Source: Lacibacter luteus
GTDB lineage: Bacteria; Bacteroidota; Bacteroidia; Chitinophagales; Chitinophagaceae
DNA length: 64,000 nucleotides
Reading direction: 5' to 3'
NCBI RefSeq assembly: GCF_004118265.1
Contig: NZ_SDHW01000007.1
Span: 124,001-188,000 of the forward strand
The notes beneath the pieces are model-generated. The model searched no databases. It was not told the origin of the DNA and worked only from the letters and a program-made list of their open reading frames with translations. Below are positions 1 through 64,000 of this stretch, one piece after another. Position numbers and translations under genes: made by a program. How positions within the stretch are numbered: position 1 is the stretch's first letter; each line of letters starts with the position of its first letter.

Positions 1-475
1 TTGATTTTGCAAACGCAACATTTGCGCAGAGATACTTGCCTTCCTGGTTAGAACAGTTAAGCAGGATGAAACCATGTTTTTCTTTTGAAACAAACGCAAA
101 ATCTTCGGGTTGTTTCCATATCTGCAGCCAGTTTTCCGGCGATACCCTGTCGTGGTTGCCTCTTGTTACATAGTAGGGCACTTTCAATGTATCGTACACT
201 TTTTTTACTTCGGGCATAAGGCCGGGTGCATCATGGATGAGATCACCGTTGAATACAACAAAGTCAACATGCTCTTCTTTACCGATCGCTTCAATGAGGT
301 TGCGGTGCGAAGTTTCAAAATCGGTATTGGGTTGTCCCCAGTGTCCGTCGGAAGCAGTAATAAATTTAAGCCGTGCTAATGCAGGCTTTCCCGATTCTGC
401 AATACTGAGATAGGGGGCTGCCAAGAGTGATGAACTTAATAAACTAACCTGTTGTAAAAAGAGACGACGCTGCAT
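1..475 (-). CDS. Tat-exported calcineurin-like metallophosphoesterase (3' part lies outside the window)
   Basis: The reading frame starts at 475 and runs off the left edge, giving about 158 visible residues. It begins with a twin-arginine-type signal (RRLFLQ near residues 3-8 followed by a hydrophobic stretch), so export to the periplasm or surface is likely. Metal-ligand blocks of the calcineurin-like phosphoesterase fold are present in order: SDGH (about 42-45), FNGDLIHD (75-82) and RGNHD (105-109). These blocks bind a dinuclear metal centre that hydrolyses phosphoesters. The substrate cannot be read from the sequence. The last metal-binding histidines of the family would be in the missing part. 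Confidence 0.85.
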   Translation of the reverse strand, partial: MQRRLFLQQVSLLSSSLLAAPYLSIAESGKPALARLKFITASDGHWGQPNTDFETSHRNLIEAIGKEEHVDFVVFNGDLIHDAPGLMPEVKKVYDTLKVPYYVTRGNHDRVSPENWLQIWKQPEDFAFVSKEKHGFILLNCSNQEGKYLCANVAFAKS

Positions 476-527
476 TGGATAAAATTATCAATTAGGAATG
501 AGAAAAACGGCTGGTAACAATTTGTTC

Positions 528-941
528 TTATTCTGTATTTGCAGCTGTGTTGGACGGAACGGGTTTTCGGAAAAGAAAACAGATTGCTATATACACGATC
601 CACACAGCTGAAAAATAAACCAGGCCTTGCAGGTTCGATGCAATGTCTTCTGGATCAAAACGGCCATGAATACGTTTGTGAAAGAATTTATTGGAATACT
701 CCTGCGCCAGTTCAATAGCATAGCCAAACATATACAGCAAGCCAAAGATGAAAGCATGAATGATGAGATTGCGTTTTGCAAACAGGATATTTAAAAACGC
801 AGCAGCAAGAAAGTAAAAAGCAGCATGCATTTCTTTATCCATTCCCCTGAACATAGATGGCAGCTTCAGCATGAAGCCAACGATGGCAATACCAAAGCAG
901 AATACTGCAATAAAAATTTTTGTGCCGATGCTCAGTTTCAT
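528..941 (-). CDS. VanZ-like family membrane protein
   Basis: 137 residues with four predicted membrane segments. It carries the two VanZ-like signatures: DKEMHAAFYFLA after the first segment (about 35-46) and a block with glutamate, glutamine, arginine, aspartate and asparagine between segments three and four (AIELAQ near 75-80, then R, DPED and SNLQG around 94-107). VanZ itself gives low-level teicoplanin resistance, but most homologues have no assigned role. It is convergent with nothing and reads in the same direction as its neighbours, 31 bases after the next membrane gene. Confidence 0.85.
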   Translation of the reverse strand: MKLSIGTKIFIAVFCFGIAIVGFMLKLPSMFRGMDKEMHAAFYFLAAAFLNILFAKRNLIIHAFIFGLLYMFGYAIELAQEYSNKFFHKRIHGRFDPEDIASNLQGLVYFSAVWIVYIAICFLFRKPVPSNTAANTE

Positions 942-972
942 TTAGTGAAAAGTGAATGTGTTGTAAGATAAT

Positions 973-1374
973 CTATTTCGTGGTGCGGATGATTGTAGTG
1001 GCTGCTTTCAGTTCAAAGTAGGCGAGTAGAAGAATAAGGATCATCTCTCCGATAAAATAGAGCAATCCATACACGGTAATTTCTTGGAAAAACAAAAAGA
1101 CGAGCACAAAGGTTAGAAAACAATAGAGCAGATTGGCGATTGCAATTATTCTTAAACGGAAGGCAGGGTTAACAGTTTTATTCACCGCATTTGTAAACGA
1201 ATAAACGGACAACAGCAACGCAATAGCCGACAGTACATACAATACATTTGTTGGCATCCCGAAAAAAGTTGTAAACCTGGTTAATACCAACCCAAGCAGA
1301 ATAGCAGATACCAATGCGCCAATACCATCGATGAGAAAAATGATTTGTGTTTTTAGTTTACTGTATGACTGCAT
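973..1374 (-). CDS. Small integral membrane protein of unknown function (paralogue pair, intact copy)
   Basis: 133 residues with four hydrophobic segments (about 12-32, 41-60, 73-97, 101-122). I recognise no family. The same gene occurs again at 2995-3429 as a truncated copy; the two share a stretch of about 315 bases that differs at only a few dozen positions. This copy is taken as the intact one because it keeps a complete fourth segment and a natural stop. Its start aligns with the internal ATG of the second copy, which supports the start at 1374. Confidence 0.6.
   Translation of the reverse strand: MQSYSKLKTQIIFLIDGIGALVSAILLGLVLTRFTTFFGMPTNVLYVLSAIALLLSVYSFTNAVNKTVNPAFRLRIIAIANLLYCFLTFVLVFLFFQEITVYGLLYFIGEMILILLLAYFELKAATTIIRTTK
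1056..1374. repeat. Direct repeat copy A (about 315 bp, paralogous gene segment)
   Basis: This segment matches 3113-3430 in the same orientation with roughly 90% identity by eye. The repeat covers the start and first three membrane segments of the small membrane gene. The 2 kb between the copies holds two unknown genes and two REP-like doublets, so recombination between the copies could delete or duplicate that cargo. Confidence 0.8.
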
Positions 1375-1400
1375 TGGTTATTTATTAATGGTCGCTGCCT

Positions 1401-1454
1401 TTACCAACCACCTTTTATTTTTCCATTTCGGTTTGCGGAGAGACTCCAACCGAT
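1401..1454. repeat. Degenerate REP-like doublet, copy 1 (inside a coding end)
   Basis: On the minus strand this reads as a decayed version of the double hairpin found at 1990-2052 and 3041-3107: ATCGGTTGGAGTCTC, then AACCGAAAT, then GGTGGTTGG. It codes for the last residues of the neighbouring 189-residue protein. Confidence 0.55.
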
Positions 1455-1970
1455 AGAAGCGTTATTTTTTCGATTAGTCCTAATTTTTTTTTGGTCACTA
1501 TAAGCAAATTGTAATGCGTCCAGTGCTTTTATTCTTTCAATATCGGGAGGATTATATGATTCCAAAAAATCAATCATTGTTGAGATAGTTCGATACTGTG
1601 TGTCAGTTTTAATTTGACCTACCTTAATAAGTTTATCAATTTTCTCAAATAGTTTACCAAATAAATCAACTTTATGCCCAGTAGTAGTTTCAATATAAAA
1701 TTGATAATCTAAATTCCCTGTTGCAACCGACATTTCGGAAATATCCTTAAACCATCTTTTTAATGTTGATAACTTGTTTTTTTTATGAAGAGTTAACGCA
1801 TGATTCTTTAAATCGGAAAAATAACTACCTAGCTCTTCCCCAAAATTAACAATTTCACCGTCATGTTTTTGTATTGGAGTTTTTCGCATAAGCATGTCTG
1901 TATAATCAAGACCTGCAATAACAATATCTCTATATTTATCCAGTTCGCTTTTTTGGTTTGCGTTGGCCAT
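1401..1970 (-). CDS. Hypothetical protein with repeat-derived C-terminus
   Basis: 189 residues, mostly charged and probably helical, with no membrane segment or signal peptide. I recognise no family. The last 17 or so residues (ending KIKGGW) are encoded by a decayed REP-like doublet, so the original C-terminus has probably been replaced or extended by a repeat. The gene sits in the low-GC accessory island and starts just downstream of another REP-like doublet. The ATG at 1970 follows a normal spacer and is the best start. Confidence 0.5.
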   Translation of the reverse strand: MANANQKSELDKYRDIVIAGLDYTDMLMRKTPIQKHDGEIVNFGEELGSYFSDLKNHALTLHKKNKLSTLKRWFKDISEMSVATGNLDYQFYIETTTGHKVDLFGKLFEKIDKLIKVGQIKTDTQYRTISTMIDFLESYNPPDIERIKALDALQFAYSDQKKIRTNRKNNASIGWSLSANRNGKIKGGW

Positions 1971-1989
1971 AGTCCTGTGAGTAATTTTT

Positions 1990-2052
1990 AATGGTTCGTG
2001 TCTCCAACCATTTGCTGTAAAAATATTTCGTTTGGTGGAGACACCAAACCAT
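1990..2052. repeat. REP-like doublet, copy 2
   Basis: Two hairpins separated by AAATATTTTTACAGCAAAT: on the minus strand GGTTTGGTGTCTCCACCAAAC is followed by a GGTTGGAGACACGAACC partner. The spacer between the hairpins is identical to that in the copy at 3041-3107. It lies between two accessory genes. Confidence 0.8.
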
Positions 2053-2109
2053 AAGAAAATGTCGAACCCAACTTACGTAAAACCTAATGTTGCCTGCTGT
2101 TGTTCTTTG

Positions 2110-2982
2110 TCACATGCTACCAGAGTCAGGCCAATTTGTCCAGTGAGTATTCGGTTTTAATGTGGGCTTGTATAAAGTTGTGTCGCCAGTTGCAATAACT
2201 TTAGCTATGAGTTGCCACGTTTCGTAAGAACTTGGTCGGTTATCCTGATATTGGTTTTGATTGTATTCGCCAGCTGATTTTTCCTGTTGCCGAAACATCG
2301 AAGCAAAAGTTTCAAAGTCTAAAGGATATTCACCACCAACAAGATTTTTATTGAACTCATAAGTTGTCCGTAAATGTTCGTCACTGATTGTAGGCTGAAT
2401 AATTTCATTGAAGTCACGATGATACCACTCGTCAATAACAAATATTTTTTTAAGCTCTTTAGGAATTGATTTGTAAAGTTCTTCGTCTGTTGCTCTAAAT
2501 AAGTCCCGATGTTTTGTTATAAGTAATCTGCCGACTTCTTCTAAAGAAATTTCTCCAGGTTCGTATTCTTTAATTTCAATTCCTGCATTCAAATAATCTT
2601 GTTTGTCATGAGAGAGCTCAATTTGTCTGCCTCTAGTATTCCAAATTTTAGCGTCAGACTTTAGAACTTCTCCGTCAACTGTTTCGTTGAAGTCATTCCA
2701 CTCAATAGGATAAACTGTATAATAGTTTATATCCTGTCCGTTGTAATGTTCCAAATTTGTGAGGCAATTTCCGAAATAGTATATGTCAAGCATAATGCCA
2801 CTACCTCTTGGATTGTAACCTAACCGTTCAGCGGCAATCGCCCATTTGTCATCGTCACCTTTAAAAATATTAAGTCGACTGTCTATGAGATATGAATAAA
2901 CATGACCTAAATCTATAAACAGGCAGTAGTAGCCTAATTTATAATCGTCAAGCTTTGCAAGAATTTGGTATTCTGTAATCAT
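2110..2982 (-). CDS. Hypothetical protein, DUF7003-like
   Basis: 290 residues, soluble, rich in Tyr, Asp and Glu, without signal peptide. The start (MITEYQILAKLDDY) and the DDDKWAIAAERLGYNPRGS block at about 43-61 resemble proteins I know as the DUF7003 family of Bacteroidota; function unknown. This assignment is from memory and moderate. The gene sits in the accessory island just left of the truncated membrane gene, and its upstream flank shares a 25-base motif with the flank of the gene at 4421-4885, which suggests both arrived by a similar route. Confidence 0.55.
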   Translation of the reverse strand: MITEYQILAKLDDYKLGYYCLFIDLGHVYSYLIDSRLNIFKGDDDKWAIAAERLGYNPRGSGIMLDIYYFGNCLTNLEHYNGQDINYYTVYPIEWNDFNETVDGEVLKSDAKIWNTRGRQIELSHDKQDYLNAGIEIKEYEPGEISLEEVGRLLITKHRDLFRATDEELYKSIPKELKKIFVIDEWYHRDFNEIIQPTISDEHLRTTYEFNKNLVGGEYPLDFETFASMFRQQEKSAGEYNQNQYQDNRPSSYETWQLIAKVIATGDTTLYKPTLKPNTHWTNWPDSGSM

Positions 2983-3010
2983 GGTAGAATGTCGCTATAC
3001 AATAGAAGCC

Positions 3011-3035
3011 AACACATAAATATACGCAGCTTCTT
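3011..3035. repeat. Shared 25-base flank motif, copy 1
   Basis: AACACATAAATATACGCAGC followed by TTCTT. The same motif with one or two changes occurs at 4898-4922. Both copies lie just upstream (minus strand) of unknown accessory genes, 30 or fewer bases from their starts. Confidence 0.7.
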
Positions 3036-3040
3036 TTCTT

Positions 3041-3107
3041 AATGGTTGGAGTCTCCTCCAACCATTTGCTGTAAAAATATTTCGGTTGGTGGAGACACCA
3101 ACCGATA
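3041..3107. repeat. REP-like doublet, copy 3 (best preserved)
   Basis: On the minus strand a hairpin GGTTGGTGTCTCCACCAACC is followed by AAATATTTTTACAGCAAAT and a second hairpin GGTTGGAGGAGACTCCAACC. Each has an 8-bp perfect stem and a 4-base loop. It sits exactly at the break point of the truncated membrane gene. Confidence 0.85.
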
Positions 3108-3112
3108 AGAAA

Positions 3113-3430
3113 TAGAGCAATCCATACACGGTAATTTCTTCATAAAACAAAAAGACGAGCACAAAGGTTAGAAAACAATAGAACAGATTGGCAATTGCAA
3201 TTATTCTTAAGCGGAAGGCTGGGTTAGCAGGCTTGTTCGCCGCATTTGTAAACGAATAAACGGACAACAGCAACGCAATAGCCGACAGCGCATACAATAT
3301 ATTTTTGGGCATGCCGAAAAATGATTCAAAGGTTGTTAATACAAAACCAAGCATACAAGCCGATACCAATGCGCCAATGCCATCGATGAGGAAAATTTTT
3401 TGTGTGGTTATTTTACTGAATTGCTGCATG
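3113..3430. repeat. Direct repeat copy B
   Basis: Counterpart of 1056-1374 in the same orientation. Its left end coincides with the REP-like doublet, which shows where the duplication was cut. Confidence 0.8.
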
Positions 3431-3699
3431 AATGATGTTGTGGTTGTGCGACACTGTAAAGCTTTTTTGCAAAAGTCCATTCAATAGTACAAAGGTTTGG
3501 CGGAATAAAATACAAGCAACGGCAAAGAAAAGGAAAGCACAAGCGAGACGCTTGCGCTAAAGTGAGGCATGGCATTCATTTACTTCAGCGTTAATTGCTT
3601 TCTGTTGCTGATTAAAGACAAAATGTTTGGATGTAGTTCGAAAGCCATGCTTTTGTAAATGCATTGTTGTGCGTTTGTCTTGCCAATCAAGCATAGCTG

Positions 3700-4194
3700 T
3701 TATTGTATTATCGGTGGTGCTTTAATCGTCTCTTTTATCTTCAGGATTTCCTTTGAAACCGTGAATCGCAAAACCCTTCCATTAAAAAACTGGTCAGGAT
3801 AAAATTCGATGTAGAGAGAAGAGCTTTTCAGATTCAAAGACGTATCTTCTTTTGGCAGCAAAGGCAAAATAGCAACATTAGCTTGTGTTTGCGGGTCCCT
3901 AGTAAATGAGAGCTTTTCCAAATTCGGCAAACCGTACTTTCCTGTTATTTTATTATACCATTTACAATCGTTGAGAATATTCTCTTTAATAAATGTTCGA
4001 TAGGTTTCCTGGTCAATATGTGATGCCGACACTTCATACAATGCTAATATTTGTGCCGTATCACATTTTTGAAGGTTCGATAAGAGCTTACCAGTAACTT
4101 CTTTCATTTTAGATTCTTTTGTTTGCTGTGAACAGCCTGAATGATGGAAAGCAGTTAAGATACATAGTAGAAAAAGGGAATACCTAAAGTTCAT
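3700..4194 (-). CDS. Hypothetical lipoprotein
   Basis: 164 residues with a lipoprotein signal peptide: hydrophobic core about 5-16 and lipobox HSGC with the acceptor Cys at about 21. The mature part has no motif I recognise. It is a lone minus-strand gene in the accessory island. Inverted copies of a short sequence flank it: GTTGTGCGTTA 5' and AACGCACAAC 3' on its own strand, reminiscent of cassette boundaries. The nearly 220-base spacer after it (3481-3699) has no gene; it contains an imperfect hairpin built on AGCGCAAGCG. Confidence 0.65.
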   Translation of the reverse strand: MNFRYSLFLLCILTAFHHSGCSQQTKESKMKEVTGKLLSNLQKCDTAQILALYEVSASHIDQETYRTFIKENILNDCKWYNKITGKYGLPNLEKLSFTRDPQTQANVAILPLLPKEDTSLNLKSSSLYIEFYPDQFFNGRVLRFTVSKEILKIKETIKAPPIIQ

Positions 4195-4230
4195 TTTAAT
4201 TCATAAATTTTGGGGCAGGCTAAGATAACG

Positions 4231-4427
4231 CACAACGTTCGAGGCTTGCTGCAGGGCTGGTATTTTATAACTGTCCGCCCGGCAACTGAAGCCGATTGAA
4301 AAACTGATGATGAAGGTAACAACTAAAAGCTAAATAGAATTCGGTCAAGCCCGATATTAGCTGATATTAGTACAACTGATGATTGTTGTTACGTCCGCCA
4401 GCATTGCAGCAAACCACATGTTAGCGG
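4231..4427. repeat. attC-like imperfect palindrome
   Basis: Between two unknown minus-strand genes the spacer folds on itself in nested order: CGCACAAC with GTTAGCGG at the outside (imperfect), GCTTGCTGC..GCTGG with CCAGC..GCAGCAAAC next, and the perfect GTAACAAC (4316-4323) with GTTGTTAC (4385-4392) inside. This resembles integron attC sites or other cassette boundaries of Bacteroidota. No integron integrase is seen in the window, so the assignment is structural only. Confidence 0.5.
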
Positions 4428-4885
4428 TAGTTTTTTACTTTGTCAAGTAGCCCGTTTATAATTGCATATATGGCTTCTCTATTTAATTCAGTGTCTTTAA
4501 TAACCTTAGAAAGTTCAAGTAACTGTTCTGATGTCAGGTCAAACTTCGCCTTTAATTCTTGCAGTCGTGTTTTTCCGTTTTTGAAGTCAGAAAACAATTG
4601 ATAAGTTTCTGTCAATTTGTTTTCAGTATCTCTTAAAACGCCATATCCTCCATGAGATATCAGTTCAACCTTTTTGTCATATTTATTTACTGTCAAACCT
4701 CGAGCTCCACCAGCTACAGGTGGTTCTTCAGGTATTTGTCCTGTCAATGTTAACCAGATAAAGTCAAAGTAGTATTTGTCAACAAACTCTTCTTCGTCTC
4801 CAAGTCCGAACATAAATTCTGGCAAAACTTCGCCTATGTCCGAAACATATTGTTGTGCTATATGTCTTGCTTCTAAGGCTGTCAT
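4421..4885 (-). CDS. Hypothetical cassette-borne protein
   Basis: 154 residues from the ATG at 4885, soluble and acidic, no recognised family. The longer frame from 4993 would add 36 residues that read through the shared flank motif, so the inner ATG is preferred. The gene is tightly bracketed by inverted sequences on its strand: TGTTAGCGGTAA ends 5 bases before the start, and TACCGCTAACA includes the stop codon. This is the layout expected of a gene cassette with little non-coding sequence. Confidence 0.55.
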   Translation of the reverse strand: MTALEARHIAQQYVSDIGEVLPEFMFGLGDEEEFVDKYYFDFIWLTLTGQIPEEPPVAGGARGLTVNKYDKKVELISHGGYGVLRDTENKLTETYQLFSDFKNGKTRLQELKAKFDLTSEQLLELSKVIKDTELNREAIYAIINGLLDKVKNYR

Positions 4886-4897
4886 GAAATTACCGCT

Positions 4898-4922
4898 AAC
4901 ACATAAATATAGGCAGCTTCTT
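4898..4922. repeat. Shared 25-base flank motif, copy 2
   Basis: AACACATAAATATAGGCAGC followed by TTCTT, matching 3011-3035. It marks the junction between the conserved MATE gene side and the accessory island. Confidence 0.7.
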
Positions 4923-4971
4923 GGTGAAAAACGATTGATCATCAACAGAAAGTTAACAAGCATCATCTTCG

Positions 4972-6330
4972 CTATATCACCTTTCCCTTCCACTTATCAC
5001 TCTTCAAATAATTAAATGCCATTACAAAAATTACGCTCCAGTAAATCAGTTCCGAAGCCCATGCCCAAATGAGACTGAGCTTGTACACTTCCAGCACAAG
5101 AACAATATAAACGAGATAAGCAACAATGGTTACCGCTTCAATGAGCAGGTTCATTTTGGTATTGCCCGTACCCGTTACAGCATTCAGCCATACCACAGCG
5201 ATCGACATCAGCAACATACCTGTTGTTACCATACGCAATACAGGTACAGCAGCTGTTACAAATTCGGCAGACAAACGAAACACCGACAGCAGCTCCTGTG
5301 CAAACACATTAAAAACAATAAACATCAGCAATGCCGAACTGAAACTCAGCTTCATAATGCGGTAGATCAGCTTGTGTACATCATGACTTCTTCCTTGTCC
5401 GATGATATTACTCACCATGGCATTGGTAGTTGATGCAAAGGCCCAGATAAACACCCCGGCCAACGAAAATATATTCCGCATTACGTTGGAAACAGCCAGT
5501 GCACGTTCGCCATGATGTTCAATTAAAATATAAAACACCAGCCAGCTGATGAGGCTGATGGAAAACTGTCCGATAAGTGGTGCTGCCACATTTAAAATAA
5601 GCATTGTACGCTCTTTGCTGTAGCGCAGGTAATTGAACAAATGAAAACGGATGTGCAGCCGTTTGATAAAAACAAAAAGAAACACCACGATCATTCCGAT
5701 AAACTCTGCCAGTACCGATGCATAAGCCGCACCGTTAAAACCCAGCTTTGGTAAACCAAAATGACCATTGATCAATCCATAATCGAAAAAAATATTGGCA
5801 CCCGCTTCAAACAAAGTACCGATCATGAGGTAGCGGCTGTTATTCGTTCCCACCAAAAATGCATTCCCCATCTGGAACAGGTACAGGAAGGGTAAACCCC
5901 AAACACGGATCTTTAAAAAATCAACCGCTGTTTTATCGATGTTTTGCGATTGCAGAACTTTATTGAAAATGAAAGGAGCGAGCAGGTACGTTAGTGCAAT
6001 ACCAATGGCAGCAAACAACAACGCAATACGTACGCCCTGCGAAAAAAGTTTGCCGATCTCTTCCAAACGGTTCTCGCCTGCACGCCTTGCAATAAGCGAT
6101 TGAATGGCATTGTTCAATCCATTGCCAACAACAGCCACCACTAAAAAATAAACGCCTGTAATACCGGCGGTACCCAATGCCGCTTCGCCCAATCCGCTGA
6201 TAAAAAAATTATTGGCAGTAAAATTGAGGAAGGGTACAAGTAATGAAAGACTGATGGGCAGCGACATCGACAATATTTGTCGTGTGCTGATTTCGAGTTG
6301 CAGATTGTTTTTCGGTAAAGCAGTTTCCAA
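4972..6330 (-). CDS. MATE family multidrug/sodium-coupled efflux transporter
   Basis: 452 residues with about twelve hydrophobic segments arranged as two similar halves, the usual size for MATE (NorM/DinF) exporters of the inner membrane, which expel cationic compounds in exchange for Na+ or H+. Early residues SMSLPISLSLLVPFLNFTAN and a later ATTNAMVSNIIGQGR block fit the family pattern. Substrate cannot be predicted. The start at 6330 places a hydrophilic head of about 18 residues before the first segment. It is the first gene of the minus-strand run and the last conserved gene before the accessory island. Confidence 0.9.
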   Translation of the reverse strand: METALPKNNLQLEISTRQILSMSLPISLSLLVPFLNFTANNFFISGLGEAALGTAGITGVYFLVVAVVGNGLNNAIQSLIARRAGENRLEEIGKLFSQGVRIALLFAAIGIALTYLLAPFIFNKVLQSQNIDKTAVDFLKIRVWGLPFLYLFQMGNAFLVGTNNSRYLMIGTLFEAGANIFFDYGLINGHFGLPKLGFNGAAYASVLAEFIGMIVVFLFVFIKRLHIRFHLFNYLRYSKERTMLILNVAAPLIGQFSISLISWLVFYILIEHHGERALAVSNVMRNIFSLAGVFIWAFASTTNAMVSNIIGQGRSHDVHKLIYRIMKLSFSSALLMFIVFNVFAQELLSVFRLSAEFVTAAVPVLRMVTTGMLLMSIAVVWLNAVTGTGNTKMNLLIEAVTIVAYLVYIVLVLEVYKLSLIWAWASELIYWSVIFVMAFNYLKSDKWKGKVI

Positions 6331-6360
6331 GCAATGTGTTTTTGGCGAAGATAAGATAGA

Positions 6361-6440
6361 GTCGCAGATGATGCTGATTTAGCAGATTTTCACAGATTCA
6401 AAAATCAGTGGTCATCCATCCGATCTGTGTCATCTGCGAC
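6361..6440. repeat. Intergenic inverted-repeat element
   Basis: The arms GTCGCAGATGA (6361-6371) and TCATCTGCGAC (6430-6440) are perfect inverse complements around a 58-base middle that itself holds several CAGAT and ATCTG words. It separates the divergent MATE and DUF3822 genes. The sequence resembles a family of ATCTGCG-rich interspersed repeats seen in other Bacteroidota. Confidence 0.65.
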
Positions 6441-6480
6441 GCTATTCACCCGATTATCGTATTATTGCAGCAATTGAAGT

Positions 6481-7317
6481 ATGAGTACAGTATTACATCC
6501 AACAGTTGAGCTTAGTATCAGCAACCCCGAAGCGGTTGATACAGCATCGGCTTACCTGTTGGTGCAGGTGGGGAATGGATTTATTGGTTTTGCATCTTTT
6601 CAACCAACAGAAAAAAAAGTAAATGCATGGGTTGTGTACGAAACAGCCTTGCATGAACTGGAAGAGAAGCTGGGTGCTATTGCAGCCAAACACGATTGGG
6701 TGCACAGCAACTATCAGAAAGTATTGCTGGTACAGTATGCGGCAAATAATGTATTGGTGCCCGCAATGCTCAACAGCGATGCTGCAAAAGAACCCTTGCT
6801 TGAACTGGTAAATGGCCCTTCGCAAAACACGGTATTGGCAAGAGATATTGTGTTGCAGCAAAGCCTGGTTAATCATTACAGTATTGATGCAACAGCAGCG
6901 GCAATATTGAATAAACGTTTTGCGAAAGGAGAGTGGTGGCATGTACAATCGTTATTGCTTACAAAAAGAGCAGCAGCAGAAGCAAGGATAACGGTTACCA
7001 TCCGTTTCAGCGAAGTGCAGCTTACTGCAGAGCGTGCAGGAAAGTGGTTACTGTTGCAATCGTATAGTTATCAAACTCCCGAAGATGTGTTGTATTATAT
7101 TCTAAATACAATGGAACAGCAGCAGCTGAGCCAGGAAGAAACAACGGTGTTGCTGCAGGGATATATCAATCAACATTCGGTTTTGTACGATGTGTTGTAC
7201 AATTATATTCTTAACCTGCAGTTGAAAGAAGAACTTGCTTACAGCTTTCCTGCAAAAGAAGAACATCCGGTACATTTATCAGCTTCACTCGACCAGGTTT
7301 TAGTATGCGTATCATAA
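6481..7317 (+). CDS. DUF3822 family protein
   Basis: 278 residues, soluble. By context and overall pattern it is the DUF3822 protein commonly found before rsmD in Bacteroidota; these proteins are thought to have an actin/Hsp70-type ATPase fold, function unknown. Here it is the first gene of a compact operon: its last 13 bases overlap the start of rsmD. The first ATG after the divergent spacer is used. Repeated QQ runs and a low Cys count are unremarkable. Confidence 0.75.
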   Translation: MSTVLHPTVELSISNPEAVDTASAYLLVQVGNGFIGFASFQPTEKKVNAWVVYETALHELEEKLGAIAAKHDWVHSNYQKVLLVQYAANNVLVPAMLNSDAAKEPLLELVNGPSQNTVLARDIVLQQSLVNHYSIDATAAAILNKRFAKGEWWHVQSLLLTKRAAAEARITVTIRFSEVQLTAERAGKWLLLQSYSYQTPEDVLYYILNTMEQQQLSQEETTVLLQGYINQHSVLYDVLYNYILNLQLKEELAYSFPAKEEHPVHLSASLDQVLVCVS

Positions 7318-7853
7318 GTGGAAAATTTGGCGGACGAACATTTCAACCGCCTGCGAAAATGCCTTACACAAGGCCAACTACCGATCTTGCAAAAGGTGGT
7401 TTGTTCAACATCATTGAAAATAATCTTGATATTGAAGAGTTAAAAACACTCGATCTGTTTGGTGGCACCGGCAGCATCAGTTACGAACTGGCAAGCCGTG
7501 GCGCAACCGATCAAACTATTGTGGAGAAAGATGTAAACATGAGTGCCTTTATTAAGCAAACGGCAGAAAAACTGGGTATTCCGTTAAAGCTGGTAAAGAT
7601 GGATGTGTTTAAATACATTGAACAGTGTAACGAAAAATTCGATTTTATTTTTGCAGGTCCGCCTTATGCATTAGGCACTATTGATGAACTGCCGAAAGAG
7701 ATCTTCAAGCATGGTCTGTTGAATGAAGGCGGCTGGTTTGTACTGGAACATACTCCTCGCAACAGTTATACACAGTTCCCGTTTTTCAGAACAGAGCGTA
7801 ACTATGGCACCACCATCTTTTCTATCTTCGTAAACAAACCCAAAGAAGAATGA
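7305..7853 (+). CDS. rsmD: 16S rRNA (guanine(966)-N(2))-methyltransferase RsmD
   Basis: 182 residues, the normal size. It starts with MRIISGKFGGRTF, which is typical of RsmD, and carries the AdoMet-binding motif DLFGGTGSISYELASRGA at about 50-67. It methylates G966 of 16S rRNA in the assembling small subunit. The catalytic motif, usually DPPY or DPPF, here reads AGPPY at 117-121, so the acidic residue is glycine. Otherwise the protein looks complete. It overlaps the upstream DUF3822 gene by 13 bases and the next gene by 4 (ATGA), so the genes are translationally coupled. Confidence 0.9.
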   Translation: MRIISGKFGGRTFQPPAKMPYTRPTTDLAKGGLFNIIENNLDIEELKTLDLFGGTGSISYELASRGATDQTIVEKDVNMSAFIKQTAEKLGIPLKLVKMDVFKYIEQCNEKFDFIFAGPPYALGTIDELPKEIFKHGLLNEGGWFVLEHTPRNSYTQFPFFRTERNYGTTIFSIFVNKPKEE

Positions 7854-8422
7854 CGAAAAAAGAGGCAAGGAAAATTTTTAAAGAAAAGCGGTTAAGCCTC
7901 ACCGTGGGAGATCGTAACAGGTTCGACGATCTGATCCTCATCCATTTTCAACAACTGCAATTGCCCGATCTGTTTTATGTGCACACCTATCTTGCCATGA
8001 AAGAGCAGCGTGAAATTGAAACCGATCATTTACTGCATTATCTCGAGTTCCGGAATCCTGAACTGAAAATCGTTATTCCCCGCATGGATCATACAAACAA
8101 CGAACTGCTGCATATTGAATACGATGAGCTGGTAGATGTAATGAAGAATGAATGGGGAATTCATGAACCTGTAAACGGCAACCTGGTTGATGAACAATTG
8201 ATAGACCTCGTGTTTGTTCCTCTGTTAGCGTTTGATGATGACGGTTACCGTGTTGGATATGGCAAAGGTTTTTACGATAAGTTTCTGGCCAAATGCCGAC
8301 CCGATGTTGTAAAAGTGGGGTTAAGTTATTTTGAATCCATTCCATACATCAGCGACCGTGCACAATTTGATATACCTTTAAACTATTGCATTACGCCACA
8401 ACGTGTTTATGAATTTGGCTAA
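7850..8422 (+). CDS. ygfA: 5-formyltetrahydrofolate cyclo-ligase
   Basis: 190 residues. The family signature GYRVGYGKGFYD lies at about 132-143 and the N-terminal KKEARKIFKEKR block is typical. The enzyme uses ATP to turn 5-formyl-THF into 5,10-methenyl-THF and so returns stored folate to one-carbon metabolism. Its ATG overlaps the rsmD stop by four bases, and its end overlaps the lpxK start by 14. The position in a mixed rRNA-modification/lipid A operon is a common Bacteroidota arrangement rather than a pathway link. Confidence 0.9.
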   Translation: MTKKEARKIFKEKRLSLTVGDRNRFDDLILIHFQQLQLPDLFYVHTYLAMKEQREIETDHLLHYLEFRNPELKIVIPRMDHTNNELLHIEYDELVDVMKNEWGIHEPVNGNLVDEQLIDLVFVPLLAFDDDGYRVGYGKGFYDKFLAKCRPDVVKVGLSYFESIPYISDRAQFDIPLNYCITPQRVYEFG

Positions 8423-9479
8423 TCTTACATTTCAGTCTATACGATTTTTGCTGTTACCGTTTGCGTTGCTGTACGGCGTTGCTGTGTGGGTACGCAATTT
8501 GCTTTACGATAAAAATGTGTTGAAGGCAACATCGGTAAACATGCCCATTATCTGCGTGGGTAATTTAAGTGTGGGAGGTACGGGTAAATCTCCGATGGTG
8601 GAATATTTGCTGCGTTTACTGAAAGATGAAGTTAAAATGGCAACGTTGAGCCGTGGTTACAAACGCAAAACAAAAGGTTATGCATTGGCAAATGAACAAA
8701 GCACTGCGTTGGAAATTGGGGATGAGCCCATGCAGTTTCATTTAAAATTTCCCGATGTGGCAGTTGCAGTAGGTGAAGCAAGGATTGAAGCAATACCGCA
8801 GCTGTTGCACGATCGTCCGCAAACGCAGGCCATTATTCTGGATGATGGTTTTCAGCACAGATCGGTTAAAGCAGGACTAAATATTCTGCTTACAGATTAC
8901 AACAATCTGTTTACACGTGATTTCTTTTTACCTACCGGCGATCTGCGTGATGAGCGACGCAGTTACAAACGTGCAGAAATAATTGTTGTTACCAAATGCC
9001 CGGCAACATTAACAGAAGAGGAACGCAGAAAGATTGAAGAAGAAATCAAACCATTGCCGCATCAGCAATTGTTTTTTTCTACAATTGAATACGGCGTGCC
9101 TTATCATATTCTGCATCCGCAGCAGGATTATCATTTGCACAAAAACCTGGAAGTGTTGCTCGTAACAGGTATTGCCAATACCGATCCGTTAACAAAACAT
9201 ATTCTGGCCAATTCGTACACATACGAGAAAATAAGTTTCAGCGATCATCATGTGTTCAGCATCGACGATTTGAAAGAGATCCACAAACGTTTTGCAAAAA
9301 TGGATCATGAACATAAGATCATCATTACAACAGAAAAAGATGCAGTAAGGCTGGTGAAATTCAAGGATGAACTGGAATCGTTGCCGCTGTTTGTATTGCC
9401 TATCCGTCATCGTATTTTGTTTAACAGGGAAGAAGAGTTAAAGAAGGCAGTGATTGGGTTTATTGAACAATTCGCTTGA
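8409..9479 (+). CDS. lpxK: Tetraacyldisaccharide 4'-kinase LpxK
   Basis: 356 residues from the ATG at 8409; a GTG two codons earlier is possible but less likely. An N-terminal membrane anchor (about 8-27) is followed by the Walker A region GNLSVGGTGKSPMVEYL at about 51-67. LpxK phosphorylates the 4' position of the lipid A disaccharide at the inner face of the cytoplasmic membrane. Downstream blocks ILDDGFQHR and TTEKDAVRL are typical of the family. It is the last gene of the operon; the spacer after it is full of repeats. Confidence 0.93.
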   Translation: MNLANLTFQSIRFLLLPFALLYGVAVWVRNLLYDKNVLKATSVNMPIICVGNLSVGGTGKSPMVEYLLRLLKDEVKMATLSRGYKRKTKGYALANEQSTALEIGDEPMQFHLKFPDVAVAVGEARIEAIPQLLHDRPQTQAIILDDGFQHRSVKAGLNILLTDYNNLFTRDFFLPTGDLRDERRSYKRAEIIVVTKCPATLTEEERRKIEEEIKPLPHQQLFFSTIEYGVPYHILHPQQDYHLHKNLEVLLVTGIANTDPLTKHILANSYTYEKISFSDHHVFSIDDLKEIHKRFAKMDHEHKIIITTEKDAVRLVKFKDELESLPLFVLPIRHRILFNREEELKKAVIGFIEQFA

Positions 9480-9482
9480 ACT

Positions 9483-9531
9483 GTTTACGGTTTATAGTTT
9501 GAGGTTTATGGTTAAGCGTTATGAGTTACGG
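9483..9531. repeat. Heptamer array, GTT-nnnn type
   Basis: Seven consecutive 7-base units all begin with GTT (GTTTACG, GTTTATA and so on to GTTACGG). The 15-base end GTTATGAGTTACGGG recurs inverted at about 45734-45748 in another array. It starts three bases after the lpxK stop. Confidence 0.8.
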
Positions 9532-9551
9532 GAAAGAAGCGGAGTTTTTAT

Positions 9552-9645
9552 CCCCTCTTGGGAGGGGCTGCAGGTTGTTACACAGGTGAACAATAGAAAG
9601 GGGTGGGTTCAAAACTTTTATCCGTCAGACGTCTTCGTTGGACGG
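9552..9645. repeat. Intergenic hairpins between lpxK and rnr
   Basis: A hairpin CCCCTC-TTGG-GAGGGG at 9552-9567 and a second, CCGTC..GACGG at 9622-9645, which contains the GTCAGACGTC word of the dispersed hairpin family. An 89-residue frame crosses this spacer but is built from repeats and is not considered a gene. Confidence 0.6.
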
Positions 9646-9715
9646 GAAATTATAGAAGCTACAGAAAAGCAAGACAATAAATCAGGTTTTCGTAGCAAAC
9701 AAAAAATGAAAAACA

Positions 9716-11788
9716 ATGAGTAAAAAAAATAAGTCAAAAGATTCTTCTTCAAAGAAGAAAAAACAACATAAAGCTCCTGCCGGTAAAACAAGGCAGAAGA
9801 GCAGCGCTGCGGGTGTACGTGGCGTTATTGAAATTACACGCAGTGGTATGGGTTATGTTACTGTACCCGATATGGAGCGTGATGTGATTGTACGTCCGCA
9901 ACATTTCAACACGGCATTGCATGGCGATACGGTTGAAGTACAGATCACCAAAAGTGGTGGAGGCGGCGGCCGTATGGAAGGCGAAATAACCCGAGTGGTA
10001 GAACGCAAACAAACACAATTCATCGGCCGCATCAGTATTCAAAAAAACTACAACTTCTTTATTCCGGAAACAGACAGGCCAATGCCCGATCTGTTTATTC
10101 CTGCAGAGAAGCTGAATGGCGCAACCAATAACGATAAAGTGGTGGCGAAACTAACGGCGTGGGATAAGGCCAAACGTGTACCCGAAGGTGAAGTGCTGGA
10201 GTTGGTAAAGCAGGAAGCAGAGAATGATATTGCCATGAAGCAGATCTTGTTATCGGCAGGTTTCAACTTAAGCTTTGACGATGAAGTGATGGAACAGGCC
10301 GAACGTTTTCCTGATGGTGTGAGTGCAGATGAAGTAAAGAAGCGAAGAGATTTTCGTGATGTGTTGACTTTTACAATCGATCCTGTTGATGCAAAAGATT
10401 TTGATGATGCACTGTCGATCAAAAAAGGAACAAATGGTTTGTACGAAATAGGTGTACATATTGCCGATGTGAGTCATTATGTAATACCGGGCACTGCATT
10501 GGATGATGAAGCGTATGCAAGAGCAACATCGGTGTACTTACCCGATCGTGTATCGCCCATGTTACCCGAACGTATTTCGAATGAGTTGTGTTCACTGCGT
10601 CCGAGAGAAGATAAGTACACGTTCTCGGCTGTGTTTAAAATAACGGGCAAAGGAGAAATTAAAGATGTGTGGCTGGGACGAACAGTGATCCATTCCGATC
10701 ATCGTTTTACCTACGAACAAGTGCAGGAAATTATTGAAGCCGGTGAAGGTTTGTATGGTGAAGAAATTCTGCTGCTGAACACGCTTGCACAAAAAATGCG
10801 GAAAGATCGTTTCAAAAAAGGAGCGATCAATTTCTCTTCGCAGGAAGTGCGTTTTGTATTGGATGAAAACCGCAAACCGATCGGCATTACCATTAAAGAA
10901 AGTAAAGAAGCACATCAGCTGATTGAAGAGTTTATGTTGCTGGCCAATAAACATGTTGCAGAATACATTGGTAAGATTGTGGTGAAGGATAAACCTGTTC
11001 CATTCCCCTATCGTGTACATGATACGCCTGATGAAGCAAAGCTTGGTCCGTTTATGGTGTTTGCGAAAAAGTATGGACATACATTCGATGTATCATCGCC
11101 ACAACGTATTGCTGAATCGTTTAACCAGATGCTGAAAGATGCGCAGGGCAAACCTGAGCAGCATGTGCTGGAAGCATTGGGTATCCGCACTATGGCGAAA
11201 GCGGTTTATACAGCAGAGAATATCGGTCACTATGGTTTAGGTTTTGAACATTACTGTCATTTTACTTCGCCAATCCGTCGTTACCCCGATGTGTTGGTGC
11301 ATCGTGTATTGCAGCAGTGTTTGGATAACGAGCCGCAGATCGATAAAAAAATGGAAGCCAAGTGTAAGCATTGCAGTGAGCGTGAACGTTCGGCCATGGA
11401 AAGCGAACGTGCTGCCAATAAATACAAACAGGTGGAATACATGAGCCAGTTCCTTGGCGAAGAGTTTGAAGGTGTGGTGAGTGGTGTTGCATCGTTCGGC
11501 TTTTGGGTGGAAACAGTGGAGCATAAATGCGAAGGGCTGGTGAGTTTGTTTTCGCTGAATGATTTTGATGATTTCAGACATATTGAAGAAGATTATTGTT
11601 TGGTGGGCAAACGCAGTGGTCGCACATTCCGCATGGGTGATAAGGTGACAATAAAAGTAGTGGCAGCGAACCTGGAAAAACGTCAGCTCGATTATGAGTT
11701 GGTGCTGGGGCATCTTGCTTCAACCGAAAACAAAGTGTTGCAGCCAACAAAGTTTCAGCATCCGAAGAAGAAGAGGGGGAAGAAGTGA
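9716..11788 (+). CDS. rnr: Ribonuclease R
   Basis: 690 residues. A lysine-rich head (1-30) is followed by cold-shock OB domains (about 35-175), the RNB catalytic domain and a C-terminal S1 domain (about 595-675). The catalytic block DPVDAKDFDDALS (222-234) has the acidic residues that hold the metal ions, and GVHIADVSHYV and FTSPIRRYPDVLVHR further support the family. The enzyme is a 3'-5' exoribonuclease that degrades structured RNA in the cytoplasm. The start is the first ATG with the basic head; no other in-frame choice keeps the OB domain. It stands alone between repeat-filled spacers. Confidence 0.95.
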   Translation: MSKKNKSKDSSSKKKKQHKAPAGKTRQKSSAAGVRGVIEITRSGMGYVTVPDMERDVIVRPQHFNTALHGDTVEVQITKSGGGGGRMEGEITRVVERKQTQFIGRISIQKNYNFFIPETDRPMPDLFIPAEKLNGATNNDKVVAKLTAWDKAKRVPEGEVLELVKQEAENDIAMKQILLSAGFNLSFDDEVMEQAERFPDGVSADEVKKRRDFRDVLTFTIDPVDAKDFDDALSIKKGTNGLYEIGVHIADVSHYVIPGTALDDEAYARATSVYLPDRVSPMLPERISNELCSLRPREDKYTFSAVFKITGKGEIKDVWLGRTVIHSDHRFTYEQVQEIIEAGEGLYGEEILLLNTLAQKMRKDRFKKGAINFSSQEVRFVLDENRKPIGITIKESKEAHQLIEEFMLLANKHVAEYIGKIVVKDKPVPFPYRVHDTPDEAKLGPFMVFAKKYGHTFDVSSPQRIAESFNQMLKDAQGKPEQHVLEALGIRTMAKAVYTAENIGHYGLGFEHYCHFTSPIRRYPDVLVHRVLQQCLDNEPQIDKKMEAKCKHCSERERSAMESERAANKYKQVEYMSQFLGEEFEGVVSGVASFGFWVETVEHKCEGLVSLFSLNDFDDFRHIEEDYCLVGKRSGRTFRMGDKVTIKVVAANLEKRQLDYELVLGHLASTENKVLQPTKFQHPKKKRGKK

Positions 11789-11843
11789 GGTAGGAGGTAA
11801 GAGGTAAGAAGTAAGAGGTAAGAGGTAAGAGGTAAGAGGTAGG
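11788..11843. repeat. Heptamer array, AGGTAAG type
   Basis: Eight units of consensus AGGTAAG, five of them identical and the outer ones AGGTAGG. It begins at the last base of the rnr stop codon. The same unit in inverted orientation lies beyond the next gene at 12254-12281, and related units lie inside trmN6. Confidence 0.95.
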
Positions 11844-11880
11844 ATGGTTCCTATAAAGTAGTCATCAAAAAACACCAGAT

Positions 11881-12237
11881 ATGCCAATTAAAACTTTTAC
11901 AGACCTTGATGTGTATAATCTTTCGCACGGATTAGCAATGGAAATTTTTCATCTGACAAGAAATTTCCCAGGTGAAGAAAAATACAGTTTAATTGATCAG
12001 GTGCGACGTTCTTCGAGGTCGGTTGCAGTGAACATAGCAGAAGGTTGGGGGAAGCGTGTCCCTGCTAATTTTAAACGACATCTTGTAGATTCAAATGGTT
12101 CGCTGGAAGAAACAAAGTCGTGGTTAATGTTCTCAAAAGATTGTGCTTATATTAATGACGATCAGTTTCAGTCACTCATAATAAAAACGGAAACGATAGG
12201 CGGTAAACTTTGGAAACTGCACGATAGCTGGACTTAA
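11881..12237 (+). CDS. Four-helix bundle protein (23S rRNA intervening-sequence protein family, TIGR02436)
   Basis: 118 residues, all helical. The family signature is clear: FTDLDVYNLSHGLAMEIFHL at the start, QVRRSSRSVAVNIAEGWGKR in the middle (residues 40-60) and SLEETKSWL after it. Family members form pentameric four-helix barrels; the best understood relative is Avd, an accessory of diversity-generating retroelement reverse transcriptases. Most copies in Bacteroidota have no known role. This one lies between conserved genes and is bracketed by heptamer arrays in inverted orientation, which suggests insertion as a unit. Confidence 0.9.
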   Translation: MPIKTFTDLDVYNLSHGLAMEIFHLTRNFPGEEKYSLIDQVRRSSRSVAVNIAEGWGKRVPANFKRHLVDSNGSLEETKSWLMFSKDCAYINDDQFQSLIIKTETIGGKLWKLHDSWT

Positions 12238-12253
12238 GTATCTTGCAGCCCGG

Positions 12254-12281
12254 TTCATACCTCTTACTTCTTACAACATAC
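12254..12281. repeat. Heptamer array, inverted partner (CTCTTAC type)
   Basis: Four units ending in TAC (for example CTCTTAC, TTCTTAC), the reverse complement of the GTAAGAG type at 11788-11843. It ends 12 bases before the start of the polyprenyl synthase gene. Confidence 0.75.
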
Positions 12282-12293
12282 TTCAAAGAAATT

Positions 12294-13256
12294 ATGCAGT
12301 CGTTCGAACAATTATTAAAGCAATTCGAAGAACATTTTAATAAACGATTATTTCCAAAGGAGCCGGCTTCGTTGTACGATGCGGCACAACATATCCTCAG
12401 CATTGGCGGTAAACGTGTACGTCCTGTTGCGGTATTGATGGGTAATGAGTTGTTTGATGACATCAAACCCGATGCATGGCAGGTAGCAACAGCCATTGAA
12501 CTGTTTCATAATTTTTCATTGATACATGATGATATTATGGATGAAGCGCCATTGCGGAGAGGTAAGCAAACGGTGCATGCCATTCATGGTATCAACACAG
12601 CCATTCTTGCCGGCGATGTAACCTTAACCATGTCGTACGATTACATTGGTAAAGTGGAAGGCGATGTAAAATCGATTCTTGCATTGTTCAATAAAACGGC
12701 ACTGGAAGTTTCCGAAGGTCAGCAGATGGATATGGACTTTGAAAAAAGAGAAACCGTAAGTCTTGCAGAGTACGTACGCATGATCGAATTAAAAACATCG
12801 GTGCTGCTGGCTGCAAGTTTAAAGCTGGGAGCTATGATCGGTGGTGCAAGCGTGGGCAATACGGAGCATATTTATGAGTTTGGCCGTAACCTTGGCATTG
12901 CATTCCAGGTGCAGGACGATTACCTCGATTGCTTTGGCGATCCTGCAAAGTTTGGTAAGCAGGTAGGTGGCGATATTAAAGCCAATAAGAAAACATTTTT
13001 GATGATCCATGCATTGGAAACAGCTTCGGCAGAACAGCAACAACAATTGAAGGCGTTGATGCAAAACAATCCTGCTGATAAAGTGGAGCAGGTGCTGGCT
13101 ATTTATAAATCTGCTGCTGTAGATGAGTGGGCCATGCAGCTGAAAAATCAATACTTCGAAAAAGCAATGAAGCATCTGGAAGACATTGCTGTGCTCAATA
13201 AACGCAAAATTGCATTGCAACAGTTGGCACAGTTTCTTGTACAACGTGAGTATTAA
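12294..13256 (+). CDS. Polyprenyl (trans-isoprenyl) diphosphate synthase
   Basis: 320 residues from the ATG at 12294; an upstream TTG at 12243 would add residues encoded by the heptamer array. Both aspartate-rich motifs are present: DDIMD at 79-83 and DDYLD at 208-212, with the GGKRVRP block at 38-44 for IPP binding. It condenses IPP with an allylic diphosphate to make a long-chain or C15-C20 prenyl diphosphate for quinones, carotenoids or the undecaprenyl route; chain length cannot be set safely by eye. Its end overlaps the convergent lipoprotein gene by 4 bases. Confidence 0.9.
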   Translation: MQSFEQLLKQFEEHFNKRLFPKEPASLYDAAQHILSIGGKRVRPVAVLMGNELFDDIKPDAWQVATAIELFHNFSLIHDDIMDEAPLRRGKQTVHAIHGINTAILAGDVTLTMSYDYIGKVEGDVKSILALFNKTALEVSEGQQMDMDFEKRETVSLAEYVRMIELKTSVLLAASLKLGAMIGGASVGNTEHIYEFGRNLGIAFQVQDDYLDCFGDPAKFGKQVGGDIKANKKTFLMIHALETASAEQQQQLKALMQNNPADKVEQVLAIYKSAAVDEWAMQLKNQYFEKAMKHLEDIAVLNKRKIALQQLAQFLVQREY

Positions 13257-13624
13257 TCTCTTTTACATTCAAGAGTTAATGTTGCGGGGGTTGCAGTTGC
13301 AATGCCGATGAGGTAACTGTACTTTCCGGTAACGAACTTTTCTTCTCCTACGTAATCAAAAGGCTGAAGCCTGGATACTTGATTATTGTAATGCACTTCG
13401 ATGTATGCATAACGGTATAGGAATTCAAATTTTTTATAGCCCGAATAAGAACCTGCGGCTACATTGTAATAAACCTGTTTGCCACCCGGACTGTTTACAA
13501 TAACCGAATCGTACTGAAATGTGCTGTTGTTATATATCCGGAGGTTGCCCGATTGGCTGCTGCTTTGCTTTGTACAGGAAAGAAAACCAACCATCACTGG
13601 AAATAATAGCGTAAAGAATTTCAT
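13253..13624 (-). CDS. Hypothetical lipoprotein
   Basis: 123 residues from the ATG at 13624, giving MKFFTLLFPVMVGFLSC as lipoprotein signal peptide with the acceptor Cys at 17. A longer frame from 13801 would destroy the signal. The mature part is rich in Tyr and Val and may be beta-structured; no family recognised. It converges on the polyprenyl synthase gene and its stop overlaps that gene's stop. Confidence 0.7.
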   Translation of the reverse strand: MKFFTLLFPVMVGFLSCTKQSSSQSGNLRIYNNSTFQYDSVIVNSPGGKQVYYNVAAGSYSGYKKFEFLYRYAYIEVHYNNQVSRLQPFDYVGEEKFVTGKYSYLIGIATATPATLTLECKRD

Positions 13625-13818
13625 ATACGGATGACCCGCTGGTGAGTCAAAACGTTGCATGTATTTTGTGTTTATACACACCTGTAAAAACAGCGACCCC
13701 ATTTGTGCTACAACCAGGCGAATAACTAAGGAAAAACAGCAGCTTTGCCTGTACAAAAATATTCCGCAAAACTTCCCGAAAGGCTGTTTTTGCAGTATCA
13801 TTGTCTTGCCCGTTAACC

Positions 13819-16800
13819 ATGAGTAATGTATTAACCAGAATTATTGTAACCTGCATTTGCCTGTTCGTTTCACTAACGTTGAAAGCACAGCTGGCTGCAG
13901 ATTTTTCTATTACAAACGGTCAGGGATGTGTACCTGTAAAATCTTCATTTACGAATCTTTCAACCGGAGTTTCGGCAAATACTATTTATAGCTGGGATTT
14001 TGGTAACGGCAATTTCTCTTCTTTAAAAGATCCTTCTGCTGTTTATTTAACCGAGGGCACCTACACGGTTACGTTAACAATTAAAGATGGCAACCAGACT
14101 TCTGCCAAAACAAAAGATGTAAAAGTTTATAAGAAGCCACAAGCCGACTTTACATTTACTACTGGAAAAGGTTGTTCTCCGTTAACGGTTACTTTCAACA
14201 GTACATCAATTGCAGGTGATGGTAGTATCACTTCTTATTTCTGGGATTTTGGTGATGGTTCTACACAGCAAACCTCTTCAGCTTCGGTAACACATAGTTA
14301 CCAGGTAAAACAAAAAGCATCGGTGAGTCTTACCGTTACAAATCAATTCGGTTGTTACAGTACAGTTGTAAAGAATGATCTTATCGAGGTACTCGATCCT
14401 TTAGTTGTCGATTTTGAAGTTGATCAGGCAATTCTCTGCCGTATCAGCGATGAAGTACAATTCACCAATAAAAGTGCAGGCCCCGGCGTATTAAGTTACC
14501 TGTGGGATTTTGGTGATGGCACAACGTCAACAAGCAAAGATCCCAAGCATATATTCCCACAAAAAGGTATTTACAGTATAAAGTTAACCGTAACTACTTC
14601 CGATGGATGTGTTGTAATTAAAACAAAACAGAATCTTGTAAATGTTGCTTCTTTTAAATCCGATTTTTCCATCAGCAGTAACGAAATATGTTCGGGCAAT
14701 GCATTACAAATAACGCCTGCAAGCACACCAATGCCAACACAAACATTATGGCAAATGGGTGACGGGACAGTTTATTATAATGTTTCGTATGGTTTTTCGC
14801 ACCTCTATACAAAAAAAGGCGATTATGAAATTAAGCTCGTAAACGAATTTGGTGTTTGTAAAGATTCTGTTGTAAAAACAGTAAAAGTAAAACAAGGCAT
14901 GCAGTTGAGTGGATTTGTTGATTCGTTGATTGATAAATGCGGTGCTCCTGCCAGAATACAGTTTCGGGATACAACTGCCGGCGCAATAAAATGGGATTGG
15001 TCGTTTGAATACGATTATTATAATCCTGTAGTTAATTCAACTGCTCAAAATCCGGTTCACAGCTATTCCCGCAATCTTACTTACAATGTTTTTTTAAGAG
15101 TTACCAATGCAGAAGGTTGCAGTAACTCCATTACAAAGTATGTATCTGTTGCAAGTGCACTGGTTGAAATAAGGGTACTGTCATCCAGTATGTATCCGTT
15201 TTATTCATGTAAACCTTATACAATAAAATTTGCTACATCATCAAGTGAGCCAATTGCCAGTTATAAATGGAGCTTCCCGGATGGCAGTACCTCAACTGAA
15301 GCAACGCCGGAGTTTTTATTTGCTGCAGTTGGTACACACCGTGTTTTATTAAATTACACAACTGTTAGTGGTTGTACCGGAACAGTACAATACAACAATA
15401 TCCAGGTATTGCCAAAGCCTGTTGCTGATTTTGTATCTGTTCAGGGATCCGATATATGCGGTAACTCACTTACACAGTTCAGGAATTTATCAACGAATAT
15501 GGAGGGCTATGGCGAATGGTTTATAAACGGACAAAGAACCACGAGTATTGATCCTTATGTTGGAAAAGATCTTTATTACAAGTTTTTAAATGAAGGAAAA
15601 TATACGATTCGTTTAGTAGCAACAAACGGGTATTGCAGCGATACAATGACGAAGGTTGATTACATTACGGTTAAGCCGCCCTTTGTTCGTATTGATGGGT
15701 ATGATACCGATTGCGGTGGAACCGGAGGCAATATAAAATTCCTTGATGGATCAATGAATGCAACAGGATGGCGTTGGGATTTTGGTGATGGTGCATCTGC
15801 AAGTTATTCAACATTCCAGCCAAGTATTGAACATAAGTATACAACAACCGGGATATACTATGCCCGTTTAACTGTAACCAATGGCAGCTGTGTTGTAACC
15901 GATTCTATAAAGGTTACAGTCATCATCAGGAAAACCCCTCAACTGTCGGTTAATAAAGCCGATCTCTGTTTTGAAGAAAAACTAAGTTATTCTGTAGCCG
16001 GGCTGGCAGCATCTCCCAACGGAGCGTTTAATTACCTGATTCATAAAATTGAATATGAAGACGGAACAGAGTATACAGGGTATAACTATTACTACGATGT
16101 AAATATTTCACCAATAACCGGCTACCTTTTGGCAGATCATCTTGATCCGGCAAAAAATAAGCTTCGGTTCATCATGGTAAATAAGCTTACTAATTGTTTA
16201 GATACGTCCAATTATATTTCGTACAGGGTAAGGGGAGTACGGGCAACGTTCGAAATCAAGACAGATAACCGTTGCTTTAATTTACCTGTAGTGTTTAATG
16301 ACAGTTCCGACAATGCAAGCATTTCAGCAATTGTGTCAAGAGAATGGAATTTTGGCGATGGGCAATACCAAACGCTTACAAGTGGGGGAGTGGTAACGCA
16401 TACTTATGCCAATCCCGGATATTATTATCCAACACTTAAAGTAAAAGATGCTTCCGGCTGTACTTCTGTAACAAACTATTATTCGGGTTTTGTACAGGTA
16501 AATGGACCTAAAGCTGTATTCAGCACATCGGGAAATAATGTACCATTAAACACAACTGTAAATTTTTATAACAACACAAATACATTTAACGCATACAATA
16601 CCCAATACATTTGGGATTTTGGAAACGGTGTAACAAGCACACAACATTCGCCCACTTATACGTTTACAACCGCTGGTACATATACCGTTAAGCTTACAGC
16701 AAGAGATCATTCAACAGGTTGTACATCGCAGGCAACGCAGATAATTATTGTACGCAATTTTAATTCAAATTTCAGCTTTAATACTTCGTTTGTTGGCAAC

Positions 16801-18774
16801 GCTACCTGCCCTCCAGTAATTGCCCGTTTCAATAATACATCAGCCGGAGCAGTAAAAGTTAAATGGGATTTTGGCGATGGTACAAGTGCAGATAATGTCA
16901 ATTATCCATCGCATATTTATACAAAGCCAGGCACCTACATTGTTACATTGTATGTATATGGCTACAATGGATTAACAGGAACATATATCGATTCTGTTAA
17001 AGTAAAAGGGGTAGATGCGACACTTAAATTTAATCCTGCAGAAACCTGTTCTTCACAACCGGTTAATTTTAATGCTTCGGCAAAAGAGGTAACAAATTAT
17101 TTGTGGGATTTTGGTGATGGGCAATTGACTACATCAGCAGACAGTACAGCTGTTCATTTATACCGCAGGTCGGGCATCTACCAACCATCACTGCTTATTA
17201 CCAATGCCGATGGTTGTACAGTGGCAGCGCCATCAACCGAAAAAATTATTATTGATAGTTTGTCTGCTAAAATCAGCGGTATTCCGTTGCAGGCGTGTAA
17301 CCAGGTGAAGATTAATTTTAATGCCGATGTGTATAGTGTTGGAGCAAATGGCAACAGCAATTTTCTTAAGTACAAATGGAACTTTGGTACAGGCAATGCT
17401 GCAGATACTGCCAATACAGCTAACCCGGTTTTCCAATACAATACTCCCGGTACATATATAGTTTCGCTGCGGGTAACAGCACGTTCGGGTTGTGTAAAAG
17501 ATGTAACGGCAACTGTTGTTGTTAAACCATCGGCAAAAGGAACTGTTACAGGACCTGCGGAAATATGCGCAGGTGATAAAGCTACGTTTACATCAACAGC
17601 AACACTAACCAACGGCGTACAATGGAGCTGGGATTTTAAAAACGGACAAACTGCAGCAATACAAAATCCATCAGCACAAACCTATGCAACAGCAGGTACA
17701 TATCCCGTTACACTCGTAGTAAATAACCAGGGTTGTTTGGATACCGCTGTTCATACACTAACGGTACATGCGTTACCTGTAGTTCAACTTTCGCCTGCAC
17801 AACCTAAAGTCTGTTTAGGTAACAGTGTTCAATTAACAGCATCTGGTGGAACAACCTATCAATGGTCGCCTGCAGCAACACTTTCCGATCCGCAGATCGC
17901 ATCGCCTCTTGCAACACCTGTAGTAAACACAACATACCGTGTGCTTGTTAACAATGTGTATGGTTGTAAAGCAACAGATTCGGTAATGGTAAGCGTTGTA
18001 CAGCCGATCAATCTAAATGCAACAACGAATTATAGCATTTGCGAAGGAGAGTCGGTGCAGTTGGTAGTTACTGGTGCTGCTTCTTATACATGGATCAGGA
18101 ATATACAAGGGCTCAGTTCTGTTTCGTCTGCAAATGTAAAAGCAACTCCGGTTGCAACCACAACCTATACTGTTGTTGGATATGATGCTGAAAATTGTTT
18201 TACCGATACTCTTGCAATCAATGTTATAGTATATCCAAGACCAATTGTAAATGCAGGTCCTGATGTGCAGGCAATTCCGGGCAATGCAATACAATTGAAT
18301 GCAACGGGAAGCAGCGATATCGTTTCGTGGAATTGGAATCCGGCCAGCTTTTTAAGTTGTACCCTGTGTCCATCGCCTGTAAGCAAAACAAACAAAACAA
18401 CCACTTACATAGTAGAAGCAAAAACAGATAAGGGTTGTATTGCTCGGGATTCTGTTACCATTCATATGCTTTGTAGCGGCACCCAATTGTTTATTCCAAA
18501 CTCATTTACGCCGAATGGCGATGGCTTGAATGATTATTTTTCTGTACCGGCCAACGGCGCTTCATTCATAAAACTGTTTGTTATATACGATCGTTGGGGA
18601 AATAAAGTGTTTGAACGGAAGAATCTTGCTGTTGATGATCCGCAGGCAAAATGGGATGGTAATTACAATGGTTACCCCGCACCTGTTGGAAGTTTTACTT
18701 ACGCTTTACAACTTGTTTGCGATGCAACAGGCGAGCAGTTTATACGTAACGGTTCGGTTACAATTATCAGGTAG
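13819..18774 (+). CDS. Giant PKD-repeat surface protein with type B T9SS sorting domain
   Basis: 1651 residues from the ATG at 13819 (a TTG six codons earlier is rejected because the signal peptide MSNVLTRIIVTCICLFVSLT ends at KAQ). About a dozen PKD-type repeats follow, recognised by WDFGDG or similar words spaced 80-120 residues apart and each closed by a GtYtv/GC pattern; two late Ig-like modules come next. The last 90 residues contain FIPNSFTPNGDGLNDYF and YDRWGNKVFE, the gliding-motility-associated (CHU_C, type B) sorting domain, so it should be exported by the type IX secretion system and held at or released from the surface. PKD modules suggest binding to glycans or proteins. No PorP/SprF partner gene is adjacent. 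Confidence 0.9.
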   Translation: MSNVLTRIIVTCICLFVSLTLKAQLAADFSITNGQGCVPVKSSFTNLSTGVSANTIYSWDFGNGNFSSLKDPSAVYLTEGTYTVTLTIKDGNQTSAKTKDVKVYKKPQADFTFTTGKGCSPLTVTFNSTSIAGDGSITSYFWDFGDGSTQQTSSASVTHSYQVKQKASVSLTVTNQFGCYSTVVKNDLIEVLDPLVVDFEVDQAILCRISDEVQFTNKSAGPGVLSYLWDFGDGTTSTSKDPKHIFPQKGIYSIKLTVTTSDGCVVIKTKQNLVNVASFKSDFSISSNEICSGNALQITPASTPMPTQTLWQMGDGTVYYNVSYGFSHLYTKKGDYEIKLVNEFGVCKDSVVKTVKVKQGMQLSGFVDSLIDKCGAPARIQFRDTTAGAIKWDWSFEYDYYNPVVNSTAQNPVHSYSRNLTYNVFLRVTNAEGCSNSITKYVSVASALVEIRVLSSSMYPFYSCKPYTIKFATSSSEPIASYKWSFPDGSTSTEATPEFLFAAVGTHRVLLNYTTVSGCTGTVQYNNIQVLPKPVADFVSVQGSDICGNSLTQFRNLSTNMEGYGEWFINGQRTTSIDPYVGKDLYYKFLNEGKYTIRLVATNGYCSDTMTKVDYITVKPPFVRIDGYDTDCGGTGGNIKFLDGSMNATGWRWDFGDGASASYSTFQPSIEHKYTTTGIYYARLTVTNGSCVVTDSIKVTVIIRKTPQLSVNKADLCFEEKLSYSVAGLAASPNGAFNYLIHKIEYEDGTEYTGYNYYYDVNISPITGYLLADHLDPAKNKLRFIMVNKLTNCLDTSNYISYRVRGVRATFEIKTDNRCFNLPVVFNDSSDNASISAIVSREWNFGDGQYQTLTSGGVVTHTYANPGYYYPTLKVKDASGCTSVTNYYSGFVQVNGPKAVFSTSGNNVPLNTTVNFYNNTNTFNAYNTQYIWDFGNGVTSTQHSPTYTFTTAGTYTVKLTARDHSTGCTSQATQIIIVRNFNSNFSFNTSFVGNATCPPVIARFNNTSAGAVKVKWDFGDGTSADNVNYPSHIYTKPGTYIVTLYVYGYNGLTGTYIDSVKVKGVDATLKFNPAETCSSQPVNFNASAKEVTNYLWDFGDGQLTTSADSTAVHLYRRSGIYQPSLLITNADGCTVAAPSTEKIIIDSLSAKISGIPLQACNQVKINFNADVYSVGANGNSNFLKYKWNFGTGNAADTANTANPVFQYNTPGTYIVSLRVTARSGCVKDVTATVVVKPSAKGTVTGPAEICAGDKATFTSTATLTNGVQWSWDFKNGQTAAIQNPSAQTYATAGTYPVTLVVNNQGCLDTAVHTLTVHALPVVQLSPAQPKVCLGNSVQLTASGGTTYQWSPAATLSDPQIASPLATPVVNTTYRVLVNNVYGCKATDSVMVSVVQPINLNATTNYSICEGESVQLVVTGAASYTWIRNIQGLSSVSSANVKATPVATTTYTVVGYDAENCFTDTLAINVIVYPRPIVNAGPDVQAIPGNAIQLNATGSSDIVSWNWNPASFLSCTLCPSPVSKTNKTTTYIVEAKTDKGCIARDSVTIHMLCSGTQLFIPNSFTPNGDGLNDYFSVPANGASFIKLFVIYDRWGNKVFERKNLAVDDPQAKWDGNYNGYPAPVGSFTYALQLVCDATGEQFIRNGSVTIIR

Positions 18775-18860
18775 CTGATAGTGAAAATTCCACGCTTCAT
18801 CATTTATGAAATTTCAGTTTCATCATTTTTCCCTATTTTGAACACCTCAAACTAATACTT

Positions 18861-20546
18861 ATGGGTCGTTTATTCCGCAAAAAGAAGATTAATACAATTG
18901 TAGCAGAAGGGGGAGATGAAGTACATGGCGGAACAGGTTTGCACAGAGTGTTGAACGTACGTGATCTTACATTTTTGGGTATTGCTGCCGTAATAGGCGC
19001 CGGTATCTTTTCTACTATCGGTTCTGCTGCGTTTCATGGCGGACCAGGCGTATCTCTTTTATTTGTAATTACAGCAGTTACCTGTGGATTTTCGGCTTTG
19101 TGTTATGCAGAGTTTGCAAGTCGTGTGCCGGTAAGCGGTAGTGCCTATACGTATGCCTATGTAAGTTTTGGTGAATTGGTGGCCTGGATCATTGGCTGGG
19201 CGTTGATTCTTGAGTATGCTATCGGAAACATTGTTGTTGCCATCAGCTGGAGCAGTTATTTCAATAATCTGTTGCAGGGTTTAAATATTCATTTGCCTTA
19301 TTGGTTAACAACCAACCTCACAACTGCCAACGAAGCATTGGCTGCAGTAAACGAACAGCTGGCAAAAGGCGCAGCAGCAACAGCAGATATGCAGGCCATC
19401 ATCGACGGTTATAATGCAGCACCGGCTTTAGGCAGCAGCAAATTGTTTCTTAATCTGCCTGCTTTTTTAATTGTAGCGTTGATAACAGCACTGGCCTATA
19501 TTGGTATGAAGGAAAGTAAGAAGAGTGCCAACGCAATGGTGATCTTTAAAATTGCGGTAATCATTTTTGTTATAGTAATGGGTTTCTTTTATGTGAATAC
19601 CGATAACTGGAACCCGTTTATGCCGAACGGATTTACAGGGGTACTGCAAGGTGTAAGTGCGGTGTTTTATGCGTATATCGGTTTTGATGCCATTAGTACA
19701 ACAGCCGAAGAGTGTAAAGATCCGCAGCGTGATTTGCCAAAGGGGATGATGAATGCATTGGTGATCTGTACCATTCTGTACATCCTTATTGCATTGGTAT
19801 TAACAGGTATGGTTAATTACAGCGAATTAAAAGTAGACGATCCTTTAGCTTATGTGTTTGATAATTTGGGTTTGAAGTGGATCGGCTACATCATCAGCAT
19901 CAGTGCAGTTGTTGCAACAACAAGTGTATTGCTGGTGTTTCAATTAGGTCAGCCTCGTATCTGGATGACGATGAGCCGGGATGGTTTATTGCCCAAACGT
20001 TTTTCAAAAGTTCATCCTAAATACAAAACACCGGCCTTTGCAACCATCATCACTGGTTTTCTGGTGGGTATTCCTGCAATGTTTTTACCATCATCTATCA
20101 TGACAGATCTTACAAGCATCGGAACCTTGTTCGCCTTTGTATTGGTTTGTTTGGGGGTGTTGTTATTACCAAAATTGCAGGCAGGTACTCAGGGTAAATT
20201 CAAGCTGCCGTACGTAAACGGACAATTTATTTTGCCACTACTTGTAGCTGCATTTATTTTTCTGTTTCGTGACAGAGTAGCGGCATCTATCACCAACCTG
20301 TTTCACGAAAATCATCAAGAAGTTTTATTTCTCATCTTTATACTCATTGCAGTTGTTATTGCTGCGTTAACCTTCATCCGTAAGTATTCGCTTATTCCTG
20401 TGCTGGGTGCATTAAGCTGTATGTACCTGATGATAGAGATACCCGTTAACAGCTGGTTTTGGTTTTTCGTATGGATGGGAATCGGGTTAGTGATTTATTT
20501 CTTTTACGGTTACCGTAAAAGCAAATTAGCAAACGAACAAGCTTAG
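18861..20546 (+). CDS. APC family amino-acid permease
   Basis: 561 residues with about 14 hydrophobic segments. The first segment carries GIAAVIGAGIFSTIG, the unwound substrate-binding region of APC transporters, and the later FYAYIGFDAISTTAEECKDP block (about 270-290) is typical of the cationic amino-acid transporter branch. A long loop of about 45 residues after segment four is Ala-rich. It probably imports amino acids across the inner membrane by proton symport. It is followed after 5 bases by methylglyoxal synthase, so the two are likely co-transcribed. Confidence 0.9.
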   Translation: MGRLFRKKKINTIVAEGGDEVHGGTGLHRVLNVRDLTFLGIAAVIGAGIFSTIGSAAFHGGPGVSLLFVITAVTCGFSALCYAEFASRVPVSGSAYTYAYVSFGELVAWIIGWALILEYAIGNIVVAISWSSYFNNLLQGLNIHLPYWLTTNLTTANEALAAVNEQLAKGAAATADMQAIIDGYNAAPALGSSKLFLNLPAFLIVALITALAYIGMKESKKSANAMVIFKIAVIIFVIVMGFFYVNTDNWNPFMPNGFTGVLQGVSAVFYAYIGFDAISTTAEECKDPQRDLPKGMMNALVICTILYILIALVLTGMVNYSELKVDDPLAYVFDNLGLKWIGYIISISAVVATTSVLLVFQLGQPRIWMTMSRDGLLPKRFSKVHPKYKTPAFATIITGFLVGIPAMFLPSSIMTDLTSIGTLFAFVLVCLGVLLLPKLQAGTQGKFKLPYVNGQFILPLLVAAFIFLFRDRVAASITNLFHENHQEVLFLIFILIAVVIAALTFIRKYSLIPVLGALSCMYLMIEIPVNSWFWFFVWMGIGLVIYFFYGYRKSKLANEQA

Positions 20547-20551
20547 TTTTT

Positions 20552-21004
20552 ATGCCAACAAGAAAAATGAAAGTCCGCAAACGTATTGCGTTGGTGGCGC
20601 ACGATCATAAAAAAACAGATTTAATCGATTGGGCTTATTTCAATCGCACTGCTTTAGCCAAACACGAATTATTTGCAACAGGTACAACAGGTAAACTGCT
20701 TGAAGACAAACTCGACCGACCTGTAAACAAGTTTCTCAGCGGCCCTCTTGGTGGCGATCAGCAAATAGGTGCATTGATCGCCGAAGGCAAAATTGATATT
20801 CTCATTTTCTTTTGGGATCCCATGGAAGCACAGCCGCATGATCCCGATGTAAAAGCCTTGCTTCGTCTTGCCGTTACCTGGAATATTCCTACAGCCTGCG
20901 ACCGTGCCACTGCCGATTTTATTTTTACATCGCCCCTTATACTCGACGATTATACCGTTCAGTTGGAAGATTACAGCCAGTACCTCAAGCGTAAGATCAA
21001 ATAA
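20552..21004 (+). CDS. mgsA: Methylglyoxal synthase
   Basis: 150 residues. The phosphate-binding and catalytic elements are visible: GTTGKLL at 44-50, SGPLGGDQQIGA at 63-74 with the key Asp at about 69, and FFWDPMEAQPHDPDVKALL at 86-104 with the Asp and His residues of the active site. It converts dihydroxyacetone phosphate into methylglyoxal and phosphate, a bypass of lower glycolysis used when sugar phosphates build up. The start is the first ATG; an internal ATG five codons on is also possible. Confidence 0.95.
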   Translation: MPTRKMKVRKRIALVAHDHKKTDLIDWAYFNRTALAKHELFATGTTGKLLEDKLDRPVNKFLSGPLGGDQQIGALIAEGKIDILIFFWDPMEAQPHDPDVKALLRLAVTWNIPTACDRATADFIFTSPLILDDYTVQLEDYSQYLKRKIK

Positions 21005-21100
21005 GAGCTGCGGCTCGCTGCCGTGTACAACTTCACTTGCAAAAGCGGAAAAAGCATTGTAACTTTTACATAGCTTCTTTCACATCTAAATATTGCCATT

Positions 21101-21568
21101 ATGAATTTTGTACAACGCATGGAAAAATGGGGCGACGCCCACCATCCAACCTGGATCGATTTCATCCGCATTATTCTGGGAATAATTCTTACGGCAAAAG
21201 GCGTACAGTTCATTAACAACATGGAACCTCTCACCGAACTTATTGCCAACAGCCAGTTTCTGGGTTCTTTATCTGCCGGCCTGTTAGCACATTATGTTGT
21301 TTTCGCACACCTTGTAGGCGGCCTGCTTGTTGCCTTTGGTTTACTTACACGTTTTGCATGTCTTATTCAAATACCTATTCTGCTCGGGGCGATCATTTTT
21401 GTGAATATATCGGGTGGAATATTTCAGCCACACTCCGAACTGTGGTTCTCTGTTCTTATACTGATTCTGCTCGTCTTTTTTGTTGTAGAAGGCAGTGGTA
21501 AGATCAGTGTTGATGAATGGATGAGGAAGCATCCTGATGAGCGGCCTCATAAACATAAGTGGGGTTGA
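21101..21568 (+). CDS. DoxX family membrane protein
   Basis: 155 residues with four membrane segments and the DoxX pattern: a first segment RIILGIILTAKGVQF, then a glycine-rich AHLVGGLLVAFGLLTRFACL block at 103-122. Family members are linked to oxidative stress and quinone-dependent reactions but mostly uncharacterised. The C-terminal tail is short, charged and His-rich (RPHKHKWG), probably cytoplasmic. Confidence 0.85.
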   Translation: MNFVQRMEKWGDAHHPTWIDFIRIILGIILTAKGVQFINNMEPLTELIANSQFLGSLSAGLLAHYVVFAHLVGGLLVAFGLLTRFACLIQIPILLGAIIFVNISGGIFQPHSELWFSVLILILLVFFVVEGSGKISVDEWMRKHPDERPHKHKWG

Positions 21569-21667
21569 TGGTTCCAGTGTGGTATGTTTTCCCCGGCAAC
21601 TTATTCTTTCAGCTTGTTTGAACAGGATGTGTTGGCCGGGGTTATTTTTGCACTTTATTTTAAATGT

Positions 21668-22690
21668 ATGAAATTTCAGATAGGCGATAAAGTGCTGTTG
21701 ATCCATTCGAACGAAGAAGGCGAAGTAGTGGATATTATCAATAAGAAAATGGTGATGGTGGATGTGGGTGGTGTACAGTTTCCGGTATATACTGATCAGG
21801 TCGATTTCCCTTATTACAAACGCTTTACCGAAAAGAAAGCAGAGCCTCCCAAACAAAAAAAGTATGTGGATGATGTGAAGAAGGAAAAAGGGAGCAACAT
21901 AAAAGGGTATAATGTTGGCGAAGGCGTATGGATATCGTTGTTGCCGGTGTTTGATAAAGATATTTTTGATGATGATGTGGTGGAATATTTCAGAATATAC
22001 CTGGTGAACAATACCGGCACGGCTTACCAGTTTAACTATCACTTGCGGTTTACAGGCGAAAGCGAGTTTAATCTTAAAAATGAACTGCTGCCTTACAGCG
22101 ATTTTTATATTCATGATGTGCCGTTTGAAGAACTCAACGATGCGCCTCGTTTCGATTTTGAGTTTAGTCTTTCCCAACCGGCAAAAGGCAAAGCAGAATA
22201 TTTTGAAGCTTCATTGAAACTGAAAGCCAAACAATTGTTTCAACGTATTGAAGAAATGCTGCAGAAACAGGAAGCAAGTTTTAGTTATTTATTGATGGAA
22301 ACCTATCCGGACGGGGTAATAAAAGACAAAGTTGATTTAAGTAAATTAAGTTCCGCAGGTTTTAAAGTATACGATGCCGGAAAGGCAAGACAGCATATTC
22401 CACCGGCACGTTCCGTTGTAGATCTGCACATCGAAAAAATTGTAAACGACTGGAAGCATCTCAGCAATTTTGAAATTCTTACTGCTCAACTAAAAGAGTT
22501 TGAAAAGTATTACGAACTGGCAGTATTGCATATGCAGCCAACGTTAATTATCATACATGGAGTGGGCGAAGGAAAGTTGCGTGATGAGATTCATGATCTG
22601 CTTCGATTAAAACGGGAAGTGAAGTCGTTTGTAAACCAGTATCATCCTTTGTATGGTTACGGTGCAACCGAAATCTATTTCCAATATTAA
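21668..22690 (+). CDS. DUF2027 and Smr domain protein (MutS2-like nuclease/RNA-binding)
   Basis: 340 residues from the ATG at 21668; the earlier start at 21584 adds a segment without homology. The N-terminus (FQIGDKVLLIHSNEEGEVV) is a small beta-barrel as in DUF2027 proteins; the middle is a beta-sandwich-like region; the last 85 residues form an Smr domain with VVDLHIEKIV and TLIIIHGVGEGKLRDEIHDL. Smr domains bind or nick nucleic acids; in Bacteroidota this architecture is conserved but unstudied. It stands alone, with lgt following after 80 bases. Confidence 0.88.
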   Translation: MKFQIGDKVLLIHSNEEGEVVDIINKKMVMVDVGGVQFPVYTDQVDFPYYKRFTEKKAEPPKQKKYVDDVKKEKGSNIKGYNVGEGVWISLLPVFDKDIFDDDVVEYFRIYLVNNTGTAYQFNYHLRFTGESEFNLKNELLPYSDFYIHDVPFEELNDAPRFDFEFSLSQPAKGKAEYFEASLKLKAKQLFQRIEEMLQKQEASFSYLLMETYPDGVIKDKVDLSKLSSAGFKVYDAGKARQHIPPARSVVDLHIEKIVNDWKHLSNFEILTAQLKEFEKYYELAVLHMQPTLIIIHGVGEGKLRDEIHDLLRLKREVKSFVNQYHPLYGYGATEIYFQY

Positions 22691-22770
22691 CATGCGGCAA
22701 ATGAAGCTGCACTTGCATTAACAGGTGCAATCCGAAATTTTCAAGTATCATTGCAACTCAAATAAACAGC

Positions 22771-24060
22771 ATGTATCCTAATCTGTATTATTTCTTTAAA
22801 GATGTATTGGGTGTAGAGTGGGAGTGGGCGAGATTTTTAAACTCGTTTGGTTTTTTTGTTGCGCTTGCCTTTATAATATCTGCTATTGTTTTAACTAAAG
22901 GGTTACAGCGTAAGGAAAAACAGGGCTTTTTACAGCCGTTTGAAGAGAAGCGTGTGTTTGGTAAACCTGCAACTGTCGGTGAATTACTTACCAATGGCTT
23001 GCTTGGTTTTGTAATGGGTTATAAAATTATTGGTGCATTTATGAATGCCGGTTCGGGTGTAGATCCGCAGGCATATATTTTCTCATCGCAAGGAAGCTGG
23101 GGTGCCGGTATTTTCCTGGCGCTTTTGTTTGCGGGATTGAAATGGTATGAGAAAAACAAACAAAAAGCTGCAAAACCGGAAGAACGTAAAGTACGCATCT
23201 GGCCACATGAACGTGTTGGAGACATTACGGTAATGGCGGCGATTTTTGGCTTTGCCGGTGCCAAAATCTTCCACAACCTCGAAAACTGGGATCAGTTCGT
23301 AGCCGATCCGATCGGTTCATTGGTTTCTTTCAGCGGGTTAACGTTTTATGGCGGACTTATATGTGCGGCCATAGCCATTATAATTTATGCCAAACGGAAA
23401 GGCATATCGATCCGTCATTTGGCAGATGCAATGGGGCCAACGTTGATGCTGGCGTATGCACTTGGCCGTATTGGGTGCCAGGTTGCAGGCGATGGTGATT
23501 GGGGTGTTCCCAATGCAGCCTATGTTTCCGACTCAACAGGCGCAGTACGTTTGGCCAATGCAGGCGAATTTCAACAAGCATTAAGAAGCAATACAATTTA
23601 TTTGCAGGAGGAATTCGGTCGTGGCATGAAGCCTGAGAATGTACCTTATGCAACATTTAAAGCACCGTCGTTTTTGCCCGTATGGATGGTTGCTTATACA
23701 TATCCGCATAATGTAAACAGCATGGGTAATAAGTTGGCCGATTGTGCTGAAGATGATCATTGCAACTATTTGCCTTTGCCGGTATTTCCAACTCCGTTTT
23801 ATGAAACTGTAGTTTGCTTACTCCTTTTCGGAGTTTTGTTATATTACCGAAGCCGAATTAAACTGGCTGGTGGTTTATTCTGTCTTTACCTGGTGCTGAA
23901 TGGGGCAGAACGCTTCTTTGTCGAAAAAATCAGGGTTAATACAAAATATGAAAGCCTGCCTTTCCAGCCTACACAGGCCGAATTGATTTCGCTTGGTCTG
24001 GTAATCCTCGGTATTGTGCTTTACTTCGTGTCGAAGAAAAAAACTTCTGCATCAAAATAA
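22771..24060 (+). CDS. lgt: Prolipoprotein diacylglyceryl transferase
   Basis: 429 residues, longer than the 260-290 usual in Proteobacteria, as is normal for Bacteroidota. Seven or more membrane segments and the Lgt signature region ALGRIGCQVAGDGDWG (about 229-244) are present, plus FYGGLICAAIAI earlier. It moves a diacylglyceryl group from phosphatidylglycerol onto the Cys of prelipoproteins in the inner membrane, the first step in making the many lipoproteins of this genome. An insert of about 90 residues after the signature carries acidic and Cys residues. A terminator follows the stop. Confidence 0.93.
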   Translation: MYPNLYYFFKDVLGVEWEWARFLNSFGFFVALAFIISAIVLTKGLQRKEKQGFLQPFEEKRVFGKPATVGELLTNGLLGFVMGYKIIGAFMNAGSGVDPQAYIFSSQGSWGAGIFLALLFAGLKWYEKNKQKAAKPEERKVRIWPHERVGDITVMAAIFGFAGAKIFHNLENWDQFVADPIGSLVSFSGLTFYGGLICAAIAIIIYAKRKGISIRHLADAMGPTLMLAYALGRIGCQVAGDGDWGVPNAAYVSDSTGAVRLANAGEFQQALRSNTIYLQEEFGRGMKPENVPYATFKAPSFLPVWMVAYTYPHNVNSMGNKLADCAEDDHCNYLPLPVFPTPFYETVVCLLLFGVLLYYRSRIKLAGGLFCLYLVLNGAERFFVEKIRVNTKYESLPFQPTQAELISLGLVILGIVLYFVSKKKTSASK

Positions 24061-24082
24061 CTTCAACAAAACTTTTTATACA

Positions 24083-24111
24083 GGCTTCCGGCAGGAAGCC
24101 TTTTTTATTTT
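24083..24111 (+). terminator. Rho-independent terminator after lgt
   Basis: Stem GGCTTCC/GGAAGCC with loop GGCA, followed by TTTTTTATTTT. Confidence 0.9.
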
Positions 24112-24264
24112 CCGACCATCTGTATTTATTTCCGCTCGTACTTAAAACTGGGTTCAATTGTAACATACCCGACGGTCGTTCGTCACATCTGTGTAATTAT
24201 TTGCCGAACATCAGGTTAAAATACCGTTAACCATAAAACAATGTACTATGCAAAACATAGAACC

Positions 24265-24272
24265 TACTTTTG
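24265..24272 (+). promoter_or_regulatory. Possible -7 box of the outer-membrane barrel gene
   Basis: TACTTTTG matches the Bacteroidota TAnnTTTG box and would place the transcript start about 70 bases before the ATG at 24352. No clear -33 TTTG precedes it. Confidence 0.45.
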
Positions 24273-24351
24273 ACATGTAATTTAAAACAACAGGTACTGT
24301 TAACTGTTGAGCCTTATTATCATAAACCGAATCATCAAACCTATCATCATC

Positions 24352-26832
24352 ATGAAAAAGTTATTCGCACTTGCGGCGGCCGTTCTAACCTTTACCTATT
24401 CCGGCTTTGCACAGTCCAGCTCACGCTTAAAAGGAGAGGTTAAGGACGAAAGCCAAAAGCCCCTTTCGGGCATTACCGTTTCTCTTTTACGATCAAAAGA
24501 CAGTTCGCTGGTAAAGGCAGCCATTACCGATAAAAGTGGTGGCTACCTTTTCGAAGCGGTAAAAAACGGCAGTTACCTTTTGGGCGTTACTGCAGTAGGT
24601 TACCAGAAAATGTACAGTAATGTTATGGATGTAAAAGAGGGAGCAGAACTTTCAGTTCCTTCGTTTAATCTTTTGCCACAGGCAAAAGGTTTGCAGGAAG
24701 TAACTGTTACAGCCCGCAAGCCATTATTTGAACAGAAGCCCGATAAAATGCTGGTGAATGTTGAAGCCAGTCCGTCTAATGCAGGTGCGAATGCTTTGGA
24801 AATTCTCGAAAAGTCACCAGGTGTTTCTGTAGATAGAGATGGCAACATCAGCCTTAAAGGAAAAGCCGGTGTGCAGATTTTTATTGATGGAAAACCTGCT
24901 TATTTATCCGGAGCTGATCTTGCAAATTACCTCCGCAATTTGCAGGGAACACAGTTAGATCAGATCGAGATCATGACCAACCCTCCTGCGAAATACGATG
25001 CAGCCGGTAATAGCGGTATTATCAACATCAAAACAAAAAAGACGAAACAGATGGGGTATAATGTGATGGCTACTTTAGGCTATTCACAAGGTGTTTATGC
25101 ATCAAATAACCAGAACCTCACATTTAACTATCGCAAGAACAAAGTAAACCTCTTTGGTACACTTAGCCGTAACGAACGTAATTCGTTTCAAGAGCTTTCC
25201 ATCCAACGTAAGTTTATCGAGCAAAATACAAAGGAAGTAAAATCATTGTTTGAGCAAGTATCGCACATGCGTCAGCTTAACATGTCGAACAACGCTAAAC
25301 TCGGTGCAGATTTTTACGTGTCGAAGAAAACAACGCTTGGTGCAACTGTAAATGGTTTTTATAACCCAGGTATGTTTACCAATAACAGCGATATTGATAT
25401 TGCTGATCCAAATGGTACATTAATGAGCAAAGCAAATGGTTTTTCGAAAAGTAAAAGCCAATGGCGTCATTTCGGATCGAACATCAACTTCCGTCACCAG
25501 TTCGATACAACCGGTAAAGAATTATCTGCTGATGTAGATTATCTCAACTACAATGTATCAAGTTCACAAAATCTGATGAACAAATACTTCGATCCATCGG
25601 GTGTACCAACAAATATTCCAGATAATCTTTTAGGTAATCTGCCTCAGTTGATTCATATCTACAGTGGTAAAGCAGACTATGTACATCCATTGAAAAAAGG
25701 TGCAAAATTTGAAGCAGGTCTTAAAACAAGTTTTGTTGAAACGGATAACAATGCAGTTTACGATACATTACGCAACGGAACAATGATTCTTGATTCTGCA
25801 CGCAGCAATCATTTCATCTATACCGAAAATATAAATGCTGCTTATGTAAACTACAGCAAACAGTTCAGCAAAAAATTTAGTGCACAGTTTGGCTTACGTC
25901 TTGAAAACACAACTGCAAAAGGAAATTCAAAAGGATTGACTTACAGTAATACCTATGGCAAGTTTGTATCTTTCGATTCTACCTTTACGTTGAACTATAC
26001 ACAGCTTTTTCCAACTGTATTCCTCCAGTACAGTGCCAATGAAAAAAACAGTTTCACAATGAACTATGGTCGTCGTATTCGTCGTCCTGATTACGAAAAT
26101 CTGAATCCGTTTGTTGAATTTCTCGATCGTTACACATTCGAACAGGGTAATCCTAACCTGCGTCCTCAATTCAGTCATAACATCGAGTTCTCACATACGT
26201 TCAATAATTTCTTAACAACAACACTGAACTACACCAAAACAAACAATATCATTCAACAGGTATTGGAGCAAAACGATCAAAACAATGAAACCTATGTTAA
26301 GCAGGCCAACATTGCCAACCAGCGCCAGTTTGGTATAGCAGTAAGTGCATTCAAGCAAGTAAAAGGTTTTACCGGAAATGTTTATGTGAATGTGTTCAAC
26401 AACGAGTTTAATGGTATAGTAAACAATACGCCTGTAACAATTGGTGCAACAACAGCTATGTTTAACAGCTCTGTTTCGTACAAATTCAAAAAAGGATTAA
26501 CAACAGAAATAAGCGGCTTTTACAGAACAGGTGGTGTAGATGGTGTGTTTCGCATTGGTGGATTTGGTATGATGAATATTGGTGCAAGTATGCCTGTGCT
26601 TAAAACAAAAGGAACCATCCGTTTAAACGTTCGTGATGTACTCTGGAGCCAACGTATTAAAGGCGAAAGTAAGTTTGGCAATATTGATGCACAGTTTCAG
26701 AACTATCGTGATTCACGTGTTGCTTCTGTAACCTTTACATATCGTTTAGCAAAAGGTAAAGTAAACGGTAATGCCCGTCGCAAGTCGAGTGGTGCTGCAG
26801 ATGAGCAAAGCCGTGTTAAGAGTGGCGAATAA
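24352..26832 (+). CDS. TonB-dependent-receptor-like outer-membrane beta-barrel protein
   Basis: 826 residues from the ATG at 24352 (signal peptide MKKLFALAAAVLTFTYSGFA; the longer frame spoils it). Order of parts: carboxypeptidase regulatory-like domain (about 22-110), plug domain (125-225, with GVSVDRDGNISLKGKAGVQI), then a beta-barrel of the OMP_b-brl_3 type with many alternating aromatic strands to the C-terminus. Such proteins resemble SusC-type receptors but lack a SusD partner; none is adjacent here. The transported ligand is unknown. The tail after the last strand is unusually basic and Ser-rich. Confidence 0.88.
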   Translation: MKKLFALAAAVLTFTYSGFAQSSSRLKGEVKDESQKPLSGITVSLLRSKDSSLVKAAITDKSGGYLFEAVKNGSYLLGVTAVGYQKMYSNVMDVKEGAELSVPSFNLLPQAKGLQEVTVTARKPLFEQKPDKMLVNVEASPSNAGANALEILEKSPGVSVDRDGNISLKGKAGVQIFIDGKPAYLSGADLANYLRNLQGTQLDQIEIMTNPPAKYDAAGNSGIINIKTKKTKQMGYNVMATLGYSQGVYASNNQNLTFNYRKNKVNLFGTLSRNERNSFQELSIQRKFIEQNTKEVKSLFEQVSHMRQLNMSNNAKLGADFYVSKKTTLGATVNGFYNPGMFTNNSDIDIADPNGTLMSKANGFSKSKSQWRHFGSNINFRHQFDTTGKELSADVDYLNYNVSSSQNLMNKYFDPSGVPTNIPDNLLGNLPQLIHIYSGKADYVHPLKKGAKFEAGLKTSFVETDNNAVYDTLRNGTMILDSARSNHFIYTENINAAYVNYSKQFSKKFSAQFGLRLENTTAKGNSKGLTYSNTYGKFVSFDSTFTLNYTQLFPTVFLQYSANEKNSFTMNYGRRIRRPDYENLNPFVEFLDRYTFEQGNPNLRPQFSHNIEFSHTFNNFLTTTLNYTKTNNIIQQVLEQNDQNNETYVKQANIANQRQFGIAVSAFKQVKGFTGNVYVNVFNNEFNGIVNNTPVTIGATTAMFNSSVSYKFKKGLTTEISGFYRTGGVDGVFRIGGFGMMNIGASMPVLKTKGTIRLNVRDVLWSQRIKGESKFGNIDAQFQNYRDSRVASVTFTYRLAKGKVNGNARRKSSGAADEQSRVKSGE

Positions 26833-26868
26833 TTTTTTCCCTATATATTTTCTCATGTTGATTGACGA

Positions 26869-26895
26869 CCCCGGTTTCTACCGGGGTTTCTTTTT
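26869..26895 (+). terminator. Rho-independent terminator after the barrel gene
   Basis: CCCCGG-TTTCTA-CCGGGG hairpin followed by TTTCTTTTT. Confidence 0.92.
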
Positions 26896-26966
26896 AGGTG
26901 CTTCTTTTATTTTTCAATATTTACTTTTGCTTGTATTTTGTACATTCTCACTTCAAACTATTTATT

Positions 26967-27458
26967 ATGCCATCTTTTGATATTGTAAGTAAAGTTGATG
27001 CTCAGGCATTAGACAATGCGGTAAATGTAACTACCAAAGAAATAACCAATCGCTTCGACTTTAAAGGAAGTCATGTGCAGATAGACTTGGATAAAAAAGA
27101 GTTTAAGTTGAAACTGGAAGTGGAAGATGAAATGAAAATGCGCCAGTTGATTGATGTACTGATCAGTCGTGCACATAAGCAAGGCATTGCGCCTGAAGCC
27201 TTCGATCAAAGTAAAGAACCATATCAAAGCGGTAAACTGGTAAAACAGGAGGTATTGGTAAGAAACGGTTTAAAGCAGGAGGATGCAAAAAAGATCGTAA
27301 AGCTGATAAAGGAGAGTGGATTAAAAGTTCAGGCGTCTATTAATGATGATATTGTTCGGGTAACGGGCAAGAAAATTGATGATCTGCAAGAAGTGATCCA
27401 GGCTTCAAAAGGATGGGAGCTGGGCATACCGCTTCAATACGAGAACATGCGTTCCTGA
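26967..27458 (+). CDS. yajQ: YajQ family nucleotide-binding protein
   Basis: 163 residues from MPSFDIVSKVD, the invariant family start; the longer frame from 26898 is not used. Two ferredoxin-like halves are recognisable, with KEITNRFDFKGS near 24-35 and KIVKLIKESGLKVQASINDD at about 112-131. YajQ proteins bind nucleotides, tRNA or cyclic di-GMP in different species; the role here is open. A TACTTTTG -7 box at 26922-26929 lies 38 bases upstream, giving a short leader. Confidence 0.93.
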   Translation: MPSFDIVSKVDAQALDNAVNVTTKEITNRFDFKGSHVQIDLDKKEFKLKLEVEDEMKMRQLIDVLISRAHKQGIAPEAFDQSKEPYQSGKLVKQEVLVRNGLKQEDAKKIVKLIKESGLKVQASINDDIVRVTGKKIDDLQEVIQASKGWELGIPLQYENMRS

Positions 27459-27496
27459 TAAAGGAAGTACATTTTGTGAGATAGCGGATAGAACAG

Positions 27497-27637
27497 TTAA
27501 GCGGCTGCTTCCTGTTTCTGGTTAAATGCAGCAGTGGTTGTTTTAGCTTTTTTAGCCTGTTTTGAGCGTTGCGAAAGCCATTGTACCGAAATAAATAAAA
27601 AAGTTATTGACCCGATTACCAGTAGGTGTGTAAACAT
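27497..27637 (-). CDS. Small single-span membrane protein (46 residues)
   Basis: A 46-residue frame from ATG at 27637 to TAA at 27497: a hydrophobic span (about 4-19, LLVIGSITFLFISVQW) followed by a basic KQAKKAK tail. Nothing else codes in this 500-base gap. The composition is that of a real membrane micro-protein, but no homologue can be named and no promoter was confirmed. It could also be chance. Confidence 0.4.
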   Translation of the reverse strand: MFTHLLVIGSITFLFISVQWLSQRSKQAKKAKTTTAAFNQKQEAAA

Positions 27638-27889
27638 GTTGTAAGTTTTAAGGTTGATAATACGGGATACTGGAAAATTCGAACAGGCTTATAAAAGTAA
27701 TAACTAATATTTCCTTTTTCAAAGGAATGCCGGTAATTCGAAAGATTGTTTTTTTAGTTGGCCTGGCAATAAGGTACACAAAAATAGGTCTTTTTACTTA
27801 CCGTAAAAGTCAGACTTTGGGAACAAGACCAGGTTTAATGCATTGAAAATTAAAGTTTGGGCACACGTATCGGGTAATTGTAAATTTCA
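27638..27889. other. Spacer before rpmE2
   Basis: About 250 AT-rich bases with a weak hairpin CCTTTTTCAAAGG near 27713 but no frame, tandem repeat or RNA gene that I can support. Confidence 0.5.
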
Positions 27890-27921
27890 TTTGGCTCAGA
27901 CCTTCAGAACCCTTACTTTTG
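27890..27921 (+). promoter_or_regulatory. Promoter of rpmE2, full Bacteroidota consensus
   Basis: TTTG at 27890-27893, 20 bases, then TACTTTTG at 27914-27921. Both elements match the -33/-7 consensus of the main Bacteroidota sigma factor. It gives a leader of about 50 bases before the L31 start. Confidence 0.75.
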
Positions 27922-27975
27922 CGCTTTCGTTTAAAAAAATGCACGGCCAAATCCGTGCTGAAAAATCCCAGATAT

Positions 27976-28227
27976 ATGAATAAAGAGCTTCATCCCGCAA
28001 ATTACCGTTTTGTAGTGTTTAAAGACATGAGTAACGGTTATTCTTTCTTAACCCGTTCAACTGCTCCTTCTAAAGAAACAGTTAAGTGGGAAGATGGTAA
28101 CGAGTATCCACTGATTAAATTGGAGATCTCTAACATGAGCCATCCTTTCTTCACAGGTCAGAACGTGTTGGTTGATACTGCAGGTCGTATCGACAAATTC
28201 AAGAAGAAATACGCAAAGAAAGCCTAA
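27976..28227 (+). CDS. rpmE2: 50S ribosomal protein L31 type B
   Basis: 83 residues from [17 protein letters not shown]. It has the type B (Cys-free, non-zinc) form of L31: no cysteine, and the [20 protein letters not shown] block. L31 bridges the two ribosomal subunits. The upstream in-frame extension is discarded because the known family begins here. It is a single-gene unit with its own consensus promoter and terminator. Confidence 0.97.
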
Positions 28228-28259
28228 GCTTAACGCTAAAGCTTTTCGGTATAACTTAT

Positions 28260-28286
28260 ATCCCCCGCAGCCCGGGGGATTTTTTA
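28260..28286 (+). terminator. Terminator of rpmE2
   Basis: Perfect 8-bp stem ATCCCCCG/CGGGGGAT with loop CAGCC and a T run. Confidence 0.93.
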
Positions 28287-28306
28287 TTACATGAATGCTT
28301 GGCTAT

Positions 28307-28333
28307 AAAAAAAAGACCGCTCATTTGAGTCGG
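28307..28333 (-). terminator. Terminator of ychF (bidirectional)
   Basis: AAAAGACCG-CTCATTTGAGT-CGGTCTTTT stem with A and T runs on both sides; it serves the minus-strand ychF gene that ends at 28361. Confidence 0.9.
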
Positions 28334-28360
28334 TCTTTTTTTTATGTTGCTTACTTTAAA

Positions 28361-29461
28361 TTATACGTTGAAGCGGAAATGCATTACATCGCCATCCTTT
28401 ACCATATATTCTTTACCTTCTATTCGCAGCTTACCATTGTCACGTGCAGCAGCTTCTGTTTTATAGGTTACATAATCGTCATAACCAATCACCTCAGCTT
28501 TAATAAAACCTTTTTCAAAATCGGTATGAATAACACCGGCACATTGTGGTGCTTTCCAGCCTTTGTGGAAAGTCCATGCACGAACTTCCTGCACACCTGC
28601 AGTAAAATAAGTTTGCAAGCCAAGTAAATGATATGTACTGTGGATCAAACGATCAAGTGCAGGCTCAGTCATTTTATATTCTTCCATGAACAAAGCTTTA
28701 TCGTCAGGCTCTTCCATTTCACTGATCTGTGCTTCAATGCTGTTGTTCATAATAATTACATCCGCATCTTCGTCTTTCACAGCATCCATCAGCGCCTGCG
28801 AATATTTATTACCGGTATGCATGCTGGCTTCATCAACATTCGCTACATACAATACTTTTTTACCTGTAAGGAAGAAGGAATCCTGAATAAGATCTAACTC
28901 TGCACTATTCAGATCCAGACCACGGATGCTTTTACCTTGTTCCAGATGGTTTTTACATTTCAGCAATACTTCCAGTTCGGTTTTTGCTTTTACATCACCG
29001 GCTTTAGCCTGTTTTTCGATACGTTGAATTTTCTTTTCAACCGTTTCAAGATCTTTCAGCTGTAATTCTGTATCAATAATTTCTTTATCGCCAACAGGAT
29101 TAATAGCACCTTCTTCACGCAATACATTCTCATCTTCAAAACAACGGATCACATGAATAATGGCATCCACTTCACGGATGTTGGCAAGGAATTTATTACC
29201 CAAACCTTCGCCTTTGCTGGCGCCTCTCACCAACCCGGCAATATCCACGATCTCGATTTGTGTAGGCACAATACGATCGGGCACTACCAGTTCGGCCAGC
29301 TTGTTTAAACGATTGTCCGGTACATCCACCAAACCCACGTTGGGTTCAATGGTGCAAAAACGATAGTTACTTGCCTGTGCTTTAGCGCTGTTACTTACGG
29401 CGTTGAATAAGGTCGACTTTCCAACGTTTGGTAAACCCACAATACCTGCTTTTAAACCCAT
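28361..29461 (-). CDS. ychF: YchF/OLA1-type translation-associated ATPase
   Basis: 366 residues from [17 protein letters not shown] at 29461; the longer frame reads back through a heptamer array. P-loop GLPNVGKST at 9-17, [20 protein letters not shown] for switch II, and NVDE in place of NKxD, the change that makes this Obg-family protein prefer ATP. A C-terminal TGS domain ends it ([14 protein letters not shown]). It associates with ribosomes and stress responses. It has its own promoter and terminator. Confidence 0.96.
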
Positions 29462-29530
29462 TGTTTGATTTATGATTTTTGATGTGTGATTTTTGATGTG
29501 TGTCTCACGGTTCACGACTAACGATTCACG
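29462..29530. repeat. Heptamer array, nnnnnTG/nnnnACG type
   Basis: About ten consecutive 7-base units, each ending in G: ATTTTTG and ATGTGTG alternate, then change to a TTCACG type. It abuts the ychF start codon and so forms the leader of the ychF mRNA. Confidence 0.8.
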
Positions 29531-29555
29531 CCCGACACTGCTCAAAAACGGCCGC

Positions 29556-29585
29556 AAAGATAAGCCTTCGGTGCTTAGCAGCAAA
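29556..29585 (-). promoter_or_regulatory. Promoter of ychF
   Basis: On the minus strand TTTG (29585-29582), 18 bases, TATCTTTG (29563-29556). This matches the -33/-7 consensus and puts the heptamer array in the untranslated leader. Confidence 0.7.
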
Positions 29586-29616
29586 CCTGTGCAAAGAAGC
29601 ATTTGGCTGTTTAATA

Positions 29617-29651
29617 AAAATCTGCAATCTTCAATCCGAAATCTAAAATTG
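29617..29651. repeat. Heptamer array, nnAATCT type
   Basis: Five 7-base units of the type GCAATCT, GAAATCT, ending four bases before the ATG of the SpmAB gene. Confidence 0.7.
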
Positions 29652-29655
29652 GTCT

Positions 29656-31062
29656 ATGGCGTTAAGCAGAATCTGGAGTGCGTTTATATTGATTGCAATT
29701 ACGGTGGCTTTGTTCAGGTATTTACCAACCGGAGGGGAAAAGCAAATGTTTTCTTCGATGGTGATTGGCAAAAGCGGCGATACAGTAGTAGCCAAAACAA
29801 TGACTGCTGCCGAAGCTCCACAAGCTGTTTTACAGGGGTTAGACACCGCCGCAAGAGTTACGGTTGATAAAAGCACGTATAAAAAGGCAGGCAGCTCAGT
29901 TCTTGCAATGCGTGTGCAGAATGCAAATGGTGTAATTGAAACCTGTAAAGATGCTGTAACCATTTGTATTGGATTGATTGGCATCATGGCGTTATTCATG
30001 GGTTTTATGAGTATTGCCGAAAAAGCAGGAGGAGTGAACTTGTTATCAAGAATTATCGGGCCGTTCTTCACTCGCATTTTTCCCGAAATTCCCAAAGGGC
30101 ATCCTGCATTCGGGCATATGATGATGAACTTTAGCGCCAACCTCTTAAACCTTGACAATGCTGCAACGCCTTTTGGTTTAAAAGCAATGGAAAGTTTGCA
30201 GGAACTCAATCCAAATAAGTCAACTGCCAGCAATGCCCAATTAATGTTTTTGTGTTTGCATGCATCGGGCCTAACCTTAATACCCGTTACTATCATTGCT
30301 GCACGGGCTTCGTTGAAAGCAGCAAATCCTACTGATATTTTTGTGCCCTGTATGGTGGCAACATTTGCAGCAACCATGGCAGCCATGTTCATTGTATCAT
30401 TCAAGCAAAAGATCAATGTATTTCAACCGGTGATCCTCGCATGGGTGTTGGGCATCTCGGCCATCATTGCTGCGCTGGTCTTATATCTTGTACGGTTAGA
30501 TGCGGATGGTGTACAGTCGTTTTCAGGTGTACTCAGCAATGGTTTGATCCTCTTTATTTTTCTGGCTATTGTATTGGGGGCATTGTATAAAAAGATCAAT
30601 GTGTTTGATGCATTTATTGAAGGAGCAAAAGGTGGTTTTGAAACTGCAGTCCGCATTATTCCATACCTGGTTGGAATGCTTGTTGCCATCAGTTTATTGC
30701 GCACCAGCGGAACCTTCGATGTGTTGATCAACGGCATGAAACAATTATTTATGTGGATGGGTGCTGATACACGTTTTGTTGATGGTTTACCAACGGCATT
30801 GATCAAACCGTTGAGTGGAAGTGGTGCAAGAGGAATGATGATCGATACCATGAAAACATTTGGTCCCGATTCGTTTGCCGGAAGACTGTCTTCTGTACTG
30901 CAAGGCTCCAGCGATACTACTTTTTATGTAATTGCTGTTTACTTTGGTGCTGTTGGTATTAAAAACACCCGCTATGCAGTGGGAGCAATGTTACTTGCCG
31001 ATTTGGTAGGCATCATTACATCCATCTTACTGGCGTATTTATTTTTTAGAAGCTCGCTTTAG
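29656..31062 (+). CDS. SpmA-SpmB fusion, nucleoside-recognition (gate) domain membrane protein
   Basis: 468 residues with about ten membrane segments. The first half matches spore maturation protein A (MNFSANLLNLDNAATPFGLKAM words at 155-175) and the second SpmB (LSGSGARGMMIDTM and LQGSSDTTFYVIAVYFGAVG). In Bacteroidota the two are commonly fused in one chain. The gate domains suggest transport or channel activity; in spore formers they affect spore core dehydration, which cannot apply here, so the role is unknown. Confidence 0.88.
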   Translation: MALSRIWSAFILIAITVALFRYLPTGGEKQMFSSMVIGKSGDTVVAKTMTAAEAPQAVLQGLDTAARVTVDKSTYKKAGSSVLAMRVQNANGVIETCKDAVTICIGLIGIMALFMGFMSIAEKAGGVNLLSRIIGPFFTRIFPEIPKGHPAFGHMMMNFSANLLNLDNAATPFGLKAMESLQELNPNKSTASNAQLMFLCLHASGLTLIPVTIIAARASLKAANPTDIFVPCMVATFAATMAAMFIVSFKQKINVFQPVILAWVLGISAIIAALVLYLVRLDADGVQSFSGVLSNGLILFIFLAIVLGALYKKINVFDAFIEGAKGGFETAVRIIPYLVGMLVAISLLRTSGTFDVLINGMKQLFMWMGADTRFVDGLPTALIKPLSGSGARGMMIDTMKTFGPDSFAGRLSSVLQGSSDTTFYVIAVYFGAVGIKNTRYAVGAMLLADLVGIITSILLAYLFFRSSL

Positions 31063-31092
31063 CTGTCAGGACGTCACAGACGTCAGACAGCT
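31061..31092. repeat. GTCAGACGTC-family hairpin, copy A
   Basis: AGCTGTC, AG, GACGTC, ACA, GACGTC, A, GACAGCT: a nearly perfect palindrome that contains the SpmAB stop region. Same core as 33792-33821. A decayed relative (GTGTCTGACATC) follows at 31124-31152. Confidence 0.9.
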
Positions 31093-31231
31093 ATAAAGAC
31101 AAAGTAATATTTACGATTTCAAAAAGTGTCTGACATCTTCGACATCCTGATACTAAAATTGTCTAAAATTCCATCATCGGTAAAAAGCCGCTATGGTCAA
31201 TGTATATCTTCGCAAACATTAATCGAATTGC

Positions 31232-33793
31232 ATGAGGAATTATCTGGTTGTATTGCTTGTTTTAGTAGCATCATCATTTACAAAAGCGCAAACGCCCAAA
31301 GCGCTCAACAGTGCCGAAATATTATTAGGAATAAAAAAGCTGAAAGTGATCGGCAGTGTGCTGTATGTAGCTGCACACCCCGATGATGAGAACACAAGAC
31401 TGCTTGCATATTTCAGCAAAGAAAAATTATACCGCACAGGATATTTAAGTATGACCCGAGGCGATGGCGGACAAAACCTGATCGGCGATGAGCAAGGCAT
31501 TGAGCTTGGCCTCATCCGCACACAGGAATTGTTGGCTGCCCGCCGTGTAGATGGTGCTGAGCAGTTTTTTACCCGGGCTTACGATTTTGGTTTTTCCAAA
31601 ACAACAGAAGAAGCCTTAAAGGTTTGGAATAAAGAAAAAATATTGAGTGATGTGGTGTGGGTCATCCGCAAATTTCAACCGGATGTAATCATTACACGCT
31701 TTCCGCCTGATGTCCGTGCAGGTCATGGTCATCACTCTGCTTCGGCTGTACTTGCCCGTGAGGCTTTTGATGCAGCTGCTGATCCCAACCGTTTTCCTGA
31801 GCAGTTTAAATACGGTGTAAAACCATGGCAGGCAAATCGCATCTTCTGGAATACATTCAATTTTGGAGGTAACAACACCACATCAAACGACCAGGTAAAG
31901 ATGGATGTTGGTGCATTCAATCCCTTATTGGGAAAAAGCTATGGTGAACTTGCTGCAGAAAGCAGAAGCATGCACAAGAGCCAGGGTTTTGGTGTGCCGG
32001 CTCAACGTGGTGCGGCCATAGAATTTTTTACACAAACAGGTGGCGAAACAATAAAAGAAAATATTACAGAAGGAATAGTAGAGGACTGGAGCAGATTTGA
32101 AGGGGGAGCAGTTATTAATAAAATGATTGATGAAATTGTTACTGCTTATTCATTCAGTAACCCATCTGCATCGGTTAAAAGTTTGCTTCAGTTGTATAAA
32201 GCCATTGATGCAATCAATGATGGCGACTGGAAGAAAAAGAAACTGGAAGAAGTAAAACAACTCATTGAAGCATGCGCTGGTTTGTGGCTGGAAGCAACTA
32301 CTGCACAGGAGTTTGTTGTAATGGGCGATAGTCTTCGTGTAAATTTTAATGCCATTAACCGAACGAATGTTGCGGTTCTTATACAACGTGTACAACTCGA
32401 CAGCAGCTTTTTAACAACGATACCTGATAGTGCGAAGTCTAAATTGCCTTTTTATGCAGAAACAGTAAAACAGGAGTCAATTAACCAGGCTTACTTTGTT
32501 GATACGTTGCTTAATAAAACCATGCAGGCAAATGTGCCGGTAAATTTTCAACGTAAGATAGAAGTTAAACGCAACGAAACAGATCCTTACTGGATTGCAA
32601 AACCAATGGGTGCAGGTGCATTTACGGTTGATGATCAGTTACTCATTGGTCTTGCCGAAAATAACCCTGTTTATATGGCGAAGTTTACAGTAACAATCGA
32701 AGGCGAAGCATTTGTGTTTACAAAGCCTGTGCAGTATAAGTTTACCGATCCGGTAAAAGGAGAGTTATATCAAAAGCTTGTTGTTTATCCGCCTGCATTA
32801 ATTAAAGCAACAAACTCGTTGTTGTTGTTTAAAGATATGCAACCCAAGCAGGCCGGCTTTGTATTTTCGCCACAGGCTACAAAAAAAATAAAAGCATCTG
32901 CTTCATTGAACACTGCAAAAGAATGGAAATTAAATCCCGACTTTGGAAGTTTTACATTAACTAAAGGAGAGGATTACGATTTGAACACAGCAGTAAAACC
33001 TGAGAAGTTCATCAGTGGACAAACAAATTATCTTCAACCCAGTTTTACCAGTAATATTTCACGGTACAATAAGCAGCGCTTAAGAAAGATCGATTACGAT
33101 CATATTCCAACCATTACCTACTTTCCTGATGCATTAACAAAGCTGGTAGCTGTTGATGTTAAGATTGTAGGAAAGAAGATTGGCTACATTAACGGTGCCG
33201 GCGATTTTATGCCTTACTGTTTGCAGCAGTTAGGTTATACCGTTGAGTTGTTGAAAGAAGAAGATCTTACAGTTGAAAAACTGAAACAATACGATGCAGT
33301 TGTTACAGGTATCCGGGCATACAATGTACATGCATGGCTCAGCAATGCATACGACAATTTAATGAAGTATGTGAACGACGGAGGTGTGTTGGTTGTGCAG
33401 TACAATACCAGCAATCAGATTGGTCCGGTTAAAGCGAAAATGTCGCCGTATCCATTTACTATTTCACGCAACCGTGTAACAGAAGAAGATGCGAAAGTTA
33501 ACTTTCTTGTTCCCGGTCATCCGCTGTTAAACTATCCGAATAAAATTACAGAAAACGATTTCAATGGATGGGTGCAGGAAAGGAGTGTGTATGAAGCAGA
33601 AAATATGGATGCAAATTATGTTAGTGTACTCGGTATGAATGATGCAGGCGAACCGCAACGCAACGGCAGTTTAATTGTAGCCAATTATGGTAAGGGACGA
33701 TTTGTATATTCGGCATTGGCATTCTTCCGTCAATTACCGGCAGGTGTACCCGGTGCTTATCGTTTAATGGCTAACTTGCTGGCGAAACCATAG
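31232..33793 (+). CDS. Secreted PIG-L (LmbE-like) family deacetylase with large C-terminal region
   Basis: 853 residues with signal peptide MRNYLVVLLVLVASSFTKAQ. The deacetylase domain holds the zinc motif AHPDDE at 48-53 and a second ligand block RAGHGHHSAS near 165-174. These enzymes remove acetyl groups from N-acetylglucosamine-type substrates. The long C-terminal half has beta-rich modules and, at about 650-850, a glutamine-amidotransferase-like region (YINGAGDFMPYCLQQLGY, DAVVTGIRAYN). It is followed by two micro-proteins and a sodium:solute symporter, suggesting a deacetylate-and-import module. The substrate is unknown. Confidence 0.88.
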   Translation: MRNYLVVLLVLVASSFTKAQTPKALNSAEILLGIKKLKVIGSVLYVAAHPDDENTRLLAYFSKEKLYRTGYLSMTRGDGGQNLIGDEQGIELGLIRTQELLAARRVDGAEQFFTRAYDFGFSKTTEEALKVWNKEKILSDVVWVIRKFQPDVIITRFPPDVRAGHGHHSASAVLAREAFDAAADPNRFPEQFKYGVKPWQANRIFWNTFNFGGNNTTSNDQVKMDVGAFNPLLGKSYGELAAESRSMHKSQGFGVPAQRGAAIEFFTQTGGETIKENITEGIVEDWSRFEGGAVINKMIDEIVTAYSFSNPSASVKSLLQLYKAIDAINDGDWKKKKLEEVKQLIEACAGLWLEATTAQEFVVMGDSLRVNFNAINRTNVAVLIQRVQLDSSFLTTIPDSAKSKLPFYAETVKQESINQAYFVDTLLNKTMQANVPVNFQRKIEVKRNETDPYWIAKPMGAGAFTVDDQLLIGLAENNPVYMAKFTVTIEGEAFVFTKPVQYKFTDPVKGELYQKLVVYPPALIKATNSLLLFKDMQPKQAGFVFSPQATKKIKASASLNTAKEWKLNPDFGSFTLTKGEDYDLNTAVKPEKFISGQTNYLQPSFTSNISRYNKQRLRKIDYDHIPTITYFPDALTKLVAVDVKIVGKKIGYINGAGDFMPYCLQQLGYTVELLKEEDLTVEKLKQYDAVVTGIRAYNVHAWLSNAYDNLMKYVNDGGVLVVQYNTSNQIGPVKAKMSPYPFTISRNRVTEEDAKVNFLVPGHPLLNYPNKITENDFNGWVQERSVYEAENMDANYVSVLGMNDAGEPQRNGSLIVANYGKGRFVYSALAFFRQLPAGVPGAYRLMANLLAKP

Positions 33794-33826
33794 TGTCAGG
33801 ACGTCGCAGACGTCAGACACTTTTTG
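33792..33826 (+). terminator. GTCAGACGTC-family hairpin, copy B, terminator-like
   Basis: AGTGTC-AG-GACGTC-GCA-GACGTC-A-GACACT hairpin directly at the PIG-L stop codon, followed by TTTTTG. It may serve both as a dispersed repeat and a transcription terminator. Confidence 0.75.
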
Positions 33827-33839
33827 CAGGAACAAGAAC

Positions 33840-33874
33840 TTGAATGATGAGTAATGAATAATGAGAGGTGAACA
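33840..33874. repeat. Heptamer array, ATGAGTA type
   Basis: Five units with TGA in positions 2-4 (ATGAGTA, ATGAATA, ATGAGAG and others) between the deacetylase and the first micro-protein. Confidence 0.75.
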
Positions 33875-33900
33875 GATTTAAATCTATTTGAAGTAAGAAC

Positions 33901-34068
33901 ATGAGTAAGCAAAAACAGGCAGGCATAGAGCGTACGTTATTAGTTGGGTTGGGCATTGGATTGCTCATCGGTTTTATCAGCAAGCGTATTGCTTACGGAC
34001 TTTTGCTGGGTATCGGCATTGCTTTGTTCATGATGTATTACCTGCGGCCGAGAGATGATGAGAAATAA
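33901..34068 (+). CDS. Micro-protein 1: two-span membrane protein, 55 residues
   Basis: ATG at 33901 to TAA at 34068. Hydrophobic spans lie at about 12-25 and 31-47, glycine-rich (LLVGLGIGLLIGF, YGLLLGIGIALFMMYY), and basic and acidic ends flank them. It precedes a 39-residue membrane protein and a symporter in the same direction, 34 bases apart. A role as small subunit or assembly factor for the symporter is inferred from position only. Confidence 0.6.
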   Translation: MSKQKQAGIERTLLVGLGIGLLIGFISKRIAYGLLLGIGIALFMMYYLRPRDDEK

Positions 34069-34102
34069 AAAGCTTTTTTGTAACTGTTGAACAAACAAAC
34101 AC

Positions 34103-34222
34103 ATGAACACGAACTTGCCCGATAATAATGAATCGAAATGGAATAGCTGGTACATAGCTGTAACAGTTACGCTTGTGGTATTGATCATCATCTTTTATTT
34201 CTTTACTCAACAGTTTGCATGA
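34103..34222 (+). CDS. Micro-protein 2: single-span membrane protein, 39 residues, overlapping the symporter start
   Basis: ATG at 34103; the TGA at 34220-34222 overlaps the symporter ATG at 34219 (ATGA). A hydrophilic Asn/Asp-rich head (1-15) precedes one span (17-35, YIAVTVTLVVLIIIFYFF). The exact four-base overlap with a well-supported gene argues that this frame is translated. Function unknown; a small partner of the symporter is the simplest guess. Confidence 0.65.
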   Translation: MNTNLPDNNESKWNSWYIAVTVTLVVLIIIFYFFTQQFA

Positions 34223-35934
34223 ATTTTCAACTTACCGATTGGATCGTACTCATCGTAACATTGCTTGCTGTAATTCTGTATGGTATTTACAAAAGCCGTA
34301 CTTCAAAAAATCTTGAAGGTTATTTCTTAAGTAACAGGCAGATGCCCTGGTGGGTTATTTTGCTCAGCATTATGGGTACACAGGCAAGCGCTGTTACATT
34401 TTTAACGGCACCGGGGCAGGCGTATACCGATGGTATGCGTTTTGTGCAATATTATTTCGGTTTGCCTTTAGCAATGATCTTGGTGTGCATTACGTTTGTT
34501 CCGCTTTTTCATAAACTGAAATTGTTTACAGCTTACGAGTTTTTAGAAAAACGTTTCGATTTAAAAACACGTTCACTCACTTCGTTCCTGTTTTTATTAT
34601 CAAGAGGATTAAGTACCGGTATCAGCATTTTTGCACCATCGCTTGTACTCAGCAGTATGTTGGGTTGGGATATTTACATTACCAATATTGTTACCGGAGG
34701 ATTGCTCATTATTTATACTGTTACCGGCGGTGCACGTGCCGTAGCCTATACACAACAGTTACAGTTTGTAATCATTTATGCAGCCATGTTTATGGCAGGT
34801 TATTATGCAATATCGTCTTTGCCCGATGGTATGGGCATTACAGATGCATTGCATATTGCAGGTAAATCGGGCAAGCTGAATGTAATTACAAGCGGTGTTA
34901 CTGAAAACGGATTTGATTGGAATGATAAATACAATATCTGGAGTGGGTTGATCGGTGGTTTTTTTCTTGCACTCAGTTATTTCGGAACCGATCAAAGCCA
35001 GGTGGGCCGTTACCTTACCGCAAAAGATACAAGAGAAAGCAGGTTGGGTTTATTGATGAACGGATTAATAAAAGTGCCTTTACAGTTTTTGATCTTACTC
35101 ATTGGTTGTTTCCTCTTTGCTTATTATGCTTATTTCCAGGCGCCGGCTTTCTTTAATAAAACACAGGAGCGTGTGGTATTAATGAGCGAATACAGGGATG
35201 CATATGTTGCAAAGGGTCTTTCGTTTGAAGAATTGCAGCGGGAAAAGAAGGAGCTTGCGGTTGCATTAACCAATGCAAGAAAAACAAATAATGAAGCTGT
35301 TGTGCAAATGGCAAGAATGGAACTGCAGGATGTGGAAACAAGAAGCAAGGCTATTCGTGATGAAATGAAAGCATTGATAAAAAAAGCCGATCCTAATGCC
35401 GATACAAACGATACCAACTATATTTTTCTGCGTTTTGTTGGCGATGCCCTGCCTGTTGGTTTGGTGGGGTTGATTGTTGCCATCATTTTTCTTGCAGCCT
35501 GGGGAAGTATTGCAGCTGCTATTAATTCGCTTGCATCCTGTACCATGATCGATTTTCACCAAAAGTTTTCAACTAAGCAATTGACCGAAGCAGAAGAATA
35601 CCGTTGGGGAAAAATTTATACATTGGCTTGGGGAGTGTTTTGTGTGGTCATCGCTTTTTTTGCCTATAATCTTGGTAACAGTTTAATTGAAGCAGTAAAT
35701 ATTTTAGGCAGCTGGTTTTATGGAACAATTCTTGGTATTTTCCTTGTTGCTTTTTATTTAAAAAAGGTACAGGGCAATGCCGTGTTTACTGCTGCCATTA
35801 TTTCGGAAGTAATTGTTATTGGTATTTACTTCCTTAAAATTATTTCGTTCTTATGGCTGAACGTGATTGGTGCGGTTGCGGTAGTATTACTGTCTTTATT
35901 CATCCAAACTTTAACAGGCCGCAAACAGGCCTGA
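34219..35934 (+). CDS. Sodium:solute symporter (SSS family)
   Basis: 571 residues with 13 or so membrane segments. The N-terminal SKNLEGYFLSNRQMPWWVI block and GGARAVAYTQQLQFVI are typical of the SSS family, and residues for the Na2 site are likely in segments one and eight. A charged cytoplasmic or periplasmic loop of about 100 residues (about 310-395) between late segments is a feature of the Bacteroidota branch. It probably imports an organic solute with Na+. Gene order with the secreted PIG-L deacetylase suggests a sugar or amino-sugar-like product, but this is inference. Confidence 0.9.
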   Translation: MNFQLTDWIVLIVTLLAVILYGIYKSRTSKNLEGYFLSNRQMPWWVILLSIMGTQASAVTFLTAPGQAYTDGMRFVQYYFGLPLAMILVCITFVPLFHKLKLFTAYEFLEKRFDLKTRSLTSFLFLLSRGLSTGISIFAPSLVLSSMLGWDIYITNIVTGGLLIIYTVTGGARAVAYTQQLQFVIIYAAMFMAGYYAISSLPDGMGITDALHIAGKSGKLNVITSGVTENGFDWNDKYNIWSGLIGGFFLALSYFGTDQSQVGRYLTAKDTRESRLGLLMNGLIKVPLQFLILLIGCFLFAYYAYFQAPAFFNKTQERVVLMSEYRDAYVAKGLSFEELQREKKELAVALTNARKTNNEAVVQMARMELQDVETRSKAIRDEMKALIKKADPNADTNDTNYIFLRFVGDALPVGLVGLIVAIIFLAAWGSIAAAINSLASCTMIDFHQKFSTKQLTEAEEYRWGKIYTLAWGVFCVVIAFFAYNLGNSLIEAVNILGSWFYGTILGIFLVAFYLKKVQGNAVFTAAIISEVIVIGIYFLKIISFLWLNVIGAVAVVLLSLFIQTLTGRKQA

Positions 35935-35951
35935 TTAATTACATTTGCAAC

Positions 35952-36425
35952 ATGATTAAAAAGTTGATTTTTTTCTCAATAGTGATAGCTGCAGTAGTTG
36001 CCGGCAGTGGTTGTGGTTCGGATTGTGCACGTACTGATTGTGGCTTTGCAGTAACACCTGTGTTTTCGTTTCGTTTGCTGAACAGTGCTGGTAAGGAGTT
36101 GTTATCCGGTCCCTATAAACAATACGATACAGCGAACGTGGCGCTGAAAGCCAAACGTGTTGATAACGGCGCCGTGGAAACTATCCGCAGAAACATTATT
36201 ATTGTTGCCGATACCAACTATTTAACTTCATTCGGCGTTTCCAATACACATTCGGTATATTATATTTCTGTCAACAATACCATTACCGATTCGTTAGTGT
36301 TCAGTTATAATCGTAAGGAAACCGATTGTTGCGATATGAGTTATTACTCATTGAACAAAGTAAACACATCAGCCGTATCGCCGCCTTTGAGTTTGCCTTA
36401 TCATAATTACCCGATCGTAAAATAA
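35952..36425 (+). CDS. Cys-rich hypothetical lipoprotein
   Basis: 157 residues from the ATG at 35952; the longer frame overlaps the symporter. The signal peptide ends GSGC with the lipidated Cys at about 21, and CGSDCARTDCGF follows, an unusually dense Cys cluster; two more Cys (CC) occur at about 130. No family recognised. It lies 17 bases after the symporter and may be co-transcribed; a good terminator closes it. Confidence 0.65.
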   Translation: MIKKLIFFSIVIAAVVAGSGCGSDCARTDCGFAVTPVFSFRLLNSAGKELLSGPYKQYDTANVALKAKRVDNGAVETIRRNIIIVADTNYLTSFGVSNTHSVYYISVNNTITDSLVFSYNRKETDCCDMSYYSLNKVNTSAVSPPLSLPYHNYPIVK

Positions 36426-36432
36426 TTTGCAT

Positions 36433-36460
36433 AAAGCCTCACTTGTTAGTGGGGCTTTTT
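36433..36460 (+). terminator. Terminator after the Cys-rich lipoprotein
   Basis: AAAGCCTCAC-TTGTTA-GTGGGGCTTTTT hairpin with T tail. Confidence 0.88.
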
Positions 36461-36529
36461 ATTTGTAAATATGAATATCCTTGCCAAAATTGATTGTCTG
36501 ACCAATCTCTAAAATGTTCATTAAATATT

Positions 36530-36573
36530 TTTGGCTTGTGTTGTTGGCCAGGTGGCCAATGACACAAGCCAAA
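36530..36573 (-). terminator. Long inverted repeat, possible terminator
   Basis: Two 21-base arms starting TTTGGCTTGTGT pair at 19 of 21 positions around a GG centre. It lies 10 bases after the stop of the minus-strand gene at 36583, so it could end that transcript, but the length is greater than usual for a terminator. Confidence 0.55.
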
Positions 36574-36582
36574 TAATGTTTT

Positions 36583-36924
36583 TCAGCTATCTTGATTTAT
36601 CAGTTCATGTAATTCTAGGATGATTCGACTTTGCGGATGATAAAAAAGACTTAAGTTGTTTATTGCCCATTCAAAAAAAACTTTATTCTTTGGGCTTTTG
36701 GACATTACATTTCTGATTATGATTAATCTTATCCATGGGGCAGGTGAGAAAAAATCTTTTTTAACTTCATCCGTAAGTAATTGCTTTAAACTTGCAGCAT
36801 CAGCATTACAAATTTCCTCGACTAAAAAAGATAAAGCCCCCATAAAAGTTGGCAAGTCATTTTTAATTTCCTCAGAAGTGTACGACGAATATTTTTTATA
36901 AGCATTAAGCAGGCTGTTTTTCAT
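36583..36924 (-). CDS. Hypothetical protein (AT-rich insert)
   Basis: 113 residues, helical, no signal or membrane span, no recognised family. It is in a 1.1 kb AT-rich patch between two strong terminators, with a second unknown gene upstream. Size and setting fit an orphan immunity or defence-type gene, but nothing in the sequence proves this. Confidence 0.45.
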   Translation of the reverse strand: MKNSLLNAYKKYSSYTSEEIKNDLPTFMGALSFLVEEICNADAASLKQLLTDEVKKDFFSPAPWIRLIIIRNVMSKSPKNKVFFEWAINNLSLFYHPQSRIILELHELINQDS

Positions 36925-37013
36925 GCTGATTTTGATTGTAGTGTAACAAATAACTGGTTAATCTTGATTTTTGGCTACTAAAATTTATACATCCTGTTGA
37001 CGATATTTTGCCT

Positions 37014-37493
37014 TTAAATAGTTGTTACAAATATCCTGTCAATTGTAAAATTTGGCAGCATAGATATATCATCAATGTCATCATATTCTGAAGGGATGTC
37101 GATTTCGATACCCGGATTGTCTTTTAGAAGAATAAAGCCATTTTCTATATATGCCTGGTTATGCGTTTTGATTAGTTCATATATTTCTAAGCCAGGCTTA
37201 ATATCTAAAAAAGAACCAGTGTAACCGGTCTTGCATCCAAGTTTTTCTATTCGGGCATCTGTTATGTTAATAATAATCATTACTGTTTCAGAAACAGTAT
37301 AGTTCAGGTAGATGCCGTTAAAAACTTCTGCTTTTACATTATCTCTGTTATCAACAAGGAAATTATAAATTAGCCAATCTTTCAACAGGGGTAATGAAGT
37401 GTTTAATGTAATATCACCTAAGCCTACACCTGGAATAATCGGCGCCGAAAAATTCACAAGAGGTTTATAGAGGTATTTGCTGTTAAAGGTCAT
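37014..37493 (-). CDS. Hypothetical protein (AT-rich insert)
   Basis: 159 residues from the ATG at 37493; a TTG at 37559 would run into the terminator of the next gene. Residues 17-30 read IIPGVGLGDITLNT, a pattern that resembles the start of small immunity-like proteins (PGxGLGxIxL), but I do not assign it. The rest is beta-rich with an acidic end (EYDDIDDISM). It shares the 1.1 kb insert with the gene at 36583. Confidence 0.45.
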   Translation of the reverse strand: MTFNSKYLYKPLVNFSAPIIPGVGLGDITLNTSLPLLKDWLIYNFLVDNRDNVKAEVFNGIYLNYTVSETVMIIINITDARIEKLGCKTGYTGSFLDIKPGLEIYELIKTHNQAYIENGFILLKDNPGIEIDIPSEYDDIDDISMLPNFTIDRIFVTTI

Positions 37494-37562
37494 ATACTCA
37501 GAAATGGGTTTAAAACATATTTTTTTTGATATTCTGCATTCATTATAAAGCCGAAACAAAAT

Positions 37563-37604
37563 AAAACAAAAAAGCCCCGAAATAATCCGGGGCTTTTTTG
37601 TTTT
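37563..37604 (-). terminator. Terminator of the DUF2911 gene (bidirectional)
   Basis: AAAAAAGCCCCG-AAATAATC-CGGGGCTTTTTT with A and T runs on both sides. Confidence 0.93.
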
Positions 37605-37614
37605 ACCTTACTGC

Positions 37615-38448
37615 TTATTTCAAATCTTTCTGCAGTTTTTCATTCAACGCCACATAGTCATCGTTCTTCGCTTCTTTTGCTAATTCAATCGATTTGTTGG
37701 AAACAGCAAGTGCATCAGTTTTCTTACCCAGCTTCGCCAATGCTTTTGCTTTTTGGTAATACACCCAGAATGCTTTGGGGTTTTGCTCAATAGCTTTATC
37801 GAACCACACAATTGCCTGGTTCAGATCTTTGCCGTTTTCAAGATAATAAGCCGCAGCAGCAAAATAAGGTTTGCTGTCGCCTTTCATAATGTTATCGATC
37901 TGCTTCATTACTTTACCATCTACATCGGTAGTAATCGCAAACGATACAAGGGTTTTATCCCAGGCCATCATTACTTCGCAGCCATTGTCTTTAATATTTT
38001 CAAACGAAATACCAAATGTTTCAAAGCTCCAGGGCAAGGCCATTGGGGTAGCTTTTACACGCACCACATCCATTTCCGGTTTGTAAGCAGCTGGTGATGT
38101 TACATCGGTTTGTTTGGAAATGATGATGGTCCATTCCTTTGCATCAGGAATAGAAAGTAAACCGTATTTACCTGCAGGAATTTTGGTGCCGCCAATAATT
38201 ACTTCATCTGTAAACGTTAAGGTAGTAGCGCCATTTGCACCGGTACGCCATACTTTACCAAAAGGAACCAGATCGCCAAAGATCTTACGGCCTTTCATGT
38301 TCGGGCGACTGTAAGACAGTTCGATGTTGCCAAGACCAAGATCCTGTTTAATTGTTTGTGTGGTTGATGGTTGGGGTGTTTTTAATTGCTGTGCATTGGC
38401 AATAGCAAATACACCAACGCAGGAGAGAGCGAGCAATAATTTTTTCAT
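37615..38448 (-). CDS. DUF2911 domain protein with TPR repeats
   Basis: 277 residues from the ATG at 38448 with signal peptide MKKLLLALSCVGVFAIANAQ. Residues about 30-170 are the DUF2911 beta-sandwich (GDLVPFGKVWRTGANGATTL is the hallmark block). The last 80 residues hold two TPR-like helix pairs (AAAYYLENGKDLNQAIVWFD and the next). It is a predicted periplasmic or outer-membrane-facing protein with no known function, common in Bacteroidota. Own promoter and terminator. Confidence 0.88.
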   Translation of the reverse strand: MKKLLLALSCVGVFAIANAQQLKTPQPSTTQTIKQDLGLGNIELSYSRPNMKGRKIFGDLVPFGKVWRTGANGATTLTFTDEVIIGGTKIPAGKYGLLSIPDAKEWTIIISKQTDVTSPAAYKPEMDVVRVKATPMALPWSFETFGISFENIKDNGCEVMMAWDKTLVSFAITTDVDGKVMKQIDNIMKGDSKPYFAAAAYYLENGKDLNQAIVWFDKAIEQNPKAFWVYYQKAKALAKLGKKTDALAVSNKSIELAKEAKNDDYVALNEKLQKDLK

Positions 38449-38467
38449 GTAACAAAGTTTTAGGCAG

Positions 38468-38475
38468 CAAAGGTA
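38468..38475 (-). promoter_or_regulatory. -7 box of the DUF2911 gene
   Basis: TACCTTTG on the minus strand, 20 bases before the ATG at 38448, an exact TAnnTTTG match; the leader would be short. Confidence 0.6.
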
Positions 38476-38520
38476 GGGAAGTGATACAAAGATGAAAGTT
38501 GAATTCACAAAAGGTTGTTA

Positions 38521-39801
38521 TCAGAACTGAACGGTAAAACGGGTGCGTTCGGTTTTGCCGCTTTTCGATTTCCATTTAGGGCCATCTTTCAGTACACGGA
38601 TGGCTTCGTTGTTGCAGGTTACACAGTTGGAGCGTTCTACTTTAAAGTTTGCAATGGTACCATCGGGCAGCACATCAAACGAAACTTCTACTTCTTTCAA
38701 TGTGCTTTTATCCTGCAGGCGCACTTTATCGTCGGTAAAACGAGTGTTGCGTGTATTGTTTAAAACATACGTTGAATAGTTATCCCAACCATCCAGCGGT
38801 TCACTTTCCATTTCGTTCAGCTCTTCTTTCATCCGGCTGCTGTTACGTTGCTTATTACGTTCGAACAACTGTTCTTTCGAAAGAAAACCATAACTCACTG
38901 CTTCATCACGCAAAACTATTTTCTGCTGATTGCTTGTGTGAATCTGCACATTGGCAGTACTGTAACCAACCGATCTTGTTTCAATAGATAAAACAGAATC
39001 GCCAGCCACCATAATGAAATTGCCTTTTGCATCGGCATACGTACCAACACCCGATTTAATTTCAACAATATTGGCAAAGGGAAGCGGCTGATTGTTTTCA
39101 TCGACCACCACGCCTGCAAAGCGATTAAGTTTTACGGGTACCGATTTTGCCTTCATTTCCATTTTTGCAGGCTTATTGCTGTTGAGCTGTATATCATTCG
39201 CTGCAGCAACAGGTGGGGCAGCGGCAGCGGCAGCAGTAGTTGCAGCAACATTTGTTTTTGTACTATCGCTTACAACAGGATTTGTTTCTGTAACAGCAAA
39301 CGTTTCTGCGGGTGAAAATGCGGGCAGTTTTATTTGTGTCTTTTGCTTTGGTTTAACCGGTGCCTGAATAACAGGAGGAGTAACATCGTTTACAGCAATT
39401 GTTGTTGAATCAACTTCGGTTGTTTTTGGTGTAACCGCTGTTGTTGGTTCTGCCTGTTTTTTTTCTGTTGCTACAACCGTGTCGGTTGCTGCAGGTTTGT
39501 TGAGCAGGCGATAGGCCGTAATTGCGCCACCCAATAAAATAACTGCAACAGCGGCGATCTGCATCCATGGCTTAAAAAAGCCGGTAATAAGTTTGCCGTT
39601 TTCTTTTTTATTGTTGATGTGTTGCTGTAACTGTTCAAGATCGTGCTGAATATTTTGCTGAGGCACAACAGTACGGTAACCATCCACCGCATCGGCAAGG
39701 AAGGGATCATCCATCATGGCTTTTTCAAATGCATGCATTTCTGCAGCATTCATTTGCCGGTTGATGTAACGTTCAATATCGTGTGCACTGTAGTTGATCA
39801 T
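38521..39801 (-). CDS. Anti-sigma-like membrane protein with carboxypeptidase-regulatory and TonB-C-like domains
   Basis: 426 residues. The N-terminus (IERYINRQMNAAEMHAFEKA) is the cytoplasmic helical head usual for Bacteroidota anti-sigma factors. One membrane span lies at about 78-99, then a Pro/Thr/Ala linker with an Ala run (191-195), a carboxypeptidase regulatory-like domain (about 227-305, GVVVDENNQPLPFANIVEI) and a TonB-C-like domain (about 350-426, VSFDVLPDGTIANFKV). It lies 13 bases after the sigma gene, so it most likely holds that sigma factor in check and senses an envelope signal. Confidence 0.8.
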   Translation of the reverse strand: MINYSAHDIERYINRQMNAAEMHAFEKAMMDDPFLADAVDGYRTVVPQQNIQHDLEQLQQHINNKKENGKLITGFFKPWMQIAAVAVILLGGAITAYRLLNKPAATDTVVATEKKQAEPTTAVTPKTTEVDSTTIAVNDVTPPVIQAPVKPKQKTQIKLPAFSPAETFAVTETNPVVSDSTKTNVAATTAAAAAAPPVAAANDIQLNSNKPAKMEMKAKSVPVKLNRFAGVVVDENNQPLPFANIVEIKSGVGTYADAKGNFIMVAGDSVLSIETRSVGYSTANVQIHTSNQQKIVLRDEAVSYGFLSKEQLFERNKQRNSSRMKEELNEMESEPLDGWDNYSTYVLNNTRNTRFTDDKVRLQDKSTLKEVEVSFDVLPDGTIANFKVERSNCVTCNNEAIRVLKDGPKWKSKSGKTERTRFTVQF

Positions 39802-39814
39802 TTGTTTGCTGCTG

Positions 39815-40396
39815 TCAGCTGTCAGCTTCCAGCTTGTTTTCCATACAAAGTTTCAAATTTCTCCGTCCGTTTTGAATATAGCTGCGTACTTTGTTCCATT
39901 CAATACCTGTTAGCTCCGTAATATCGTTATAACATTTGCCCTGCAGGTAAAACAAGGTAACACAGGTTTTTTGTTCTTCTGCGAGTTTTTCCAGGCAATC
40001 TTCCATACTGTTCAGCTGCTCTTCTTTGTTCTTTACTTCATCCAGATGCAGCATTTCGCTGTTTTGCATAAAATCGTCGGCAATTTCAACGGTATGTTTT
40101 CCTTTTTCTTTCCGTAACTGCATAAGGCAATGGTTACGGCTAAGGGTAAACAGCCAGCTCTTGAAATTGCTTACTTCGTGCTGTTTCAGTTTAACCACCA
40201 GCTCCTCGTAAATGTTGATTACTGCATCTTTGGCCGTTTCAGTGTCTTTGAGGTATTTAATACAAAGACCGTACACAAGATCCATATAGCGTTGGTAAAG
40301 TTGGCTCAGTACCGTTAAATCGCCTGCAGCCCGGTATTGGGTAACCAGTTCTGCATCGGTTCGGTTTGTAATGTCTTTTTCTCTGATGAACGCCAA
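39815..40396 (-). CDS. RNA polymerase sigma factor, ECF type
   Basis: 193 residues if the TTG at 40396 (MAFIREKDITNRTDAEL) is the start; no suitable ATG exists, and the longer frame runs into the divergent gene. Region 2 is at about 25-90 (YQRYMDLVYGLCIKYLKDTETAKDAVINIY, with FKSWLFTLSRNHCLMQLRK), region 4 at about 135-180 (CVTLFYLQGKCYNDITELTG, VRSYIQNGRRNLK). It directs transcription of an unknown stress or surface regulon. The anti-sigma gene follows and a related surface protein is divergent. Confidence 0.88.
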   Translation of the reverse strand: MAFIREKDITNRTDAELVTQYRAAGDLTVLSQLYQRYMDLVYGLCIKYLKDTETAKDAVINIYEELVVKLKQHEVSNFKSWLFTLSRNHCLMQLRKEKGKHTVEIADDFMQNSEMLHLDEVKNKEEQLNSMEDCLEKLAEEQKTCVTLFYLQGKCYNDITELTGIEWNKVRSYIQNGRRNLKLCMENKLEADS

Positions 40397-40523
40397 GCCA
40401 AAAAGTTGAGGCGGGAAGATAGGTAAAAAATAGTTGAAGCTGTTGTGTGTAATCGTTAAGACGATAGCATCTATTGGATATACAGCTGTTAATAACACAA
40501 CACTAATCTTAAAACCAAATGCT

Positions 40524-41561
40524 ATGCAGCAATCCTTTCGCATTAAAATCGATGAACCTTGCCACGAAGAATGGAACCACATGTTGCCTGTTGAACAGGG
40601 ACGCTTCTGCGGCTCCTGCCAGAAAAAAGTAATTGATTTTACAGCAAAAAGCGATGAGGAGATCATAGCATTCTTCAATAACTATAACGGCAGCAGCTGT
40701 GGGCGTTTTGCAAACGAACAATTGAACAGACCTATGCAGCAATTGGAATTAAAACCTGCATCACGCTTTATACGTTATGCGGCGTCGTTGCTGTTACCTG
40801 CGGCATTGTTTGCCGAAAAAGGCAAAGCGCAAATAGGTAAAGTTGCAGTAAGAGATACGATTGAACGTATTGCGCCTGTTCCGGAAATTATTATGGGAAC
40901 ATTTATGGAAGCGCCGTTAGCAAAGGAGAACCGGGTAAGTGGTAAAGTTGTTGATGCTGTTACCAAAGAACCGCTGGCAGGTGTATCTGTTTCAATAAAG
41001 GGAACAAGTAAAGGAGTAGTAACGGCAGCTGATGGCAGTTTTTCTGTTTTAGTACAGTCACGCAAAGATGTATTACAATACAGCTACATCGGTTACGAAG
41101 CAGCAGAAATAAAGCTGTCGAAGCTTGCTGATAAAAATGCTGTTGTACTGCAAATGAAACAGGCGCCGAAGTTAATGGGAGAGGTGATAGTTGTTGGCTA
41201 TGCCAGTAAAACCACTTGTACAGTAATGGGTACAAGTTCTGTAATACGAACAACTAGTTATACTGTGTGGGAGAAATTAAAAGATACCTTGATGCCTGCA
41301 AAATTGAATGTTTATCCCAATCCGGTTGCAGCATCGGGAACAGTACAGCTATCATTTCCTGATGTAAAACCCGGTATGTACCAGATACGGATGTTTAACA
41401 GTAGCGGACAGTTGTTTTACAGTTTTCAAAAACAGATCAGCGGAAAAAATGAAACGGAGCAGATTTATTTAAACAGCCACATTACAGCGGGTATGTATGT
41501 GGTACAGGTTACGGATGAGAAGAATACACTTATTCAAAACAGCAAACTCATCATTCAATAA
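40524..41561 (+). CDS. Carboxypeptidase-regulatory-domain protein with type A T9SS sorting domain and internal membrane span
   Basis: 345 residues from the ATG at 40524. A Cys motif region (Cys 13, 29, 32 and 59; RFCGSCQKKVIDF) begins the chain; there is no N-terminal signal peptide, but a hydrophobic span lies at about 81-100 (RFIRYAASLLLPAALFA). A SusC-type regulatory domain follows (about 137-215, GEVIVVGYASK at the end), then a T9SS type A sorting domain at the C-terminus (LNVYPNPVAASGTVQL, GMYVVQV). It faces the sigma/anti-sigma pair and may be part of the same surface-signalling system. How the sorting domain reaches the periplasm is unclear: inside-out topology through the internal span is the likely answer. 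Confidence 0.8.
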   Translation: MQQSFRIKIDEPCHEEWNHMLPVEQGRFCGSCQKKVIDFTAKSDEEIIAFFNNYNGSSCGRFANEQLNRPMQQLELKPASRFIRYAASLLLPAALFAEKGKAQIGKVAVRDTIERIAPVPEIIMGTFMEAPLAKENRVSGKVVDAVTKEPLAGVSVSIKGTSKGVVTAADGSFSVLVQSRKDVLQYSYIGYEAAEIKLSKLADKNAVVLQMKQAPKLMGEVIVVGYASKTTCTVMGTSSVIRTTSYTVWEKLKDTLMPAKLNVYPNPVAASGTVQLSFPDVKPGMYQIRMFNSSGQLFYSFQKQISGKNETEQIYLNSHITAGMYVVQVTDEKNTLIQNSKLIIQ

Positions 41562-41587
41562 AGTTTGCTTTGGCAAACACCTATGCC

Positions 41588-41616
41588 GGGCCGCCATTGG
41601 CGGCCCTTTTTGTTTT
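41588..41616 (+). terminator. Terminator after the T9SS type A protein
   Basis: GGGCCGCC-ATT-GGCGGCCC hairpin and TTTTTGTTTT. Confidence 0.95.
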
Positions 41617-41733
41617 CCACAAAATTTCAGTTTGGTTTGATATTTGTTTTCTAAAAATCATCTCCCAATAATCCCGTCTGTAGTAACGTGTGCCTTACAA
41701 CTGTCTCCATGAACGTATTTTAAACGGGAAGCT

Positions 41734-43038
41734 ATGATGTATTTAAGTTTTACAACTGCAGCAGTGTTGTCGCTGCATGCAATGGAGTTAGTGGTAATTA
41801 TAAGTGCTGCTATAACAGCCGGGTATTTGTTAAAATTATTCTGGGGTCAGCTACGTAAAGATAAATCGCTGAGCGAAGAAGAAGCAAGTGAAACAGCGGT
41901 TGAAGTATTGCAAAATAAATTCAGTGCAGAAATTTCAAGAAGGGAAGAAGCTGAAACAGTTTTACAGAACGAAATTAAAGCTGCAGAAAAAAGGCATATG
42001 GATCTGCAGGTGCAATACGCCAAAGCATTAACACATATCGAAGAGTTGAAACAGTTACCTGAAACTGAAGCAGTACCCGAACAGCAAATTGTATTGCATA
42101 ACCTTCAGGAAAAAATCATTCAGCAGGAACGTAATCTTCTGGAGGCAGAGCAAAAACTCCGCATGTCGGAACAACAACGCACTATAATTGATCAACAATA
42201 CCGGGAATTAATGACACAACACGAAAACGAGCAATCTGCAGAGGAAACTGAAAAACCAGCGATACATCAACTACATCAGCTTTTAGCTGAAAAGCAAGTG
42301 ACAAATGATCGTCTGACTGCTCAACTTGAAGAAGCACAGGAAGAAATTCAGCAGTTGCAACAGCAACTCATCAATTCTTCCGCAAGCGGTAATGAGCAGC
42401 ATTTGCAACAACAGATCATGCAGTTGAAAGAGCAACTGAAGGAGGCTGCACAAAGCCAGCATCTCAGTGAGGAGATGTTGCTGCAAAAAGCAGGGATTAC
42501 GGCCACAAGAATTCAGGCCTCGCAAGTGGCTGAAAAAGTTGAGCAGTTCAGAGATCATTTAACGGCTATTCTTAGAGACACGTACTCGTATGAACAACTG
42601 CTTGCAAGCAACGAACGCTTAAACGAAAGCATTGCTAGGCTGCAACAGGAAAAAAGAACGGCTGAAGATGAATTACAGCAATTGCAGCCCATGCTTGCAG
42701 AAAAAGAAAAGCTCGAAGAAGAAGTGAAGGCTGCTCAGGAAAGTATGCGCTTAAAAGAAGATGCATGGATGGAGCAAACAGGTTCTTGGCAATCGTCTGT
42801 AACTGTTTTGCAGGAGCAGGCTCAACAAAAAGAACAAGCTATAGAAGAGTTGCTTAAAACAAAACATCAACAGAAATTATTGATTGATGAGCTGCAACAC
42901 AAACTACAGGAACGTGAACGCCTCAGTAAAGAAATGTTGCTTGTTATGAAAGACATTGAAACAAGATTTGCCCATTTTCAAACTGCAACCGAAGGGCAGC
43001 CCGTAATAAATGGCAATGGCCATATGCAGTATCAATAA
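41734..43038 (+). CDS. Membrane-anchored long coiled-coil protein
   Basis: 434 residues. One N-terminal membrane span (about 14-36, MELVVIISAAITAGYLLKLF) precedes about 380 residues of near-continuous coiled coil rich in Gln, Glu and Leu with few helix breakers. No conserved enzyme motif is visible. Such proteins often act as envelope or cell-shape scaffolds, but no family can be named. It is followed after 20 bases by another unknown gene in the same direction. Confidence 0.65.
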   Translation: MMYLSFTTAAVLSLHAMELVVIISAAITAGYLLKLFWGQLRKDKSLSEEEASETAVEVLQNKFSAEISRREEAETVLQNEIKAAEKRHMDLQVQYAKALTHIEELKQLPETEAVPEQQIVLHNLQEKIIQQERNLLEAEQKLRMSEQQRTIIDQQYRELMTQHENEQSAEETEKPAIHQLHQLLAEKQVTNDRLTAQLEEAQEEIQQLQQQLINSSASGNEQHLQQQIMQLKEQLKEAAQSQHLSEEMLLQKAGITATRIQASQVAEKVEQFRDHLTAILRDTYSYEQLLASNERLNESIARLQQEKRTAEDELQQLQPMLAEKEKLEEEVKAAQESMRLKEDAWMEQTGSWQSSVTVLQEQAQQKEQAIEELLKTKHQQKLLIDELQHKLQERERLSKEMLLVMKDIETRFAHFQTATEGQPVINGNGHMQYQ

Positions 43039-43058
43039 AACACAACGTTCAATCATAT

Positions 43059-43517
43059 ATGTTACAATTCAATACCGCTGAAATTTCAATATTACTGCAA
43101 CAGAAGTTAAGTTTAACCAGTATTCATACAGCATCCCTGCCGGCAGTAAGCAGGGATGCTGTTTATGTGCAGCCTGCAGAACAGTTACAAACATTCAATT
43201 TTTTGTTTTACGAAACATCGCTCCGCTTCGATCAGTTGCATAACATGATGCTGATTTTTGAACCCGGCGAATTCTCCAATAAATACTGGATGCAGTTTCA
43301 GTTAGGCAGTCGCTATTATAGCAATATACTTGATGTGTGTATACCATTTACCAAACACGGGTTTGGTTTGCACTCCGTAAAACATTTATACCTGCAGGCA
43401 GCGAAATTTGAAAAATGGATGAGCGATATACACGGCATTGAATTTCTGCAACGCTCAACACCGGTAAAACGGATAAGCGAAAAGGTGAAAAGCCTGTTGC
43501 TCCTGCTGCCGGTATAA
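43059..43517 (+). CDS. Hypothetical protein
   Basis: 152 residues, soluble, with many aromatic residues in the middle (FNFLFYETSLRF, MQFQLGSRYYSN). No recognised family. It lies 20 bases after the coiled-coil gene and is likely co-transcribed; a possible partner of it. It converges on the chitinase gene 10 bases downstream. Confidence 0.5.
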   Translation: MLQFNTAEISILLQQKLSLTSIHTASLPAVSRDAVYVQPAEQLQTFNFLFYETSLRFDQLHNMMLIFEPGEFSNKYWMQFQLGSRYYSNILDVCIPFTKHGFGLHSVKHLYLQAAKFEKWMSDIHGIEFLQRSTPVKRISEKVKSLLLLLPV

Positions 43518-43527
43518 AGCGTTTTTC

Positions 43528-44622
43528 TTATTTGTTCTTTGCATCGGTTATTACCTGTAACAATCCGTTTGCAGGTTTGTCGAGCGACAGCTCCCAGAAC
43601 ATAATACCTCCCAGTTTTTTTTGTTGTACATAGTTCACTTTTGCAGCAACTGATACTTCATCATCAAAAGTGGCGAAGATCTTTGTGCGGTTGTTGTATG
43701 CATAAGGAGCTTGCGCAACAGGATCCCGGTAGTAAACAAAACCGCTGTCGCTATTTAAATGTTTTTTAAACTGGCTGAAGGAAACAAAATCTTTAAACGT
43801 TCCTGCCTGGTACAAACCGTTGTTGCTGTTGTTTACTCCTTGCCAGGTTCTTGCATAAAATGCTGCGCCGATAATGATTTTTTGCAGAGGCGCATTGATC
43901 GATTCAAAATAACGGATCACATTATCGGCCGATCGTTTTTGCGTGCCAGTAGAGTAAAGCGAAGTATGGTGACCTGTTACTTTACTATAGCCGCCAACAA
44001 AATCGTAGGTCATCATATTTACAAAATCAATGACAGGCATTACTTTTTTCCAATCAATAGACTCCTGTAAAAATTCATCAAAACCACCTGCTGCAAAGCT
44101 GATGATCTTTTCTTTGCCCAATGTTGTACGTAATAGTTGTACAAGTGAAGTGAAATTGTCTTTGTCTTCTTTTCTGTACGTATGGCCGGGGTAACCTTCA
44201 ATGGCCGGGTATTCCCAATCAAGATCAATACCATCGGCTTTAAAAAACTGCAGCAACTCTTTTACAGATGCAGCAAATTCTTTTCTGCCTGCAGCTGTAG
44301 AAAAAACATCGGAGCAGGGTGCACAACCGCTCCATCCTCCAAGCGATAATAATACTTTCAGTTTCGCATTTCTTTTTTTCAAGGCTACCAGCTTATGAAT
44401 TGTTGCAGTATCTCTTGCGCTGCCAATGTGTAAGCGATTGCCTTTTAAATGGCCGAATGAAAAAATGATTTGTGTTAGCTGCTCTGCTTTGAATTTGTCG
44501 ATGGCTTCGCTGCCGCCTGCATAGTAGGCGATAACTTCCATACTTTTTGCTGTTTGTTTTTGAGCAGAACAAATGCTTACAGTTAAAACAAAAAGAAGAA
44601 TGCTGAATACTTGTTTTTTCAT
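43528..44622 (-). CDS. Glycoside hydrolase family 18 chitinase-like enzyme
   Basis: 364 residues from the ATG at 44622 with signal peptide MKKQVFSILLFVLTVSICSA; the longer frame starts inside xerD. The GH18 catalytic motif DGIDLDWEYP (DxxDxDxE) lies at about 120-129, after LSLGGWSGCA (SxGG motif, 90-99). The YYAGG start and the final GGIMFWELSLD also fit. It hydrolyses beta-1,4-N-acetylglucosamine polymers or related endoglycosidase substrates. No T9SS sorting domain or lipobox is evident, so it is expected in the periplasm. It lies 22 bases after xerD. Confidence 0.92.
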   Translation of the reverse strand: MKKQVFSILLFVLTVSICSAQKQTAKSMEVIAYYAGGSEAIDKFKAEQLTQIIFSFGHLKGNRLHIGSARDTATIHKLVALKKRNAKLKVLLSLGGWSGCAPCSDVFSTAAGRKEFAASVKELLQFFKADGIDLDWEYPAIEGYPGHTYRKEDKDNFTSLVQLLRTTLGKEKIISFAAGGFDEFLQESIDWKKVMPVIDFVNMMTYDFVGGYSKVTGHHTSLYSTGTQKRSADNVIRYFESINAPLQKIIIGAAFYARTWQGVNNSNNGLYQAGTFKDFVSFSQFKKHLNSDSGFVYYRDPVAQAPYAYNNRTKIFATFDDEVSVAAKVNYVQQKKLGGIMFWELSLDKPANGLLQVITDAKNK

Positions 44623-44644
44623 GCTGTTGTTTCGGTTAAAGTGA

Positions 44645-45553
44645 TCAGGCTTTTTTACCAAAGCCGGGGTGATATTGTTCCAATGTTTTCCGCAAAAACT
44701 CACGGTCGAGGTGCGTATAAATTTCTGTAGTTGTAATGCTTTCATGCCCCAGCATTTCCTGTACGGCACGCAAATCGGCTCCGCCTTCTACCAAATGGGT
44801 AGCAAAGGAATGACGGAAGGTGTGCGGCGAAATATTTTTTTCAATACCTGCTTTTTTTGCCAGCTCTTTAATAATAAGAAAGATCATTACTCTTGTTAAT
44901 TCATCGCCACGCCTGTTCAAAAAAACAATATCATCTTTCCCTTTTTTTGGCTGCACATGCACTCGGATATCTTTTACATAAATAGTGATGTATTTAACAG
45001 CGCTGCTGCCGATCGGCACTAAACGTTCTTTATCGCCTTTGCCAATTACACGTATAAAGCCAACATCAAGATAAAGGTTCGACAGTTTCAGATTCACTAC
45101 TTCGCTTACACGCAAACCACAGCTGTACATTGTTTCAAGTATGGCTTTGTTGCGGCCGCCTTCGGGTTTACTTAAGTCGATCTGGTTAATGATGGTTTCA
45201 ATTTCTTCATAACTCAATGTGTCGGGTAATGTACGTTTGAGCTTTGGTGCTTCAAGCAATGCTGTGGGATCGGTACTGCTTATCTGCTCCAGCAAACAGT
45301 ATTTATAAAACTGCCGTAAGCCCGAAATAATTCTTGCCTGGCTTCCTGCACTCATACCCAGCTCAGCGATCCATTTTACAAACTGTTGCAGATCTTTTAA
45401 CACCAACTCCGAAGGATTTCTAAGATCGTTGCTGCTTTGCAGGTATTGCGTAAGCATTTCAACATCGTGCAGGTAAGCTTCCACCGAGTTATCGCTCAGC
45501 GAACGTTCCAGTTGCAGGTAAGCTTTAAATCCTTTTTTATACGGGTCCCACAT
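44645..45553 (-). CDS. xerD: Tyrosine recombinase XerD
   Basis: 302 residues from MWDPYKKGFKAYL at 45553; an extension to 45664 has no homology. The SAM-like N-terminal DNA-binding domain (1-100) and catalytic domain contain YSCGLRVSEV (first Arg), HTFRHSFATHL (His-Arg), and GHESITTTEIYTH (His and nucleophile Tyr), in order. It resolves chromosome dimers at dif. Nothing suggests it is an integron or phage integrase. Confidence 0.95.
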   Translation of the reverse strand: MWDPYKKGFKAYLQLERSLSDNSVEAYLHDVEMLTQYLQSSNDLRNPSELVLKDLQQFVKWIAELGMSAGSQARIISGLRQFYKYCLLEQISSTDPTALLEAPKLKRTLPDTLSYEEIETIINQIDLSKPEGGRNKAILETMYSCGLRVSEVVNLKLSNLYLDVGFIRVIGKGDKERLVPIGSSAVKYITIYVKDIRVHVQPKKGKDDIVFLNRRGDELTRVMIFLIIKELAKKAGIEKNISPHTFRHSFATHLVEGGADLRAVQEMLGHESITTTEIYTHLDREFLRKTLEQYHPGFGKKA

Positions 45554-45582
45554 GAAGTAGCAGTAATTGAAGTTTGGAAGAT

Positions 45583-45666
45583 AAGAAGGAAGAAGGAACA
45601 AGGTACAAGGAACAGGGAAGAAAATCCAATATCCAGTATACAAGACAGAAGAAAGAAAATTCAATC
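45583..45666. repeat. Heptamer array, AAGAAGG type
   Basis: About twelve 7-base units in phase (AAGAAGG, AACAAGG, TACAAGG, TCCAGTA and relatives), mostly with A at unit position 4. It fills the spacer in front of xerD. Confidence 0.7.
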
Positions 45667-45682
45667 CCGATAGCTATCGGGA
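45665..45682. repeat. Perfect 18-bp palindrome TCCCGATAGCTATCGGGA
   Basis: A perfect self-complementary site with the same 14-base core as that at 53366-53383. It abuts the end of the heptamer array. Confidence 0.9.
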
Positions 45683-45724
45683 CAAGAACCAATTTACAAG
45701 AAGCAAATACTAGGAACATGCAAT

Positions 45725-45774
45725 CTTTAACCCCGTAACTCATAACCTTTAACTTATAACTTTCTACCTGCAAC
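45725..45774. repeat. Heptamer array, nnnTAAC type
   Basis: Five in-phase units (for example TCATAAC, CTTTAAC, TTATAAC) plus one offset by a base. The part CCCGTAACTCATAAC is the reverse complement of the end of the array at 9483-9531. Confidence 0.7.
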
Positions 45775-45779
45775 AACAA

Positions 45780-45814
45780 TTCATCTCTCATTATTCATCA
45801 CTCATCATTATATT
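45780..45814. repeat. Heptamer array, nTCATnn type
   Basis: Four to five units (TTCATCT, CTCATTA, TTCATCA, CTCATCA), the reverse-complement sense of the ATGAGTA type. Confidence 0.75.
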
Positions 45815-45838
45815 CGCTGCTTAATAAGCAATACCGGT

Positions 45839-46354
45839 ATGCAATCATCAAAACCCATGCATCTGCCTTTCTTTAAACGTTTAATGCAACAGAACCGTCG
45901 TCGTTTCCGTTATTTTCTTACCCGTTTGGAAACAGTGAAACCAAAAGGAATGGACAAACTGGCGAAGGAAATGGATAAAGAAGTATGGGCTGAAACTGAT
46001 TGTCTTGCCTGTGCCAACTGTTGCAAAACCATGACGCCTACATTTACCAAGCAGGATATTAAACGCATCTCTGCACACTTTAATCAAACGCCTGAAGAGT
46101 TTAGTGAAAAGTGGTTGTACAAAGAACGCAGTACCGGCGATATGATGAATAAGAAACAGCCTTGCCAGTTTCTGAATTTGAAGGACAACAAATGCTCTAT
46201 TTACGAAATACGTCCGGTTGATTGTGCAACCTTCCCGCATCATACCAAAAAGAATTTTACCGATTGGGTACATGTGTACAAACAAAACGTAGAATACTGC
46301 CCGGCTACATATAAACTGGTAGAAAAGATGATGGAGAAAGTAGGGAAGATCTGA
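45839..46354 (+). CDS. YkgJ-like zinc/iron-chelating Cys-cluster protein
   Basis: 171 residues. The Cys cluster DCLACANCCKT (about 58-68) and later CQFL, CSIYEIRPVDCATFP complete the CxxCxxCC...C...C pattern of the YkgJ family, presumed to bind Fe-S or zinc. Function unknown; the fold is cytoplasmic. The start at 45839 is the first ATG; another lies at 45857. Preceded by heptamer arrays. Confidence 0.85.
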   Translation: MQSSKPMHLPFFKRLMQQNRRRFRYFLTRLETVKPKGMDKLAKEMDKEVWAETDCLACANCCKTMTPTFTKQDIKRISAHFNQTPEEFSEKWLYKERSTGDMMNKKQPCQFLNLKDNKCSIYEIRPVDCATFPHHTKKNFTDWVHVYKQNVEYCPATYKLVEKMMEKVGKI

Positions 46355-46360
46355 GAAGAA

Positions 46361-46395
46361 TAGTTTTTAGTTTATGGTTTGTAGTTTATAGTTGC
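46361..46395. repeat. Heptamer array, TAGTTTA type
   Basis: Five units (TAGTTTT, TAGTTTA, TGGTTTG, TAGTTTA, TAGTTGC) 7 bases after the YkgJ-like gene. Confidence 0.8.
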
Positions 46396-46441
46396 CTTGA
46401 TCAGCAGAGGTTGATTTCATTCAGCTTAAAAGCACAATCAA

Positions 46442-46954
46442 TTATTTTTTCTTCTGCAGGCAAAACATTTTCAGGATTTCTCCTTCCTGAATAATAGTGC
46501 CACTTTCAACAAATCCAGCCTTCAGCAATACTTTTTGCGACGCAATATGTTGCGGTAATGTAATGGCCATAATAATTTCACGTTGTATTGCACGGAAGGT
46601 ATAATCGATAGATGCTGCAACCAGCTCTGTTGCAAAACCTTTGCCCCAAGCCTTTTGCAGAAAGCCATAACCCAGATGATAGTTAACGGTATCTTCCAAC
46701 GGCAATAATGAAAACGAACCAATATGTTCACCGCTTACTTTTTCAATAACTGCAAAGCGGCCAATACCGGGATGTTCTTTGTAGAACTTGAGATTTTCGA
46801 TTAAAAATGCATCACTCTCTTCTCTTGTTTTTGGCTTTCTGATAAAACGCATCACTTCTTCATCGCCATGAAAACGAAAAAAAATATCGCCGTCGGCATT
46901 GCTGTAAGGTTTTACCAATAAACGTTCTGATTGGAAGAGGATCATAGCTTTCAT
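46442..46954 (-). CDS. GNAT family N-acetyltransferase
   Basis: 170 residues of the RimJ/RimL-like branch. The acetyl-CoA motif is weak but visible in the KAWGKGFATELVAASIDYTF block (about 97-116), after IGSFSLLPLEDTVNYHLGYG. It may acetylate ribosomal proteins, small amines or antibiotics. An inner ATG three codons on is equally acceptable as start. It lies between the dispersed hairpin repeats and a 52-base gap before the YkgJ-side spacer. Confidence 0.85.
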   Translation of the reverse strand: MKAMILFQSERLLVKPYSNADGDIFFRFHGDEEVMRFIRKPKTREESDAFLIENLKFYKEHPGIGRFAVIEKVSGEHIGSFSLLPLEDTVNYHLGYGFLQKAWGKGFATELVAASIDYTFRAIQREIIMAITLPQHIASQKVLLKAGFVESGTIIQEGEILKMFCLQKKK

Positions 46955-46955
46955 T

Positions 46956-47040
46956 CGTCAGGACGGCGTAAGCCGTCAGACGTTTAGTTAAAAATTGCAG
47001 CGATTGATTTTGGTCTGACGGCCGATGGCCGTACCGACCA
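46956..47040. repeat. Two GTCAGACGNC-family hairpins, copies C and D
   Basis: CGTC-AG-GACGGC-GTAA-GCCGTC-A-GACG at 46956-46982, and an inverted relative TGGTC-TG-ACGGCC-GAT-GGCCGT-AC-CGACCA at 47011-47040. They fill the gap between the GNAT and RF3 genes. Confidence 0.85.
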
Positions 47041-47044
47041 GCGT

Positions 47045-48631
47045 TTACTTATGAATCTCACTTGTAAAATGAAACTCAATATCCGGATTGTTCTGACGTT
47101 CGGTATTGAGGAACCATTCGCTTTGTGCGAGGTACACTAAATGCCCGTCTTTATCTGCTGCAATATTGTTTGTTTTAAAACGTGTAAACTCATCCAGCTT
47201 TTTTTGATCCTCACTGGTTATCCAGCAGGCTTTGTAATAAGGCATTGAGCGGAACTCTGCACTGGCGCCGTATTCCTGCAACAAACGGTATTGAATAACT
47301 TCAAACTGGAGTTCGCCCACACAACCGATAATTTTTTTGTTACCGCCAAACTGGGTAAACAATTGCGCCACACCTTCATCGGTTAGCTGCAGCAAACCTT
47401 TTTCCAGCTGTTTGGTCTTCATCGGGTCTTTGTTCACCACTTCCTTAAACAATTCAGGAGAGAACGATGGGATACCTGTGAAATAAAAATCTTCGCCTTC
47501 GGTTATGGTATCACCGATTTTAAAGTTACCCGTATCGAACAAACCAACTACATCACCCGGGAAAGCTTCTTCAATCACATCTTTCTGGCGGGCCATAAAC
47601 GAGTAGGGGTTACTAAAACGTACATCCTTATCTAAACGCACATGATGATAGTACTTATTCCGTTCAAACCTTCCGCTGCAAACACGTAAAAAAGCAATAC
47701 GGTCTCTGTGTTTAGGATCGAGGTTAGCGTGAATTTTAAATACAAATCCGCTGAATTTATCTTCCTGCACATCGAGGTGACGGATTGATGTTTCCCTGCT
47801 TTGCGGCAAAGGAGCAATGCGGATAAATGTATCGAGCATTTCTTTTACACCAAAGTTGTTAACGGCACTGCCGAAAAATACAGGTGCAATTTTCCCTTTG
47901 AGGTATTGCTCAACATCCAGATCACCATAAACACCATCTACCAGTTCTACATCATCACGCAATGTGTTTGCATCAGCTTCACCTACTTTTTCATCGAGTA
48001 TGTTGTTCGAAAGATCTTTGATCTCAACTACATCTTCATCACTTGCTTTTGTATTGGCCGTAAACAGTACGAGTGATTTTTTATCTAAATCGTAAACACC
48101 TTTAAAATCTTTACCGCTGTTAATGGGCCATGTCATCGGGTGGAGGTGAAGGCTGAGCTCTTTTTCCACTTCTTCCAAAAGGTCGAAACGGTTCTTGCCA
48201 TCACGGTCCATTTTGTTGATGAAAACAATTACCGGTGTATCACGCATGCGGCAGACTTCCATTAAACGGCGTGTCTGATCTTCCACACCGTTCACACTGT
48301 CGATAACAAGGATAACACTATCCACAGCAGTTAATGTGCGGTAGGTATCTTCAGCAAAATCTTTGTGACCGGGAGTATCGAGCAGGTTGATCAATGTGCC
48401 GTTGTATTCAAACGTCATTACCGAAGTGGCAACCGAGATGCCACGCTGCCGTTCAATTTCCATGAAATCGCTGGTTGCGTGCTTTTTGATCTTGTTGCTT
48501 TTTACGGCACCTGCTACCTGGATGGCGCCACCAAACAAGAGCAACTTTTCGGTAAGCGTTGTTTTACCCGCATCGGGGTGCGAGATGATGGCGAATGTGC
48601 GTCGGCGATTGATTTCGTTTGTAAACTTCAT
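47045..48631 (-). CDS. prfC: Peptide chain release factor 3
   Basis: 528 residues, full length. GTPase motifs: [20 protein letters not shown] (G1, 18-37), [14 protein letters not shown] (G2), DTPGHKDF (G3) and NKMDRDGKN (G4). RF3 removes RF1/RF2 from the ribosome after peptide release. Domains II and III follow in usual order. It is a single-gene unit with a heptamer array in its leader and an exact -7 box. Confidence 0.97.
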
Positions 48632-48636
48632 GATTT

Positions 48637-48664
48637 AGTTCATTGTTCATGGTTGATGGTTCAT
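48637..48664. repeat. Heptamer array, GGTTCAT type
   Basis: Four units (AGTTCAT, TGTTCAT, GGTTGAT, GGTTCAT) within the prfC leader, six bases before the prfC start. Confidence 0.75.
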
Positions 48665-48717
48665 AGCAGCAGCAGCCATGAACGATGATCTATCAACTAT
48701 GCGCTTTTTCAAGCCCG

Positions 48718-48725
48718 CAAAGGTA
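48718..48725 (-). promoter_or_regulatory. -7 box of prfC
   Basis: TACCTTTG on the minus strand, an exact consensus match about 87 bases before the start codon; the heptamer array lies in the transcribed leader. Confidence 0.6.
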
Positions 48726-48792
48726 AGCCGCCGAAGCCTTCCATTTGTAATATTTTTCAACGTACTTAGCCAATATCTTTTAAATTTGAGGC

Positions 48793-50040
48793 ATGCGTAA
48801 AACCTTCGAAATCTTCTGGAACAGCCTGTTGTTTGCCACACAGGAATTGCGGAAAAATAAGCTCCGTACTTTTTTGAGTTTGTTGGGGATTACGTTTGGC
48901 ATTTTTTGCATCATCAGCGTAATGGCAACGGTGGGCAGCCTCGAGAGCAGCATTAAAAGCGAATTTAAATCGTTTGGCAACAATACGGTTTATGTTCAGA
49001 AATGGCCCTGGGGCGGCGGTGGCGAATACCCTTGGTGGAAATATGTAAGCCGGCCTAATACAAAGTTCAAAGAAATGCCTCCTGTTAAGCAACGGATGTC
49101 GCTGGCCGCTAATGTAGCATACACCTATTTTAATGCTTCTACTATTGATTATAAAGATGTATCGCTTTCTACTGTAAACTGGTATGGTGTAACAGAAGAG
49201 TTTAACGAAATACAGCCGGTTGAAATGGGCTCGGGCCGCTACCTTTCTAACAACGAATTTGCTTATGGCACAGCCAGTGTTGTTATGGGTTATAATGTTG
49301 CTGAAAAATTATTTGAGAAAGCTGAATATGCTGTTGGTAAAACAGTAGACATTAAAGGACGTAAAGTGAATGTGGTGGGTGTAATTAAAAAGCAGGGACA
49401 AAACCTGTTAGGCGGTTGGGATTTTGATAACGTAATTATTATTCCTTACCGTTTTGCCAGTCAGATTGGTAATGAAGCAAGAAGCGATGGATTTATGTTG
49501 GTGAAGGGAAGGGAAAATGTACCTGTGGAAGATATGAAAAACGAATTGCGTGGTGTAATGCGCAGTGTACGTAAGCTTAACCCTAAACAGGAAGATAATT
49601 TTGCATTGAATGATGTTAGCACAGGTGCAACACAGATCACTTCCATTTTTACAGGTATGACCATCGGTGGTATCTGCATTACCATTCTTTCGTTTATTGT
49701 AGGCATTTTTGGTGTTGCCAACATTATGTTTGTAACTGTTCGTGAACGTACAAGCATCATCGGTTTAAAGAAAGCCATTGGTGCGAAACGCAGAACTATA
49801 CTTGCCGAATTTTTAATGGAAAGTGCATTTCTCTGTATACTTGGCGGTATTATTGGTTTAGTGATGGTGTTTGGGTTAACGTTCATTTTATCTGCAGCAT
49901 TTAAGTTCAAAGTATTTATTTCAATAGGTCTCTTTCTCGGCGCAGTAATGGTTTGTATACTTACCGGAATTCTCGCAGGTATTATTCCGGCTTTTATTGC
50001 GGCAAAAATGGATCCTGTAGTAGCGATACGAAGCAAATAA
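48793..50040 (+). CDS. MacB/FtsX-type ABC transporter permease
   Basis: 415 residues: one N-terminal membrane span after KLRTFLSLLGITFGIFCIIS (28-47), a periplasmic MacB core domain (about 60-270) and three C-terminal spans of the FtsX fold with VRERTSIIGLKKAIGAKRRT (about 315-334). Such permeases use ATP hydrolysis by a partner to act on lipoproteins, peptides or toxins in the periplasm. No ATPase gene adjoins it, so the partner is encoded elsewhere. Confidence 0.9.
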   Translation: MRKTFEIFWNSLLFATQELRKNKLRTFLSLLGITFGIFCIISVMATVGSLESSIKSEFKSFGNNTVYVQKWPWGGGGEYPWWKYVSRPNTKFKEMPPVKQRMSLAANVAYTYFNASTIDYKDVSLSTVNWYGVTEEFNEIQPVEMGSGRYLSNNEFAYGTASVVMGYNVAEKLFEKAEYAVGKTVDIKGRKVNVVGVIKKQGQNLLGGWDFDNVIIIPYRFASQIGNEARSDGFMLVKGRENVPVEDMKNELRGVMRSVRKLNPKQEDNFALNDVSTGATQITSIFTGMTIGGICITILSFIVGIFGVANIMFVTVRERTSIIGLKKAIGAKRRTILAEFLMESAFLCILGGIIGLVMVFGLTFILSAAFKFKVFISIGLFLGAVMVCILTGILAGIIPAFIAAKMDPVVAIRSK

Positions 50041-50041
50041 T

Positions 50042-50125
50042 ATGAGTGATGAGTAATGAATGATGAATCGGCAGGTTGCTGTATTTTTACATTTCTCATT
50101 TTTCATTTTTAATTTTTAATTTCCG
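50042..50125. repeat. Two heptamer arrays, ATGAGTA type and ATTTTTA type
   Basis: Four units (ATGAGTG, ATGAGTA, ATGAATG, ATGAATC) at 50042-50069, and five units (ATTTCTC, ATTTTTC, ATTTTTA twice, ATTTCCG) at 50091-50125, the last ending two bases before the tsaD start. Confidence 0.8.
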
Positions 50126-50127
50126 TT

Positions 50128-51168
50128 TTGATCACCATTCTCGCCATCGAATCTTCCTGCGACGAAACTTCAGCATCCGTTTGTCGTAACGGTGTTATTC
50201 TTTCTAATGTAATTGCAACACAGGCTGTACATGAACAGTTTGGTGGGGTTGTACCAGAGTTGGCAAGCCGTGCACACATGGAGAATATTGTACCCGTGGT
50301 TGACAAAGCGTTAAAAGAAGCAGGCGTGGAAATGAATGAGCTGAGTGCAATTGCGTTTACGCAGGCTCCCGGTTTAATCGGTTCGTTACTCGTGGGCGTA
50401 CAGTTTGCAAAATCGTTGGCACTGGCGTTGAATATACCGCTGATAGCTGTGCATCATATGCAGGCGCATGTACTGGCCAATTTAATTCCGCAAGAAAAAC
50501 CTTCGTTCCCTTTTTTGTGTTTAACAGTTAGTGGCGGACATACGCAAATTGTATTGTGCGAAACGGCTACACAAATGAAAGTACTTGGCGAAACCATTGA
50601 CGATGCGGCTGGTGAAGCGTTTGATAAAACAGCAAAGTTGTTGGGGCTTCCGTATCCCGGAGGTCCGCTGATTGATAAGTATGCACAGCTGGGTAATGCT
50701 GATCGGTTTAAATTTCCCGAGCCACAGATACCCGAACTCAACTTTAGTTTTAGCGGATTAAAAACATCCATTCTTTATTTTTTACGCAATGCAGGAACGA
50801 GTCTTGTGTACAAAGAAGAGTTCCTTGCAAGCGAAGAAGAACAGCAAAAATTTATTGCAGAGAACCTCAATGATATTTGTGCATCTGTTCAACAACGCAT
50901 CGTTTCTATTTTGCTCAACAAGTTAAAAAAAGCAGTGAAGCAAACAGGTGTGCAACAAATTTGTCTGGCTGGCGGTGTAAGTGCCAATAGTGGTTTGCGA
51001 AAAGCTTTTGCTGAGCTGGGCGAGAAGCACCATTGGAAAACATTTATTCCTTCGTTTGAATATTGTACCGATAATGCCGGCATGATTGCTATTACTGCTT
51101 ATCATAAATATCTTGCCGGCGATTTTGTATCACTTGCAGTGCAGCCAAGTGCAAGGGCTGAATGGTAA
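50128..51168 (+). CDS. tsaD: tRNA N6-adenosine threonylcarbamoyltransferase TsaD
   Basis: 346 residues. The start is a TTG at 50128 (reading ILAIESSCDETSASV directly after it), since no ATG exists before this conserved block. Iron-ligand histidines are in HHMQAHV (about 111-117), and SGGHTQIVLCE and AGGVSANSGLR complete the ASKHA-type kinase/transferase motifs. It transfers threonylcarbamoyl to A37 of ANN-reading tRNAs with TsaB/TsaE. Its untranslated leader is made of heptamer arrays. Confidence 0.95.
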   Translation: MITILAIESSCDETSASVCRNGVILSNVIATQAVHEQFGGVVPELASRAHMENIVPVVDKALKEAGVEMNELSAIAFTQAPGLIGSLLVGVQFAKSLALALNIPLIAVHHMQAHVLANLIPQEKPSFPFLCLTVSGGHTQIVLCETATQMKVLGETIDDAAGEAFDKTAKLLGLPYPGGPLIDKYAQLGNADRFKFPEPQIPELNFSFSGLKTSILYFLRNAGTSLVYKEEFLASEEEQQKFIAENLNDICASVQQRIVSILLNKLKKAVKQTGVQQICLAGGVSANSGLRKAFAELGEKHHWKTFIPSFEYCTDNAGMIAITAYHKYLAGDFVSLAVQPSARAEW

Positions 51169-51178
51169 AGAAGAAGCC

Positions 51179-51250
51179 GTTAGTCGATAGTAATTAGCCG
51201 CAAGTAATCCTCATCATTCATTACTCATTATTCATCACTCATTGTTCATG
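51179..51250. repeat. Two heptamer arrays ending in the trmN6 start codon
   Basis: Four units of nnTAGnn type (GATAGTA, ATTAGCC and others, 51179-51206) and six units of nTTCATn/ACTCATT type (51209-51250). The final unit GTTCATG supplies the ATG at 51248. Confidence 0.8.
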
Positions 51251-51988
51251 CCCAATAATTATTTTCAATTCAAACAGTTTAAGATACAGCAGGAGAGAGC
51301 TGCGTTGAAAGTAAGCACCGATAGCTGTTTGTTTGGAGCGTGGGTGGCGGAAGAAGTACGAGGTAAGAAGTACGAGGTACGATCTGCGGCAGCACCATTC
51401 ACTATTCTTGATATTGGCGCAGGCACAGGGTTACTCATGCTGATGTTGGCGCAGAAGTGTAATGCAGCAATCGATGGAATTGAAATTGATGAGCCATCAT
51501 ATTTGCAGGCGAAAGAAAATAGTGAAGCATCAAGATGGAAGGAACGATTGCAGTTGTTTCACGCAGATGTAAAGCAATTCAGCTTTTCACATAAGTATGA
51601 ATTCATCATTTCCAACCCGCCTTTTTACGAAGGCGATTTAAAGTCGGATGCTGTAAACCGAAATGTAGCAATGCATGATGCAGGGTTGAAGCTGGATGAA
51701 TTGATAGCCATCGTTGCAAACAACTTAACCAACAATGGTTGTTTTGCTGTATTGCTTCCATATGCACGTGCAGCGTATATGATTGAATTGGCCGCTGCAG
51801 CAAATCTTCATCTGCAAAAACATGTACAGGTAAAGCAAAGCGTAAAGCATGGCTTTTTCCGTTCAATGTTGTTGTTTACCCCAATAAAAACTGAACCTGT
51901 TGTGGAAGAGCTTGCCATTAAAGATGCAAACAACGAATACACAACTGCGTTTGTAAGTTTGTTGGGAGATTATTATTTGTATTTGTAG
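51248..51988 (+). CDS. trmN6: tRNA1(Val) A37 N6-methyltransferase-like (TrmN6/YfiC)
   Basis: 246 residues from the ATG at 51248. AdoMet motif ILDIGAGTGLLMLML at 53-67 and catalytic NPPFY at 123-127 identify the YfiC/TrmN6 group, which methylates N6 of adenine 37 in tRNA1(Val). Residues about 34-50 (between FGAWVA and motif I) are encoded by a 28-base AAGTACG/AGGTAAG heptamer array and have no counterpart in usual family members, which go from GAW almost directly to motif I. The N-terminal KVSTDSCLFGAW is normal. Confidence 0.88.
   Translation: MPNNYFQFKQFKIQQERAALKVSTDSCLFGAWVAEEVRGKKYEVRSAAAPFTILDIGAGTGLLMLMLAQKCNAAIDGIEIDEPSYLQAKENSEASRWKERLQLFHADVKQFSFSHKYEFIISNPPFYEGDLKSDAVNRNVAMHDAGLKLDELIAIVANNLTNNGCFAVLLPYARAAYMIELAAAANLHLQKHVQVKQSVKHGFFRSMLLFTPIKTEPVVEELAIKDANNEYTTAFVSLLGDYYLYL
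51354..51381 (+). repeat. Heptamer array inside the trmN6 coding sequence
   Basis: Four units (AAGTACG, AGGTAAG, AAGTACG, AGGTACG), the same family as the array at 11788-11843. It codes for a Lys/Arg/Glu/Val/Tyr-rich insert before the AdoMet motif. Confidence 0.85.
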
Positions 51989-52011
51989 GTAATCCGTCAG
52001 ACGGAGATTTG

Positions 52012-52046
52012 TTTCGCACTTCTAATTTCGTACCTCGTACTTGCTA
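52012..52046. repeat. Heptamer array, TTTCGTA type
   Basis: Five units (TTTCGCA, CTTCTAA, TTTCGTA, CCTCGTA, CTTGCTA). CGTACCTCGTACTT is the reverse complement of units inside trmN6. A small hairpin CCGTCAGACGG lies just before it at 51994-52004. Confidence 0.75.
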
Positions 52047-52048
52047 AT

Positions 52049-52078
52049 GTGTCAGACGCTCTTCGAGACGTCAGACAC
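52049..52078. repeat. GTCAGACGTC-family hairpin, copy E, containing a stop codon
   Basis: GTGTCAGACG, CTCTTCGAGA, CGTCAGACAC pairs as a hairpin. Its right arm encodes the last two residues and the stop codon of the minus-strand dehydrogenase gene. Confidence 0.8.
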
Positions 52079-53270
52079 CGGCATATTCCTTCAGGTAACT
52101 GTATTCTTCCGTTAATACACCAGCTTTAAGCATCGTTGCTCTTTCAAGAATTGAAGAACCACCTTGCACCAGATCTTCTAAAACATACTTTATTAATTGC
52201 TCTCCAAAATAGCGGGATGCATCACGTGGCAATTCGTTAGGCAAATTACCTACAGCCATCACATCAACAGAGCCAGGTAAGTAAGGTGCTGTTTTTTGTA
52301 AGGTGATCTTATCTACACCATACACAGGTTCAGCAATTGTTGAGTCGCCGATGTTGATGGGGATAGAGCCACCCGTATCATTTGTAATATCTGCAATTGT
52401 TTTAATTTTGAACGATGCATTGCGGAATTCATCTAAAGAAAACAGTGATGGAATTGTTTTATCCCAGTACACACCATTAAGCAGAATATCGCTTTGCTTT
52501 ACAAAAGGAGCGAAGCTGCATTTGTATTCTTCGGGATGTTCATGGAAATTATCACGGTTGTACGTACCATCATCTTTACGTTCGTAAAGATCTCTTCCTT
52601 TCAAATGCACATACACAGGATACTCGTATTGCCGGTGAAGGTAATCGAATGGTTCCACTTCGTTTACACCCAACAGATTCATGATTTCGAGTAAGCCATG
52701 TGCAACACGGCCACTGCCGGTAATAGCAATTTTAATCTTAGGCAATTTCAATCCGAAATAAGTATGGATGAGCTGGCGGTAATCCCTTACATCACCAACT
52801 CTTCCCAGTTTAAAGGCACCGGTTCTGTTGCCAAACGCCATCATTCCATTATGTGCACCTACAACACCTGCAAAAAAACCAAAACCAATAATACGTTGTC
52901 CGTCGTCGTGTGTTAAACATTCGTAATCGATAAGTGTGATCTTTTTTTCGATCATCGCATGCATCAGCTTTCGGTTATGTGCCTGCGCTTTTTTTGTATG
53001 CGAAAAGAAAAGATAAGTCTTGCCGTGAATCAACTCATCAACAGGTACTTCTTTAATGCCAAACAAAACATCGCAAGAGCTCAGGTCATCCGTTACAGTT
53101 ACACCGGCACTTTTATATTCTTTATCGGTAAAGCAACGGGTGGGCGAAGATTGAACCAGCACTTGTACATTGTTGCTATTCTTTAAAATCCATTTGCATT
53201 GCGTGGGAGTAAGCGCTACACGGTTATCTGCAGGTGTTTTTCCCTCTCTGATGAGTCCTATTGTTAACAT
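52071..53270 (-). CDS. Saccharopine-dehydrogenase/alanine-dehydrogenase-like NAD(P)-dependent oxidoreductase
   Basis: 399 residues from MLTIGLIREGKTPADNRVALTP at 53270; the longer frame runs through the tRNA-Leu leader. The N-terminal half matches the lysine-ketoglutarate reductase/Lys1 pattern (YLFFSHTKKAQAHNRKLM, TLIDYECLTHDDGQRIIGFG, AGVVGAHNGMMAFG). A Rossmann motif, KIAITGSGRVAHGLLEI, is at about 175-191. It probably handles saccharopine or a related amino acid, but alanine dehydrogenase annotation is common for this family. The C-terminal two residues come from a dispersed hairpin. Confidence 0.8.
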   Translation of the reverse strand: MLTIGLIREGKTPADNRVALTPTQCKWILKNSNNVQVLVQSSPTRCFTDKEYKSAGVTVTDDLSSCDVLFGIKEVPVDELIHGKTYLFFSHTKKAQAHNRKLMHAMIEKKITLIDYECLTHDDGQRIIGFGFFAGVVGAHNGMMAFGNRTGAFKLGRVGDVRDYRQLIHTYFGLKLPKIKIAITGSGRVAHGLLEIMNLLGVNEVEPFDYLHRQYEYPVYVHLKGRDLYERKDDGTYNRDNFHEHPEEYKCSFAPFVKQSDILLNGVYWDKTIPSLFSLDEFRNASFKIKTIADITNDTGGSIPINIGDSTIAEPVYGVDKITLQKTAPYLPGSVDVMAVGNLPNELPRDASRYFGEQLIKYVLEDLVQGGSSILERATMLKAGVLTEEYSYLKEYAGV

Positions 53271-53365
53271 ACCAATCGTTTGTTTGCAAGATAAGTTTTC
53301 GCACAAAAAAATGAAGACATAAAAAATTTCACAGGGAAGCAAAGTTTCTGTAATATTGCACCCCC

Positions 53366-53383
53366 TTCCGATAGCTATCGGAA
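53366..53383. repeat. Perfect 18-bp palindrome TTCCGATAGCTATCGGAA
   Basis: Same core as at 45665-45682. It lies 7 bases before the mature tRNA-Leu, in the 5' leader of its precursor. Confidence 0.9.
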
Positions 53384-53390
53384 CCAAAAC

Positions 53391-53474
53391 GCCCGGGTGG
53401 CGGAATTGGTAGACGCAGCAGACTCAAAATCTGCCGTTCGCAAGGATGTGAAGGTTCGAGTCCTTTCCCGGGCA
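53391..53474 (+). tRNA. tRNA-Leu (anticodon CAA)
   Basis: Acceptor stem GCCCGGG/CCCGGGC, D-arm GGCGGAATTGGTAGACGC, anticodon stem GCAGA/TCTGC with loop CTCAAAA (anticodon CAA, reads TTG), a long class II variable arm, and GGTTCGAGTCC for the T arm. The CCA end is not encoded. A terminator follows. A TAATATTG box at 53351-53358 may be the promoter -7 element. Confidence 0.97.
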
Positions 53475-53484
53475 CATTTTTTTT

Positions 53485-53516
53485 CCCGTCTTCGTTAATG
53501 AAGGCGGGTTTTTATT
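53485..53516 (+). terminator. Terminator after tRNA-Leu
   Basis: CCCGTCTTC-GTTAAT-GAAGGCGGG (one G-T pair) and a T run. Confidence 0.93.
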
Positions 53517-53754
53517 TTCAGGATGTGATTTTTTGCTGATTGGCTTTTCTCATGTGAAGCACAGCAAACATCTTCTCCTTTGTCATCTTCCTCTCATTTA
53601 TTGGTTATGCACATACTGTAACAAGTTTTAACGAAATATCCATTTGTTGAACCTGTACCTTTGTAAGCCAATCGTTCGGTCAACAGCTGTTAAAACCCCT
53701 TGCTGAGCGAACAATTTCGTCTTTCGTTTTTTATTATTACGTAAATCAATCACC

Positions 53755-54045
53755 ATGCGAAAAGGAATTGCCGAAGCACGCAGTGCAACTATTGAGTTTA
53801 ACAAGAAGAATCTGGATCAGTTACAAAGCAAAGGTTACAAGTTTGTGCAGATCAAAGGACTTACGGTTGACAAGCATTACGATTATGTTGAACCGCATTT
53901 TTTGGTATTGGTGCCAATGAAAGAATTGCCGACGGATCCTTTTAAGCGTGACATTTATGAACCACTTGGCAGCGATCTTCTAAACCAATGGGCTACAGAA
54001 AAAAACGAATACCCCGAGATCGTTATTGCCAATAACCTCAACTGA
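53755..54045 (+). CDS. Hypothetical protein
   Basis: 96 residues, soluble, beta/alpha mix, starting MRKGIAEARSATIEFN. No family recognised. The stop is two bases before the next ATG, so it is coupled to the SRPBCC gene. A TACCTTTG -7 box at 53656-53663 matches consensus and gives a leader of about 85 bases. Confidence 0.6.
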   Translation: MRKGIAEARSATIEFNKKNLDQLQSKGYKFVQIKGLTVDKHYDYVEPHFLVLVPMKELPTDPFKRDIYEPLGSDLLNQWATEKNEYPEIVIANNLN

Positions 54046-54047
54046 GC

Positions 54048-54554
54048 ATGGCTACATACTCCCTGAAGACTGTACAATATATTCCTGTTGATATTGATAC
54101 AGCGTGGGATTTTTTTTCCAATCCCAATAATCTCCAGGCGATAACTCCCAAAAACATGGGTTTTAAAGTTTTGTCGAAACACACAACAGCTAAAATGTAT
54201 GCAGGGCAAATCATTGAATATCATGTGAGCCCGGTATTAGGTATTAAGCTGTATTGGATGACGGAAATAACACATGTAAAAGAAAAAGAGTTCTTTGTTG
54301 ATGAGCAACGGTTCGGCCCTTATCAATTATGGCATCATCAGCATCATTTTAAAGTTGTAGATGGAGGTGTAGAAATGACGGATATTGTTCATTATCGAAA
54401 TCCACTTGGCTTTTTGGGCAATATTGCAAACTGCTTGTTTGTACGAAAACAGTTGAAACAGATTTTCGAATTCCGCTTTAAAGCAGTGGAAGAGCTTTTT
54501 GGTAAGTGGCATGAATCTGTTCTTACAAGAATAGAATTTTTCAAGGCCGCATAA
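54048..54554 (+). CDS. SRPBCC (START-like) ligand-binding protein
   Basis: 168 residues. The start VQYIPVDIDTAWDFFSNPNNLQAITPKNMGF is the helix-grip entry of the polyketide cyclase/SRPBCC superfamily, and DIVHYRNPLGFLGNIANCLF lies near the C-terminal helix. Members bind hydrophobic ligands. The ligand is unknown. It is the second gene of a two-gene unit. Confidence 0.85.
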   Translation: MATYSLKTVQYIPVDIDTAWDFFSNPNNLQAITPKNMGFKVLSKHTTAKMYAGQIIEYHVSPVLGIKLYWMTEITHVKEKEFFVDEQRFGPYQLWHHQHHFKVVDGGVEMTDIVHYRNPLGFLGNIANCLFVRKQLKQIFEFRFKAVEELFGKWHESVLTRIEFFKAA

Positions 54555-54658
54555 TATTATCCCGGAAATCAGTACCTGCGGTTATTTACTTTTATATAAG
54601 TAACATACTTCAGTCTTTTTAAGATAGGATATGATCTAATTTGTTTATGTAAAGAATA

Positions 54659-55075
54659 TTATTTCAATGCTTTAATATCCATTGTCCACGCATATGGCCC
54701 AGTGGTTCGGTGTTCTACACTAAGCAATAGGGTATTATCTGTTAACGTGCCTACAATTTTAGTTGGAGCGAAGCCTCCCATAGGTGCAGGCACATATTGC
54801 AACTTGTCTCCCGAAACAGAAACTTCTTTATAAACGAAGTCTTGCATGCCTAAGTTACTAATAGTTATTTTAACGGTATTACGGGAGCCGGCGTGCTCAA
54901 TGGTAATCTTGGATTCTGATAAGACTGTGTCCTTGATTGCACTTGAAGAGTCTCGAAGAAAGTATTTTGTACTTCCTTTGTAAACTCCAGTCATTTTTTT
55001 TGCATAATCTTTTTTACATGCTATAAATATTAACGAAAGAGTAAGCAAAAGAAATGCTTTGAAGAAGTGTTGCAT
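54659..55075 (-). CDS. Hypothetical lipoprotein
   Basis: 138 residues with signal peptide and lipobox ending IFIAC (Cys at about 20) followed by KKDYAKKMTGVYKGS. The rest is beta-rich and similar in character to small lipocalin-like lipoproteins of Bacteroidota, but no family is assigned. Isolated gene. Confidence 0.7.
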   Translation of the reverse strand: MQHFFKAFLLLTLSLIFIACKKDYAKKMTGVYKGSTKYFLRDSSSAIKDTVLSESKITIEHAGSRNTVKITISNLGMQDFVYKEVSVSGDKLQYVPAPMGGFAPTKIVGTLTDNTLLLSVEHRTTGPYAWTMDIKALK

Positions 55076-55491
55076 AAGTTTAAGTGTTTTTGCATTGGCA
55101 ATTTATTTATTTTTTTTGAAGGACAGCTGTTTGTTTTTTACAACTGCATTAAAAATCAGACAAATCAAGCTTAACAAGAAACTTAGTGGTTTTATTCGGT
55201 GACTTGTTGATTACCGGTAATGTCATTAGTAAATATTGGCATTGCTTTTTAATTTAAGAGAGCAGCAAGAGGTAAACTGTAAAGTAACAATACCTTTTCT
55301 TAATTTGTAGTGCAATAATTCATTGCATTTGAGCAGATATAGATAAACTGTGGGTTGACTGATTGCTAACGACCTAAATACAATTTGGCCTGTGTATTGA
55401 TCGAATTATCAATTGAATAAATTACATGGTTTATTCTTTTCGCTTTTAAAGGCTGATTTTCAGGATTGTCAAATTAAATAAATATTAAAGT
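55076..55491. other. AT-rich spacer of 416 bases
   Basis: No convincing frame, RNA or repeat array; only a 12-bp palindrome ATTACCGGTAAT at 55210-55221. It probably holds the promoters of the divergent lipoprotein and sirtuin genes. Confidence 0.6.
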
Positions 55492-56184
55492 TTGAGCAAA
55501 AAGAAACTCGTTGTATTAACAGGTGCAGGCATCAGTGCAGAAAGTGGTTTGCGCACTTTTCGTGATGGTGATGGTTTGTGGGAAGGTTACCAGATAGAAG
55601 AAGTTGCCACTCCACGTGCATGGCAAAGAAATCCGCAACTAGTGTTGGATTTTTATAATTACAGAAGGAGAGATGTAGCAGCTGCACAACCCAACGCAGC
55701 ACATTATGGTTTGGCCGAATTGGAAAACGATTTTGATGTAACCATCATTACACAAAATATCGATGACCTGCATGAGCGTGCCGGCTCAAGCAATATTCTT
55801 CATTTACATGGTGAGATTTTTAAAATACGCAGCGAACGTGATGAAGAATTGATCTACGGGATCAAAGGCGATATAAAGCTGGGCGATGTAGCAGAAGATG
55901 GAGCGCAACTTCGTCCGTATATTGTTTGGTTTGAAGAAGCAGTGCCGATGATCGAAATAGCATTGCAAATTGTGCATGAAGCTGATGTTTTTGCAGTGGT
56001 TGGCACATCGCTGGTTGTTTACCCTGCAGCAGGATTAGTAACGGTAGCCGATGATAAAATACCGAAGTTTATTGTTGATAAAAAGATACCTTATACATCT
56101 TCGGTATACAATGTAACAGCCATTGAAAAACCGGCAACAGAAGGCGTAAAGGAGTTAAGGGAATTATTGTTGCAATTGAAATAA
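55492..56184 (+). CDS. cobB: Cys-free sirtuin, NAD-dependent protein deacylase
   Basis: 230 residues; the start is TTG at 55492. NAD-binding GAGISAESGLRTFRDGDGLW (11-30), TQNIDDLHERAGSSNILHLHG (92-112) with the catalytic His, and VVGTSLVVYPAAG are in place. YNYRRR at 55-60 keeps the Tyr and Arg that favour succinyl-lysine and malonyl-lysine. The zinc-binding Cys tetrad of ordinary CobB is missing: the protein has no Cys at all, a form also common in Bacteroidota. A bidirectional terminator follows. Confidence 0.9.
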   Translation: MSKKKLVVLTGAGISAESGLRTFRDGDGLWEGYQIEEVATPRAWQRNPQLVLDFYNYRRRDVAAAQPNAAHYGLAELENDFDVTIITQNIDDLHERAGSSNILHLHGEIFKIRSERDEELIYGIKGDIKLGDVAEDGAQLRPYIVWFEEAVPMIEIALQIVHEADVFAVVGTSLVVYPAAGLVTVADDKIPKFIVDKKIPYTSSVYNVTAIEKPATEGVKELRELLLQLK

Positions 56185-56224
56185 ATGACTTGCCTCAGGC
56201 TTAAGCCAAGGGCAAGTCATAAGC

Positions 56225-56255
56225 AAAAAAGCTGTTCCTTTTGGAACAGCTTTTC
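56225..56255. terminator. Bidirectional terminator between cobB and fsa
   Basis: AAAAAAGCTGTTCC-TTTT-GGAACAGCTTTT hairpin serves both converging genes. A second hairpin, ATGACTTGCC..GGCAAGTCAT, precedes it at 56185-56220. Confidence 0.9.
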
Positions 56256-56274
56256 TTATTTGGAAAGAATTCAA

Positions 56275-56928
56275 TTATTGAAACTTCTTTGCATCTTCTA
56301 AAAACTGCGCCAAACCAATATCGGTTAACGGATGCTTTAATAAACCTGTAATTGAACTTAAAGGACAGGTACAAACATGTGCACCGGCTTCTGCAGCCTG
56401 TACAATGTGTAATGGAGTACGGATTGATGCAGCCAGAATTTCTGTTTCAAAACCCTGCAGTGAATAAATATTTGCAATCTGACTGATGAGTTCCATACCA
56501 TCCCAGCAGCTGTCATCAATACGACCGATAAAAGGAGAAACATATGTTGCACCGGCTTTTGCAGCAAGAATCGCTTGTCCTGCGCTGAATACCAGTGTGC
56601 AGTTTGTTTTAATACCGTTATCGCTGAACCATTTCAGGGCTTTGATGCCGTCTTTGATCATTGGCACTTTTACCACAATGTTCGGATGAATGGCAGCCAG
56701 CTTTTTACCTTCTTCCACGATGCCATCAAAATCGGTGCTGATCACTTCTGCACTGATGTCGCCATCTACCATTTCGCAAATGGTTTTGTAATGCTGCATA
56801 ACAGCTTCAGTTCCTTTAATGCCAACTTTGGCCATTAACGAAGGGTTAGTAGTAACACCATCGAGAATACCTAATTCATTCGCTTCCTTAATTTGAGAAA
56901 GGTCTGCTGTGTCAATGAAAAATTTCAT
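56275..56928 (-). CDS. fsa: Fructose-6-phosphate aldolase/transaldolase-like protein
   Basis: 217 residues, the short TalC/FSA form. [21 protein letters not shown] is the family start; NIVVKVPM near 84-91 holds the Schiff-base Lys; [19 protein letters not shown] and SPFIGRIDD follow. It catalyses transfer or cleavage of dihydroxyacetone units in the pentose phosphate pathway. Which of the two activities dominates cannot be decided by eye. Confidence 0.93.
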
Positions 56929-57003
56929 GATAAACGTTTGATTGTTTTGAAGATGAAAAATAATAATGGCTTGTAAGGGTCATCTTCAACAGAAAATAAA
57001 AAA

Positions 57004-57102
57004 ATGGCAGGTTACTTACATCGCACCGCTACAACCGCCTACCCTTGCTGCGTTCCCACCCTGGGGGAGTTCAGCAGGAGCTGGTCGTGCAAGACCTGCC
57101 GC
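57004..57102 (-). ncRNA. ffs: Signal recognition particle RNA (4.5S type)
   Basis: On the minus strand the conserved apical domain is present: GAACTCCCCCAGGGTGGGAA, then CGCAGCAAGGGTAGGCGG, within a long hairpin closed by GGCAGGT at the start and ACCTGCC at the end. About 99 bases, the short bacterial form. It binds Ffh and directs membrane proteins to the translocon. An exact -7 box lies just upstream. Confidence 0.95.
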
Positions 57103-57104
57103 CG

Positions 57105-57112
57105 CAAAGATA
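57105..57112 (-). promoter_or_regulatory. -7 box of the SRP RNA gene
   Basis: TATCTTTG on the minus strand, followed within about 8 bases by the RNA start. A weak ATTG lies about 22 bases further upstream as -33 element. Confidence 0.7.
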
Positions 57113-57126
57113 GGGGAATGCAGGTG

Positions 57127-57168
57127 AACTAATGCAATGAGCAATGAAAAATGTAGAATGAAAAAACA
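57127..57168. repeat. Heptamer array, nnAATGn type
   Basis: Six units (GCAATGA twice, AAAATGT, AGAATGA and relatives) upstream of the SRP RNA promoter. Confidence 0.65.
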
Positions 57169-57184
57169 GAATGGTTTAAAATAA

Positions 57185-57211
57185 AAACCCCCGCAATTGC
57201 AGGGGTTAAAA
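57185..57211 (-). terminator. Terminator of the minus-strand lipoprotein gene
   Basis: AACCCCTGCAATTGCGGGGGTT hairpin (with a central GCAATTGC) and T run, read on the minus strand, 16 bases after the stop at 57227. Confidence 0.9.
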
Positions 57212-57226
57212 ATGAGTTGACAATTC

Positions 57227-57733
57227 TTACCGTGGCGATACGGTGAACTTCTGTCCGGATTTTGTAATTCGTACAGGAAATTTTGTAGAGCCGTCTTCTG
57301 CTACAGCAAAAGCTACATCTGCAAAAGAGTATATTTTTCCGGAAGCAGTTCCTTTAAAACGAATAGTGTACTTGCCTGCTTTCTGTATGTCGTAGTAATC
57401 AAGAATAACTGAATAATCTCCATCGGCTAAAGAACTAGGCAGATTCATTGTTTCAAAATCACTGTCATTGTCGCTATAGTCAATAAGATCAGAAATTGGT
57501 AATGCCGCTAACTGACTTTCTGATGTAATATTTCCTTTTACAAGCAAAACATCAATATCTGCTCCAACCGTGGCACTACTGTTGTCGGTGAGCGACCAAC
57601 TTGTATAAATTTCAAGAGCTGAACTTTCGGTAATTTCATTAGCAGGAACATCATTTTTCTTTTTACAGGCAAACAAAACTGAGCTCACAAAAAGAATAGC
57701 TCCTAAACGGAAAGAAATTTTGCTGATTTTCAT
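57227..57733 (-). CDS. Hypothetical lipoprotein
   Basis: 168 residues from the ATG at 57733, MKISKISFRLGAILFVSSVL then FAC lipobox (Cys about 23). The mature part is beta-rich, Ser/Asp-rich, perhaps a single Ig-like domain. No family assigned. Longer frame rejected because it hides the signal. Confidence 0.7.
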   Translation of the reverse strand: MKISKISFRLGAILFVSSVLFACKKKNDVPANEITESSALEIYTSWSLTDNSSATVGADIDVLLVKGNITSESQLAALPISDLIDYSDNDSDFETMNLPSSLADGDYSVILDYYDIQKAGKYTIRFKGTASGKIYSFADVAFAVAEDGSTKFPVRITKSGQKFTVSPR

Positions 57734-57874
57734 TTGATTAATTTTTAGTGTTAGGCCGCATTGCAATGTATCGGAAAAGACAATAGCTGTTTTCGTAGTA
57801 GCCTCTGTGTTTAGAGATGCATGTTGTGCGGTTAGATTATTGGTCAAAAATAAATCTTTCAGTTGAAGACTTTA

Positions 57875-59179
57875 CTATAAAAGGCGATTATTATTAAAGT
57901 TGGGTCTGTTGGCAAGTGAGTTCGCCTGCGTCATTCCGATCAACTCATCAGCACGGCCACCAAGCGGACGGTAATATACAAGAATTGTGTACATATTCTC
58001 CGCTTCCCACCAGTTGCCTTCTGTTACATCGGCACTTATTTGTTTTGTTGTTTTATCTCTTGTAACATAAATGTAATCGTACAAAGCCTGCTTCAAATAT
58101 TGCTTGTTTTCATACATGCCTGTTTCTGCATTAAAAGTTAATCGGTTAGCTGCAGTAAGTTCGTAGTTGGTCAACTCTCCGAAGAGGTATATTTCTTTGC
58201 CGGATATTTCTTTACGATCGGGTGTGCTGTAACGAAACCATACTGTTGCATAATCGCCCTGCCAGTAAGGATTATTCTGTTCAATATTCATTAGTTGATA
58301 CATGCCATTGTAATCACGGTAATACATGTACCGCAGATCTTTCCGTTCGCCTTCGGGTTTTATAAATAATGTTTGGCTGTTATTACTGTAATCGCCTTTT
58401 TCAATACGATCGGTTTGTAAACGGAAACTGGTTAAATCAACCCAACGCCATTCTTTCTGTGCAGGAAACAGCGCCTGATTTTCGGTATTGTACTCCAATA
58501 CATTTTGTTTGATGAATGTTGGCTGCAGATTGGTAATAGCGTTGTCCCAGCGAAAGTTTTGCAGTATCACCACTTTTATCTGCTGAAAAATATTGGTAGG
58601 CTTAATGTTTTGCACGTTTACACTAAACTGAAGTTTCTGTTGCGTTTTAGCAAGTGATGTATTAAACGGCTGTACAATGCTTGCACCTGCTGTTACTTTT
58701 GTATCAATTACCAGAAAGCGTTTGGTAAATGCTACTTGCGATGTATCGCCATTGGTAAACACTTTTAAAATGTAATTACCGCTGCGTGTTGGTGTAGTGT
58801 TACGGTCGGGCAGGCTGCAGCTGTAATGCGTATAACGGGTAAGCACCAGCGAAGAGTTACGGTAGGTGTTGATGCGTACATTGGAAAAGCCTTTCATGTA
58901 ATCGAACTGACTTAACATGGCAGGTGTCCAGTCGGCATTGCACAATGTGAATGTGTAGGAATAATATTTTACATCGGCATCCATATCATCAAAATGCAAC
59001 TCCAGCTGATCGCCGCCGTTTAAACGTATAATTGGATAAGCCAGCTGATCGCCTTTAACATGAAACTTAACCGAACGGATATTGGGTTTAAAAATGCGGT
59101 CGGTTTCCTGTGCATGAATGGCTGTTGCAGAAAACAAAAAAAGAATACAAACAAGCTGTTTTTTGAAGAGTTGATGCAT
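57875..59179 (-). CDS. Type IX secretion system Plug protein (DUF5103)
   Basis: 434 residues from the ATG at 59179, which gives the signal peptide MHQLFKKQLVCILFLFSATA; an ATG at 59242 would add 21 residues before it. Blocks RSVKFHVKGDQLAYPIIRLN, DADVKYYSYTFTLCNADW and the late FGELTNYELTA are DUF5103 hallmarks. In Flavobacterium the Plug protein closes the periplasmic side of the SprA translocon. It fits the T9SS substrates in this window, though no other T9SS core gene is nearby. Confidence 0.85.
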   Translation of the reverse strand: MHQLFKKQLVCILFLFSATAIHAQETDRIFKPNIRSVKFHVKGDQLAYPIIRLNGGDQLELHFDDMDADVKYYSYTFTLCNADWTPAMLSQFDYMKGFSNVRINTYRNSSLVLTRYTHYSCSLPDRNTTPTRSGNYILKVFTNGDTSQVAFTKRFLVIDTKVTAGASIVQPFNTSLAKTQQKLQFSVNVQNIKPTNIFQQIKVVILQNFRWDNAITNLQPTFIKQNVLEYNTENQALFPAQKEWRWVDLTSFRLQTDRIEKGDYSNNSQTLFIKPEGERKDLRYMYYRDYNGMYQLMNIEQNNPYWQGDYATVWFRYSTPDRKEISGKEIYLFGELTNYELTAANRLTFNAETGMYENKQYLKQALYDYIYVTRDKTTKQISADVTEGNWWEAENMYTILVYYRPLGGRADELIGMTQANSLANRPNFNNNRLL

Positions 59180-59303
59180 ACCGGTATTGCTGAAACTGTT
59201 TGGTTTAAGATTCAAATTACAGCGAAACGGTTGCTTTCTCATGTATGGTTGGCAACCTTTTCTAATAATCCATTAGTTTTACAGTCATCTCAAAGATAAA
59301 GAT

Positions 59304-60536
59304 TTGAATATTGCTTCCTTTATAGCACGGCGTTTGGTTTTCCAGAAGAATCAATCCTTTTCACGCTTTATTATCCGTTTATCTACTGCAGCAACGGCTA
59401 TCAGCGTAGCGGTGATGATCCTGGCTTTTGCTTTTGTAGAGGGATTTCAATACACGGTCAGTAGTAAAGTGTTCAGCTTTTGGGGGCATCTGCGTGTACA
59501 GCAACAGCTATCATCAACATCGGGATTGGCCGAAGAATTACCTGTTGAAAAAAATGATACCGTTTACCGAACAATAAAAGCCAATCCGAATGTGGCATTG
59601 GTAGATGCCTTTGCTACAAAATCGGCCATGCTCAAAACAAATGAAACCATTGAAGGTGTTTTGCTGAAGGGTATTGAAAAAGATTTTTCGCAGGAACGGC
59701 TGCTGCCTTTTCTCATCGAAGGGAAATGGATCGCATTTGATGACAGTCTGCAGAATAACCAGGTACTTATTTCGCAATACACATCCCGGCAAATAAATGC
59801 AAAGGTGGGCGATAAAGTGCTCATTTATTTTATCGATAATAATTCAACCGTACCACGTGTACGACCGGTTACCGTGAGTGGTATTTATAAAACAGGTATT
59901 GAGGAATACGATAAAACGTTTGCCATTGTAGATATGAACCTCATCCGCCGACTCAATGGATGGACAGCAACACAGATAGGCGGTTATGAAGTAACACTCA
60001 AAGATTATAAGAAAGATTATAGCACCAATAACCAGCTGCTCGATCAGTTACCTGTTGTTTGGTTCAGCACACCTCTGCGTGAAATTTATCCAAACATCTT
60101 CGATTGGCTTGCTTTGCAAAGCACCAACAAACAGGTCATCTTAATTATCATGTGTATTGTAGCTGTCATTAACCTCATTTCCTGTTTAATTATTCTTGTG
60201 CTGGAACGTGCACGCATGATCGGACTTTTAAAAGCTACCGGCGCTACTAACGGACAGGTACAAGTTATTTTCTGGAACCAGGGATTGATCATTACCCTTA
60301 CTGGTATTTTGCTGGGTGTTGTATTGGGTTTGGGTATTTGCTTTCTGCAACAGGCAACGGGGTTTATCAAACTCGATGAGTCGGCTTATTATGTTGCAAC
60401 GGCTCCCATAAAAGTAATCTGGTGGCAGGTGCTGCTGATTATTGCAGTTACATTTTTTGTGAGCTTTATTATCCTGTTTGTTCCTTCGTTGTTGGTGCGC
60501 AAGATGAGTCCTGTAAAGGCGTTGCGGTTTGAGTAA
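59304..60536 (+). CDS. LolC/LolE-like ABC transporter permease
   Basis: 410 residues; start TTG at 59304 (NIASFIARRLVFQK), no better ATG. One N-terminal span (about 27-50), a periplasmic domain of about 200 residues and three C-terminal spans with LERARMIGLLKATGATNGQV (299-318) and the final VRKMSPVKALRFE form the LolC/E-FtsX fold. It probably lifts lipoproteins out of the inner membrane for transfer to the outer one. No LolD ATPase is adjacent. Confidence 0.9.
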   Translation: MNIASFIARRLVFQKNQSFSRFIIRLSTAATAISVAVMILAFAFVEGFQYTVSSKVFSFWGHLRVQQQLSSTSGLAEELPVEKNDTVYRTIKANPNVALVDAFATKSAMLKTNETIEGVLLKGIEKDFSQERLLPFLIEGKWIAFDDSLQNNQVLISQYTSRQINAKVGDKVLIYFIDNNSTVPRVRPVTVSGIYKTGIEEYDKTFAIVDMNLIRRLNGWTATQIGGYEVTLKDYKKDYSTNNQLLDQLPVVWFSTPLREIYPNIFDWLALQSTNKQVILIIMCIVAVINLISCLIILVLERARMIGLLKATGATNGQVQVIFWNQGLIITLTGILLGVVLGLGICFLQQATGFIKLDESAYYVATAPIKVIWWQVLLIIAVTFFVSFIILFVPSLLVRKMSPVKALRFE

Positions 60537-60538
60537 TA

Positions 60539-60570
60539 TGTGTCTGATATTTTGAAGAGTGTCTGACACA
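60539..60570. repeat. Decayed GTCTGAC-family hairpin, copy F
   Basis: TGTGTC at 60539-60544 pairs with GACACA at 60565-60570; inside are two GTCTGA words in the same orientation, which sets it apart from the regular palindromic copies. Confidence 0.55.
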
Positions 60571-60677
60571 TCGAAGAAGCAATTACTCTTCATTCAAAAT
60601 AAATAATATCTTCAAGTTCTGTTTCCGTCTCTCTGAATCCGCTCAGCCATATTGTTAACGATCAGTTTTTCTTATCA

Positions 60678-62456
60678 ATGAATTCATCTACAGAAAGCAA
60701 GTTGCTATCCCAACAATCACTCAGGCGTTTATTCGGCGAAATGAACGATGAACAGCTCGAAACGATTTTATCCTTTACCAACATTCTCGAGTTCAAAACC
60801 GGTGAATATGTTTTTCAGCAAGGAGGCCGTGGGCATTCGTTTTATATTGTCCTATCGGGCCGTTTCAGGGCCATGCAGAAAAAAGAAGAAGGCATTTTTA
60901 TTCTTGGTGATATTTCTGCAGGCGAACCTATTGGCGAAATCTCTTTGTTTACACGAGAGCCGCACAGTGCTTCTGTGATGGCCCTGCGTAAATCGAGTCT
61001 GCTGCAACTCGATGATGCTGCTTACCTGCAACTGGTGCAGCAGTTTCCTTCTTTTGCAAACAGCATTACACGGTTTATTATTGAGCGGTTAAAACGCAAT
61101 GCTCATCAAACAAAAATGGATGCAGCGCCGAAAAATATTGCTGTTGTAAATCTGCAGCCTTCAAATGATGTAAGCGAATACACAGCGGCTATTGAACAGC
61201 AGCTGTTAACCATGGGTTTTGCTATCAATATCTACGATCATCAATCGTATACCGAAGACGATACACACAGCAGGTTCGATGATATGGAAAAATATGCCGG
61301 GCTTAATTTCCTGGTATGCGATATCGAACATCCGGGATGGGCAAGGCAATGCATTGCTTATTGCGATCTTGTAATTATTGCAACAGATTTTAAAGCAGAG
61401 AGTCCATTATACAGCATCGAAAAGGAGCTTGGCCTTTACAGCGGTAATGAATTGAACAGGAAAATGTATTTGTTACTACTGCACGAAGAAGATGCAGCAT
61501 TACCGTACGATACCGGCAGATGGTTAAAAGACAGGCCTGTGGCATTACACCTGCATTTGCGCAAACGCAATGCTGCTGATACAAGGCGTTTTTGCCGCAT
61601 CATTACACACCAGGCTGTAGGTTTGGTATTGGGAGGAGGCGGAGCCCGTGGGTTTGCACACATTGGAGCTGCACGTGCATTAATGGAACAGGGTATCGAG
61701 TTTGATTTTATTGGCGGCACAAGTGCCGGTGCTGTTTATGGAGCCGGACTTTCTTATTTTGATTTTAATTATGAGCAAATTCAATCTGTTTGTAAAAAGG
61801 CGGGAGAAAGCAAGCTCACATCCAACGACCTTACATTGCCGGTTGTTTCGCTCATGAGCGGTAAAAAGATCCGTAAGTTTTTAAGCGAAATGTATTCCGA
61901 TTCGCACCTGGAAGATTTGTGGGTGAACACCTATTGTGTATCGACTGATTTTTCAAACGCTACATTAAAAGTGCATGAAAGCGGATTAACAAGTCAGCAG
62001 GTGGCGGCAAGTATGGCTATACCCGGTGTATTTCCTCCCGTTATCATTAATCGTCACTTACATATTGATGGAGGTGTAATTGATAATCTGCCGGTAGAAG
62101 CAATGTATAAAAAACCGGTTCGGCACATTATTGCGGTTTCGTTATCGGCCGAAGATTCTCCCGAAATTGATTTGCCTGAAATACCTTCTTCCTGGAATTT
62201 ATTCTGGAACAAACTTACCAATGCAGACGGGCATCAATTACCCGGACTGTCATCCATACTCGTCAATAGTATTACCATCAACAGCCGTCACAGGCAGGAG
62301 AGCAGTAAGCCGCATGTGTCAGTATTTCTTGAGCTCGATCTGAAAGAATTTAAATTCCTCGATTGGGAAAACTGGCAACAACTCATTGAAAAAGGGTACG
62401 CACAAACAAAGCAGCAAATAGAAACTACTGCTTTGGCTGCGCAATTCTGGAAATGA
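60678..62456 (+). CDS. Patatin-like phospholipase with N-terminal cyclic-nucleotide-binding domain
   Basis: 592 residues. Order: cNMP/CRP-like domain (about 12-135, GDISAGEPIGEISLFTREPHSASV), a P-loop-less middle domain (145-310), then the patatin domain (about 315-500) with the oxyanion loop LGGGGARGFAHIGA, the GTSAG serine motif (GGTSAGAVYG) and the catalytic Asp in HIDGGVIDNLPVEA. The layout is that of neuropathy-target-esterase relatives: a lysophospholipase controlled by a regulatory domain. It is likely at the membrane face. Own spacer on both sides. Confidence 0.92.
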   Translation: MNSSTESKLLSQQSLRRLFGEMNDEQLETILSFTNILEFKTGEYVFQQGGRGHSFYIVLSGRFRAMQKKEEGIFILGDISAGEPIGEISLFTREPHSASVMALRKSSLLQLDDAAYLQLVQQFPSFANSITRFIIERLKRNAHQTKMDAAPKNIAVVNLQPSNDVSEYTAAIEQQLLTMGFAINIYDHQSYTEDDTHSRFDDMEKYAGLNFLVCDIEHPGWARQCIAYCDLVIIATDFKAESPLYSIEKELGLYSGNELNRKMYLLLLHEEDAALPYDTGRWLKDRPVALHLHLRKRNAADTRRFCRIITHQAVGLVLGGGGARGFAHIGAARALMEQGIEFDFIGGTSAGAVYGAGLSYFDFNYEQIQSVCKKAGESKLTSNDLTLPVVSLMSGKKIRKFLSEMYSDSHLEDLWVNTYCVSTDFSNATLKVHESGLTSQQVAASMAIPGVFPPVIINRHLHIDGGVIDNLPVEAMYKKPVRHIIAVSLSAEDSPEIDLPEIPSSWNLFWNKLTNADGHQLPGLSSILVNSITINSRHRQESSKPHVSVFLELDLKEFKFLDWENWQQLIEKGYAQTKQQIETTALAAQFWK

Positions 62457-62467
62457 AACGAAGCTGT

Positions 62468-63289
62468 TTAAGCATGCATTACCATTACGGGTACATCGCT
62501 GTGGAAGACTAATTCTTTTGTATGACTGCCTGCAAAGATCCTTTCGAGTAAATTGTGTTTTTGCGGAATAACCAGCAGCATTTCAATACTGTATTTGTTG
62601 GCGTACTCGTTCAATCCATCGACCATGTCTTCTTTATCAATAAAATGATATTGCGGATGGTAATGTTCAAACATGGTTTCCACCAATCCGCTTTGGAAAG
62701 GCGTATCGCTGGTCCATTGCCTGTTTTTGAAATCAACATTCAGCACATGTAAACGGGCACCCGTAGCTTCAACAAGTTCCTTTACCCTGTCGTCGGGTAT
62801 AGTTCGCACCACATCACGAAAATCGGTGGTTAAACCGATGTCGTTGATTTTTGTAAACACAGCATTTTCAGGAACAATCAATACCGGTACTTTGCAATGT
62901 TTTGAAATGCTGAGTGTATTGCTGCCAATCAATGCTTCTCTCGCTTTACCTGCGCCTGTAATACCCATTACAATAAAGGCGATCTGCAACACTTCGGTTA
63001 AATCCTGTATTACATCAACCAGCTTACCATCAAACAACAGCTGCTCTATTTTTACCAATGGCCCCAGCTCTGTAAGTTGATTTGCCAGCAATTGCAATTC
63101 TTTCTTTTTTATTTCACGCATATGTTCCGGCGATACTTCAATACCCTGGTAAAGCGGAAGAATAAGCGGTTGTTCATATGCATGCACAAGCATCAGTTTT
63201 CCTCCAACTTGTTTCGCATAATGAAGTGCATAAGAGGCGGCGTTGAGTGAGGTTGAGGAAAAATCAACAGGAACAAGAATTGCTTTCAT
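62468..63289 (-). CDS. Universal stress protein, tandem UspA domains
   Basis: 273 residues from MKAILVPVDFSSTSLNAASY at 63289; 15 upstream codons are rejected. Two Usp domains in tandem; the first ends with the nucleotide-binding GxxGxG-type end VMGITGAGKAREALIGSNTLSISKHCKVPVLIVP, the second is more diverged and ends GSHTKELVFHSDVPVMVM. A stress-response role is assumed from the family. Convergent with the patatin gene, 11 bases apart. Confidence 0.93.
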   Translation of the reverse strand: MKAILVPVDFSSTSLNAASYALHYAKQVGGKLMLVHAYEQPLILPLYQGIEVSPEHMREIKKKELQLLANQLTELGPLVKIEQLLFDGKLVDVIQDLTEVLQIAFIVMGITGAGKAREALIGSNTLSISKHCKVPVLIVPENAVFTKINDIGLTTDFRDVVRTIPDDRVKELVEATGARLHVLNVDFKNRQWTSDTPFQSGLVETMFEHYHPQYHFIDKEDMVDGLNEYANKYSIEMLLVIPQKHNLLERIFAGSHTKELVFHSDVPVMVMHA

Positions 63290-63545
63290 GTGATGTTTTT
63301 TATAATGATTTGCCCGATAAGTTTTATGGTACATTTCATGTGGTAAGTTTTTAATGGCTTTGATTACTACACGTATTCTCCTGAAAAGTTTATGTTGTCA
63401 GGTTTGAGCAAGTAGACTTTTTTCAGATTAACGCATTCACCAAATCATGCTATAAAACTAACATTACAAAAAGGATTGAACTATGACAAATGTCAGAGCT
63501 TCCGCAATCTTCAATCAGCGGGTGGGAGAAACTGCAGGAAAAAAT
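63290..63545. other. Spacer between the usp gene and the hisB terminator
   Basis: About 255 AT-rich bases. No gene is supported; a 34-codon plus-strand frame at 63483 overlaps the hisB terminator and is disregarded. Promoter elements for the usp gene are expected here but no exact TAnnTTTG box was identified. Confidence 0.5.
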
Positions 63546-63578
63546 AAAAAGCGTTCAGCAGCTTGCCTGAACGCTTTT
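63546..63578 (-). terminator. Terminator of the hisB transcript
   Basis: AAAAAGCGTTCAG-CAGCTTGC-CTGAACGCTTTT hairpin, 24 bases past the hisB stop. Confidence 0.9.
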
Positions 63579-63601
63579 CAGCTATAAAAAAATCATTGAT
63601 T

Positions 63602-64000
63602 TTATAATACACCTTTGGTTGATGGCAGGTAATTGCTCAACGGATCACGCTTTACCGCCATGCGGATGGCTTTTGCAAATGCTTTAAAGATGGCTTCTAT
63701 TTTATGATGTTCATTATCGCCATGACATTCGATGTTGAGGTTACACTTTGCCGCATCGCTGAACGATTTAAAAAAGTGGAAGAACATTTCTGTTGGCATT
63801 TCACCGATCTTTTCTCTTGTGAATGTTGCATTCCAAACGATCCAGTTACGGCCGCCAAAATCGATGAGCACTTTTGCATCGGCTTCGTCCATGGGCAATG
63901 CAAAACCATAACGTTCCATACCTCGTTTATCGGCTAATGCTTTGCCAAATGCTTCACCTAAGGCAATGCCGGTATCTTCAATGGTATGATGTTCATCAAT
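63602..64000 (-). CDS. hisB: Imidazoleglycerol-phosphate dehydratase, C-terminal part (5' end outside the window)
   Basis: About 132 residues are visible, entering the window in frame as [20 protein letters not shown], which holds the metal ligands of HisB (HHxxED). The second ligand set is in [21 protein letters not shown]. The enzyme dehydrates imidazole glycerol phosphate in histidine synthesis. The visible end [11 protein letters not shown] is the usual C-terminus. Whether an N-terminal HisN-type phosphatase is fused cannot be seen. Confidence 0.95.

Follow-up and report, generated by a model that had tools for sequence, protein, structure and literature searches.

What are the degenerate heptamer arrays that occupy spacers between genes in Lacibacter luteus, and what process gives them their strict period? 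In the window, the whole stretch of 64,000 nucleotides analysed here, 7-base units keep phase within each array while the unit itself changes from site to site. We propose that the arrays are probably the arms of IVS-like elements that carry an IVP gene, together with the arms of derivatives from which this gene is absent.

The existence of such arrays, claimed in a sequence-only reading of the window, was confirmed in a sample composed of the window and 20 stretches of its genome (464 kb, about 35 kb of it intergenic by our own gene calls, made with a simple longest-ORF rule). With at least 16 of 21 bases matching at lag 7 as the criterion, 27 segments were found for a Markov mean of 1.3. Lags 14 and 21, both multiples of 7, gave 17 and 13 segments, and the other lags up to 20 gave 0–9 each. 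The excess over lags 5, 6, 8 and 9, set beforehand as the test, amounts to 27 segments against 1, 7, 4 and 4, with 9 at lag 3. Raw intergenic autocorrelation has a z of 4.7 at lag 7 and is also elevated at lags 3 (z 9.1) and 4 (z 5.1), which makes the run test the informative one. Within the window, a lag-7 scan at a threshold of at least 15/21 recovered 18 segments. Tandem Repeats Finder (score 30) gave rows of period 7 or 14 at 9483, 11787, 29464, 29619, 33841, 45586, 45736, 45779, 46360, 48638, 50042, 50083, 51210, 51351 and 57143, and two additional rows at 744 and 39811.

Other parts of the sequence-only reading fared unevenly. The 15-base inverted match that it described is exact (GTTATGAGTTACGGG at 9518 and CCCGTAACTCATAAC at 45732). 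Of the 27 segments of the genome sample, 19 are intergenic and 8 genic; in the window, the array at 51353-51383 is not intergenic and lies within an ORF (51248-51988) that matches the methyltransferase family MTS (PF05175) and that we take to be TrmN6-like. A peptide related to the product of this array (EVRS.KYEVRS) occurs in genomes G009, G002 and G013. The proposed comparison with congeners revealed differing units at orthologous spacers, except at 29619, where the segment is nearly unchanged in three of four congeners and may differ in kind from the other arrays. At the spacer of the first array in Table 1, no array was found in G009, G002, G006 or G013.

Table 1. Arrays, arms and IVP gene in the window (positions are those of the window)
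Position	Strand	Feature	Remarks
9480..9530	+	array GTTTATR -> GTTATGA/GTTACGG	between gene 8403-9479 and RNase R
11787-12285	+	IVP element, whole	one of seven IVP loci in genome
11787..11841	+	5' (G-rich) arm, about 8 units AGGTAAG	directly 3' of RNase R stop codon
11881..12237	+	IVP gene, 118 aa, four-helix bundle	PF05635 23S_rRNA_IVP, E 2.4e-32
12254..12285	+	3' (C-rich) arm, CTTACCTC/CTTACTTC units	lag-7 scan and inverted match
29461..29502	+	array ATTTTTG/ATGTGTG	best resident IVP arm match poor (0.35)
33837..33864	+	array ATGAGTA	G009 has related units; no array in G002, G006
45578..45657	+	array AAGGAAC and continuation	overlaps 5' end of integrase ORF 44645-45664 as called
45732..45763	+	array TAACTCATAACCTTTAAC	first 15 bases reverse-complementary to 9518-9532
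45780..45809	+	array ATTCATC/CTCATTA, C-rich sense	adjoins 45732-45763; absent in G009
46360..46393	+	array AGTTTAT	resembles resident L014 (IVP element), cosine 0.57; unpaired locally at cut
48634..48667	+	5' arm of short IVP-less hairpin, units GTTCATR	resembles arms of resident L011, cosine 0.93
48670..48692	+	3' arm of hairpin 48634..48667	inverted match score 15, gap 2
50040..50070	+	array ATGAGTR	resembles resident IVP element L015 (cosine 0.82)
50083..50129	+	array ATTTTTA/ATTTTTC, C-rich	opposite 50040-50070
51210..51243	+	C-rich array	pairs in inverted orientation with 50040-50070 across tsaD, score 21
51353..51383	+	array GAAGTAC/GAGGTAC in methyltransferase ORF	resembles resident IVP element L017, cosine 0.78
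52014..52042	+	inverted partner of 51353-51383	score 17; just past stop codon of methyltransferase ORF
57132..57165	+	array AATGAAA/GCAATGA, degenerate	Tandem Repeats Finder row and lag-7 scan

The IVP element of the window joins two arrays to a gene. Its arms match in inverted orientation with a score of 20 and differ in unit number (about 8 and 4), while one arm of another element, L070, reaches about 28 units. The 3' arm overlaps the next ORF (polyprenyl synthetase) as called from a TTG at 12243. The IVP protein matches its solved relative 2gsc (E 1.4e-10), and the gene shows a dN/dS of 0.05 (dS 1.10) against congener G003. S23p/IVP reading frames occur at seven loci of the genome, one of them interrupted by a stop. 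With dN/dS of 0.02–0.24 in the 12 of 21 pairs for which dS could be computed, IVP is under purifying selection.

Arrays also pair with one another, an aspect missed by the sequence-only reading. An inverted partner scoring at least 14 lies within 1.3 kb of 17 of 47 arrays, against 1/47 for direct matches and 1/47 for matches to another array's flank. The 30 arrays without a partner at this cut count against our proposal, as do array pairs bracketing ordinary genes (tsaD and the methyltransferase). The array before the latter adjoins its start codon, and the hairpin at 48634 separates two divergent genes, release factor 3 (47045-48631) and MacB/FtsX (48793-50040). In congener G009, the two halves of the spacer corresponding to 50040-50129 form a hairpin of AAATGA/TCATTT units (L091 7638-7725). 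Pairs have a polarity: 94 of 105 IVP elements have a G-rich 5' arm, as do 20 of 23 short-loop hairpins, the latter drawn from the own, congener and IVP-rich samples scanned. Between the arms of 73 elements, units compared in mirror order show an identity of 0.811 in register 0 and of 0.685–0.69 when displaced by one unit; since register 0 was picked for its maximal value, the mirror order is weak evidence for whole-arm copying.

The association of arms with IVP genes extends well beyond this genome. All seven IVP loci of the genome lie between arms, six of them by a score of at least 13, and at this score inverted arms flank the gene at 22/25 loci of other genera in the family, 14/29 loci of the phylum and 54/78 named loci, each set consisting of at most the 30 or 80 best-scoring IVP matches of its search and not of a random draw. 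Four short family loci and one locus with a run of N were left out of the own, family and phylum scoring, and L229 and L243 were left out of the 80 best-scoring named loci; one element appears in two collections, as L126 and as L206, so that these sets are not fully independent. Mismatched-arm controls reach the score in 1/42 (own), 56/600 (family), 45/812 (phylum) and 77/1560 (named) cases, RNase R flanks in 0/29, and short non-IVP genes in 4/114 and 1/45. Within the genus, arms scoring at least 14 by a milder score were found at 25 of 27 usable loci (28 best-scoring, one short locus excluded). The loci lacking arms at the cut, 24/78 named and 15/29 from the phylum among these best-scoring matches, count against the proposal.

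Of 148 genomes sampled from the phylum, 116 carry IVP/S23p. Its neighbours are protein genes, both of them co-directional with IVP in 121 of 142 cases (49–55% for other genes), and none of the seven own loci (3.3 kb each), searched for insertion into 23S or 16S rRNA, overlaps an rRNA family at gathering score. Orthologous sites exist with and without IVP, in a patchy pattern, and no target duplication was seen at the IVP sites compared with orthologous spacers. Where the orthologous spacer lacks IVP, it often holds other hairpins and not a clean empty site; this and the missing target duplication are points against an element. Within one family, lag-7 arrays number 28 in 400 kb of ten IVP-rich genomes, in stretches all taken from contigs bearing an IVP, and 3 in 342 kb of nine IVP-less genomes (p 0.015 by genome). 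Lags 6, 8 and 9 are likewise higher in the IVP-rich genomes (8, 7 and 7 against 2, 2 and 1), and three of these ten have no array in 40 kb, which also speaks against the proposal.

The unit follows the IVP lineage. Among 122 elements with an arm score of at least 14, arm similarity rises from about 0.18 at IVP identity below 40% to 0.80 above 80%, and correlates with IVP similarity (Mantel r 0.394, p 0.0005); outer flanks also correlate weakly (r 0.15, p 0.007). Where neighbours are non-homologous, arm similarity is 0.431 at IVP identity of at least 60% (143 pairs) and 0.213 below 50% (5248 pairs), with inflated identities for L262, whose protein is partial. Shared site makes up part of the correlation: pairs from the same context have the more similar arms throughout the identity range (0.634 at 60% or more, 0.331 below 50%). 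Period 8 requires 10 changes on the IVP tree against 18.9 in shuffles, and 8-base units fill one clade of 11 IVPs with a support of 99.

Arrays without an IVP gene resemble those of resident elements. At a cosine of at least 0.4, 27 of 45 match a resident IVP arm, against 21–24% for random sets, and the mean match is 0.530 against 0.300 ± 0.032, a value reached by 0 of 5000 draws. Eighteen of the 45 find no such match, which weighs against our proposal; among arrays unmatched by resident arms or below the cut, 8 of 13 typed reach at least 0.45 against congener IVP arms, and ATTTATG-type arrays do not. Array regions of the genome sample share 96 hits, with array-only matches of 97% over 34 nt and 100% over 27 nt. 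Thirty-five hits extend at least 15 nt past the array, several only through a second array next door, the two best at 80–85% identity. No clear case of a recent whole-hairpin copy was found among the 96, and hairpins of one type have their arms in common and mostly not their loops, again a point against an element.

Could simpler processes account for these arrays? The sequence-only reading had suggested a common generating process, slippage or copying by an enzyme, and its premise of a real class that turns over between species stands. Simple heptanucleotide repeats produced by replication slippage with no partner protein, as for cyanobacterial STRRs, are favoured by the exact 7-base period with changing units, the variable unit number, the excess at lag 7 and its multiples, and the many arrays without inverted partner at the cut (30/47). 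Slippage makes no inverted pairs, no G-rich 5' arm (94/105) and no units tracking a neighbouring protein; with inverted pairing, polarity and co-variation with IVP all present, it is not the whole story, and we judge it improbable as the sole explanation. The units might instead be binding sites of a host protein, either a regulator or a nucleoid component, in line with the translation-control role proposed for the TAACTGA repeats. Arrays often abut start codons directly, and the parts of PMC4679880 consulted place TAACTGA repeats upstream of start codons. The unit nonetheless differs by site, turns over between species and follows the adjacent IVP, and no tandem TAACTGA pair was found in the window with 2 mismatches allowed, or as an exact match in 355 loci. 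We judge this explanation very improbable.

An RNA device is somewhat better placed, although still unlikely. The arms would pair in the operon transcript with the IVP frame in the loop, RNase III would cut them as in the 23S IVS, and IVP-less hairpins would process or insulate RNA. Co-direction of IVP with both neighbours (121/142) and arms adjoining stop and start codons are consistent with this, and RNase III removes the C. burnetii IVS according to the portion of PMC4990558 used here. A maintained helix should tolerate G-U, yet the arms of the 122 elements show 140 G-U and 162 A-C mismatches; without a G-U excess, RNA pairing is not the visible constraint. Short hairpins, with 24 G-T against 17 A-C, are not decisive, and the one at 48634 lies between divergent genes. 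A telomerase- or reverse-transcriptase-like enzyme writing arms onto DNA ends would explain a G-rich strand pointing inward from both sides (polarity 94 to 6) and units that are degenerate but phase-locked. The genome has one RVT_1 and one Y1_Tnp gene, neither near an IVP and neither with arrays within about 1.5 kb, and arm base composition could also give the polarity; such an origin is very improbable.

We retain arms of IVS-like elements as the probable identity of the arrays. A complete element would consist of a G-rich, C-poor 5' arm, an IVP/S23p gene in operon direction and an inverted-copy 3' arm, each IVP lineage having its own unit, usually of 7 bases and of 8 in one clade. Gene-less arrays resembling resident arms (27/45) would belong to the types of those arms, in shortened or decayed form. 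Units would multiply and shrink via slippage, and the two arms might stay alike by copying from each other. IVP has no known catalytic site, which counts against the proposal. The solved Xanthomonas protein is a homopentamer, as stated in the part of PMC4990558 consulted, and in the mechanism that we favour such a ring would recognise successive units, register by register, on arm DNA in a folded or cruciform state, a recognition that would protect, copy or move the element. More tentatively, and with slightly less than even confidence, IVP/S23p proteins would read the units of mobile elements with array ends, a class so far unrecognised, each lineage with a cognate 7- or 8-base unit, in which arm, gene and arm move together and seed gene-less spacer hairpins. 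We found no description of IVP with array arms outside rRNA in the open PMC literature. The proposal would offer a first candidate partner sequence for a large protein family without known function, connect 23S rRNA intervening sequences to intergenic heptamer repeats, and open a natural code to testing, with many IVP lineages that each have a readable cognate unit. If true, it would explain part of the spacer turnover in such genomes, and it cautions against reading such hairpins as regulators.

Among known systems, cyanobacterial STRRs share the tandem heptanucleotide period; to our knowledge they have no association with IVP. The sequence-only reading knew of no heptamer repeats described in this lineage; intergenic direct repeats of TAACTGA had already been published (MacGregor 2015), some in Bacteroidetes, with long sets beside other heptamers in G. 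forsetii and A. sublithincola; the sections of PMC4679880 drawn on give one fixed unit and describe no inverted pairing with an IVP gene. Identity with these repeats is rejected on the absence of tandem pairs from the window and the 355 loci. The DGR accessory protein Avd (bAvd, PF22296) is, like IVP, a four-helix bundle; the window IVP scores 24.9 bits, below the cut-off of 40. A DGR or reverse-transcriptase reading was rejected, the one RVT_1 gene being separated by about 51 kb from the closest IVP of its contig, with no arrays beside it.

In REPIN/RAYT systems, inverted doublets fold into hairpins, a genome holds several types, each type is tied to its own gene, and gene-less copies spread, as far as the consulted parts of PMC3116915 and PMC3733652 go. 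Gene-less inverted hairpin doublets exist here as well (23 short-loop hairpins), as does a resident gene whose flanks carry the corresponding type of repeat (27/45 arrays at 0.4 or more). The RAYT gene encodes an HUH tyrosine transposase (Y1_Tnp), unlike the PF05635 protein here, and our arms are tandem degenerate 7- or 8-mers. A RAYT reading was rejected, as IVP is no tyrosine transposase and the sole Y1_Tnp gene (PF01797) has no lag-7 array nearby.

The 23S rRNA IVS that carry an S23p ORF, known from Leptospira, Coxiella and others, encode a protein of the family found here, end in inverted repeats on either side of the ORF and are patchily distributed. The C. burnetii IVS has tandem heptameric repeats (GACAGAT) in variable number upstream of the S23p start, and its ORF is described as in reductive evolution in the part of PMC4990558 seen, whereas IVP here is under purifying selection. 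S23p IVS are selfish intervening sequences in 23S rRNA genes; the elements described here lie in protein-gene spacers and differ by their degenerate unit-array arms, a unit following the IVP lineage and many IVP-less copies. The inverted pairing of arrays, the pairs that bracket IVP genes and the related units of related IVPs in many bacteria suggest an overlooked kind of mobile element.

The seven-base periodicity of these spacers is real and specific. In the window, part of a 5.07-Mb genome on 28 contigs, and in 20 sample stretches (464 kb together), at least 16 of 21 bases were equal at lag 7 in 27 segments (19 of them intergenic and the other eight mostly within genes, on a simple ORF call), against 1.3 expected from Markov sequences. 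Lags 14 and 21 gave 17 and 13 segments, and the remaining lags within 2-20 between 0 and 9 each. The sequence-only reading, which had described about 19 intergenic spacers of exact period and changing unit, was borne out: TRF found the arrays where it had placed them, and the 15 bases at 9518 match those at 45732 exactly in inverted orientation. The array-like segment at 29619-29649 is nearly identical in three of four compared congeners, unlike most other arrays, and is perhaps coding or a bound site.

Arrays of this kind flank a gene as inverted arms. The Lacibacter luteus genome holds eight matches to PF05635, the four-helix-bundle 23S-rRNA-IVP/S23p protein (hereafter IVP), at seven loci, two matches being one gene split by a stop codon. 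Inverted arrays flank all seven by eye and six by score, and by eye the arms are alike within an element and unlike between elements, with units GTTCATR, AGGTAAG, TAATTGAT, GTTTATR, ATGAGTR, GTGAGTC and AGTACGA. All seven genes are co-directional with both neighbours; outside the window these are, as we take them from their translations, etfB/etfA, hemH/hemJ-like, ubiA-like/ruvX, an outer-membrane channel/purE, an ATPase/recQ-like and a phosphatase/thiL-like pair. As called, the purE-like reading frame starts within the 3' arm of one element (L014, 1878-1925), and a TPP riboswitch lies downstream of the hemJ-like gene (L015, 2463-2554). At about 56980-57110 of the window, on the minus strand beside the array at 57132, lies what is presumably a small SRP RNA gene, judging by its motif.

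The arrangement extends beyond this genome. Among best-scoring IVP matches, which are not random samples, usable loci had matched arms (score at least 13) in 22 of 25 cases across other genera of the family, in 14 of 29 across the phylum and in 54 of 78 for the named set; in the genus, 25 of 27 usable best-scoring loci reached at least 14 by a milder score. Arms combined from different elements matched in 56/600, 45/812 and 77/1560 cases in the family, phylum and named sets, and control genes had matched arms in 0/29 (RNase R flanks), 4/114 and 1/45 (short non-IVP genes). One IVP element occurs, at identity 1.00, in both a family genome (L126, G047) and a metagenome bin titled Bacteroidota bacterium (L206, JAKPSI010000060.1).

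Window features, and IVP loci outside Bacteroidota (metagenome bins, taxonomy taken from record titles)
Feature	Window position	Neighbours, type or title	Score
IVP element	11787-12285	flanked by RNase R and polyprenyl synthetase	
Array without IVP	46360	L014 type	cosine 0.57
Array without IVP	48634	L011 type	cosine 0.93
Array without IVP	50040	L015 type	cosine 0.82
Array without IVP	51210	L015 type	cosine 0.85
Array without IVP	51353	L017 type	cosine 0.78
IVP locus L235		Ignavibacteriae	arm score 25
IVP locus L279		Lambdaproteobacteria	arm score 22
IVP locus L282		Desulfosarcina	arm score 16
IVP locus L284		Clostridia	arm score 15
IVP locus L274		Peregrinibacteria	arm score 13
IVP locus L276		KSB1	arm score 12, below cut
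IVP locus L283		SAR324	arm score 9, below cut

Arrays lying outside IVP elements resemble the arms of the resident ones. For 45 such arrays the mean best cosine to the seven resident arm types (L011 and the other types of the table being resident elements) was 0.530, against 0.300 ± 0.032 for seven random arms from other genomes, with none of 5000 draws reaching the observed value. A cosine of at least 0.4 was reached by 27 of the 45, against 21-24% in random sets, and 18 remain untyped against resident arms. Within the family, 28 lag-7 arrays in 400 kb of ten IVP-rich genomes compare with 3 in 342 kb of nine IVP-less ones (Mann-Whitney p 0.015), a comparison biased in that every IVP-rich stretch came from an IVP-bearing contig. 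Three of the ten IVP-rich genomes had no lag-7 array, and lags 6, 8 and 9 were higher too in that set (8, 7 and 7 against 2, 2 and 1).

Inverted pairing was surveyed in the window and 40 stretches (864 kb), where 47 arrays reached at least 16/21. An inverted partner scoring at least 14 within 1.3 kb accompanied 17 and was absent at that cut for 30; direct partners, and inverted matches in another array's flank, each numbered 1/47. Loops of paired arrays range from a few bases to more than 1 kb. Among 23 short-loop hairpins with an array arm, from the Lacibacter luteus, congener and IVP-rich samples, the G-rich arm comes first in 20, second in two and neither in one, a polarity independent of the strand read. 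At window 51353-51383 an array within a methyltransferase ORF is translated as EEVRGKKYEVRS; the congeners G009, G002 and G013 carry related inserts in this ORF and an additional THHSPL stretch, and the insert of G006 is shorter.

The repeated unit varies with the protein. Over 122 elements, IVP identity correlated with arm 4-mer similarity (Mantel r 0.394, p 0.0005), and with sequence 420-700 bases outside the gene at r 0.15 (p 0.007). With non-homologous neighbours, arm similarity was 0.431 at 60% IVP identity or more (143 pairs) and 0.213 below 50% (5248 pairs). Pairs in the same context had more similar arms at every identity level, so the shared site contributes to the correlation. Of 116 elements with z of at least 3, 92 were best described by period 7 and 20 by period 8. 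On the IVP tree, which is built from few columns and leaves many forks open, period 8 required 10 changes against 18.9 in shuffles, none of 500 being that low; one clade of 11 (support 99) is wholly of period 8 and mixes Flavobacterium-titled loci with KSB1- and Lambdaproteobacteria-titled ones. Three related IVP loci (L252, L265, L280) have mixed arm units of period 8 or 9; a one-base shift of unit length may thus occur inside the IVP family.

Between species the elements come and go. At the RNase R site, the IVP with AGGTAAG-like arms occurs in Lacibacter luteus, G003 and G008; G001 also has the IVP, its upstream arm scoring under the cut. A short hairpin built of GATGTAT/ATTTCTG units occupies the site in G009, and by eye the sequence retained in G013, G002 and G006 is like the element's 3' end. 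An IVP is present at etfB-etfA in 4 of 13 genomes (Lacibacter luteus, G009, G013, G008), at hemH-hemJ in 3 of 10 (Lacibacter luteus, G002, G011) and at ubiA-ruvX in 4 of 14 (Lacibacter luteus, G009, G010, G001), where G004, G005 and G007 are poorly comparable. Spacers lacking it at these sites often hold another hairpin. At ubiA-ruvX, five congener loci without IVP (L344, L346-L349) hold a different inverted repeat (CGTCACCTCGACGCAGGAGAGGTCTC... and similar), which by description resembles the CGTC-tagged palindromes of PMC3733652. Among 21 pairs of orthologous IVPs, dS could be computed for 12, and these gave dN/dS of 0.02-0.24, with dS exceeding 1 in several; the remaining nine were saturated. 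Together with the altered arms, these low values indicate that the protein is retained while the arms change fast. In G008, locus L070 has, 2.0-2.2 kb upstream of the start of the 3' flank, one arm of about 28 units of ACCTCATACCTCTT, against about five units in its partner arm.

What keeps the arms alike could be pairing in RNA or copying in DNA. Mismatches between arms comprise 140 G-U and 162 A-C; as G-U is not in excess, RNA pairing is not visibly what maintains them, and arm-to-arm copying at the DNA level would be the simpler reading. Solved relatives of the IVP are 2gsc (E 1.4e-10) and 2rld (E 0.0084), and the Xanthomonas protein is reported in PMC4990558 as a homopentameric ring. If such a ring met a repeated unit in register, that would fit a unit length set by protein lineage. 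The patchy sites, and arms staying with their IVP in different neighbourhoods, suggest from comparison of sequences that the elements move; no clean empty site was seen among the orthologous IVP spacers compared, and no recent copy in the genome sample. Because of the sampling bias of the IVP-rich set and the shared-site effect, our confidence that these are IVS-like elements was slightly lowered, and we still consider it a rather probable reading.

In the open-access literature, with few subscription journals covered, no paper was found linking IVP genes outside rRNA with array arms. Heptamer repeats are known in some Bacteroidetes, according to PMC4679880. PMC4990558 describes the intervening sequences of 23S rRNA genes that carry S23p as selfish elements closed by a terminal stem of 28 bp; in C. 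burnetii the S23p start is preceded by tandem heptamers whose number varies. The nearest logic to arrays accompanied by an IVP is that of REPIN/RAYT, hairpin doublets with an associated transposase, as set out in PMC3116915.
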